A DNA stretch of 35,719 bases from contig PBND01000009.1 in assembly GCA_002722845.1 (NCBI GenBank), positions 1 through 35,719 of the forward strand, given 5' to 3'. This DNA is from Myxococcales bacterium. GTDB lineage: Bacteria; Myxococcota; UBA4151. A program made the position numbers and the translations under genes. The notes beneath the pieces are model-generated. The model worked only from the letters and a program-made list of their open reading frames with translations, did not search any database and was not told the origin of the DNA. Positions 1 to 35,719 of the stretch are shown here, piece after piece. Within the stretch, counting starts at the first letter, position 1, and the number at the start of each line of letters is the position of its first letter.

Positions 1-1
1 A

Positions 2-1396
2 GGGCAGGTCTTAGCGGATACGGGCAGTTTCGCTTACGAGTTGGATTTGAAAGAGATCGGCTACGATCCAGAAGCCTACTGCTTGGCCGATGCGGTCATG
101 CGGGTTGGCGATCACAAGATCGTCGCCTTTGACAACGTGAGTCTACGGATCCCTGGGCTCACGGAAGCCGCGGCGAAAAAGGGTGTGGGCACCATGGAGG
201 CGCCCCTTGGTCTACCCCCGGCTCGCCCCGAGCTGACCTCTGTTTCCGGCAAGCCCGTCTACTACGGCCCGCAACAAATCGAAGCCTACTGTGTCGGGCG
301 TCCCAGCGAGGGCTTTGGGGGTCGCTACCTTCCCTTTGATGAGCAGCGGCGGATCGCCCGGCTTCCTGGTCAGCCCTTTTGCTTTGTGGATCGGGTCACC
401 GAGTTAAACGATCCCCCCTGGATCTTGAAACCTTCCGGGTGGATCGAATGCGAATACGATCTGCCGGATGCCCCCTGGTACGTGGCCGCGAACCGCCAGC
501 AGGACCTCCCATTTTCGGTCATCTTGGAAGCAGCGCTACAGCCCTGTGGTTGGTTGGCTGCCTATTTAGGCTCGGCGCTTCGCAGTGATCAGGATCTCCA
601 TTTCCGGAATCTGGGCGGTACGGCTCAATTGCTGAGGCCGATCACGGCAGCCAACCAGTGCATCACCACTCGAGTCCGCATGACGAAGGTGAGCGAAGCC
701 AGCGGCATGATCATCCAGGACTTCGATTTGGAGCTCTATGCAGACGGGGAGCTAGCCTATCAAGGCACCACGAACTTCGGCTTCTTCCCCAGCGCCAGCC
801 TCGCGGCCCAGGTGGGGGTTCGAGGGGCTGCAGAGCGAGCTTGGGTCCAGAATGAGGGTGAAGCCTTTCCCCTGGAGTCTCTCGGCCCACCGTCGCCTGA
901 GGCTTACGAGGGCGAAGTCCTCAACGAGGCGGGGCTCTTGTTGCCCTCGACCCCCTATCTGATGCTTGATCAGATCAGTTGCTTTGCCCCTGATGGCGGG
1001 CCCGAGGGGCTCGGTTACATCGCTGGGACTCGTCGTGTGGACCCCTCTGAGTGGTTCTTCAAAGCACACTTCTATCAAGACCCGGTCGTCCCGGGTTCCT
1101 TGGGGCTCGAGAGCTTTTTGCAACTCCTGAAGGTCTTCGCCCAGCGGCGCTGGCCGCAGCACGTCGACAGCCATCGCTTCGGTGCCATTGCCCTAGGCCG
1201 TGACCATGAGTGGATCTATCGGGGGCAGGTGATCCCTGAGAACGAAGAGGTTCTTGTGGAAGCGGTGATCACTGCCGTTGAGGAGGCAACCGATGGGACG
1301 CTGCGGCTCCAGGCCGATGGCTTTCTCCGCTGCGACGGCAAGGTGATTTACGAGATGAAGCACTTCTGCCTCGAACTGGAACCTCTGCTTCACTAA
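2..1396 (+). CDS. PfaC-like PUFA synthase subunit, C-terminal dehydratase domains (5' partial)
   Basis: The reading frame is open from base 2, so the N-terminus lies outside the window and the TTG at 41 is not a convincing start. What remains is two FabA-like hotdog regions in tandem. The first runs from PFCFVDRVTEL (about 373-407) to PFSVILEAALQPCGW (about 510-557). The second begins with TPYLMLDQI (about 952) and contains AHFYQDPVVPGSLGLES (about 1064-1114), whose His (codon 1067-1069) matches the FabA catalytic His. This tandem arrangement is characteristic of the PfaC-type dehydratase region of multidomain polyunsaturated fatty acid synthases, which remove water from 3-hydroxyacyl-ACP intermediates and set cis double bonds. 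The other domains (KS, CLF, AT, ACP, KR) would have to lie upstream. The protein ends soon after the second dehydratase, so no acyltransferase domain follows in this polypeptide. A related PKS-like lipid synthase is the main alternative. Confidence 0.8.
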   Translation, partial: GQVLADTGSFAYELDLKEIGYDPEAYCLADAVMRVGDHKIVAFDNVSLRIPGLTEAAAKKGVGTMEAPLGLPPARPELTSVSGKPVYYGPQQIEAYCVGRPSEGFGGRYLPFDEQRRIARLPGQPFCFVDRVTELNDPPWILKPSGWIECEYDLPDAPWYVAANRQQDLPFSVILEAALQPCGWLAAYLGSALRSDQDLHFRNLGGTAQLLRPITAANQCITTRVRMTKVSEASGMIIQDFDLELYADGELAYQGTTNFGFFPSASLAAQVGVRGAAERAWVQNEGEAFPLESLGPPSPEAYEGEVLNEAGLLLPSTPYLMLDQISCFAPDGGPEGLGYIAGTRRVDPSEWFFKAHFYQDPVVPGSLGLESFLQLLKVFAQRRWPQHVDSHRFGAIALGRDHEWIYRGQVIPENEEVLVEAVITAVEEATDGTLRLQADGFLRCDGKVIYEMKHFCLELEPLLH

Positions 1397-1572
1397 CGGC
1401 ATCCAAAGGATCCGAGTGGGTTCTCGGCCCTCGCCTCGATCTTCTTTTAGGGACTGAGGCGCCAGCCCTGCGTGGGTGATGAAGGGCTGCTTGGCCAGCG
1501 ACTATGACGAATTGCTTGAGTCCTGAGCAGCCATCCGACAAACTACCTTGCCGAACGACTTGGCGAGGACCC

Positions 1573-5875
<4,303 letters not shown>

Positions 5876-6109
5876 CGTGACTTTCTCCAGGGCAAGAACA
5901 AACCAACAGAACATACGGTCTGTAGGTTGTATCGTCCTTGGAGCGGAGCCGGACCACTCGCCACCGACAAACGTCGTAGTCCGCCGCAACCCCCCGATGA
6001 TTTCACCGATAGACGGAATCGGTTCATTGGGGTGCGCGGTTTCAGCGGCGGGGCGAACCCCGCATCGCTCCATCTCGATCTTTCCAGCGGCTTGCCGTAG
6101 GCTCAGCCC
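5876..6109. other. Divergent intergenic region with two inverted repeats
   Basis: This 234-base spacer separates the start of the cysteine-rich lipoprotein (-) from the DksA-like gene (+), so it must carry promoters for both. Two structures are visible. ACAGA-N8-TCTGT at 5906-5923 lies about 30 bases before the lipoprotein start and could be an operator. GCGGGG-CGAA-CCCCGC at 6048-6063 is a perfect 6-bp hairpin with a tetraloop in the likely leader of the DksA-like gene; no T run follows it, so it is not a typical terminator. I cannot identify convincing -35/-10 boxes. Confidence 0.4.
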
Positions 6110-6481
6110 ATGACGGCAGGTGCGGAACCCCATACCCGGCAGTTGCGACAGCGGCTTGAGGCGCTCCGGGATGAGTTGCGCCAGCAGTTGTCCGATGTGG
6201 GGGATATTTCTGGAACCGTCGAGTTGGATCAGGCTCGCATCGGTCGTCTGAGCCGTATGGATGCGCTGCAGCATCAAGCGATGGCGAAAGAGCAAAGGCG
6301 CCGGGCGGAGGAGCGGCTAGAGCGCGTCCTTGCTCGACTTGCCGAAGCCGAGGCAGACGACCCCGATTTCGGTCTGTGTCGAGACTGTCTAGAACCGATT
6401 ATCTGGGCCCGACTCGAAGCGATTCCGGATGCCCTATTCTGCACCGCTTGCCAGCAACTTCGAGGAGAGAGGCTGCTATGA
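6110..6481 (+). CDS. DksA/TraR-family C4 zinc-finger protein
   Basis: The 123-residue protein has a long charged helical N-terminal region (about residues 8-82, probably coiled coil) and a C-terminal four-cysteine zinc finger, C90-x2-C93 and C111-x2-C114, in the context GLCRDCLEPI...LFCTACQ. This is the layout of DksA/TraR proteins, which enter the RNA polymerase secondary channel and alter initiation, often with ppGpp. The canonical acidic coiled-coil tip of DksA is not obvious (QLSDVGDIS), so the regulatory activity may differ. The gene overlaps the downstream PrsW-like gene by ATGA, implying translational coupling. A GC hairpin (6048-6063) sits in the probable leader, and no strong Shine-Dalgarno is visible. 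A generic DksA-type zinc-finger protein of unknown target is the safe reading. Confidence 0.85.
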   Translation: MTAGAEPHTRQLRQRLEALRDELRQQLSDVGDISGTVELDQARIGRLSRMDALQHQAMAKEQRRRAEERLERVLARLAEAEADDPDFGLCRDCLEPIIWARLEAIPDALFCTACQQLRGERLL

Positions 6482-7497
6482 ATGATGTTATCTTGATCGG
6501 CTCGGCCCTACCGAGCTTCTTCCTCGCCCACATGATCTACAAAGCTGATCGATACAAAGAGCCGATCGGGAAGTTCATATTTGCCTTCGTGATCGGCGTG
6601 CTGTCGCCCATCGTGACCCTGTTCTTTTCCGGCATGTTCGCAGGGATCTTTCCCGTAGAATCCAACGCCTGGACTCTTGCGCTGTTGGGCGCTGGCGTGC
6701 CCGAGGAATTGGGTCGCTTCTTGATTTTGTTGCTGCTTTGCAAGGTCTGGAAGGATGTGAATGAGCCTTTTGACTGCGTGGTGTATGCTGCGGCGATTTG
6801 GGCTGGATTCGCCGCGGTCGAAAATGTGCTCTATGCGGTCAATTTTGGGGCCCAGGGTGAGTCGCCTCTCTTCATCATCGCCATGCGTGCTGCCCTCTGT
6901 TCCACCGGGCATACGGCCTGGGGTGTCATCGTGGGTGCCTATGTGGGCATGGCGATGTTTGGTAAAGGCAACAAGATCGCATGGGCTCTCAAGGGCCTCG
7001 GCATCGCGATCATCCTTCATACGGTCTACGATGGTCTGCTCTTTTCTGTGAAAGATGGCGGCGCTGCCATGAACGGGCTGTGGGCCGTTGTTGTCGATGG
7101 GGTCACCCTCGTGATGGCCGTCCTGATCGTACTCCGGATGAGCAGGATTCAGAGCTTCAGCGACGGCGAAGGTCAGAACTTAATGATGCAGGTCCGACTG
7201 ATGCGACGATTCCGTCCCGATCGGGGAGATGGGGTCAATCAACTGGCGAAGGGGCTTGGGGTGCTGGGTGTGATCCAGATTCTCTTGGTGCTCTTTTTCG
7301 CGGCAACGACCTACTTCGCTGCCCTCTTGTTGGCCTCTGGGGTGTATTTGGCCGTGATCGGTGGCGCCATCACTGGGGCTTTGGGTTACAAAACCTGGGG
7401 GGCGCTGTGGCGGCGCATCGAATTGACGGAAGCCGCTGACGCCCCGGTGCTCGCAGCCGAGGCAGGGACTCAACCGGAAGATGAAGCCTCCGCTTAG
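6478..7497 (+). CDS. prsW: PrsW-family intramembrane metalloprotease-like protein
   Basis: This is a polytopic membrane protein of 339 residues. PrsW-type motifs appear in order: E76-E77 in GVPEELGR, E115-N116 in GFAAVENVLY, H145 in STGHTAWG and H181 in ILHTVYDG, all in or beside hydrophobic segments. PrsW in Bacillus starts cleavage of the anti-sigma factor RsiW, and the wider CPBP/PrsW superfamily includes other membrane proteases. The start at 6478 overlaps the stop of the DksA-like gene (ATGA) and has CGAGGAGAGAGG upstream. No sigma/anti-sigma pair is nearby, so the substrate is unknown. The C-terminal part adds further hydrophobic segments (roughly residues 195-215 and 255-305) and an acidic Ala/Glu tail. 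Its stop overlaps the convergent DUF4215 gene by 4 bases. Confidence 0.8.
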   Translation: MNDVILIGSALPSFFLAHMIYKADRYKEPIGKFIFAFVIGVLSPIVTLFFSGMFAGIFPVESNAWTLALLGAGVPEELGRFLILLLLCKVWKDVNEPFDCVVYAAAIWAGFAAVENVLYAVNFGAQGESPLFIIAMRAALCSTGHTAWGVIVGAYVGMAMFGKGNKIAWALKGLGIAIILHTVYDGLLFSVKDGGAAMNGLWAVVVDGVTLVMAVLIVLRMSRIQSFSDGEGQNLMMQVRLMRRFRPDRGDGVNQLAKGLGVLGVIQILLVLFFAATTYFAALLLASGVYLAVIGGAITGALGYKTWGALWRRIELTEAADAPVLAAEAGTQPEDEASA

Positions 7498-9668
7498 TTT
7501 GGCAATTCGATCCCCACGATGGTGGACTGGTTGCCGTTGTTGGTGCCCCAGCAGTAGATCCAGCCGATGCCTTGCTCATTGCACGCAAGGCCAGCGGGAC
7601 CGGCTGCACCCTGGCAGTTGCCGAGATCGTGCTGACTCAACTGGGCCCCTTGAGCGTTGAGTCGATAGAGGCGAATGGCCGGATCGTTTTGGTTGTGTCG
7701 ATAGGCCAAAGCCCAGATGTTCTGGCCGTCGTAACAGAGGTCCGCAATGCCTTCTCCGATTCCCGTATCTACGGTGCTGCGTATGTCATTGGGGCTACCG
7801 GCTGGGGTAAACCGAAGCTGCCGTAGCGATCGCCAGTCGTAGCTTGTGGAGTGGTTGGCCCGGACCAGTTGGTCGCCCACGAAGGTCAATGGGTAGCCCC
7901 CGTAGGCCACCTGTTCGTTGCCGTGGTTGGACTTGGCCCCCCCACGGGTCAGTCGGTGCATGTCCTGACCGCCGCCGTTACCCGTGTAATCGGCGATGAT
8001 GAAGTGGTCCTCGGCACAGGCGACCGAGGTCATATGTTGGAGATTGGCCTGAAGCGATCCGGTTTGTTGGCCGGTGGCCGGGTCGATGAAATAGAGGGGG
8101 TGGTTCCCTTGGATGGCGAGAACCAAGCGCTGTTGAGCACCATCCCAACACATGCCTTGGGGATGAAAGTTCCAGCCAGAATAGGCTGGGACATTCACCG
8201 TGCCGGTGACGCCGGGGCCTTCCGCGTTGCAGTCCCCGTCACAGCCATCATCGGCCGCCAAATTCCCATCGTCGCACTCCTCTTCGCCCTCATGAACAAA
8301 GCCATCACCACACGCGGCCTCGACACAACCGCTTAAACAGGCATCTTCATTTTGATCGTTGCCATCGTCACAGGCTTCGAAGCCTTCTTCTCCCACCTCT
8401 AAGTTTTGGCGCTGGATCCCATCACCACAGCGAGCCTCCTCACAATTGGCGAGGCAGTCGTCGGCATCGTTCTCGTTACCGTCATCGCAGATCTCGAAGT
8501 TCGGATCGCCGACCTCCAGGTCGGCCCGCAAGAAACCATCGCCACAGCGGGCCAGTTCACAGCCGCTCGGGCAGCGGTCGTCATCGTTGGCGTTCCCATC
8601 ATCACAGGCTTCGTAGCCCGGCGCAGCCGGCTCGAGGTCTTGCCGGATAATGCCATCACCACAGCGGGCTTCTTCGCAGCCGTTCGTGCAGTGATCGATA
8701 TTGCTTCGATTGCCATCGTCGCATTGTTCACCTTCTTGGACCACACCATCGCCACAACTGGCTCGGGCTTGGCTTTGGCAACCGTTGCTGCACAGATCAT
8801 CATCCACTCGGTTGCCGTCGTCGCAGTCTTCCACGCCAATGTGTAAAATCGCATCACCGCATTCGGCGACCCGACAGGAACCGGTACATGCGTCGCTATC
8901 GACGAGATTACCATCGTCGCAGGCTTCCTGGTCGTTCCAGAGGATCCCGTCCCCGCAGCGGGCTGCCGCGCAGGTGTTGAGACAGGCATCTTCGTTCACC
9001 GTGTTGCCATCGTCGCAAAACTCTTCGCTTTGGACGATCCCATCGCCACAGGTGCTGGGTTGGCAGTTGGCACAGGTGTCGGTGGGGTCCTCATTGCCGT
9101 CATCGCAGCCCTCACCCGGCCCCAGGATCCCGTCACCGCAGCGATGGAGTTGGCAGTTGCTTAGGCAGTCATCTTGATCCTCGTCGTTACCGTCGTCACA
9201 GGCCTCAAAACCGGCTGCATCAGGTGCAAGATCGCTGCGCACAACCCCATCGCCACAGCGGGCCAGTCGACAATCGCGCCGACAAGCATCGGTGTCGGTT
9301 TCATTGCCGTCGTCACAGGCCTCAAAGCCGAGGTCACCTTCTGCAAGGGCCGCGGCCACGACGCCGTCACCGCAGCGAGCCAGTTCGCAGTTGGTGCGGC
9401 AGAGATCGTTGTCCACGGTATTGCCGTCATCGCAGGCTTCGTAGCCCGGGTCGCCGGGAGCACCGTCAGTACGTTGAATCCCATCGCCACAACGGGCCAG
9501 TTCACAGGCGTTGGTACAGGGGTCTGTGTTGTCTTCATTACCATCATCGCAGAACTCACCGGCTTCGAGTTCCCCATTGCCACAACTGGCTTCGGTCTCT
9601 CGGACCACCACCTGTTCACCGGGACAGGCGAGGATGAAGGCGAGTAGGAAAAGGGGCCATCTGGACAT
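7494..9668 (-). CDS. DUF4215 cysteine-rich repeat lipoprotein with C-terminal beta-propeller-like head
   Basis: The 724-residue protein starts with a lipoprotein signal (MSRWPLFLLAFILAC, Cys15), and AGGAG precedes the ATG by 7 bases. Residues about 29-480 are 13 consecutive Myxococcus cysteine-rich repeats, each CGDG...E.CDDGN...D.C...C, alternating short (about 27 residues) and long forms. After the last repeat comes about 240 residues with propeller-like strands: WNFHPQGMCWDG, LYFIDPATGQQTG, VACAEDHFIIADY, GIADLCYDGQNIWAL and GLACNEQGIGWIYCWG. I read this as an NHL/SMP-30-like beta-propeller head on a rigid disulfide stalk anchored to the outer membrane. Ligand and role are unknown; adhesion or sensing is an inference. 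Its stalk matches that of the 22352-24739 protein in register, while the heads are unrelated. Confidence 0.88.
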   Translation of the reverse strand: MSRWPLFLLAFILACPGEQVVVRETEASCGNGELEAGEFCDDGNEDNTDPCTNACELARCGDGIQRTDGAPGDPGYEACDDGNTVDNDLCRTNCELARCGDGVVAAALAEGDLGFEACDDGNETDTDACRRDCRLARCGDGVVRSDLAPDAAGFEACDDGNDEDQDDCLSNCQLHRCGDGILGPGEGCDDGNEDPTDTCANCQPSTCGDGIVQSEEFCDDGNTVNEDACLNTCAAARCGDGILWNDQEACDDGNLVDSDACTGSCRVAECGDAILHIGVEDCDDGNRVDDDLCSNGCQSQARASCGDGVVQEGEQCDDGNRSNIDHCTNGCEEARCGDGIIRQDLEPAAPGYEACDDGNANDDDRCPSGCELARCGDGFLRADLEVGDPNFEICDDGNENDADDCLANCEEARCGDGIQRQNLEVGEEGFEACDDGNDQNEDACLSGCVEAACGDGFVHEGEEECDDGNLAADDGCDGDCNAEGPGVTGTVNVPAYSGWNFHPQGMCWDGAQQRLVLAIQGNHPLYFIDPATGQQTGSLQANLQHMTSVACAEDHFIIADYTGNGGGQDMHRLTRGGAKSNHGNEQVAYGGYPLTFVGDQLVRANHSTSYDWRSLRQLRFTPAGSPNDIRSTVDTGIGEGIADLCYDGQNIWALAYRHNQNDPAIRLYRLNAQGAQLSQHDLGNCQGAAGPAGLACNEQGIGWIYCWGTNNGNQSTIVGIELPN
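8229..9584 (-). repeat. 13-unit DUF4215 (Myxococcus cysteine-rich) coding repeat array
   Basis: There are thirteen units of about 81-105 bp encoding CGDG...CDDGN...C...C. The most conserved DNA is the CDDGN block, which appears on the + strand as GTTGCCATCGTCACAGGC-like words. Units differ enough that the array is old rather than newly amplified. It is the stalk of the lipoprotein at 7494-9668. Confidence 0.9.
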
Positions 9669-9757
9669 GGTGAACTCCTGCCCTCAGTGTAGATCGAGAG
9701 GACAGTCGCTGTCACGGGCCGGTGAATCTGCTAGAAAGCCAGCGCCAAGGAGTTCCA

Positions 9758-10891
9758 TTGCGCCCCCTTCTCGCCCTTGTGTTGATGTTACTGACTGCTT
9801 GTGGGCCCGGTGAGCCCTACAGCGTGCTCAAAGCCCAAGGCGTGAATCGCTATGTGGGCATGGCACAGATTAAGGAAGAGGTGGTCCAGGGAATCGACCG
9901 GACGGTGACCTTCGAACGGGCCACGGGGCCCGCCTGCTTGCGGGGCGCTGACTATCGGGTCTCGACCCGGGAGACGGGCGCAGATGAGCTCATGATTTTC
10001 CTCGCCGGTGGGGGGGCCTGCTGGAAGGATCGATGCACCGCCATCGAAGAAGCAAACAGTGGCATCTACCCGATGGGCGTCTTGCACAATGGGAGCGAGA
10101 CCAACCCTTTTGCCGCCTGGAACCTCCTCTACCTTCCCTATTGTGATGGGAGTCTGTTTGCGGGGGATGTGGACATCGATGATGATGGCGATGGACGCAC
10201 GGATCGTTACCATCGAGGTTTGCGGAACCTCACCGCAGCCCTCGATGTGGGCAAAGCCACCTTCCCTACACCGACGAAGATTCTTCTCGCCGGCAGCAGC
10301 GGCGGTGGCTTTGGGACGGTGATCGCTGCCATCGCGGTCCGCATCACCTGGCCTGAGGTCCCGCTCGTCATCATGAATGATTCGGGCATCGGCGTGGCAA
10401 AAGAAGACGACAAAGGATTCATCCGGCGCTTGCTTGAAGAATGGAACGCCATGAGCCTGGTGCCCAGCGGCCGAGAGGACCTTTTGGCGAACGGGCATCT
10501 GAGCGAGTTTATCAAATGGCAGCTGGATGAAGACCCGCAACTGCGGGTGGGGGCTTTTAGCTTTGCTGAAGATTCGGTGGTCTCGGAGGTGTTTTTGGAG
10601 ATCGACCCGCAGCAGTTCTGCGAGGTGGCGAGTCGGGAAACCGCTGCCATAAACCGAGCATTTCCAGACCGATATCGCTATTTTATCGCCCCTGGCGATG
10701 CCCACACAGTCCTCTATTCCGAGACAGGGATCGGCGTGACGGGAAGTATTTTTGGCGAGGAGAGCGCCGCCGCGAGGGGCGTGAACCTGGGGGGCTACGA
10801 CAGTACCGTGGTGCAAGGTCAAAGCATCAGCCAATGGATGCGCGCGCTGGTGGCAGGCAGTGATGCTTGGGTGAACAGGCCGGTGCGATGA
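9758..10891 (+). CDS. Pectinacetylesterase/Notum-family hydrolase-like lipoprotein
   Basis: The alpha/beta-hydrolase motifs are those of the pectinacetylesterase (CE13)/Notum family: GGACW near the oxyanion region, PYCDGSLFAGD, the nucleophile elbow GSSGGG with S181, and a late His in APGDAHTVL. The family removes acyl groups from carbohydrate or protein. The start is decided by the ribosome-binding site: AAGGAG followed 5 bases later by TTG at 9758 gives a clean lipoprotein signal MRPLLALVLMLLTAC (Cys15). A GTG at 9722 would add 12 residues and lacks such a site. The product is 377 residues. An acidic DIDDDGDGRTD stretch resembles a calcium-binding loop. The gene overlaps the following YaiI-like gene by ATGA. 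The substrate is unknown; an extracellular polysaccharide ester is plausible. Confidence 0.82.
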   Translation: MRPLLALVLMLLTACGPGEPYSVLKAQGVNRYVGMAQIKEEVVQGIDRTVTFERATGPACLRGADYRVSTRETGADELMIFLAGGGACWKDRCTAIEEANSGIYPMGVLHNGSETNPFAAWNLLYLPYCDGSLFAGDVDIDDDGDGRTDRYHRGLRNLTAALDVGKATFPTPTKILLAGSSGGGFGTVIAAIAVRITWPEVPLVIMNDSGIGVAKEDDKGFIRRLLEEWNAMSLVPSGREDLLANGHLSEFIKWQLDEDPQLRVGAFSFAEDSVVSEVFLEIDPQQFCEVASRETAAINRAFPDRYRYFIAPGDAHTVLYSETGIGVTGSIFGEESAAARGVNLGGYDSTVVQGQSISQWMRALVAGSDAWVNRPVR

Positions 10892-11337
10892 AGATTTGGA
10901 TCGACGGTGATGCGGCACCGAAGCTGATGAAGGACGTGGTCTATCGCTGTTCTGATCGTTTGCGTTTGCCGGTGACGGTGGTGGCCAACAGTTGGCAGCA
11001 GACCCCTCGGGGAGACCGAATCAAAATGATCGTGGTGGGGGACGCCTTTGATGCAGCCGATGATTACATCGCCGAGCAGTGTGCCCCGGGCGACTTGGTT
11101 GTGACCGCGGACATCCCCTTGGCTGCTCGCATCGTGGCCTCAGGGGGCGCGGTGATCACGCCGCGAGGCGAGGAACTCGATTCGGAATCGATCGACGAGC
11201 GTCTTGCCATGCGAAACTTTATGGAAGAGATGCGGAGCGCGGATCTGGTCAGTGGGGGACCACCACCCTACGGTGATCGGGACCGCCAACAGTTTGCCAA
11301 CACCCTTGACCGGGTCGTGACCCGCCTGCGCCGCTAG
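10888..11337 (+). CDS. yaiI: YaiI/YqxD family (DUF188) protein
   Basis: The 149-residue cytoplasmic protein has the full signature of the UPF0178/DUF188 family: IWIDGDAAP at the N-terminus, DLVVTADIPLA in the middle and FANTLDR near the C-terminus. The family has a PIN-like acidic pocket but no settled biochemical role. The start at 10888 overlaps the stop of the esterase-like gene (ATGA). Pairing with an exported esterase is probably operon convenience, not a functional link. Confidence 0.9.
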   Translation: MKIWIDGDAAPKLMKDVVYRCSDRLRLPVTVVANSWQQTPRGDRIKMIVVGDAFDAADDYIAEQCAPGDLVVTADIPLAARIVASGGAVITPRGEELDSESIDERLAMRNFMEEMRSADLVSGGPPPYGDRDRQQFANTLDRVVTRLRR

Positions 11338-11350
11338 CCTGGAGTTTATC

Positions 11351-12451
11351 ATGCGTTCTTTTTCTGTCCTCGTGCTGATCTGTGCGGCGGGATGTTTGCC
11401 CGATGACGCTTCGTCCTCCTCAAGCGGAGGGGTGCGCGGTGCAAGCGGCGGCCAGGATGCCGGGCCGACCTCAGGGGCATCGGATGCGGGTTCGAGCTCC
11501 CGGGTGGATGCTGGCGGGGGCGCTCAGGGGCCGGATGCGGGGGGGACGCAACCCAGCTCACCTCTGGTCGATAGCGACTGTCTTGATGGGCAGTATCGGG
11601 AGACGATGGTGGACCCTGACGCTGAGATCGCCGATCTTGTGGGGAACTTTTCCAGTCCAGATTTTATGATCTACATTGAGGAGGTCCTCAATCGCCGCTA
11701 TCCTCTGGGTTGGCACATCATCGACCGCGGGCTTCGGGAGGGGGCCGCGATTGGTCACTGCATCGATTTCTTTATGCGGGATCGAAGCTCTGCGGAACGA
11801 GTGAACTCCCAGTTGTCCACGGCCGTGCATGAATGCGGTCACTTTTTGAATATGAGTCTCAACGATGACGCCTTCGTCATTCGCCGGGACCTCCAGATCA
11901 CCTGTCAGGATGGGGACAGTACGGATCGCTTTGGGCGCACTTTCGCTCGTAGCCGGATCAATGATGATGACTACAGCCGACTGAGGCCCCCATGCCAAGG
12001 CAATCGCAGTCCGGATTGTGATTCATACGCAGACATTTATCTCGATGGGGACCCTGATAACGACGACTTTGAGGGCGGTGACCAGGGCTTCAACATGCTG
12101 GCGGAGGAGGTGGTTCAATACATCAACAGTCTCGCCACGAGCTACGCCATCTACGATCAAAGCCGTTACAGTACCTCGGCCCGCGATGGGATCCTCACCC
12201 ATCTTTGGTGGATCCAGCGCTACTTAGCCCATGCTCGGGACCGCTACCCAGCAGCGCACCAGTTCATTTTGGGCAACGATTGTTATCGGCGCCTGATCCT
12301 CACCATTTGGGGTCGGGCTTGGCTTTATCTCGAAGCCACTGAGGAGATCAGCCAGTTAACGATCAATGGGGGAGAGATCGAAACCTTGGTCCTAGACCCC
12401 AACCTGCTCGCTGAAATCGAAGCGGTGCGAGAAGCCCATGGCTGTCGCTAG
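11351..12451 (+). CDS. Putative zinc metallopeptidase lipoprotein (HECGH motif)
   Basis: The 366-residue lipoprotein has the signal MRSFSVLVLICAAGC (Cys15), GGAG 6 bases before the ATG, then about 55 residues of Ser/Gly/Asp/Ala-rich linker typical of surface-exposed lipoproteins. The C-terminal domain contains H160-E-C-G-H164 in AVHECGHFLN, an HExxH zinc-protease signature. E252/E253 in NMLAEEVVQY, about 88 residues later, is a candidate third zinc ligand, as in gluzincins. Acidic stretches (LDGDPDNDDFEGGD) could bind calcium. I do not recognise the overall family, so protease activity is an inference from the motif and its placement in a folded domain. Its 3' end lies 9 bases from the convergent MopE-motif lipoprotein. 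Confidence 0.72.
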   Translation: MRSFSVLVLICAAGCLPDDASSSSSGGVRGASGGQDAGPTSGASDAGSSSRVDAGGGAQGPDAGGTQPSSPLVDSDCLDGQYRETMVDPDAEIADLVGNFSSPDFMIYIEEVLNRRYPLGWHIIDRGLREGAAIGHCIDFFMRDRSSAERVNSQLSTAVHECGHFLNMSLNDDAFVIRRDLQITCQDGDSTDRFGRTFARSRINDDDYSRLRPPCQGNRSPDCDSYADIYLDGDPDNDDFEGGDQGFNMLAEEVVQYINSLATSYAIYDQSRYSTSARDGILTHLWWIQRYLAHARDRYPAAHQFILGNDCYRRLILTIWGRAWLYLEATEEISQLTINGGEIETLVLDPNLLAEIEAVREAHGCR

Positions 12452-12460
12452 CCAGCCCAT

Positions 12461-14470
12461 TCAGCCGTTGCAGTCGAAGTAGAGGTCAAAGCCACGCAAA
12501 ATCGGAGTGATTTGGGGGTCATCGCTGCTGAGCTCCGCCTCGATCATCGCCGTACTCAGGGTGGGGAGTTCGAAGAGCATGGCCGGCAGGTCGCTATGCT
12601 CCGAGCTCACCTCGTAGGGGCCATGGGCGACCGCTTGGGCCAATTCTCCTTCGCTCGCTGCCACCCGAATACGGAACCGGATGCGGGTGCCGGGTGGTGT
12701 TGTGGTGACCGCATCAAAGCTCTGCCAGGAGGTTTGCCGCTTGGAACAGCCTTGGACCACGGTCCGGTAACTGCCCCTCGGCAAGGTGAAGTTGCGAAGG
12801 GCAAAGCCCGTGAAGTCGCTGTAGGTATAGGGGGATTGACCCACCCGGACTCGAACCATGGCGCCACCATTGTCCGGATCCACGCGGCTTGCCAGATCAC
12901 CACCACCGCTCACGCCCCAAATTCGGCCGGTGAAGTCGACCCCAACACCTACGGTGGCCGATCCACCCACCGAGTGATTGCTCAGGAAATCCATCGAGTC
13001 CGCATCCCAGGCCGCCACGGAGCCGCCTTCGTTGGTCGCCGCCCAGATGCGGCCTTGGTTGTCGGCCGCCACGCCACGAATCATCCACTGGACGGGGACG
13101 CTACGCCAATGCCCACCCCCCTGGAGCGGGTCGGCCACGGCCTGACCCTGATCATCAAAGTTGGGGTCATAGCTGGTGAGGCGTCGACCAAAGAAGCCGC
13201 CAAGCCAAAGTCTACCGCGGGCATCTGCGGCGATGCCGTAGGAGCCGCCCCAGGGACTTTGAATCATCTGTCCGGCTCGCCCGGTGGCTGAGTCTACACC
13301 GACCAATGTGCTCGGCGGCATCACACCGGCGCCGAGGCTCGTGGACCAGACCACCCCCTGGGCGTCGATGACGGCGCCGTAGGGCTGGTGGGCGATATCG
13401 ACGGGATTGGTGAGCCCGGGCCGACGAACCAGTTCACCGCTTTCGCCCTGCAGGTTGTAAAATCGCCGCTCGTTAAACAGACCGACCCAGAGGTTGCCAT
13501 TGGGGTTTTGGGCATCGCCACCGTCGATGGCGAGGGCCCGAGGGACACCGGCCTGTCCACCCACGGGGAGCGTCCAAAGTATGCACTCGTCTTCCATCCC
13601 CAGATACTCGGTGGGGTCGTTGACGTCGATGCTGCCATTGCCGTTGCGGTCGGCGCTGGTATCGATTCGGCCATTGCCGTTGCGGTCGTTGCATTGGGTG
13701 TCGGCGTACTTGGTGACCGAGCCCTGTCCTTCGAAATTGCGATTCGCCACAAAGGCGTTGCCGGCGAGATCGATGGCCGTGCGCGATGGGCTTTGATCTG
13801 CGTGGGGCGTGAGCCCAGCCCTGTTGGGGCCAACGGAGGGATAGCGGGCCACTTCTTGTAGGAGGTCCGTATCCACTTTGGAGACGGTGCCTTCGCCTGC
13901 ATTGGCGATCCAGAGGCTGTTGGTGGCGACCTGTTCACCCGCCTCTCCAGGAATCAGGACGATGTTGCCATCGTCGTCTCGCTCCAGGCCCGAGTTGGCT
14001 GCCGGCTCTTCAAAGGCTTGGCCGTGGGCTGGGCCCCGGGCAACGGGCTCGCCAGGCTGGCTCTGGGACGAGCAGCCCTGGGGAAAGCCTTCGTCAATAT
14101 CGCCATCGCAGTCGTCATCGGTTTGGTTGCAGGTCTCTTGGGACTCCGGCAGCCGCTGGCCCGTGCATGGGCCCCAGCGTCCGTCGACGCATTCGCGCAC
14201 ACCGCGCAGACAGATGCCGATGCCCGCGGTAGCTTCTGGGCCTTCATAGCAACGGGCCCGGGTATCGGCATCGCAAGGACAGCCTTCGCGGAGTTCGCCC
14301 TCGTCGCAGCCACTAGGATCTGGACGCTGTGAACCATCGCCTGGATCGCCGCCCTGGTCGCCGATTTGCCCGCATTGCCCGCCTGGGCAGGTGGGACCAT
14401 GAGATGCCGGGTGATGGGGCTCGGAACAGGCTGTCGCGGCGAGGGCGATGAGCACAAAGAGACGGGGCAT
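12461..14470 (-). CDS. MopE-motif lipoprotein with beta-propeller domain
   Basis: The 669-residue lipoprotein has signal MPRLFVLIALAATAC (Cys15) with GGGAG before the start. Residues about 55-130 carry the myxobacterial cysteine module CDEGELREGCPC...GICLRGVREC and the MopE-type metal-binding motif CNQTDDDCDGDIDEG. From about 180 on, repeats such as NSLWIANAGEGTVSKVD, GNLWVGLFNERRFYNL, GVVWSTSLG, GRLWLGGFFGRRLTSYD and GRIWAATNEGGSVAAWD indicate a beta-propeller of the Vgb/NHL kind. Two 12-residue calcium loops, DRNGNGRIDTS and DRNGNGSIDVND (about residues 262-285), are inserted into the propeller. The last about 100 residues may form a beta-sandwich. Function is unknown; a surface binding or lyase-like role is speculative. 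Confidence 0.85.
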   Translation of the reverse strand: MPRLFVLIALAATACSEPHHPASHGPTCPGGQCGQIGDQGGDPGDGSQRPDPSGCDEGELREGCPCDADTRARCYEGPEATAGIGICLRGVRECVDGRWGPCTGQRLPESQETCNQTDDDCDGDIDEGFPQGCSSQSQPGEPVARGPAHGQAFEEPAANSGLERDDDGNIVLIPGEAGEQVATNSLWIANAGEGTVSKVDTDLLQEVARYPSVGPNRAGLTPHADQSPSRTAIDLAGNAFVANRNFEGQGSVTKYADTQCNDRNGNGRIDTSADRNGNGSIDVNDPTEYLGMEDECILWTLPVGGQAGVPRALAIDGGDAQNPNGNLWVGLFNERRFYNLQGESGELVRRPGLTNPVDIAHQPYGAVIDAQGVVWSTSLGAGVMPPSTLVGVDSATGRAGQMIQSPWGGSYGIAADARGRLWLGGFFGRRLTSYDPNFDDQGQAVADPLQGGGHWRSVPVQWMIRGVAADNQGRIWAATNEGGSVAAWDADSMDFLSNHSVGGSATVGVGVDFTGRIWGVSGGGDLASRVDPDNGGAMVRVRVGQSPYTYSDFTGFALRNFTLPRGSYRTVVQGCSKRQTSWQSFDAVTTTPPGTRIRFRIRVAASEGELAQAVAHGPYEVSSEHSDLPAMLFELPTLSTAMIEAELSSDDPQITPILRGFDLYFDCNG

Positions 14471-14552
14471 GATTGGACTCCCAGCAAGCGGTTTCGCGCG
14501 CTGGACTATCCGAAAATTGAGCGTTCGCCGCTATCGGACGATCCTCGGGGGG

Positions 14553-14583
14553 TTTACAAGCTGGGTCAAGCCGCGCCTAGATA
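14553..14583 (+). promoter_or_regulatory. Weak candidate sigma70-type promoter upstream of the 16-repeat gene
   Basis: TTTACA at 14553-14558 and TAGATA at 14578-14583 are separated by 19 bases, about 30 bases before the ATG at 14612. The spacing is long and the match partial. It lies in the 141-base divergent spacer between the MopE-motif lipoprotein and the RCC1-headed protein. No transcript evidence is available from sequence. Confidence 0.25.
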
Positions 14584-14611
14584 GGGGCGGAACTTATGGG
14601 GAATCCCACCG

Positions 14612-17494
14612 ATGCCAAGCCGGCCTTTGCTATTGAGCTTTGTGCTCATTGCCACATCAGGCTGTGGTCAGGCCTTGCCCGACTTGATTCTGGATCGCAG
14701 CGGCAGCGTGTGTGGTGACGGGGTCACCCAGTCGGGTGAAGCCTGTGATGACGGCAACGATAACGACTTTGATGCCTGTCTCTCCACCTGTCGAGAAGCC
14801 AGTTGTCACGATGGGTTTCGGCGCAGTGACATTATGCCAGGGATGGCTGGCTATGAGGCCTGTGACGATGGGAACACGGATGATGACGATGGCTGTGTCC
14901 TCGACTGCATACAAGCTCGCTGTGGCGATGGCCTGATTCGACGAGATCTCGATTTGCAGGTTCCCGGTTTTGAGGCCTGTGACGATGGTGATGACAGCGA
15001 CCCTAATGACGGCTGTCACGGTTGCAAGGCCCCGGGCTGTGGTGATGGCGTCGTTCAGGCCAATGAGGAATGTGATGACGGAAATGGGGTCGACAACGAC
15101 GCCTGTATTGAATGTCTCAACGCTCGCTGTGGTGATGGTGTCCGGCGGGTCGGTGAAGGCGGGGAGGCCTGCGATGATGGAAATGTGGACAATTCCGACG
15201 ATTGCACAACGGATTGTGAGCCGCCTCGCTGCGGCGACGGCTACCGGCAGGATGGTGAAGCTTGTGATGACGGTAATGGAAGAGACGCCGACGCTTGCAC
15301 CAACGCTTGCGAGGAAGCGACCTGTGGCGATGGGATCGTGCGTCGGGACCTTGCAGAGGGGCTCCCTGATGCCGAGGGCTGCGACGATGCCGATGAGGAC
15401 AACCATGACGCCTGTACAAATGACTGCTTGCGAGCTCGTTGCGGTGACAACATCGTCCAGCGTCATTTTGAGGCCTGCGATGACGGCAATGAAAGTCCCG
15501 ATGATTCTTGCGTGAACTGTGTCCAGCCGACCTGCGGCGATGGAGTGGTTGACGCCGATGAGGAGTGCGATGACGGCAACGAAGACAACCGAGACGCCTG
15601 TACGGACCTCTGTCTCCACGCTCGCTGCGGTGATGGATTTCAACGCCAAGACCTCGCCCAGGATGAAGCGGGTGGGGAGTTCTGCGATGATGGCAACGAA
15701 CTGGAGCAGGACGCGTGCCTAAACAACTGCGAACTCAGCCGCTGTGGTGATGGTGTCCAGCGTTTAGATCGGTTGCGGGGGGAGCCGGGCTTCGAAGCCT
15801 GCGACGATGGGAACGAGGTCCCTGATGATGGTTGCACAGATGCCTGCCGCAGTGGCTGCGGCGACGGTCTCCTGGCCGAGGGGGAAGCCTGTGACGATGG
15901 CAACGACGAAGACGCCGATGCCTGCACCAATGGCTGCACCGAGGCCAGGTGTGGTGATGGTGTCCAGCGGCAGGATCTCGACCCAGAGGCCGCCGGCTAT
16001 GAGTTCTGCGATGATGGCAACGAGTCCAGTGAAGATGGCTGTACAGACATCTGCCGAATCGCTCGCTGTGGCGATGGGGTCGTCCGGCGTGACTTGCAAC
16101 CGGATCAAGACGGTTTTGAAGCCTGCGATGACGGGAATGAGGACAACACAGATGAATGCACGGTGATGTGTCAGCCGCCCCGTTGTGGTGATGGCATCCT
16201 CCACGAGGGTGAAGCCTGTGATGATGGGAATGCAGTGGCCGGCGATGGCTGTCTTCTCGACTGCGAAGCCGCCGTCTGTGGCGACGGGGTTCGCCGGCTC
16301 GATCGGGTCGATGGCGAACCCGGCTACGAGGCCTGTGACGATGGCAATATCGAATCGGGCGACGGGTGTCGCGGCGATTGCAGCAAGGTCGAGGTGATCA
16401 GCATCTGGGCCGGTGCTCAAAACTCCTGCGCAACTTTTGGTAATGGTCGTGCACGGTGTTGGGGGCGTAATTCTCAGCACAGAGAAGTTGAGCGAATCGC
16501 TGATGAAGAGGATGTGGTCTGGGCCGCGTGTATTAGTCAGAGGCTCGGTGTTTTTGGCGACCAGCCGGTCTACACCACCCTTCACCGAAATGGCCGTGTT
16601 AAGTGTGTCGCTCCCGCAGGGACTCGCTACCGCCCTTATGCCTGTGGTCATGCGGACCCTTGGCTGATGGTGGCTCCCGACCAACCTCTAGAGGGTGTTG
16701 TGCAGGTCGACCTTGATAGAGATTTGGGTTGTGCACTCACCGGCGAGGGGCAGGTCTATTGTTGGGGGGAAAGAGATAATGTCGGAACCGATGGGTTTCT
16801 CGCTGACCGAGTTGTTCCGATCGAGTCGCAATTCGAATTTGCCGAGATAGCGGTCGCTCCATCTCTGGCCTGTGGTCGAGCACGAGAATCAGGCCAGGTC
16901 TATTGTTGGGGCGATTATGTTAACCACCATTATGATCAGCCGACACTGATTGCTGGCACCGCGAATACAAACAGCTTAGCGATGGGAGAAGGCTTTGGGC
17001 TTGCAATGACGGAGGGGGGGATACTTGCTTGGGGTAGCGCTGGTTGTGGTCATTTTCCCTATTTCACTGGCCAGCACTCTTGCTGGGGCGGGCGGCTAAG
17101 GTTTTCTCAACATTCTCAGCTCATTGATTGGCCTGCCGATGAGGACCGATGGATTCAGATGGCCGGCTCGGGTTTTTCCTCAAAACCGGTGGACCAGACG
17201 ATTGCCTTTAGTTGTGGTGTGACCGCCAATCACCAGATGACATGTGTCGGACGTACGCCATGGCGCCCCTTGTTACCAGGCGACCGCAACTTCGATGAAT
17301 TAGCGCAAGATGCGAGGCAGCCTTCGCTCGCCCCGCTTCCCGATGGCGAGGAGGTCGTGGAAGTGAGGCTTGGTTATAGTCATGGCTGTGCCCGCACTCG
17401 GATCGGCCGTGTGTATTGTTTTGGTGGCAACGAGCATGGGCAGGCAGGTTTAGGAACTGAATACCTTAACCAACCAACCCTGATTATTCCCTAG
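14612..17494 (+). CDS. DUF4215 cysteine-rich repeat lipoprotein with RCC1-like head
   Basis: The 960-residue lipoprotein has signal [18 protein letters not shown] (Cys18). Residues about 34-590 are 16 DUF4215 repeats; the second starts CHDG and the seventh has CDDAD in place of CDDGN. The head (about 591-960) repeats C-A/G...G-x-V/A-x-CWG units such as [26 protein letters not shown] and IGRVYCFG followed by NEHGQAGLG. This is the signature of bacterial RCC1/BNR-type beta-propellers, here with conserved Cys that could form disulfides. The head-coding DNA is lower in GC than the stalk (hand counts: 128/240 versus 147/240 in sampled lines). Only a weak GGGGA ribosome-binding site precedes the ATG. 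Binding partner is unknown. Confidence 0.88.
14711..16381 (+). repeat. 16-unit DUF4215 coding repeat array
   Basis: There are sixteen units with the core CDDGN, including irregular copies (units 2, 3, 7 and 8). Long units carry an insert of the form QRxDLxxGxxGYEAC; short units lack it. This is the longest uninterrupted array on the + strand and forms the stalk of the RCC1-headed protein. Confidence 0.9.
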
Positions 17495-17523
17495 CCGTGC
17501 TGCTTTTGGCACAATGCTTGGAG

Positions 17524-18150
17524 TTAACGAAGTCGTTGGCGTAGCGGCTCAGCTAGATCGCTTCGACCTTGGGCTTCGTAGTTGCGTACTAGGTTCGAAA
17601 GGGCCGCCTGGACCTTTGCGTGCTCTTTGCCGAAGGCCGCTTCTCGAATGGTGAGCGAGCGGCGCAACAGCACCTCAGCAGTGCTGTGGTCACCGGCTTC
17701 CGATAGAACCACCGCGAGATTGTTTAAGGTCACCGCCACCGCAGGGTGGTGATTGCCTAGGCTGCGCTCTCGGATACTCAAAGCCTGAAGCAGCAGACGC
17801 TTTGCTTCGTCCTGATCGCCATTGGCATTTTTGATAATCGCCAAGTTGTTCATGGCGAGGGCGACCATGGGGTGGTCATTCCCTAGGACTTCCCGACGGA
17901 CCTCCAGAGAAAGCTCACTCATGGCCTCGGCCACCTCCGGATCACCGTTGCTTTGCTCCCGGTTGGCTTCGTTGTTGAGCCACACGGCTCGCTCGAGGGC
18001 CGTACCATCTTCCACGGCCCGAACCGCTTGCCACCCTTGAGTCGCCTCCGGATCGTTGGGCTGGGGAATGGGGCTCCGGGCCAGATCGCCTGTGGTGCTG
18101 CAGGCGGAGAAGGCCATCAGTAAGGCGAGGCTGGTTAGGGCACGGCACAT
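17524..18150 (-). CDS. TPR-repeat lipoprotein
   Basis: The 208-residue product is read from the ATG at 18150, which has GGAGAT upstream and begins a lipoprotein signal, MCRALTSLALLMAFSAC (Cys17). An upstream in-frame ATG at 18186 would bury the signal. Residues about 80-205 are three tetratricopeptide units of the kinesin-light-chain type: VALAMNNLAIIKNANGDQDEA, VAVTLNNLAVVLSEAGDHSTAE and VQAALSNLVRNYEAQGRSDLAE, joined by LGNDHP/LGNHHP/FGKEHA linkers. TPRs of this type are protein-binding scaffolds. It converges on the RCC1-headed gene with a 29-base gap. Partner unknown. Confidence 0.85.
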   Translation of the reverse strand: MCRALTSLALLMAFSACSTTGDLARSPIPQPNDPEATQGWQAVRAVEDGTALERAVWLNNEANREQSNGDPEVAEAMSELSLEVRREVLGNDHPMVALAMNNLAIIKNANGDQDEAKRLLLQALSIRERSLGNHHPAVAVTLNNLAVVLSEAGDHSTAEVLLRRSLTIREAAFGKEHAKVQAALSNLVRNYEAQGRSDLAEPLRQRLR

Positions 18151-18296
18151 CGGGGTTATCTCCATCCACCTCTCGGCTACTGTCACTCTTGATCGGCAGG
18201 AGCGATGGGAAGTTGATAGGACGTCTGACCGATAGGCCTCGGTCGCCGAAAATGTCGGGCCGAAATCTGCAGTGAACTGGGGCAGGAAAGCGGCGG

Positions 18297-19223
18297 CTAA
18301 GGGCTGGCTACTTGAGCTTCTGTTAGCCGTTCTTCGGCCATGCGTAGGTAGGCCGGGTCGAGATCAAAGCCCAGGTAGTCCCGTTCCAGTTGTAGGGCTG
18401 CCACCGCCGTGGATCCGGAGCCGAGGAAGGGGTCGAGAACAAGATCACCTTTGAAGGTATAGAGTTCGATTAGGCGGCGAGGCAGCTCCAAGGGAAATGG
18501 CGCAGGATGCCCGACACGCCGGGCGCTTTCCGGTGCAAAGGACCAGACGTCTAAAGTGTCCCGCATAAAGGCTTCCTTTGAAATACTGTCTTCAAAAGGA
18601 AGTCCCTTAGTTTGTCGCTGCTTTTTTGTCAGTGCCCGGTTGAAGCGCCCCTTGCAGGCCACAATGATCCGCTCCGACAGGTCTCGCAGCACCGGATTGC
18701 TTGCGCTCTGAAAAGAGCCCCAAGCACAGCTGCCCGTGGCCCCTTTGCCTTTTTGCCAAATGATCTCAGCCCGTAAGAGCAGCCCTAACTCGCCCTCCAA
18801 GAGGCGAATCACATCGGCCGAAAGGCTTCGGTAGGGCTTCCTGCCCAAGTTGGCCACGTTAACTGCAATGCGCCCACCAGGCTCAAGGACCCGGACGCAC
18901 TCGCTAAAGACCCGGTGGAGCATCTGCAGGTAGTCTAGGTAGCTCGCTGGGACCTTGCCTTGGCCGAGTTCTGCCTCATACTCCTTACCGACAAAATACG
19001 GCGGTGATGTCACCACCAGGGCGACGCTGTTGTCGGGGACCTGGCTCATGTCTGAGCTGTCGCCACAGATGAGGCTGTTTCTCAGGGGCGAGACGACGAC
19101 CGTCTCGTCGCTCGATAGGGTGGGTACTTCGAAGCGTTCGTAGAAGGCACTGGCGTCGTGCCCCTCTCTTTTCGAGGTACCGAAAGCTTGGGTTTGCGTG
19201 CCGCGGGAGGCGCGATTTGCCAT
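18297..19223 (-). CDS. Solitary site-specific DNA methyltransferase (beta-type motif order, SPPY)
   Basis: The 308-residue protein has catalytic motif IV TSPPYFVGKEYE (S73-P-P-Y76) ahead of the AdoMet-binding motif DPFLGSGSTAVAA (about residue 265), which is the motif order of the beta amino-methyltransferase class. SPPY is more common in N4-cytosine than N6-adenine enzymes, so m4C is the first guess. The region between them (about 160-240) would be target recognition. No restriction endonuclease, specificity subunit or mobility gene flanks it, so it looks like an orphan regulatory or protective methyltransferase. The first about 45 residues are poorly conserved-looking and the true start could be internal. 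Target sequence cannot be read from the protein. Confidence 0.9.
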   Translation of the reverse strand: MANRASRGTQTQAFGTSKREGHDASAFYERFEVPTLSSDETVVVSPLRNSLICGDSSDMSQVPDNSVALVVTSPPYFVGKEYEAELGQGKVPASYLDYLQMLHRVFSECVRVLEPGGRIAVNVANLGRKPYRSLSADVIRLLEGELGLLLRAEIIWQKGKGATGSCAWGSFQSASNPVLRDLSERIIVACKGRFNRALTKKQRQTKGLPFEDSISKEAFMRDTLDVWSFAPESARRVGHPAPFPLELPRRLIELYTFKGDLVLDPFLGSGSTAVAALQLERDYLGFDLDPAYLRMAEERLTEAQVASP

Positions 19224-19247
19224 GAGTTGATCCGCTCGGTCGGCCGC

Positions 19248-20012
19248 CTAGAAAGCCCATTCTAGTTCGGTTTTTAACTCGGTGTCGGTGGCCGATACCT
19301 CGTCGTAGGGGGCGGTATCATGCCGGGCCACATATTTCAGGTTGAGGGCGAGACGTCCTTCGATCTCGATACCTAGGGTGGTCTCAGAGAAGTAGCGAAT
19401 GGAGTTAAAGTCGTCGAACCGGGGCTGGGCGAAGACGGTTTGACCAAAACTGACCCGCTCGGTCAGTGCCGTCGATAAGCTGAAGTAATTAGACCAGCGA
19501 TGGCGGTGGAAGCTTTGATCCGAGTCAGTGGCTTTTACCTCGGTGTTTGTCCGTTCGGATTCGGACATGTAAGCCGTGCCGAGATGGAGGGTTCCGCCCT
19601 TCCATGCCGCCACTTTGATCCGTGGACCCACACCGACCAGGCCTCGAAAGGCGAGGCGGCGGAAAGGGTCACTTTCGTGTTGCAGGAAACCTTCCAGTGT
19701 CAGGCGCTCATTGAGTTCATGGCGATAGCGAAGGTGCTCAAAAGTGGAGGTTGCATGGGCTACACCTCCCTCGGCAGCGTACTCCCCCCGAAGGACCAAG
19801 AAGGCCAACCGATTGGGCCAGCGGTAGCGGGTGGTCATCTCTCCTTCCAATTGGAGTTCATCCACGCTGCCCGTCGACCACTCAACAGCGGCGGCCGCTT
19901 TGCCGCTCAGGCCCATGCTGTCTTCGTCGGCTTCGCCGAGGACATTGATGATGCCAGCCTGGGCGCTTGGTGCGCTCAGAACCAGGAGAAGAACAATAAA
20001 GCGATAGTTCAT
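19248..20012 (-). CDS. DUF481-like outer-membrane beta-barrel protein
   Basis: The 254-residue protein starts at 20012, 5 bases after AAGGT, with a Sec signal MNYRFIVLLLVLSAPSAQA. The mature part is a series of alternating amphipathic strands: GKAAAAVEWSTGSVDELQLEGEM, LTLEGFLQHESDPFRRLAFRG and VGVGPRIKVA. It ends in a C-terminal Phe (ELEWAF), the usual outer-membrane-barrel terminus. This resembles the DUF481/YdiY salt-induced outer-membrane family, whose function is not established. A frame extension to 20174 gives no signal peptide at its N-terminus and overlaps the neighbour. The gap to the upstream membrane-protein gene is only 7 bases, so they are probably co-transcribed. Confidence 0.82.
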   Translation of the reverse strand: MNYRFIVLLLVLSAPSAQAGIINVLGEADEDSMGLSGKAAAAVEWSTGSVDELQLEGEMTTRYRWPNRLAFLVLRGEYAAEGGVAHATSTFEHLRYRHELNERLTLEGFLQHESDPFRRLAFRGLVGVGPRIKVAAWKGGTLHLGTAYMSESERTNTEVKATDSDQSFHRHRWSNYFSLSTALTERVSFGQTVFAQPRFDDFNSIRYFSETTLGIEIEGRLALNLKYVARHDTAPYDEVSATDTELKTELEWAF

Positions 20013-20019
20013 GCTGACC

Positions 20020-20655
20020 TTAACTGAATCGATTTTGTTTGGAGAGATCGAGACCGGACCTGCCGAGCATACTAAAGGTGATACAGCCGGCCAGGCCGAA
20101 CCAGAGGTAATCGATGGGCGACACGAATTCGGTGAAATTTGTGGCGAAGCCGACAAAGTCGATGAAGCCAGCATCGTCCAGCATCTGAACCTGGGGGTTG
20201 TCGAGGATCGTCCACCACTTGCCGAGGAGGATGCCGGTGCACGCGCAAACGACGCCGACGAGTTGGGTCAAGGGGCCACGCATGCCGCCACTGACGATCG
20301 CAACCGCAATCCCAACGATAAAGCCGACACCCAGAGCGATGTAGCCCACTTCATAGCCGGTCGCGATGGCGATCTTTGCCCAGATCCAGCCACCGAGCGC
20401 GGCTGCGGTCATCCCACCGGCAGCGGCACCGGCAAGTTTCGGCGCAGTGACGGTTTCATCGGCAGCATTTTCTCGCAGTTGAGCGATCAGTGGTGTGATT
20501 GCAGTCCGCGCATCCTCGACGGAAAGACCGAAGTCCCTGGCGAAGTCGCTGATCACTTCTTCTGTGCTCTTGCCCTCGTTGAGTTTGGCAATCACGTAGT
20601 TTGTAATCGCTTCCGCAACTTCTTCTTCCGAAAGTTCTTCATTGTCGTCGGTCAA
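20020..20655 (-). CDS. Small integral membrane protein of unknown function
   Basis: The 211-residue protein begins at TTG 20655, with GGAGGA 8 bases upstream. Residues 1-70 are soluble, acidic and helical (EELSEEEVAEAI...DFGLSVEDARTAI), like a small helical adaptor. The rest has about four hydrophobic segments, near 76-97, 101-121, 129-146 and 181-197, with Gly/Ala-rich packing (GYIALGVGFIVGIAVA). I recognise no catalytic motif. It lies 7 bases upstream of the outer-membrane-barrel gene and downstream of the cupin gene on the same strand. A longer open frame on the opposite strand here is hydrophilic and unsupported. Confidence 0.7.
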   Translation of the reverse strand: MTDDNEELSEEEVAEAITNYVIAKLNEGKSTEEVISDFARDFGLSVEDARTAITPLIAQLRENAADETVTAPKLAGAAAGGMTAAALGGWIWAKIAIATGYEVGYIALGVGFIVGIAVAIVSGGMRGPLTQLVGVVCACTGILLGKWWTILDNPQVQMLDDAGFIDFVGFATNFTEFVSPIDYLWFGLAGCITFSMLGRSGLDLSKQNRFS

Positions 20656-20709
20656 GGCATGTTCCTCCGAGCCGGGGGGTACGAGCCTAATCGAAAGTCC
20701 AGAGTGGGA

Positions 20710-21243
20710 CTAGCCCCTGAAGACGAGGCCTTTGCGAGCGTCATCGGAGTAGAGGTTGAGGGTCCAGCCCTCTTCCAGGCATTCCACCGAATGGATGAAA
20801 TGATCGTAGCGCTCGCCTTCGCCCACGTGGAACAGGTGGTCGCCAGCTTCCATCACCGTCTCGCCCGTGGCTTCGACCCCGTCGTCGGTCAATCGATACA
20901 TCACCATGCGGTACTTTCCCGAGAGCGCTGCGTACATGACCACGGGAGGGTGCCCGTGGACGGGGGTGATGCAGCCGATACGCCAGTGGGCGAGGACGCC
21001 CTCAAATCCTGGCTCTGTCGGGGTATGAAGGGCCCCCACAACGGTGCGCCGGTAGCAGGCGACGACAGGACATTGAAGTTCGTTGGGTAGGGTGTCGAGA
21101 TCGATAGCATCCATCCGCTTACGGATGGCCGCAAAGCGCTTGGACCAAGCCATGTCTTGTTGGTCCAAAACGGCGCAGAAGTCCGCCCATGGCTGGGCCA
21201 AAATCTGACGATCATGGAAGGTGTCTGAGCGTCCAACGACCAT
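20710..21243 (-). CDS. Cysteine-dioxygenase-like cupin protein
   Basis: The 177-residue cytoplasmic protein has a cupin metal site resembling type I cysteine dioxygenase: HWRIGCITPVHGHPP with H96 and H98, a Tyr/Gly strand (MYAALSGKYRMVMYRL), and H151 in HFIHSVE as the likely third iron ligand. Cysteine dioxygenases oxidise cysteine (or another thiol) to the sulfinate. The position of the canonical cupin Glu holds Met, as expected for the three-His thiol dioxygenases. GGGGAAG precedes the ATG at 21243. Alternative members of the thiol dioxygenase family act on 3-mercaptopropionate, so the substrate is open. Confidence 0.78.
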   Translation of the reverse strand: MVVGRSDTFHDRQILAQPWADFCAVLDQQDMAWSKRFAAIRKRMDAIDLDTLPNELQCPVVACYRRTVVGALHTPTEPGFEGVLAHWRIGCITPVHGHPPVVMYAALSGKYRMVMYRLTDDGVEATGETVMEAGDHLFHVGEGERYDHFIHSVECLEEGWTLNLYSDDARKGLVFRG

Positions 21244-21356
21244 GGTGACTTCCCCGTAGGGACAGAGTCATTCATGGCCTCTGCCGGGTCAAGGGCCCGC
21301 ATCCAAGTGAGGCAAATCAATGCGGAAGCTGAAGAGGCCAGACTGGGAAGTGGCGC

Positions 21357-22307
21357 CTAAAATCGCTCTGTATGTGCGTGGCAGTAGGGGGCTTTACCGG
21401 TCTTGATGTAGTAATCTTGATGGTATTCTTCGGCGGGCCAGAAAATCCCTGCCGGCTGAACCTGGCTCACGACCGCATAGCCCTTCTTTTGCAGCAATTC
21501 GACCAGTTCGAAGACGATCTGTTCTTCTTCCTCATCCCCCACAAAGACAGCGGAGCGATATTGGCTGCCGACATCGGGCCCCTGCCGATCTTTCTGTGTC
21601 GGATCATGAATCTCAAAAAAGGTCTTCGCCAGGGTCCGGTAGGTCACCTTGGTCGGGTCGTAGACCACCCGGACGGTCTCCGCATGCCCCGTACTGCCAC
21701 TGACCACCTCCCGGTAGCTGGGGTTGCGTTTGGTGCCTCCCATGTAACCTGATTCGGCTCGCAGCACGCCCGGAACCTTCTCAAGGAGGTGCTCCACCCC
21801 CCAAAAGCACCCGCCCGCAAAGAAGGCTTCCTTGTAGGGGACGTCACTGAAGTCTAGCGCCACGGAATTAACGCAATGCCTCGTATCTTTATCGTTCATT
21901 TGCTCGCCGCGAAAGACATGGCCCAAATGCCCGCCGCAGCGGGCACAGCGAATCTCTGTTCGCCGGCCGTCGGCATCGGGCACCTCCCGAACCGCACCTT
22001 TGATCGCCGAATCAAAGCTCGGCCAGCCCGTCCCGGAGTTGAACTTCGCCTTCGAAGAAAAGAGGGGCGCACCACAGCGGTTGCAGGTGTAGTTGCCTTT
22101 GCCTTTATGTTTCAGCAGGGCGCCGGTGAAGGCTCGCTCCGTGCCGCCCTTCTCGATGACGTCTTTCGCTTTGCCGGTGAGCTGCTTCCAGCCGCTTCGG
22201 GCTTTCGGGTCCGTCGACTGCTGGGCCGTGGTTGGTTGGGCCAGAGCCCAATGGGCCGTGGCAAAGCCAACGAGCAGAGCGAGCGTGACTTTAATCTGTC
22301 GAGACAT
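21357..22307 (-). CDS. msrAB: Exported bifunctional methionine sulfoxide reductase, MsrB-MsrA order
   Basis: The 316-residue fusion starts with a Sec signal (MSRQIKVTLALLVGFATAHWALA, cleavage near ALA-Q). MsrB comes first: zinc ligands C75/C78 and C121/C124, GTGWPSF, and the catalytic Cys C145 in RHCVNSVAL. MsrA follows from about 160: GCFWG with C167, then ESGYMGG and EEYHQDY. The two domains reduce the R and S epimers of methionine sulfoxide, and the signal puts them in the periplasm. The better-known PilB-type protein has MsrA before MsrB and a thioredoxin domain; here the order is reversed and no reductase domain is attached, so an external electron donor is needed. It lies 44 bases after the large DUF4215 gene on the same strand. 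Confidence 0.95.
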   Translation of the reverse strand: MSRQIKVTLALLVGFATAHWALAQPTTAQQSTDPKARSGWKQLTGKAKDVIEKGGTERAFTGALLKHKGKGNYTCNRCGAPLFSSKAKFNSGTGWPSFDSAIKGAVREVPDADGRRTEIRCARCGGHLGHVFRGEQMNDKDTRHCVNSVALDFSDVPYKEAFFAGGCFWGVEHLLEKVPGVLRAESGYMGGTKRNPSYREVVSGSTGHAETVRVVYDPTKVTYRTLAKTFFEIHDPTQKDRQGPDVGSQYRSAVFVGDEEEEQIVFELVELLQKKGYAVVSQVQPAGIFWPAEEYHQDYYIKTGKAPYCHAHTERF

Positions 22308-22351
22308 GAGCCCCCTCGCTCAGAACATCCGGTCGCAGTGCTTCTTCCCAG

Positions 22352-24739
22352 CTAGCGGCAAGCGCAGATGCGAGCGCCGGAATAGTTGCCGTTGTTATAA
22401 CCTGAACTGCCGCAGTCGGCGCTTGCGTTCACTTCCGCCCGGGATTCGGTCACGTTACAACCCGTTACTTCCGCGTTAAAGCCGTTGAATACCCATGTGT
22501 TCGACCAGCACCCAAGGCCGAAATAGGACCGATCCCAGTTGTTGCTGTGGAGGGTGAAGTGCCCAGCGTCCGTGGGGCCCACATTGCCGTCCTGTCTTCG
22601 AAAGCTCAGGCCCAAATGCTCCCGAACCAGCCGGTGGTAGTTCGTCTGGTTCGCTGAACCGTAACTGACAAGGCCATCGAGATCGCCCTCATGGCAACTC
22701 CGCCCCCGGGCCGCACATGCGCTTGTACAGGACTCAGAATTGCTTCTGGCAAGGGTGACGAGATAGGAGTTCCCGTCGATCGTGACCCGTTTGAGGTGGT
22801 CGCCTAGGGCCTCGGAGCAATCACCTTCGCAGTCCGGGCCGCCGTCACAGGCTTCCACCCCTGCCTGGACATGGCCATCGCCACAAATGGCGTCGGCGCA
22901 ATCGATACAGGCATCGGTGTTGATCTCATTCTCATCATCGCAAGCTTCACCGGCCTGGACGATGCCATCACCACAACGGGGCGTGGTGCAGGCGTTGCTG
23001 CAATCATTGTCGTTGATCTCATCGCCGTCATCGCAGCCTTCTCCCGCTTGTTCGATGCCATCACCGCACCGCGGCGTGGTGCAGGCGTTGCTGCAATCGT
23101 TGTCGTTGATCTCATCCCCATCATCACAAGCCTCGACGCCATCCTGGATCTGGCCGTCACCACAGCGGGCAGCGGCGCAATTGTTGAGACAGGCATCGAT
23201 TTGGACTTCGTTGCCATCATCACAGGCTTCACCTGCTTGTTGGAAACCGTCGCCGCATCGGGCTTCGGCACAGGCGTTGGTGCAGGTATCCTCGTTGATT
23301 TCATTACCGTCATCACAGGCCTCAAAGTTGATCTGACCTTGGGCCACGTCGGCCCGCAGGATGCCGTCGCCACAACGGGCTTGAAGACAGTTGTTCGTAC
23401 ACGCGTCATTGGCCACGTCGTTGGCATCGTCGCAGGCTTCGTAGCCAGCAGCGCCAGGCTCTAGATCCCGGCGCAAAATGCCGTCGCCGCAACGAGCCTG
23501 TTCACAGGCGTTGCTACAAGCATCTACATTGGAGCGATTGCCATCATCGCAGGCTTCGTCTTCGTGAACGATACCGTCCCCACAAGTCGCCAGGGGCCGG
23601 ATCTGACAGTCTGAGGTGCAGCCGTCGTCTTCAATCGCATTGCCATCGTCACAGGCTTCGTAACCATCGGCACCTTCGGCAAGGTCCGCTCGTAGGAGGC
23701 CATCGCCACATCGGGCATGTTCGCAGGCATTCGTGCAGGCGTCCTGGGCCACCACGTTGCCATCATCGCAGGCTTCTTCGATCCCGAGGAGGTGGCCATC
23801 GCCGCAGCGGGCGACCCGGCAATCGTTGAGACAGTGGTCCGTTTGCTCGTCGTTGCCGTCATCACACTGCTCGTAGCCGGGATCTTCCGCTTGCAGGTCG
23901 CTGCGGTGAATGCCGTCGCCACAGCGGGCGGGGAGACACTGGGTTGTACAGGCATCCTGAGGGACGGCGTTGCCATCGTCGCAGCTTTCTTGGTCGGCCC
24001 AGAGGATCCCATCGCCACAGCGGGCAGCGGCACAGCTGTTAAGACAGGCATCGGTTTCGACCTCATTGCCATCATCGCAGAACTCGCCGTCTTGAACATA
24101 ACCATCACCGCAGGTGCTGGGGGTGCAATTGGCACAGGCATCGGTGGGGTCCTCGTTGCCGTCATCACAACCCTCCCCAGGACCAAGGACGCCGTCACCG
24201 CAACGGGCTTCTTCACAGTTGCTACGACATGCGTCGTCGTCGGAGGCGTTGCCATCATCGCAAGCCTCGTAGCCGGCTTCATTTGGCTCGAGGTCGGTCC
24301 TAAGGACCCCATCACCGCAACGCGCAGGCTCGCAGTCGGTTTTGCAGGCGTCAGACTCCACCGTGTTGCCATCATCGCAGGCTTCAAAGCCGAGTCCGCC
24401 TTCACTGACGTCGGCCCGGACGACCCCGTCGCCACAGACGGCCACTTGGCAGGTGTTCAGGCAGGCATCACCATCCAAATCATTGCCATCGTCACAGGTC
24501 TCATGGCCGACTTCCCCGATGGATAGATCCGTTCGGGTCACCCCGTCACCACAGCGAGCGAGATCGCAGCCATTGGTGCATTCATCGGAGTTGACCTCGT
24601 TGCCATCATCACAGGCTTCGCCCAATTCAAGCTCGCCATTACCACAGGAGCCCTGTTGTTGTTGGACGACCACCTGTTCCGAACAAGCGGCTGCGAGGCT
24701 GATGCAGATCAATAGGCTGAGTTTTTTGGGGTTGGTCAT
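22352..24739 (-). CDS. DUF4215 cysteine-rich repeat lipoprotein with unrecognised cysteine-rich head
   Basis: The 795-residue product is read from the ATG at 24739 (GAGGAG upstream), which gives the lipoprotein signal [19 protein letters not shown] (Cys19); the frame extends upstream to 24883 without a signal. It carries 17 full DUF4215 repeats plus a degenerate eighteenth ([11 protein letters not shown]). Repeats 15 and 16 are nearly identical. The last about 155 residues form a head rich in Cys, Asn, Ser and Tyr ([29 protein letters not shown], and [11 protein letters not shown] at the C-terminus). I cannot assign it; the paired Cys and Trp/Gly pattern is lectin-like in feel only. The stalk is paralogous to that of 7494-9668. 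It sits between a MYXO-CTERM-like protein gene and msrAB on the same strand. Confidence 0.87.
22817..24646 (-). repeat. 18-unit DUF4215 coding repeat array (last unit degenerate)
   Basis: Seventeen regular units and one shortened unit make this the longest array of the window. Units 5-7 ([37 protein letters not shown]) match units 5-7 of the array at 8229-9584 almost residue for residue, and units 11-12 match that array's units 9-10. Confidence 0.9.
22981..23116 (-). repeat. Recent 93-bp tandem duplication within the DUF4215 array
   Basis: Bases 22981-23023 and 23074-23116 are identical except for one base, offset by 93 bp (31 codons). They encode consecutive repeats both reading [19 protein letters not shown]. 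Other units of the array are far more divergent, so this pair is the youngest event in it. Confidence 0.85.
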
Positions 24740-24798
24740 CTTCGACTTCTCCTCGGTGGAGCTTAATGGAGCCACCTGCGGGGGACAAGCGCCGCACC

Positions 24799-25842
24799 CT
24801 ACGTGTGTCTGCGTCGGCGGAGGATGCTCCCCAGAATGAGAATGCAGAGACCAGGAGCGATGGATGTGGCGCCACAGTGGCACCCCACCGAATCGGCTGC
24901 TTTCGGTGGCGGATCCGAGTTGGCTTCGGGCTCGGCTCGAGTCCGCTTACAGTTCGATTGGGCCAAAGGGGTCGGGCTGGCCTCGCAGGTGAAGTACAAG
25001 CGGAGCCCCGAAGCACTGTAGCTCATCGCTTCGCATTGCCCATCCCCGTAGACTGGAGCCTTCAGAGCGGGGGCGAAATCCGTGACCACCCCATCGGTAC
25101 GAAGGAGTTCGAGGCGATAGCCGGCGCCATAGGTCCCAAGAAAGAGTTCGGAACCCGTGGGGTCGATGTCGGCTTGGGTCACCAACAAGGCTTCCGTGCC
25201 CCCCTCCAGGGACACACGGGTCACAAGCTCCGCCTCGAAGGGCTCCTGTGAGCCGTTCCAGGCCGCGGCTGGAATCCGATAGGCAGAAGCGACACGGTCA
25301 AATGCCTTCTCGACGATGAAGAGGTCGCCGGTCTTTGGGTCGACCGCCAGTCCTTCTGCATCCCGGGGGCCCTCTGGATACACCAGGTCCAAGGGCTCGG
25401 CTTGTCCCCTTACCGTCTGTCCGGCACCCGGTGCTGGGGGCTCGGGGACGCGCCAGATCGTGACCTTGCTCCTCGCAGCTGCATTGTCGCCGATATCGCC
25501 GATGAAAAGACAGGTTTGATCGCCGCATGGGCCCAGCCCTAAGGCTTCCCAATCGGTGGCATCGACCCCGTCCAGTTCCAGTCGGCCCATTGCGGTGCCG
25601 TCGGAACGAAAAGCATAGACGAAGGGACCGCCCCCTGAATCGTTGTGGCTCCAGAGCAGATCTGGAAATTGCCGGGAGCAGGCCAGGCCGCTGGATTCAA
25701 TCAGTGCTGGGATCTGCAGTCGACTCTTGAGGCTCGCCTCGTCGAATTCGAGGCATGCCGCGGCGCCCAAAGCGGTCGAAGGCAGCATGCCGCTGACCAG
25801 GATTGCGAACAGCAGGCCTCCATTCCCGGTGCTGCCCCCCAT
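24799..25842 (-). CDS. Exported beta-propeller protein with MYXO-CTERM-like tail
   Basis: The 347-residue protein starts with [29 protein letters not shown], a Sec signal. The body has propeller-like strands of a family with [39 protein letters not shown] and [20 protein letters not shown], resembling the esterase-like/phytase-like propellers. The C-terminus is [27 protein letters not shown]: paired Cys, a hydrophobic segment, then an Arg cluster. This is the layout of MYXO-CTERM sorting tails, which are processed by myxosortase and lead to surface attachment. The ATG at 25842 overlaps the upstream stop in TGATG, so translation is coupled to the fibrinogen-headed protein. Substrate unknown. 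Confidence 0.83.
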
Positions 25843-27761
25843 CAACCGCCGCCCTCGGCCCTTCGGTAGAAGACTTCAAGACTCCCCCGTCCGAGCGTGC
25901 TGCCATTGATGATCAGGGGCTGATTGATGAACCAGGCCGTGGAGTAGACGCAGAAATAGGCGTCGCTGGAGTCGTTCGCACCCACACACAACTCGTTGTA
26001 GGCCCCCACATCGCAGAAGCCAAACATGCAGCCCCTGGGGTCCTCCATATTGCGGTTGGCGCAAACCAAGTCGCCAACATCGTCCGGGATGTCCTCGACC
26101 GCCCCGGCCCCACCCACTCGGTTGAGACCGAGTTGATCGTCACAGATGCGCCAGTCGTTGGTGATGTCTTCATTAAAGGTGAGTAATTCATCCATTTGGC
26201 CCTCTTGGGACTCGGTGACCACCAGGGTATGCACACTGGCCGGTGAACTTTGATCGGCGCGAAAATGACCGATGTTGACGTCATAGACCCGGAACATCAA
26301 CTGGACAGCCCCGAGGCCCCGACAGATTTCGGGGAAGTTGGGGGCCGGCCGTGCAGCGCCGGTGGCGATGAGGCATCGGCTCCACGGGCCACCCCGCTCG
26401 TTGGCCAGGTCCATATCGCAGTAACTCTCCACAACCTGATCGTGCTGAATGAGGAAATATCGACCGCTGGGGAGTTCGGGATAGCGCTCATTGAGAGTTT
26501 GGCAATCGGCCACCGCCTTTGCCACGCTGCTGCCGTCGGGAAATGCGGTACAGTCGTTTTGACAGGCATCGTCGTCGACCCGATTGCCATCGTCGCAGAC
26601 CTCGTAGCCTGGCTGGTCCGCTGCGAGGCCTCGACGCAAGACACCATCACCACAGCGGGCAGCCGTACAGTCATTCAGGCAGGCGTCATCGTTGACACCG
26701 TTGCCATCGTCACAGTCTTCGCCCGCGTCGACGCGACCATTGCCACAGATCTCGGCGCCGCAAGTCGGTGAACAGCCATCGCCCGGCTCCCCATTGCCAT
26801 CATCGCATTCCTCGTAACCGGGTTGACCGACGCCCACATCGGCCCGCTGGATGCCATCACCACAGCGGGCCAAGCTGCAGTCGAGTCGACAGGCATCGGA
26901 ATCCACCCCATTGCCATCGTCGCAGGCTTCGCCTTCTTGGACCGACTGGTCACCACATCGGGGCAGGAGACAGTTGTTTCGGCAACCGTTCCGGTCATCT
27001 CGGTCGCCGTCATCACAGGCTTCAAACCCCGACGCTCCTTCCACTCGGTCCGTGCGCAGAACACCGTCGCCGCAGCGGGCCACCTGGCAGGTGACTCGGC
27101 AGGCGTCTTCATCGACCTCGTTGCCATCGTCGCATTCTTCGAAGCCTGTACGAATCACGCCATCGCCACAGCGACTTGCAGTGCAGTCGTTGCGGCAGCC
27201 ATCGGAATCCACCGCATTACCGTCATCACAGGCTTCATAGCCAGCGTCATCGACCCCGAGGTCCTGCCGGACCACCCCGTCGCCACAACGGGCTTCGTCA
27301 CAGGTGTTCAAACAGCCATCAAAGGGGTTTTGATTGCCATCGTCACAGCTTTCGATTTGGCCGTCAGCCCCTCGGCCACCCGGGACCCCATCACCACAGA
27401 TATTGGCGAGGCAATCCCCTCGGCAGTCATCGTCGTCCCGCTCATTACCATCGTCGCATTGTTCGAATCCTGGGGCCCCCAACAGGAGGTCGAGCCGGTG
27501 GATACCATCACCGCAGCGGGCTCGGACGCAGCTCGATAGGCAACCGTCTTGGTCATCAGCGTTGCCATCGTCACAGGTTTCGGCCCCCTGTCTTAAACCA
27601 TCGCCGCAGCGACCATCGCCACCGCCGGCCGAGACCAGCAGGCTCGGAAGGGGCGCACTGCATCCGCCCCATGGGAGGATGAGAAGAAAGAGCAGGAGCT
27701 GAGACCGACCGCAAAGCGCAAACCGGAAGGGGAGCCATCGATCGGAGTTGGATGCATTCAT
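25842..27761 (-). CDS. DUF4215 cysteine-rich repeat lipoprotein with fibrinogen-like head
   Basis: The 639-residue protein is read from the ATG at 27761 (AAGAAGG upstream). A long n-region precedes the hydrophobic stretch QLLLFLLILPWGGC with Cys34 in a plausible lipobox. Ten DUF4215 repeats follow (about residues 52-405). The head (about 406-639) opens with DCQTLNERYPELPSGRYFLI and YCDMDLANERGGPWSRCL, the SG-x-Y...CDM...GGxW pattern of fibrinogen-related and COLF1-like domains. It later has DDVGDLVCANRNM and SSDAYFCVYSTAWF, with several Cys. Such heads usually bind glycans or proteins; that role here is inferred. It ends in RRAEGGG and overlaps the MYXO-CTERM-like gene. A signal-peptidase I reading of the N-terminus is possible. 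Confidence 0.83.
   Translation of the reverse strand: MNASNSDRWLPFRFALCGRSQLLLFLLILPWGGCSAPLPSLLVSAGGGDGRCGDGLRQGAETCDDGNADDQDGCLSSCVRARCGDGIHRLDLLLGAPGFEQCDDGNERDDDDCRGDCLANICGDGVPGGRGADGQIESCDDGNQNPFDGCLNTCDEARCGDGVVRQDLGVDDAGYEACDDGNAVDSDGCRNDCTASRCGDGVIRTGFEECDDGNEVDEDACRVTCQVARCGDGVLRTDRVEGASGFEACDDGDRDDRNGCRNNCLLPRCGDQSVQEGEACDDGNGVDSDACRLDCSLARCGDGIQRADVGVGQPGYEECDDGNGEPGDGCSPTCGAEICGNGRVDAGEDCDDGNGVNDDACLNDCTAARCGDGVLRRGLAADQPGYEVCDDGNRVDDDACQNDCTAFPDGSSVAKAVADCQTLNERYPELPSGRYFLIQHDQVVESYCDMDLANERGGPWSRCLIATGAARPAPNFPEICRGLGAVQLMFRVYDVNIGHFRADQSSPASVHTLVVTESQEGQMDELLTFNEDITNDWRICDDQLGLNRVGGAGAVEDIPDDVGDLVCANRNMEDPRGCMFGFCDVGAYNELCVGANDSSDAYFCVYSTAWFINQPLIINGSTLGRGSLEVFYRRAEGGG
26550..27608 (-). 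repeat. 10-unit DUF4215 coding repeat array
   Basis: There are ten units. Unit 3 has an unusual insert (CGDGVPGGRGADGQIESC), unit 7 begins CGDQ and unit 9 begins CGNG. This is the shortest of the four arrays in the window and the stalk of the fibrinogen-headed protein. Confidence 0.9.
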
Positions 27762-27885
27762 GATGACCTTCTTAAGTGAAAACGCGCGCCCGCTCAAAAC
27801 CCCCGAACCGCCCCCAGAAAGCACCACGGTGCTGGATCATCCGCCGACTGCCTTGTACGGGGAGGGTAGAGAGGCGAGGAAAGCC

Positions 27886-28239
27886 ATGAAAATCTATCAC
27901 AACCCCCGGTGCAGCAAGTCACGACGGACCCTCGCTTTGCTCAAGGAGCGAGGCCATGAACCGGAGGTGGTCCGTTACCTTGAGACGGGCTTAGCGGTGG
28001 CTGAGATCCGTGAACTCGCCGCTCGCCTTGGTCTGTCTTTGCATGATCTGCTGCGCAGCAAAGAGCCGGCCTATCGAGAGCAGAACCTCAGTCCAGACAG
28101 TTCCGACGAAGCGATTCTTCAGGCCTTGGTGGCAGCACCGATTTTGCTGGAACGGCCCGTCGTGGTCGTCGGCGAACAGGCCCGGACCGGGCGTCCCCCC
28201 GAAGCTGTGCTCGAACTCCTCGATGGTGAGGGGGCGTGA
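27886..28239 (+). CDS. arsC: ArsC-family arsenate reductase (glutaredoxin-dependent type)
   Basis: The 117-residue cytoplasmic protein has the thioredoxin-fold ArsC signature: catalytic C9 in IYHNPRCSKSRRTL, then LLRSKEPAYRE, LLERPVVV and RTGRPPEAVLELL, which supply the Arg residues that bind arsenate in the plasmid R773 enzyme. It reduces arsenate to arsenite using glutathione/glutaredoxin. The ATG at 27886 has GAGGAAAG upstream; the longer frame from 27748 would overlap the divergent gene's start. No arsR, arsB or acr3 is adjacent, so it is not in a classic ars operon. It overlaps the PqiA-like gene (GTGA). A hairpin AGCAC-CACG-GTGCT at 27820-27833 lies in the 124-base divergent spacer. Confidence 0.9.
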   Translation: MKIYHNPRCSKSRRTLALLKERGHEPEVVRYLETGLAVAEIRELAARLGLSLHDLLRSKEPAYREQNLSPDSSDEAILQALVAAPILLERPVVVVGEQARTGRPPEAVLELLDGEGA

Positions 28240-29027
28240 CGGTTCAGCCTAAAGCCTGGCCTGCTATCGTCCTGAGTCTTCTTGCGGGGATTGCCTTCGG
28301 TGTTTCGTTCTTCGTGCCCTTCGTGAGCAGTGATTTTCGGGTTTCGCTGCCGGCGAAAGTTGATCGTGGTATCGAAGGGAGCGTGCGGGGCAGCGAGCGG
28401 TTTCTCGACCGACTCGAGGGACTGCTCGGTGCTGGGGTTCGAGACAAAGCCGAGGAGATCGGCAGCTTCTGGATGGACGCAGGCCTTGAGCGCAGTCTCG
28501 GTGAAGTGGGCCTCAATAGAAAGGGGGAGGGGATCCCCTGGAGTCGGTGTTTGGCCACGGGGGAGGGGGCGAAGGCCCCGGGCTGGCGCCCCTGCGTGAA
28601 AGCATGGATCAGCTATAAAGCGGGCATTCCCGTCGGCGTGCAAACCCTGAGTGGTGTCATTCGCGGCCTTTTTGCCCAAGGTGAGTGGCTCCTCGCTACG
28701 TTATTGACCCTCTTTTCCATCTGCTTTCCCGCGCTCAAGGTCGGGCTGACCCTCGTTTTGGGCCTGGCATTGGTACGAGTCGAGCTTCGTGAACGCTTGC
28801 ATAAGGTCCTTGAGATGAGCGCAAAGTGGTCCATGACCGATGTCTTCGTCGTCGCTTTGATGATCGTCTTCTTTAAGGCCGAGAACTTTAACTTCCACTT
28901 CCGGGCAGAGGTGGGCGTTTATCTGTTTGCGGCAGCGGCCATCCTTTCGTCCCTCGCCATCATGAAGCTGCCCTTGCCCGCTTCCCCCTCGGGCACTTCG
29001 GAGGAGGCGCCAACAAAAACCAGTTGA
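28236..29027 (+). CDS. PqiA-like (paraquat-inducible protein A family) membrane protein
   Basis: The 263-residue membrane protein is read from a GTG overlapping the arsC stop. A first membrane segment lies at about 10-30. A periplasmic-looking loop of about 110 residues with two Cys (WSRCLATG, WRPCVKAW) follows. The C-terminal half then carries the PqiA core: LLATLLTLFSICFPALKVGLTL, KWSMTDVFVVALMIVFFK and GVYLFAAAAILSSLAIM. PqiA proteins work with MCE-type lipid-transport proteins in the envelope. No PqiB/MCE gene is adjacent and only one PqiA domain is present. The large loop between the first and second membrane segments is not typical of the E. coli protein. Confidence 0.75.
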   Translation: MTVQPKAWPAIVLSLLAGIAFGVSFFVPFVSSDFRVSLPAKVDRGIEGSVRGSERFLDRLEGLLGAGVRDKAEEIGSFWMDAGLERSLGEVGLNRKGEGIPWSRCLATGEGAKAPGWRPCVKAWISYKAGIPVGVQTLSGVIRGLFAQGEWLLATLLTLFSICFPALKVGLTLVLGLALVRVELRERLHKVLEMSAKWSMTDVFVVALMIVFFKAENFNFHFRAEVGVYLFAAAAILSSLAIMKLPLPASPSGTSEEAPTKTS

Positions 29028-29062
29028 CGGCTTTGGTTGCCTTGATAGGTGGGCGCTGTTGT

Positions 29063-29139
29063 TGCGGGGTGGAGAAGCTGGCCATCTCGTCGGGCTCATA
29101 ACCCGAAGATCGCAGGTTCGAATCCTGCCCCCGCTACCA
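29063..29139 (+). tRNA. Initiator tRNA-Met (CAT anticodon)
   Basis: This is a 77-base cloverleaf with encoded CCA. Acceptor arms are TGCGGGG (29063-29069) and CCCCGCT (29129-29135), the D stem is GAGA/TCTC, the anticodon stem TCGGG/CCCGA encloses CTCATAA (anticodon 29097-29099), and the T arm is GCAGG-TTCGAAT-CCTGC. The three G:C pairs of the anticodon stem, the A11:U24 pair and the unpaired 1:72 position identify it as initiator, not elongator. Position 1:72 is U:U here in place of the canonical C:A. The TGA of the PqiA-like gene is 35 bases upstream. Confidence 0.95.
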
Positions 29140-29144
29140 ACGAT

Positions 29145-29174
29145 ACAGGCGCTTCGGCGCCTGTTCTCGTTTTT
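29145..29174 (+). terminator. Rho-independent terminator of the initiator tRNA
   Basis: ACAGGCGC-TTCG-GCGCCTGT is a perfect 8-bp stem with a TTCG tetraloop at 29145-29164, followed by TCTCGTTTTT. It starts 5 bases after the tRNA CCA end. This is the only clear intrinsic terminator in the window. Confidence 0.92.
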
Positions 29175-29255
29175 CAGCGGTAGAGCCCCCCGCCACCGGG
29201 GCCTGTCCATTGGCAGGCCGGCCTGTTCAGACTACAGGGGAAGTGGAGCCAGCCG

Positions 29256-30377
29256 ATGACTGAAATTGGCCCGGTGCCCTGGGCCTGCTCTGGGCCTGTG
29301 TTAGCGCCGCCCGACCTCCGTATCGGGCGCCGGCTTGGTTTGCAGATCTTCCAAGTTGCCGTGAACTGGCCCGCTCTGCAGCCAAAGGGGAGAGGGTTTC
29401 GTCGTGATCCGGCGCTGCTCGATCCCTACGATCGCGTTGTGGATCACCTCCTCGAACAAGAGCTGGAGCCCCAATTTAGTCTCCACGGGGGCGAGTTGCC
29501 GACCTCGCTTCAACTGGACGGTGGATGGACCCGCCGGGACAATGCGAAGCGCTTTGTGGATTTTGCGGAAGGGATGAGTCGCCGCCTGGGGGACCGGGTC
29601 GAGCGATGGCTGACCCTTCAGGATCTGACGGCCATCGCCAGTTGGGAGGGGGGCGAACTTCACAGCGCCGATGGTCCGGGTTTACGCTACTTGAAAGCCT
29701 GCCATCATCTCCTCCTGGCCCACGCCTGGGCCAGCAAGATCATTGCTGAGAACGTTCACAGTCCACACATCGATGTCGAGTTTCGTTGCCCGGAACTGGG
29801 TCCGGAGGCGGACCGAGATGAAGACCCGAGCCACCATCGCTGGATTCTCGACCCCCTTTCCGGGCAGGGCTACCCGGAAGAAGGTCTCCACGACCGCCGG
29901 GACCAGGGCGTTCTATCTAGCCTCGTGCCGAGTTTTGCCGAACGGGGCGACCTTCAACTCATTGGTTCAGCCTTGGGCGGAATCCGTCTGATCGTTGACT
30001 GGCCCTGGCGTGCGGCGCATTACGGCCCGTTCGAGCGAGTGCTCCATGGCCTCAGCGAGCGGCCGCTCTCGCTGCATTTGCGGCAGGGGCTAGGGGCTTC
30101 GCAGTTGGCCCATCCGGCCAATGATGAGGCTCGAGTCGAACTGTTGCGCGATCAACTGGAGTCACTTGCATCAGCCAGTAGCAAGGGCTTGAACCTTCAA
30201 CAAATCCAACTTGGCCCTTTGCTGGATGAGGAGCAATGGGCCGATGGAGCGAGGCCTCAACCGGGATTGGTTTGGATCGACCCATACACGAGGCGAAGAT
30301 GGCCGAAGGCCAGTGGTCTTTTTGTGCAACGCTTCGTTGTCGAGGGGCACGTTGCGCGGACAGACTTGGGCCACTAA
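29256..30377 (+). CDS. Glycoside hydrolase family 1-like protein lacking both catalytic glutamates
   Basis: The 373-residue protein follows the GH1 beta-glucosidase pattern: FQVAVNWPALQPKGRGF (about 32-49), DPYDRVVDHLLEQELEPQF, GGWTRRDNAKRFVDFAEGMSRRLGDRVERW, HRWILDPLSGQGYPEE (about 194-209) and a C-terminal GLVWIDPYTRRRWPKASG. The acid/base motif TLNEP reads T120-L-Q-D-L, and the nucleophile motif TENG reads L275-R-Q-G278, so both catalytic Glu are replaced (Asp and Arg). The HWDLP strand reads GGELP. It is about 80 residues shorter than typical GH1 enzymes, mostly between the two sites. No signal peptide is seen, and the ATG at 29256 follows AGGGGAAGTGGAG. Hydrolysis is unlikely; a binding or regulatory role is inferred. 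Confidence 0.8.
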   Translation: MTEIGPVPWACSGPVLAPPDLRIGRRLGLQIFQVAVNWPALQPKGRGFRRDPALLDPYDRVVDHLLEQELEPQFSLHGGELPTSLQLDGGWTRRDNAKRFVDFAEGMSRRLGDRVERWLTLQDLTAIASWEGGELHSADGPGLRYLKACHHLLLAHAWASKIIAENVHSPHIDVEFRCPELGPEADRDEDPSHHRWILDPLSGQGYPEEGLHDRRDQGVLSSLVPSFAERGDLQLIGSALGGIRLIVDWPWRAAHYGPFERVLHGLSERPLSLHLRQGLGASQLAHPANDEARVELLRDQLESLASASSKGLNLQQIQLGPLLDEEQWADGARPQPGLVWIDPYTRRRWPKASGLFVQRFVVEGHVARTDLGH

Positions 30378-30393
30378 GCCTTTGACCTGTTCG

Positions 30394-30421
30394 GTGACAA
30401 CCATTGCTGAGCCGCTAACAT
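30394..30421 (+). promoter_or_regulatory. Candidate sigma70-type promoter of the YHYH lipoprotein gene
   Basis: GTGACA (30394-30399) and TAACAT (30416-30421) are 16 bases apart, each matching most of the consensus, and lie 26 bases before the GTG start at 30448. They sit in the 70-base gap after the GH1-like gene. Confidence 0.4.
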
Positions 30422-30447
30422 AGAGCGGTCATAGGAAAGGAAAAGCT

Positions 30448-31629
30448 GTGCTCTTTCGAGACCAAAAACTTATCGTTCTTGCGAGCCTTGTCACCTTTAT
30501 CGCCTGCGGTGGGGACGGGCCGAATGAGCCAGAACAAACTCGCAACTGCGATCCGGGCGCGACGCAAGCATGTACCTGCGTAGGGGGCGAGAACGGAGCG
30601 CAAAGTTGCGAGGGTGATGGCGCCGGCTGGGCTGACTGCGTCTGCACTGGCGGTGGTGGTGGTGGTGGCGGCACCAGTGACTGTCCCCAAGCGGATCACT
30701 TCTTGGATGTCGCCTCGGCGCCGGGCCCTGACGAGGGGGGGCTCATGCCCCGTCTCAGCGTCGTGTGCACGGAGACGGAGGTTCGGGTGACGACGAACGA
30801 TATCCCACACTACACATTCATCCCGTTGACTCCCAACGCGCTGGTGGAAAACAACGTCACGCACATTTTCCCACGCTTTCCTGAAGTCGCTGCCGAGCCG
30901 AGTCGGATCAACGATGGCTTTCCTCAACTCGGAAGCGCCGGTGTGACCAATACGGGGCTCTCCATGAATGCCGCCAGCGAAGGACCAACCCCTGATCCTT
31001 ACGGTGATCCGGTCGCCAACGCGCTCCTCGATGCCTGTGGTGGGCACACCGGGAGGGATTATCACAACCACACCATCGCCGAGAAATGCTTCATCCCCAG
31101 CGGTCTCGTGGCCGAACCGTGGAACAACCCAGACCCCGACCCGAGTCAGCCGTCCCCTGTTCTGGGTTATGCCCTCGATGGCTTCCCGATCTACGGTAAC
31201 CGGGGCTGCGCTGATGAGGACTGCAGCCGGATCATTGAGTTTCAGTCCAGCTGGGAGAACAACTCCGCGATGGCTGGAACCCTCGGCTGTCAGGACAATA
31301 GTGTCTGCAACAACGCGGCGGTCTGTGATGATGGCCGCGATCGGAACAACGCCGGCAATGACTGCCATGTTTGCGCACCGGCCGTGGTCGATGGGCTTCG
31401 AACAACGGCCTGTATTCCGACGGAGTACGCCTTTGACACCAATGAGTGGGTGGAAAAGGACGGCGAAGCCTATCTCGACGAATGTAACGGTCGCGTTCAG
31501 CCCGATGGCAGTTACGGCTACCACATCACGCCGACCTTCCCCTACTGGGCTGGGTGCTTCCGGGGCACGGCCACCCATCTCCGTGGTGGCGGTGGTGGCG
31601 GTGGTGGCGGCGGTGGCGGTCCTCCGTAG
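30448..31629 (+). CDS. YHYH-domain lipoprotein with poly-glycine tracts
   Basis: The 393-residue lipoprotein starts at GTG 30448 (AGGAAAGG upstream) with signal MLFRDQKLIVLASLVTFIAC (Cys20). Residues about 33-67 form a myxobacterial cysteine module (CDPGATQACTCVGGENGAQSC...WADCVC), then an eight-glycine linker. The main domain matches the YHYH family: GRDYHNHTIAEKC, VLGYALDGFPIYG, EYAFDTNEWVEKDGEAYLDECNGR and GSYGYHITPTFPYWAGCFRG. The family is often exported and of unknown function. The protein ends with a run of 12 Gly then PP. The next lipoprotein starts 10 bases after its stop, with a hairpin enclosing stop and ribosome-binding site. Confidence 0.9.
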   Translation: MLFRDQKLIVLASLVTFIACGGDGPNEPEQTRNCDPGATQACTCVGGENGAQSCEGDGAGWADCVCTGGGGGGGGTSDCPQADHFLDVASAPGPDEGGLMPRLSVVCTETEVRVTTNDIPHYTFIPLTPNALVENNVTHIFPRFPEVAAEPSRINDGFPQLGSAGVTNTGLSMNAASEGPTPDPYGDPVANALLDACGGHTGRDYHNHTIAEKCFIPSGLVAEPWNNPDPDPSQPSPVLGYALDGFPIYGNRGCADEDCSRIIEFQSSWENNSAMAGTLGCQDNSVCNNAAVCDDGRDRNNAGNDCHVCAPAVVDGLRTTACIPTEYAFDTNEWVEKDGEAYLDECNGRVQPDGSYGYHITPTFPYWAGCFRGTATHLRGGGGGGGGGGGGPP

Positions 31630-31633
31630 GAGG
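31621..31633 (+). promoter_or_regulatory. Hairpin enclosing stop codon and ribosome-binding site
   Basis: CCTCC-GTA-GGAGG pairs the end of the YHYH gene with the AGGAGG ribosome-binding site of the next gene (ATG 31640). The TAG stop (31627-31629) spans the loop and stem. Ribosomes terminating here would open the hairpin, which suggests translational coupling. The stem is short (5 bp), so its strength is uncertain. Confidence 0.4.
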
Positions 31634-31639
31634 CACAGG

Positions 31640-32491
31640 ATGCCTGTGTGCTGGCGGCAGAGGGCGGCGCTGGGTATGCGGTTGGCCGCACTCACGCTGC
31701 TGGTGGCTTGTCCCATCGGCGAAGTTCCTGATGCCCTCGAAGCGGGTCCGGACGATGGACTCCGCCTCGACCAATCCCTGGTCTACACCCTTGATTGGGA
31801 TCGGGAGGGTGTCACCTTACACGAGACTGGTTGGTCTGCGATTAACGATCTTGGCTTTGCGTTTGAGTTCCAACAGGCTTTTGCCACCACCTACAGCTTG
31901 GAGTTGGTGCCTTGCGACCCCGTGTCGAGGCCAGATGGTGGTCTTGGGGATTTGGTGGAGCGGGTGCTGGGTTGGATCGGGTCCAGGAAGGCCTTCGCTG
32001 GTCACGGCGGCGCACCGTTCAACCCGACACGCCTGGGTCAGTCTCTGGTGGAGTCAATTCACGGAGCCGTGCCTTTTGTCTCGGCACCGATGACCGCAGA
32101 TGGGAACACTTACTGCCAATTCCACTACCTGGTGGCTCGGGCTCATGGGGGGACGCAGCAACTGCCTGAGACCCTCGACTACCTAGGGCGGTCGGCCATT
32201 CTGCAAGGCCGTTGGCGCCAGGCCGATGGGCCTTGGCAGGACTTCGACTGGCGCAGTGAGGTGCCATGGGGGGAGATGAAGTCTCTGGAGCCGGCGGTTG
32301 CAGATGGCCCCTTGTCAGCCGACGCCCCCACACAAGTCCTCGTGACCCGGCCGCTCCATGGACTCTTGCGGGCGCTTGATCCGGTGCAGATGCGACCGGA
32401 GGTTTTAGCGAACACCGTGATCAAAAACATGGTTCAGGGCACACGGATTGAGATTCGTACGGCCCATGGACGGTGGCGGTCACAACCCTAG
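31640..32491 (+). CDS. Uncharacterised lipoprotein coupled to the YHYH gene
   Basis: The 283-residue product is read from the ATG at 31640, 6 bases after AGGAGG; the frame is open far upstream but there overlaps the YHYH gene. Signal MPVCWRQRAALGMRLAALTLLVAC gives Cys24. The mature protein begins with strands SLVYTLDWDREGVTLHETGW and NDLGFAFEFQQAFATTYSLELVPC, contains GNTYCQFHYLVARA in its middle, and ends with a helical segment before RWRSQP. Three Cys and several His/Asp are spread over the domain. I do not recognise the family. The tight linkage to a YHYH protein suggests they act together. A metal-related role is only a guess from His/Cys content. Confidence 0.72.
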   Translation: MPVCWRQRAALGMRLAALTLLVACPIGEVPDALEAGPDDGLRLDQSLVYTLDWDREGVTLHETGWSAINDLGFAFEFQQAFATTYSLELVPCDPVSRPDGGLGDLVERVLGWIGSRKAFAGHGGAPFNPTRLGQSLVESIHGAVPFVSAPMTADGNTYCQFHYLVARAHGGTQQLPETLDYLGRSAILQGRWRQADGPWQDFDWRSEVPWGEMKSLEPAVADGPLSADAPTQVLVTRPLHGLLRALDPVQMRPEVLANTVIKNMVQGTRIEIRTAHGRWRSQP

Positions 32492-32571
32492 CCTTTTCGT
32501 TTTAGACTTTCGCGAAGACCATGCACGGTTCGGGTCGACTCGGGTCGGTGAAGGGGATATGGGCGCAGCCC

Positions 32572-33648
32572 ATGTCTGTCCTGCTCGTAACCAAACCGAT
32601 GACCGCACCGTGGCACGATAGCTCGAGTCAGTTGGCCCGGACCCTAGCCGAGGGGCTCCATCGTCTCGGCGCCCCCGTTGAAGTGCGGGTCATGACGACG
32701 GCCGAGGGCTCCGGCATCGATGGGGTCGTCGATGAAGTTATCTACCGCGAAGCGGGCGGTTTTTCTCCTGGAATCACCCAGAATTTACGAGTCTTTCGCC
32801 GCCTTGCAGCGGGGCGAGGTGAAGCGATGCGTCACTTCTTCTTCGCACCCAACCCGCGGGCAGCATTTGCTGCCCGGGTGGCCCATGGGCTCCGATCTCG
32901 ACCGAGTCTGCATACCCTGTGCTCCATGCCGCCCGCGGGCCAGGCCCTCAAGCCTTCGCTCTTCGCCGATCGGCAGATGGTTCTTAGCCTGGCGGCGCAG
33001 CGACGATTGGAGGCCGAGGGCGTCGAGAGCCACCTGGTGGAACCGTCGGTTCTCCCCCTTGCGTCCAGTGAGGCCGGCCAAGCCCGTTGCCGTGAAGCTT
33101 ATGGGGATTATCTCCTCTTTGCGGGAGACCTCCGCCCAGGCGGCGGGGCATTGGAAGCGTTGGAGGTCTTGGCTCGCCTGCCGGAGCCATTGAATCTCGT
33201 GGTCGCCTCCCGGCCGAAGGGGCGAGATTATCAGCGTGCCTTGGCCTCCCTAGAGCAAAGAATCCAAGACCTCCGATTGCAGGACCGGGTGCACCAGCTT
33301 GGCCGGATCGATTGGATCGGGGACTTGGTTGCGGCTGCTCGCCTACAGCTCCTCCCGGCCACCGACCTGACGGCCAAGATGGACTATCCCCTGGTGTTGC
33401 TTGAGGGGCTCGCCGCAGGTGTGCCGGCGGTGGTGGCCAGTGAAGCCCCCATGGCCGCCATTGCGGATGGGCAAAGTGTCGCTGCTGCGCCGGCTGCCGA
33501 TTCAGAGAGTCTAGGGGCTGCATGCGAAGCGGTTCTTGGGGAGAAGGCAGGAACGGCTGCCCGGGACCTGTATCGGACACGCTTTCTTCCCGAGCGCTTT
33601 GCCGAGGATGTCTTGCAGCATTACGCTGTGCTCGGGGTGGAGCCATGA
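32572..33648 (+). CDS. GT4-like glycosyltransferase (GT-B fold)
   Basis: The 358-residue protein begins MSVLLVTKPMTAPWHDSSSQLARTLAEGL, a Rossmann strand with the donor/acceptor pattern of group 1 glycosyltransferases. The C-terminal half has YLLFAGDLRPGGGALEALEVLARLP, LNLVVASRP, and the nucleotide-sugar motif YPLVLLEGLAAGVPAVVASEAPM, a variant of the usual EGFPNVLLEAMAxGxPVV with the first Glu replaced (KMDYPLVLLE). The ATG at 32572 fits the fold; starts at 32521 or 32548 lack ribosome-binding sites. The next gene overlaps by ATGA. Substrates are unknown; surface polysaccharide or lipid glycan is likely given the neighbour. Confidence 0.82.
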   Translation: MSVLLVTKPMTAPWHDSSSQLARTLAEGLHRLGAPVEVRVMTTAEGSGIDGVVDEVIYREAGGFSPGITQNLRVFRRLAAGRGEAMRHFFFAPNPRAAFAARVAHGLRSRPSLHTLCSMPPAGQALKPSLFADRQMVLSLAAQRRLEAEGVESHLVEPSVLPLASSEAGQARCREAYGDYLLFAGDLRPGGGALEALEVLARLPEPLNLVVASRPKGRDYQRALASLEQRIQDLRLQDRVHQLGRIDWIGDLVAAARLQLLPATDLTAKMDYPLVLLEGLAAGVPAVVASEAPMAAIADGQSVAAAPAADSESLGAACEAVLGEKAGTAARDLYRTRFLPERFAEDVLQHYAVLGVEP

Positions 33649-35719
33649 CGTCGACCCTGCGATGGGCCTTGCTGCTTGGCGGCGGGCTCGGTCTTATCGA
33701 TGGTCTCTTCGGCCTCTGGCGGAGTGGATTTACCGCCAGCCACCTCGTTGGTACCCTGGCGATCATCGGTCTACACCAACTGGCGGCTGTCGGTCTCGCC
33801 GTTCTTCTGTTCGGTCTACTGGGGTCGGACCGAGAACCCCTGCGGCAGTGGTGTATCGAACTCTGGCAGCAGCGGGCTGGCAGCCCGCAAGAGAGCGGTA
33901 AAACACTAGCCTTCATTCTAGGCCTTGTGATGGCGCCCCTCTCCCTCGCCGCCGGCGTGAAGGCGCTCATGAGCTTGGAAGGGGCCTTCAAGACGCCGCT
34001 CTATGTTGCCCTCGGCCAAGGTTTGGCCCTGGTCGCGGTGATCGGCCTCATCTGGATTCTGACCCTACGTTGCCAGCGATTCCTGGCCGGCTTGGAGTTC
34101 CGTTCGTTCCTTTCAAGGCTACGGATTCTGATCCTCTTGGTGGTCGTTGGCGGCCTGCTCTATCTGTATCTTTGGTACCAAAGGGATCTTCTCTTTAAAG
34201 AGGTGGAGCCATGGCTGCCGCTGGCCCTGATCTTGTTGCTGGTCGTTAGCCTCGCCGCCCAACTCCTGCCCCTTCAGACCGGTGGGAAGACCGGTCTGAT
34301 ACTTTCCCTGCTCGGGGCTTTGGTCATGGGCTTAGGCATCGGCAGCCTGCCCGGGCCCCGCCCACTGGTGGTGGGTGGCGCCCCCCTCGGCAGCCTGCTC
34401 GCCGAAGGTCTACGCCAGGCCAGCGATGTGGATCGTGATGGTGTGGCTGCCCTGGTGGGCGGGGGGGATTGTGCACCCTTTGATGGCATGATCTTCCCCG
34501 GTGCGGTGGACCTCCCCGACGACGGCATCGATCAGGACTGTCTCGGCGGCGACCTGAAGGAGAGCGTGATCATCCCGCCGAAGCCGCCCCGCTTCGCAAA
34601 GATTGCCAAAGAAGCGCGCTCTGAGTTGGTGGTGCTGGTCTCCATCGATGCCCTACGGGCCGACCGGCTGGGCGCTTATGGTTACAAAAAGCATCCGACC
34701 AGTCCCGGGCTCGATGCTTGGGCAAAGAAGGGGGCAATCTTTGAGAAAGCTTATACCTCGGGCCCCTATACGATCGCGGCCATCCCAGGCCTGCTCACCA
34801 GTCGGGGCATCAGCCAAATTCCCAACTATGTCGCAACGAAGGGGAGTTATCGCCTCGATAAGGAGCTAGAGACGATCGCCGAGGCCTTTAAGGCCGATGG
34901 TTTTCGCACGGGGGCCGTCCTGACGGGGATCGATAATGCCACCAATGATTTTGCCCAAGGCATCCAAGATCTCAACATCATCAGTACCCGTTACCTGGAC
35001 AGCGCACGAGAAACGGCCGCCGCCGCCCGTCAGTGGCTGACGCGTCATCACACCGGCAAGCGCTTCCTCTGGCTGCATTTCTTCGACCCCCACGACCCCT
35101 ATCACCCCATATCGGCCTATGACTTCGGTGGTTCAGCCAGCGCCCGCTACGATGCCTCCATCGCGTACATGGATGAGCACTTAGCGCCCCTGTTAGAAGA
35201 ACTGTCGGCCCAGCCGCGCACGACCATTGCGGTCATCTCCGATCATGGGGAGGCTTTTGGTGAGCACGGCGCCCACCATCACGGCATGGATCTCTACATG
35301 CCCAATGTGCATGTACCCCTCATCATCCGCAGTGACGGCTTGAAGCCAAGGCGCTTGAAGTCTGCGGCCAGTTCCTTGGACGTGATGCCCACCCTGCTCA
35401 ATCTGGCGGGCCTGAAGCCCCGGACCGCCTTTGGTGAGAGTCTCGTGCCCCTACTCCAAGGTGAGCCTGAGCGGATGGATCGCGGTGTGCTGACAGAGTC
35501 CTATCGAGTCGGTCAGATCTTCGCTTGGTCCACCGGGCGCTACCGTCTCATTTACCGCCTTCATGCGAACCTGTTCGAACTCTACGATCTCTCGGTGGAT
35601 CCAGGGGAGATGAACAACCTGTATCGACCTGGGACCGAGTTGAGCGACCGAATGACCATGGAACTCCTCCAGGCCATGAACCAAGGGGTCTATGTTCGTC
35701 GGGGGCTGCGGGTGAAAGA
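33645..35719 (+). CDS. Membrane sulfatase-superfamily protein with inserted MopE-type loop (3' partial)
   Basis: The frame stays open from the ATG at 33645 (overlapping the glycosyltransferase stop) to the window end, 691 residues so far. Residues about 8-255 hold six or seven membrane segments. A MopE-like metal motif follows at about 261-302 (DVDRDGVAALVGGGDCAPFD, then DLPDDGIDQDC). The alkaline-phosphatase/sulfatase domain starts at about 328: D335 in SIDALRADRLGAYG, SGPYTIAAIPGLLTSR with T376 at the nucleophile position, HFFDPHDPYHP, and D533-H534 in ISDHGEAFGEHG. A Thr nucleophile and no CxPxR sequence favour a phosphotransferase or phosphodiesterase over a formylglycine sulfatase. It probably modifies an envelope glycan or lipid made with the adjacent glycosyltransferase. 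Confidence 0.85.
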   Translation, partial: MTSTLRWALLLGGGLGLIDGLFGLWRSGFTASHLVGTLAIIGLHQLAAVGLAVLLFGLLGSDREPLRQWCIELWQQRAGSPQESGKTLAFILGLVMAPLSLAAGVKALMSLEGAFKTPLYVALGQGLALVAVIGLIWILTLRCQRFLAGLEFRSFLSRLRILILLVVVGGLLYLYLWYQRDLLFKEVEPWLPLALILLLVVSLAAQLLPLQTGGKTGLILSLLGALVMGLGIGSLPGPRPLVVGGAPLGSLLAEGLRQASDVDRDGVAALVGGGDCAPFDGMIFPGAVDLPDDGIDQDCLGGDLKESVIIPPKPPRFAKIAKEARSELVVLVSIDALRADRLGAYGYKKHPTSPGLDAWAKKGAIFEKAYTSGPYTIAAIPGLLTSRGISQIPNYVATKGSYRLDKELETIAEAFKADGFRTGAVLTGIDNATNDFAQGIQDLNIISTRYLDSARETAAAARQWLTRHHTGKRFLWLHFFDPHDPYHPISAYDFGGSASARYDASIAYMDEHLAPLLEELSAQPRTTIAVISDHGEAFGEHGAHHHGMDLYMPNVHVPLIIRSDGLKPRRLKSAASSLDVMPTLLNLAGLKPRTAFGESLVPLLQGEPERMDRGVLTESYRVGQIFAWSTGRYRLIYRLHANLFELYDLSVDPGEMNNLYRPGTELSDRMTMELLQAMNQGVYVRRGLRVK

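Follow-up and report, generated by a model that had tools for sequence, protein, structure and literature searches.

The window studied here, by which we mean the whole stretch of 35,719 nucleotides of contig PBND01000009.1 from a Myxococcales bacterium, carries two lipoprotein genes, A and B (Table 1), in which arrays of DUF4215 repeats end in heads that do not resemble each other. The question it raises is whether one terminal domain was replaced by another on a conserved stalk, as a sequence-only reading of this DNA had suggested. Our answer, which we hold to be probable, is that A and B are members of a lineage-specific lipoprotein family with a conserved proximal module of seven units, whose distal units and head are replaced jointly, the heads probably binding different ligands.

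Table 1. Positions of genes A and B, their parts, and two further stalk genes used for comparison (numbering of the window)
Feature	Position	Strand	Details
Gene A	9668-7494	-	724 aa, 13 units
Gene A signal peptide, residues 1-14	9627..9668	-	Lipobox ILA-C, Cys15 next; from sequence
Gene A proximal stalk, units 1-7 (31-39-39-39-30-31-32)	8862..9584	-	Conserved family module
Gene A distal stalk, units 8-13	8220..8861	-	9-11 match B 11-13; 8-11 closest to C71; 12-13 without particular kinship to B
Gene A head, residues 484-724	7497..8219	-	241 aa, probable beta-propeller
Gene B	24739-22352	-	795 aa from ATG 24739, 18 units
Gene B signal peptide, residues 1-18	24686..24739	-	Lipobox, Cys19 next; from sequence
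Gene B proximal stalk, units 1-7 (31-39-39-39-30-31-32)	23924..24646	-	In register with A
Gene B distal stalk, units 8-18	22820..23923	-	11-13 match A 9-11; 14-18 without particular kinship to A
Gene B head, residues 641-795	22355..22819	-	About 155 aa, cysteine-rich orphan, weak C-type-lectin-like lead
Comparison DUF4215 lipoprotein, RCC1-type propeller head	14612..17494	+	Stalk outside EQVVVR family
Comparison DUF4215 lipoprotein, weak fibrinogen-like (GGGWT) head	25842..27827	-	Stalk outside EQVVVR family

The coordinates first given for the two genes are correct, both being on the minus strand, and so is the shared N-terminus, which in each protein runs from the lipobox through EQVVV into unit 1. 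On reading the sequences, both proteins were found to have a lipobox (FILA-C and LAAA-C). The DUF4215 Pfam profile matches A with an E-value of 3e-55 (184.6 bits) and B with 1e-61 (205 bits, cut-off 27), and the TIGR02232 profile matches them with 2e-63 (209.8 bits) and 1e-83 (274.7 bits, cut-off 20.8); by profile, this is the same repeat as in DUF4215 (PF13948)/TIGR02232 "cysteine-rich acidic repeat" proteins. A search by sequence for a PDB relative of the stalk gave none. The count of 57 repeat units in the window was also right (13 in A, 18 in B and the rest in two other arrays). As to the neighbouring genes, a pectinacetylesterase-family (Notum-like) lipoprotein (9722-10891, plus strand) is divergent from gene A. 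Also present are a lipoprotein in which a weak MopE-type metal-binding motif is followed by a propeller-like region (12461-14470, minus strand) and a cysteine-rich ORF without any Pfam match that is lipoprotein-like from an internal start (4550-6295, minus strand).

When units 1-7 of A and B are compared in register, their mean identity is 70.8%, as against 53.1% or less for any slid register. The proposed in-register pairing was tested by a tree of the 57 units, in which every A-B cherry is in order and none is out of order: A1-B1 (94/87), A5-B5 (100/99), A7-B7 (88/88), A9-B11 (94/68) and A13-B18 (82/75). Units 2-4, which are mutually alike inside each protein, give a weak register signal between A and B. 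Further along, the proposed equivalence of units 9-10 of A with 11-12 of B stands in part: a match of A9-11 with B11-13 (71, 62 and 62% identity) describes it better, but A10 taken singly is matched best by unit 4 of B and not by unit 12. On ranking the matches among 183 other repeat proteins, the partner gene comes first for units 1-4 and for units 5-7 of both A and B, third for A9-11 and B11-13, 103rd for A12-13 and 97th for B14-18. Therefore, the clearly shared part ends after A11/B13, that is, inside the array, 2 units short of the A head and 5 units short of the B head. The A13-B18 cherry is the sole hint of kinship further out, and these two units are only 45% identical. For units 8-11 of A the paralogue C71 scores 545 and B scores 488, and this closer likeness to C71 makes the stalk a mosaic. 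By stalk, A and B are mutually nearest (68.9% against a family mean of 58.6%), and they are sisters with support of 98/81 in one tree and, more weakly, 71/96 in a second tree.

Such stalk-head combinations could also come from the assembly, if repeat arrays had led to wrong joins in a draft of 92 contigs, and the contigs of relatives do often end inside such genes. We consider this very improbable, since the longest exact word common to A and B has 21 bases and that of any two repeat genes of the genome 40 bases, lengths that would not generally lead an assembler astray; moreover, the genes are intact single frames and the same design is seen in two independent assemblies.

The two genes had been described as a pair of paralogues, which understates the case, as this genome has about 21 genes of their family, and two genomes of a sister genus have further members. 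The genome of the window (2.68 Mb, 70% complete) has about 60 DUF4215 ORFs, about 21 of them with a lipobox-EQVVVR-type start, a count drawn from genome stretches around listed matches, so that some members may be missing. Including the two genomes of the sister genus, the family has 42 members, and 25 of the 36 members having at least 6 units show unit lengths of exactly 31-39-39-39-30-31; A and B both have this order together with the EQVVV start that defines the family. A 13-residue motif in unit 5 (with slight variants) is present in 23 of the 42 members. Of the other repeat ORFs of these genomes that are complete at the N-terminus, 3 of 83 have it, and of those from other taxa, 0 of 46. 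The EQVVVR family was not found in repeat proteins of the other taxa sampled and, on these sequence comparisons, appears to be lineage-specific. It may be noted that DUF4215/TIGR02232 arrays in other Myxococcota also carry varied C-terminal domains; what sets the present case apart is a seven-unit module with a fixed length order and an EQVVVR start that recurs in about 21 paralogues, whose heads are of about 13 types.

The claim that the heads of A and B are unlike holds, as BLAST found no similarity between the two, nor of either to the remaining heads of three genomes. Among 195 genomes of the phylum, no full-length homologue of head A was found (one marginal match, E 6e-4, over 64 residues) and no homologue of head B, and both heads were therefore modelled from single sequences. 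The model of head A is all-beta (pLDDT 62, pTM 0.68, with a low-confidence middle), and of its 172 PDB matches at E <= 0.001 the leading ones are beta-propellers with TM-scores of only about 0.5; on this model, head A is a probable beta-propeller. Head B, which has no Pfam match, gave a mixed alpha/beta model that is too poor to be final (pLDDT 39). Foldseek returned no PDB match below E 0.5 for it, and many of the weak, insignificant matches are C-type lectin domains, so that a C-type-lectin-like fold may be taken as a lead only. A check by predicted folds had been proposed along with the claim, and allowing for the poor B model, one common fold is not indicated. On dividing the heads of the 21 genes by type, eight are fibrinogen-like (COLFI/Fibrinogen_C), one is LamG, one contains TSP3 and one is weakly PPC-like. 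Of the others, three are glycine-rich, two of them alike (weak ALK_LTK match; one of these two is truncated where its contig ends) and the third different, and seven are orphans, A and B among them. This makes about 13 head types among about 21 genes, by a count based on BLAST and Pfam in which some orphans may share a fold.

These head types bear on the simplest alternative, namely duplication and divergence without exchange, in which one ancestral head drifted past recognition while the stalk was conserved. The branches are long, A and B are 67.5% identical in DNA over 717 bp, neither head has homologues that would reveal its origin, and in two pairs of head orthologues from different genera, stalk and head may have been inherited jointly. 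But the family has heads from Pfam families that are unrelated (Laminin_G_3, COLFI/Fibrinogen_C and TSP_3), and the drift of heads is not much faster than that of stalks, orthologous heads being 59-81% identical between genomes and stalks about 62-74%. Together with the case of one head type on different stalks given below, this makes drift alone improbable.

In favour of replacement of the head, like stalks with unlike heads are found in A/B (98/81), in C22_4469/C22_25469 (99/89) and, with three unlike heads, in C8_2277/C33_5235/C34_33113 (97/83). The opposite case is given by the adjacent genes C8_0 and C8_2277, whose heads are of one type (48% identical over 244 aa) on different stalks; sister stalks are rejected (AU p 0.013), and this is the one significant stalk-head mismatch. 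C66 and G002_C14_530 have a head in common at 70% identity, the latter being without the stalk signature, and the tree test gives p 0.56. C22_4469 and L207 of genome G002 (heads 56% identical) were left out because the N-terminus of the L207 gene is beyond its contig. If the genes with fibrinogen-like heads are made to form one clade in the stalk tree, this falls just short of rejection (p 0.07), and no consistent signal was found for distal units tracking the head. As judged from sequence, exchange in both directions is supported, that is, unlike heads on one stalk and like heads on unlike stalks. The pairs compatible with joint inheritance imply that exchange happens occasionally and that at least part of it predates the split of the genera. 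As to the loci, MsrAB (methionine sulfoxide reductase; 21357-22307, minus strand) lies directly after gene B, and in G002 the MsrAB gene adjoins a DUF4215 lipoprotein that has a different, short stalk and is placed on the other side. As a PrsW homologue, sought as a route to orthologous loci, was also not found in five genomes, the loci are not syntenic.

A crossover is symmetric, and the same mismatches can be read as replacement of the stalk, with each head fixed at its locus while the conserved proximal stalk spreads to different proteins by recombination or gene conversion. The C66/G002_C14_530 pair is readable as a changed stalk, and stalks are slightly more alike within one genome (59.8%) than between genomes (57.9%). 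Recent conversion tracts were not found, though, and in about 30 genes the proximal module has kept the order and length pattern of its units together with the lipobox, due to which we find stalk replacement unlikely. Stalks of neighbours on the same contig are more alike overall (p 0.001), a likeness that rests on the C17 tandem group, as it is gone once this group is removed (p 0.27). This group consists of three tandem EQVVVR genes with fibrinogen-like heads (C17:1-11500, L046), and a fourth gene is on C82 (L081); all four follow a variant order of units, 31-39-39-32-31-39-30-31-39-32-31-39, and their stalks group in a clade with full support.

Joint replacement of distal units and head thus modifies the proposed course of duplication followed by replacement of the terminal domain: the common stalk and the unrelated terminal domains bear it out, but the change takes in the head plus the distal units, since similarity stops within the array. 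We regard head replacement on a conserved stalk as well supported at the level of the family and moderately supported for the A/B pair. The comparison with diversifying adhesins or receptors, if taken to mean ongoing variation, finds no support. A system of active antigenic or phase variation, with silent cassettes as the source of new heads, would find a suitable substrate in many paralogues with common repeats, some in tandem (as in the C17 trio), and is nevertheless barely credible, as there are no near-identical tracts between paralogues in the genome, the best being about 87% over 60 bases. With no long near-identical DNA tracts left, exchange appears to be old rather than active switching.

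To explain joint replacement, we propose that the lipidated N-terminal cysteine would tether the protein and that the C-terminal head would be held off the membrane by a long, acidic and probably disulfide-bonded DUF4215 stalk. The repeat units would offer short homologies for crossover between paralogues, by which everything distal would be swapped; distal units and head would be replaced as one, most likely by unit-unit recombination, and slow divergence would come afterwards. Crossover at repeats predicts breakpoints within the array, which matches the ends of similarity in A and B. Going by the head types and the architecture, we infer that these lipoproteins are surface-exposed and that their heads bind ligands, and an adhesin or receptor role is suggested for the family. 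The propeller, fibrinogen-like, LamG, glycine-rich and small cysteine-rich heads probably bind different external ligands and may form a modular receptor/adhesin repertoire. Only tentatively would we go further, to a combinatorial surface repertoire on a universal lipid-anchored DUF4215 base, with heads and distal units moved by repeat recombination to give, in one small genome, about 21 receptors of about 13 head types, every receptor being directed at its own prey, partner or surface.

A functional analogue is TraA of Myxococcus xanthus, a surface receptor for kin recognition in which a variable domain is combined with cysteine-rich repeats (PMC13184517). TraA has C-terminal MYXO-CTERM sorting and varies within one domain, whereas the A/B family has an N-terminal lipobox and C-terminal heads that are non-homologous between paralogues. 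On direct reading, neither A (ending in ...TIVGIELPN) nor B (ending in ...ARICACR) has a MYXO-CTERM tag, that is, a C-terminal membrane helix and basic tail. In trimeric autotransporter adhesins, a long repetitive stalk presents exchangeable heads; A and B share this design and differ in the lipobox anchor and the unrelated repeat, and Pfam gave no YadA-type C-terminal anchor domain in them. In animal receptor families with domain shuffling, new surface receptors arise by domain exchange between paralogues (e.g. PMC8860441); compared with these, the present case is bacterial and old, with non-homologous heads rather than variants of one domain.

This cysteine-rich repeat is found in arrays widely across Myxococcota, yet among the papers searched none was found on DUF4215 or TIGR02232. 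With one fixed base and about 13 heads in a genome of about 2.7 Mb, the repeat acquires a testable role, that of a presentation stalk. The family also supplies a set of heads for ligand screening and a bacterial case where repeat arrays may serve as crossover sites for new receptors.

Further repeat genes and one more lipoprotein may be recorded. An ORF on contig C56 of the window's genome (G000, DUF4215 loci L039-L082) has 67 units and runs off the contig. The window also has a YHYH-domain lipoprotein with a long glycine run close to its C-terminus (30448-31629, plus strand). The stalk gene L137 (G002 C61:7393-11151) has an internal tandem copy of 828 bases at 88% identity, a recent unit-block duplication inside the array, which indicates that stalk length is still changing.

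Follow-up and report, generated by a model that had tools for sequence, protein, structure and literature searches.

An ordinary overlapping pair of putative envelope-protein genes and an expanded stalk-and-head protein set in a Myxococcales genome

Two genes on the minus strand of a Myxococcales contig share the five nucleotides TGATG, and the locus raises the question of whether the two exported-looking proteins that they encode act together at the cell surface or are ordinary neighbors. The window, which is the whole stretch of DNA that we analyzed, is a complete contig of 35,719 bases from a 2.68-Mb draft genome that is about 70% complete. Its MYXO-CTERM tails, its myxosortase and its repeats suggest the phylum Myxococcota. 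This host genome and the two other members of its family, G001 and G002, are all incomplete and comprise 2-3 Mb each. An earlier note had described two genes that meet in a shared TGATG at 25840-25844, and the sequence bore out the positions and the shared nucleotides, with both genes on the minus strand: the TGA of gene 1 lies at 25844-25842 and the ATG of gene 2 at 25842-25840, giving a 1-nt overlap, and a ribosome-site-like GAGGG ends 9 nt ahead of the gene 2 ATG. Both products are of recognizable types, and the pair itself is ordinary. The features of the locus are as follows.

25842..27761, minus strand: gene 1, encoding a putative lipoprotein of 639 aa with a DUF4215 stalk and, at its C-terminus, a fibrinogen-like head
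27660..27662, minus strand: codon of Cys34 (LPWGGC-SAPLPSLLV), a putative lipid-anchor site with a non-canonical lipobox
26544..27608, minus strand: stalk, made up of ten cysteine-rich repeats of the DUF4215 / myxo_disulf_rpt type (TIGR02232, PF13948), residues 52-406
25845..26543, minus strand: fibrinogen-like head, residues 407-639 (233 residues), from NF040941 below its cut-off and a five-head profile
25840..25844, minus strand: TGATG overlap of the gene 1 stop and the gene 2 start
24799..25842, minus strand: gene 2, encoding a 347-aa protein predicted to be an exported beta-propeller with a MYXO-CTERM-type tail
24940..25755, minus strand: YjiK-like beta-propeller domain, residues 30-301 (AlphaFold2 model, 3qqz match)
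24802..24885, minus strand: MYXO-CTERM-type tail, with GCHC, hydrophobic residues 328-341 and RRRR at 342-345
22352..24739, minus strand: third gene, encoding a putative DUF4215 lipoprotein (N-terminus ACSEQVVV) and starting 59 nt downstream of gene 2

Gene 1 shares the repeats of DUF4215 and myxo_disulf_rpt far above both cut-offs, with 158.3 bits against TIGR02232 (cut-off, 20.8) and 146.7 bits against PF13948 (cut-off, 27), in 10 stretches in each case. Its product had been described as a lipoprotein, and this is likely, although its own LPWGGC fails a lipobox pattern. The paralogues at 14612-17494, L155 and L158 pass that pattern, and the start C..[PA]LP.L is common to gene 1, these three proteins and L133.

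The label "fibrinogen-headed" given to gene 1 was fair for the start of the head domain. The head shares the YCDM....GGPW start of fibrinogen-related domains (GGGWT_bact, NF040941), but it differs from them in reaching only 20.9 bits with the whole protein and 22.5 bits with the head alone, below the cut-off of 30, and in having no Pfam match of its own, neither to the collagen C-terminal domain nor to fibrinogen. All five of the related heads that we aligned matched NF040941 at E<=1 (best, 5.6e-17). A profile of five heads matched intelectin-1 (7.2e-8), collagen alpha-1(III) (1.2e-6) and the fibrinogen beta chain (1.4e-6) among PDB sequences, with matches covering only about the first third of the head domain. 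These matches of the related heads raise our confidence in the identity of the gene 1 head. A Pfam search with the five heads placed the collagen C-terminal domain (four of five; best, 8.3e-9) ahead of fibrinogen (three of five; best, 1.8e-4). Folded alone, the head gave no usable model (pLDDT 32.5). Fibrinogen-like heads are also borne by other proteins; the product of L156:6518-8608 combines RCC1-like repeats, recognized by eye, with such a head and has no DUF4215 stalk.

The propeller of gene 2 was modeled with AlphaFold2 from 28 sequences at a mean pLDDT of 86.5 and a pTM of 0.80, and the alignment of 28 sequences contains 17 invariant columns, several of them acidic. In a structure comparison made against the PDB only, VIA-align returned the C-terminal domain of YjiK (3qqz) as the best match (Z 21.4, rmsd 3.0, 228 aligned residues). 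The match spans model residues 29-298, that is, the same predicted fold over the whole domain, although the sequence identity is low at 13%. Foldseek ranked 3qqz second by E-value, with a TM-score of 0.50 on the query, behind a different propeller. Single-protein sequence searches of the PDB yielded nothing usable, and the propellers of the three closest relatives (G001, G002 and G029) had no NCBIfam match. GSDH (PF07995) was considered as a name for the propeller and rejected, at 10.4 bits against a cut-off of 25. In a search of plasmids, distant relatives of the propeller turned up in 13 records, none of which bore on the gene 1-gene 2 pair.

The end of gene 2 had been read as a tail processed by myxosortase. 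It is tripartite, with a GCHC cysteine motif, 14 hydrophobic residues and an RRRR cluster, and so shares the cysteine motif, hydrophobic segment and arginine cluster of the MYXO-CTERM/myxosortase systems (TIGR03901, TIGR03382; MrtX of Myxococcus xanthus, PMC11980579). However, the tail differs from them in lying under both curated cut-offs: it scored 8.6 bits against TIGR03382 (cut-off, 15.85), and in the own genome neither TIGR03901 nor TIGR03382 listed it at E<=10. The curated models thus do not file it as a MYXO-CTERM member. These two models listed 26 distinct places in the host genome, 15 of which we read. In eleven, GC[DGS]C is followed by a hydrophobic run and then by basic residues; in two (L005 and L015), a single cysteine precedes an end that is hydrophobic and basic; and two (L007 and L014) had no such tail. 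A pattern for the cysteine, hydrophobic and basic layout, composed with the gene 2 tail in view, matched only gene 2 among 131 open reading frame ends in the window, seven of 1,418 such ends in other stretches and 351 of 100,000 shuffles of the gene 2 tail. Two of the seven are the propeller relatives in G001 and G002, which also end with a cysteine motif, a hydrophobic run and basic residues. We also built a profile from 12 own-genome tails, in which the gene 2 tail reached 7.1 bits (E 1.0) and seven of 3,549 sequences scored above it (one of 2,000 shuffles, the tails of two propeller relatives, two ends that resemble tails and two nonsense-looking sequences); this profile separated the gene 2 tail poorly and was rejected as support. 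Because the curated models and our own profile leave the tail below threshold, the claim rests on the layout test and the sister tails. We accept the tail of gene 2 as MYXO-CTERM in layout, and its reading as a myxosortase-type tail is probably right.

The nine distant relatives in the phylum whose propellers were resolved end at the last blade and have no tail. A scan of a genome collection identified 49 propeller loci, and at eight of these, all actinobacterial and two apparently the same, the propeller carries a C-terminal hydrophobic and basic tail that lacks the GC-x-C motif. Given the tailless distant relatives and the actinobacterial tails, the cysteine-type tail of gene 2 looks like a lineage addition. 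The actinobacterial tails (L089 and L091-L097) are apparently a separate way of anchoring the same propeller.

A search for a myxosortase gene in the host genome was positive. The CPBP protease encoded at L010:1048-1824 scored 111.1 bits against the myxosortase core model NF040914 (Mrt_core; cut-off, 100). It differs from the named myxosortases in passing the core model only, with 138.7 bits for MrtP (cut-off, 250), 124.9 for MrtC (195), 81.4 for MrtX (180) and 63.3 for MrtZ (325). Since the core model was passed and none of these named types was, the protease may represent a further myxosortase type. Mrt_core was over its cut-off in 27 of the 29 genomes searched, the host genome included, and the type II secretin GspD (gspD) was over its cut-off in the host genome. 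Myxosortase processing of gene 2 is backed by the tail layout, the sister GC-x-C tails, the protease and GspD, but not by the curated MYXO-CTERM models, whose cut-offs the tail missed.

We consider it reasonably probable that genes 1 and 2 encode two independent envelope proteins in one same-strand gene run, drawn from an expanded stalk-and-head set, and that the tail of gene 2 is processed by myxosortase. Gene 1 would encode a lipoprotein of the outer membrane, with the fibrinogen-like head, which presumably binds a ligand, raised on a disulphide-rich stalk of ten repeats. The YjiK-like propeller of gene 2 would be exported and retained in the inner membrane through its C-terminal segment; the genome's myxosortase would then cut it at the cysteine motif, and type II secretion would take it to the surface. 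The translational overlap of the two genes would reflect compact gene packing.

The earlier note had suggested instead that coupled translation makes the two proteins in a fixed ratio and that they are the two parts of one surface complex, each anchored by a different route. The 1-nt overlap and the GAGGG before the second start are consistent with this, both proteins look exported, and there is a precedent in TraA, a MYXO-CTERM receptor whose open reading frame overlaps that of TraB (PMC11980579). However, this genome has many such overlaps: in five of its stretches, a 1- or 4-nt overlap is possible for 16 of 36 neighboring same-strand pairs, gene 1-gene 2 included, a base rate obtained with a crude longest-ORF caller. 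The pair is also absent from the other close propeller loci. At E<=1e-42 the propeller occurred in four of 195 genomes of the phylum (the host genome, G001, G002 and G029), and in none of the three relatives did a DUF4215 gene stand beside it among the listed neighbors, a call made with a crude regular expression on the frames within four places of the propeller. The upstream gene in G001, on a contig of 4.5 kb, lies on the opposite strand, the same-strand gene in G002 is at least 71 nt away, and in G029 the propeller gene, in its longest reading, is overlapped by a 1,078-residue frame. Among 20 stretches around propeller relatives, the propeller was resolved in 12 (three close and nine distant); in the other eight it is probably hidden by a longer overlapping frame. 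Pair conservation failed at all three other close loci, on three comparisons only; this is one of the two outcomes that the earlier note had named as counting against its reading. The two domains also differ in distribution. Of 97 genomes searched for the head at E<=1e-3, only the own genome (five places) and G002 (two places) gave matches and G001 gave none, as against 47 of the 97 for the propeller at E<=1e-5, the own genome being counted in both; outside this locus the head is present without the propeller. Because such overlaps are common and the pair is absent at three other loci, a conserved two-part complex of genes 1 and 2 is not supported, and we regard the formation of such a complex in fixed ratio as quite improbable.

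The anchoring of gene 2 allows two further readings. The tail could be a plain membrane anchor rather than a myxosortase substrate, as its scores below the TIGR03382 and TIGR03901 cut-offs and the actinobacterial tails without GC-x-C would suggest. We consider this unlikely, since GCHC fits the motif of 11 own-genome tails as well as the generic GCGC motif given for myxosortase substrates in PMC11980579, and since the cysteine motif is kept in the G001 and G002 tails. Alternatively, gene 2 could be anchored at its N-terminus as a lipoprotein, with the C-terminal tail secondary or a second anchor. Its ALGAAAC passes the lipobox pattern and no Lys or Arg lies ahead of the hydrophobic core, so N-terminal lipidation is possible; some distant propeller relatives look lipoprotein-like at the N-terminus by eye, and one of the plasmid relatives is annotated as a "putative lipoprotein". 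The lack of positive charge before the hydrophobic stretch nevertheless also speaks against this anchor, and the three closest relatives, whose start codons are uncertain, fail the lipobox pattern; we judge this reading very unlikely. Two independent proteins, with myxosortase processing of the C-terminal tail of gene 2, remain our preferred explanation.

The expanded stalk-and-head set is a stronger lead than the pair. Scoring 150 of 974 candidates gave approximately 67 repeat-bearing open frames on 43 contigs of the host genome, a count made from contig and frame-length pairs typed by hand, in which a gene interrupted by a stop could appear twice and which the unscored candidates could raise. 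The 974 loose first-look DUF4215 repeat candidates of the host genome compare with 591 and 653 in the two family members; 36 other members of the phylum have at most 370, with a median, from listed counts, close to 60; these are loose candidates and not scored matches. The family thus differs from other carriers of DUF4215/myxo_disulf_rpt repeats by an unusual number of candidates in genomes of 2-3 Mb. We found no mention of DUF4215 by name in the literature searched.

Four DUF4215 stalk proteins with different heads, one of them RCC1-like, are encoded in this one 36-kb contig (7494-9668, 14612-17494, 22352-24739 and 25842-27761). The third gene (24739..22352) scored 274.7 bits against TIGR02232 in 18 stretches, and its head is not similar to that of gene 1. 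Comparison of 9668..7494 with 24739..22352 revealed 31-50 identical residues per 60 alignment columns in the first four blocks but only 8-11 in most head blocks; the stalk sequence of these two proteins is common and the heads are not. Gene 1 and 14612-17494 share 18-32 identical residues per 60 columns in the first four blocks. Head swapping may be the route by which the set has grown.

A subgroup of the DUF4215 proteins (L172-L196) carries CxEQVVVR directly after the putative lipid-anchor cysteine; within the window the signature lies at 24666-24685 (minus strand) in the third gene, and gene 1 lacks it. The search pattern CxEQVV/IV/I gave 24 matches in the three family genomes and none in the reversed control, as against 22 matches in 192 other genomes of the phylum, where the reversed control gave 46. 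By eye, 23 of the 24 family matches follow an apparent signal peptide, and the 24th (L183) is unrelated. Of the 23 copies, 21 run into repeats, L182 is cut by the contig end and L188 stops after 16 residues. L188 is a G001 copy, and its early stop may reflect a broken gene or a misassembly. Beyond the positions fixed by the search pattern, +8 is Arg in 19 of 20 and +9 is Asp or Glu in 17 of 20. The signal-peptide ends of the signature proteins are 17% identical, and the motif is encoded by 19 distinct DNA words across 21 rows, with L183 counted. The protein encoded at 9668..7494 has the variant CPGEQVVVRET.

A more tentative possibility, which we hold to be rather unlikely, is that the family has a surface display platform of dozens of lipoproteins, each with an anchor, a disulphide-repeat stalk and one of several exchangeable heads, among them fibrinogen-like and RCC1-like ones, in which CxEQVVVR[ED], present in the one subgroup that includes the third gene and not gene 1, would serve as a lineage-specific surface address. 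Shared descent of the stalks could explain the conservation of the signature without an address function.

The ordinary status of the gene pair closes a plausible lead to a two-part complex. The family has small genomes and unusually many stalked proteins that are probably lipid-anchored, at least some of which have stalk sequence in common and different heads. It therefore lends itself to testing whether heads have been swapped and whether the residues beside the lipid anchor act as a surface address.

Follow-up and report, generated by a model that had tools for sequence, protein, structure and literature searches.

Genomic context of the locus

The window (the whole stretch of DNA analysed, 35,719 nucleotides) contains, on its forward strand, an open reading frame of 373 codons that starts with ATG and runs without stops or frameshifts (Table 1). 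The earlier note had described it as an intact frame with a good ribosome-binding site, and both are borne out, the latter by the GGAG upstream of the start. Base composition and G+C content at the three codon positions (0.72/0.46/0.66) are similar to those of the neighbouring genes, and the codon-usage signal is about zero across the last third of the gene. By eye, the product has no evident signal peptide and is therefore probably soluble and cytoplasmic.

A tRNA-Met gene lies directly upstream and forms the 5' boundary of this GH1-like gene without being part of it. It is followed by a terminator-like hairpin, and the two together stand between the GH1-like gene and a gene for a PqiA-family protein; a gene for an ArsC-family protein is also found upstream of the tRNA. 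On the other side, a gene coding for a YHYH-domain protein, with an N-terminus that looks lipoprotein-like by eye, begins 70 bases downstream. Next come, in this order, genes for a protein without family assignment, for a group-1 glycosyltransferase and for a member of the sulfatase family whose N-terminal region is hydrophobic. The last two could possibly form a pair that modifies a surface glycan or a lipid.

The GH1-like gene had been presented as lying next to envelope genes, a description that turned out to be weak, since the tRNA-Met and the hairpin intervene before the PqiA-family gene, the YHYH protein has no known functional link, and the synteny around its gene differs in the sister genus. 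The YHYH orthologue in one sister-genus genome (G002, L059 2-1150; 71% identity) has a different upstream gene, whose product looks by eye like a MiaE-like tRNA hydroxylase. No GH1 remnant was detected by tblastn near this orthologue in G002, and the PqiA-family neighbour had no match in the two sister-genus genomes. Nothing links the GH1-like gene to the envelope.

Elsewhere in the window (14612-17494, 22352-24883 and 25842-27827) several genes encode large proteins containing Cys-rich DUF4215 repeats, and one of these proteins has RCC1-like repeats. These DUF4215 repeat genes produce many long spurious ORFs in other frames.

Table 1. Coordinates of the GH1-like gene, its altered motifs and the adjacent features in the window.
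Feature	Position	Strand	Basis or remarks
tRNA-Met (CAT) gene	29063..29139	+	ARAGORN
Terminator-like hairpin and T-run after the tRNA	29145..29174	+	8-pair stem, loop of 4, tail TCTCGTTTTT
Shine-Dalgarno-like GGAG, 7 nt upstream of the ATG	29245..29248	+	read from the sequence
ORF of the putative GH1-derived pseudoenzyme, 373 aa	29256..30377	+	ORF list, profile and sequence searches, alignments
HGGE in place of YHWD, residues 77-80; -1 subsite His and adjoining Trp both Gly	29484..29495	+	alignments
QDL in place of NEP, residues 122-124; acid/base Glu is Asp123	29619..29627	+	alignments
HLRQG in place of (I/V)TENG, residues 274-278; nucleophile Glu is Arg276 or Gln277	30075..30089	+	alignments
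GPLLDEEQW in place of WSLLDNFEW, residues 320-328; -1 Trp is Gly320, Glu is Gln327, Trp328 kept	30213..30239	+	alignments
YHYH-domain protein gene	30448..31629		
Sulfatase-family protein gene	33645..35717		

Relationship to the GH1 family

The 373-residue protein matched the Pfam profile PF00232 with an E value of 5.2e-34 and 117.9 bits (cut-off, 22.6), in two stretches, the best of which aligns residues 19-220 with profile positions 62-272. The score against TIGR03356 (E = 1.4e-40, 139.6 bits) lies far under the equivalog cut-off of 478.5, which leaves the protein outside the GH1 beta-glucosidase equivalog. A sequence search of solved structures matched more than 170 chains, and those listed were GH1 enzymes. 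The profile score, together with the GH1-type (beta/alpha)8 fold of a structural model that is weak at residues 245-335, identifies a homologue of the GH1 family (PF00232). Judged by its sequence, the protein is unmistakably GH1-derived.

The best matches within the phylum were ordinary GH1s with ca. 35 to 41% identity, the identity to active relatives reaching 41% over approximately residues 19-237. The GH1 beta-glucosidases of the phylum (e.g., L033, L005 and L006; TIGR03356/PF00232) share with the GH1-like protein this 35 to 41% identity over approximately residues 10-237, the order of the barrel elements and many conserved structural residues outside the pocket. However, they are ca. 450 to 460 residues long and have the QIEG, HWD, NEP, NYY, TENG and WSLLDNFEW motifs intact, whereas here, in 373 residues, only the last Trp is left.

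Loss of the active site

We aligned the protein (MAFFT) against two reference sets, namely 20 GH1 proteins from its phylum and a merged collection of 98 canonical GH1s. At residues 120-124, TLNEP has become TLQDL; the residue in the acid/base column, Asp123, is still a carboxylate, and the preceding Asn is lost too (Gln122). NE(P) is kept by all 20 phylum relatives and by nearly all of the best 80 GTDB loci. Practically all of the latter have both NE and E(N)G, the exception being a fragment (L099) without the motifs. The nucleophile column falls on Arg276 if the alignment is left ungapped and on Gln277 in the register preferred by MAFFT. The conclusion that the nucleophile position is inactive does not depend on the register, because there is no Asp or Glu from residue 269 to 289 in either of them. 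It had been claimed that both catalytic glutamates are replaced, with residues 123 and 276 on the catalytic positions. Neither Glu remains, although the acid/base replacement is still acidic; residue 123 falls where expected, and so does 276 without gaps, but MAFFT puts 277 there.

The losses go well beyond the two glutamates (Table 1). The first strand and its loop, carrying the Gln of the -1 subsite, are deleted, as is the NYY loop (Asn/Tyr) of ca. 45 residues after strand 6, for a total of ca. 80 residues, and the Arg of strand 2 has been replaced by Gln. Altogether, 11 of the 12 active-site columns are replaced or deleted and Trp328 alone is kept, whereas each of the 98 canonical GH1s keeps at least 11 (11 or 12 in the most divergent ones). 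The earlier claim of a dead active site is thereby confirmed and extended. The acid/base Glu, the nucleophile Glu and the -1 subsite residues of a GH1 retaining glycosidase are all missing, and the protein corresponds to a GH1 pseudoenzyme in the broad, Klotho-like sense, i.e., a GH1 homologue in which the catalytic residues are lost. From these replacements, retaining-glycosidase activity is very unlikely to be present; there would be no classical -1 sugar site either, and sugar binding in the old pocket seems unlikely.

An enzyme with an altered mechanism appears improbable to us. In such an enzyme Asp123 would serve as acid/base, and water, a group of the substrate or another acid (e.g., Glu80 or Asp324/Glu325) would stand in for the nucleophile. 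Myrosinases are GH1 proteins able to work with one catalytic Glu missing, and the carboxylate retained at position 123 and the presence, by sequence, of Glu80 and Glu325-Glu326 within the active-site motifs would fit such a scheme. However, the Gln, His, Asn, Tyr, Trp and Glu of the -1 subsite and the Arg of strand 2 were lost together, the surroundings of the nucleophile position (269 to 289) are devoid of acidic residues, and the structural model is too weak in that region to place a new site. It should be noted that the strong Pfam match would lead profile-based annotation to label this gene a beta-glucosidase, so that it illustrates cleanly how misannotation can arise.

Predicted fold

The AlphaFold2 model, built with 21 sequences, had a mean pLDDT of 75.7 and a pTM of 0.81. 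It is good at about residues 21-180 and 190-240 and poor at about 245-285 and 310-335. A control model of the canonical relative L033, made with the same 21 sequences, reached a pLDDT of 94.0 and a pTM of 0.93. The matches listed by Foldseek against the PDB were GH1 enzymes, with TM scores of ca. 0.72 and an rmsd mostly of 5 to 6 Å. Because of this pattern and of the distribution of model confidence, the scaffold is kept in its N-terminal two thirds, and the C-terminal catalytic half is either remodelled or damaged. The statement that the protein keeps the GH1 scaffold would then hold for the N-terminal two thirds, but not for the ca. 80 deleted residues, nor for the part from about 245 to 335, where the model is weak.

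Distribution and origin

The class to which the source genome belongs is represented by three of the genomes searched, the other two being from a sister genus. The phylum is probably Myxococcota, to judge from named loci, such as Polyangium, that group with relatives from it. No orthologue of the GH1-like protein was found in 195 genomes of the phylum, and the two sister-genus genomes gave no match at all. Searching GTDB genomes and viral contigs by peptide pattern, with this protein as the sole query, recovered no orthologue, and neither did an alignment-guided GTDB scan among its best 80 matches, which were canonical GH1s plus the fragment L099. Within these searches the protein is a single-genome oddity, although orthologues outside the phylum may exist. 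In the tree, its branch has a length of 4.81 (median, 0.35), and for this reason the origin of the gene cannot be placed. A position beside sequences of Actinomycetota and Acidobacteriota was recovered, but we do not trust it, given the branch length and the unstarred fork.

The source genome is a draft of 2.68 Mb in 92 contigs, 70% complete, and no close relative confirms the sequence. Still, an assembly or sequencing artefact, be it a chimeric contig or consensus errors, is hardly credible as the source of the altered gene, since base composition, codon-position G+C and the intact frame fit the neighbouring genes and random errors would add frameshifts instead of singling out active-site columns.

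Selection versus neutral decay

Conserved columns were defined as those with at least 90% conservation across the 98 relatives, giving 112 columns (12 active-site and 100 other). Each of the relatives keeps at least 97 of these ca. 112. The GH1-like protein keeps 51 of the 100 other columns and 1 of the 12 in the active site; counting only undeleted columns, the figures are 51/85 and 1/9 (Fisher p = 0.006, a value that is only indicative because the active-site list, based on knowledge of the family, was drawn up after the conservation table had been seen). We also ran 400 neutral simulations that started from a real GH1 gene (L033) and stopped when 8 of the 9 active-site residues had changed. 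They accumulated at least 4 stops (mean, 13.7) and kept a mean of 23.7 of the 85 conserved columns, versus 0 and 51 in the observed gene. Differences from the relatives are conservative, with a BLOSUM z of 5.8 overall and 3.4 for residues 238-373. The simulation thus rejects a simple neutral decay after the loss of activity. The lack of stops, the 51 columns kept and the conservative changes indicate, therefore, that the sequence probably continued to be maintained as a protein during much of the period after active-site loss, although part of the similarity and retention in the core predates that loss.

These results bear on the possibility that this is a decaying, functionless GH1 gene, still open by chance, in which relaxed selection allowed the active site and loops to be lost and which is bound to disappear. 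Such a fate would agree with the missing orthologues in the phylum genomes searched, the two of the sister genus included, with the very long branch, with the weakness of both the model and the codon signal in the C-terminal third and with the deletion of ca. 80 residues. We nevertheless consider it unlikely: the 373 codons hold no stop or frameshift despite the 11 lost active-site columns, about twice as many conserved columns remain as under neutrality, substitutions are conservative in the C-terminal part too, and the Shine-Dalgarno sequence is good. The earlier argument that an open frame means that the gene is not decaying agrees with the simulation in its outcome, but it was too simple for a gene with no orthologue and such a long branch.

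A probable lineage-specific GH1 pseudoenzyme

We consider it probable that the gene codes for a lineage-specific GH1 pseudoenzyme, likely a soluble binding or scaffold protein. Its ancestor would have been a canonical bacterial GH1 gene of the beta-glucosidase type, which would have lost ca. 80 residues (the first strand, the loop attached to it and the one that follows strand 6) and had its residues for sugar binding and catalysis replaced. Meanwhile, selection would have continued to favour a folded protein, at least until recently. The present protein, presumably soluble and cytoplasmic, would, if functional, bind a partner or ligand through a remodelled face of the barrel, by analogy with Klotho. 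Any specific partner role is a guess, to be taken as tentative. The case for a settled function is weakened by the lack of orthologues (in the 195 phylum genomes and among the best 80 matches of the broader scan), the very long branch and the low C-terminal pLDDT. A glycan-binding role, as proposed earlier, is not favoured, the sugar-holding residues having vanished along with the catalytic ones; for the same reason, a lectin-like function in the old pocket seems less likely than binding by the remodelled surface.

To our knowledge, most of the known GH1 pseudoenzymes come from animals (Klotho), and we found no bacterial one in the open-access literature, which is weak evidence of absence. In human alpha-Klotho, the catalytic Glu of the GH1 domains is replaced (N239 and S872), and these domains bind the hormone FGF23 and have no glycosidase activity (PMC8302672). 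The likeness resides in a GH1 domain with the catalytic Glu replaced and is an analogy of principle, not of membership. Klotho, a transmembrane co-receptor of animals, has two GH1 domains that have each lost one Glu, whereas here there is a single shortened bacterial domain, with no evident signal peptide and nearly the whole subsite lost, and there is no sign that the inactive state descends from a common ancestor. The GH28 pseudoenzymes of beetles are also glycoside-hydrolase relatives with inactivated functional sites, are under purifying selection and are biologically important (PMC6549527). They differ in fold and family, belong to insect multigene families and had their role shown by knock-down. 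It is conceivable, but doubtful as it stands, that a bacterial GH1 barrel, shortened to ca. 370 residues and stripped of almost all of its -1 subsite, has been wholly repurposed as a noncatalytic binding or regulatory protein, a counterpart of Klotho in principle, limited to one poorly sampled class. If real and maintained, the GH1-like protein would show that a barrel enzyme can shed its whole sugar site and yet be kept.

Other GH1 proteins

The same genome holds a separate, canonical GH1 (G000:C49:26461-27879; L001/L142), with orthologues (L140 and L141) in both sister-genus genomes; its presence speaks for the pseudoenzyme reading of the GH1-like gene. It has the family in common with the GH1-like protein but differs from it by its intact NEP and ENG motifs, by its deep separate branch, divergent from the BglB-type GH1s, and by an N-terminus that, with the sequence LLVGC close to it, looks by eye like that of a lipoprotein. 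Among the other relatives, a GH1 of Propionibacteriaceae (L097) has a Cys in place of the Asn before the acid/base Glu (TQCEP) in an otherwise canonical context. One sequence titled "Comamonas sp. KCTC 72670" (L061; BNCN01000012.1) groups tightly with the GH1s of the phylum studied here, and the organism name looks wrong.
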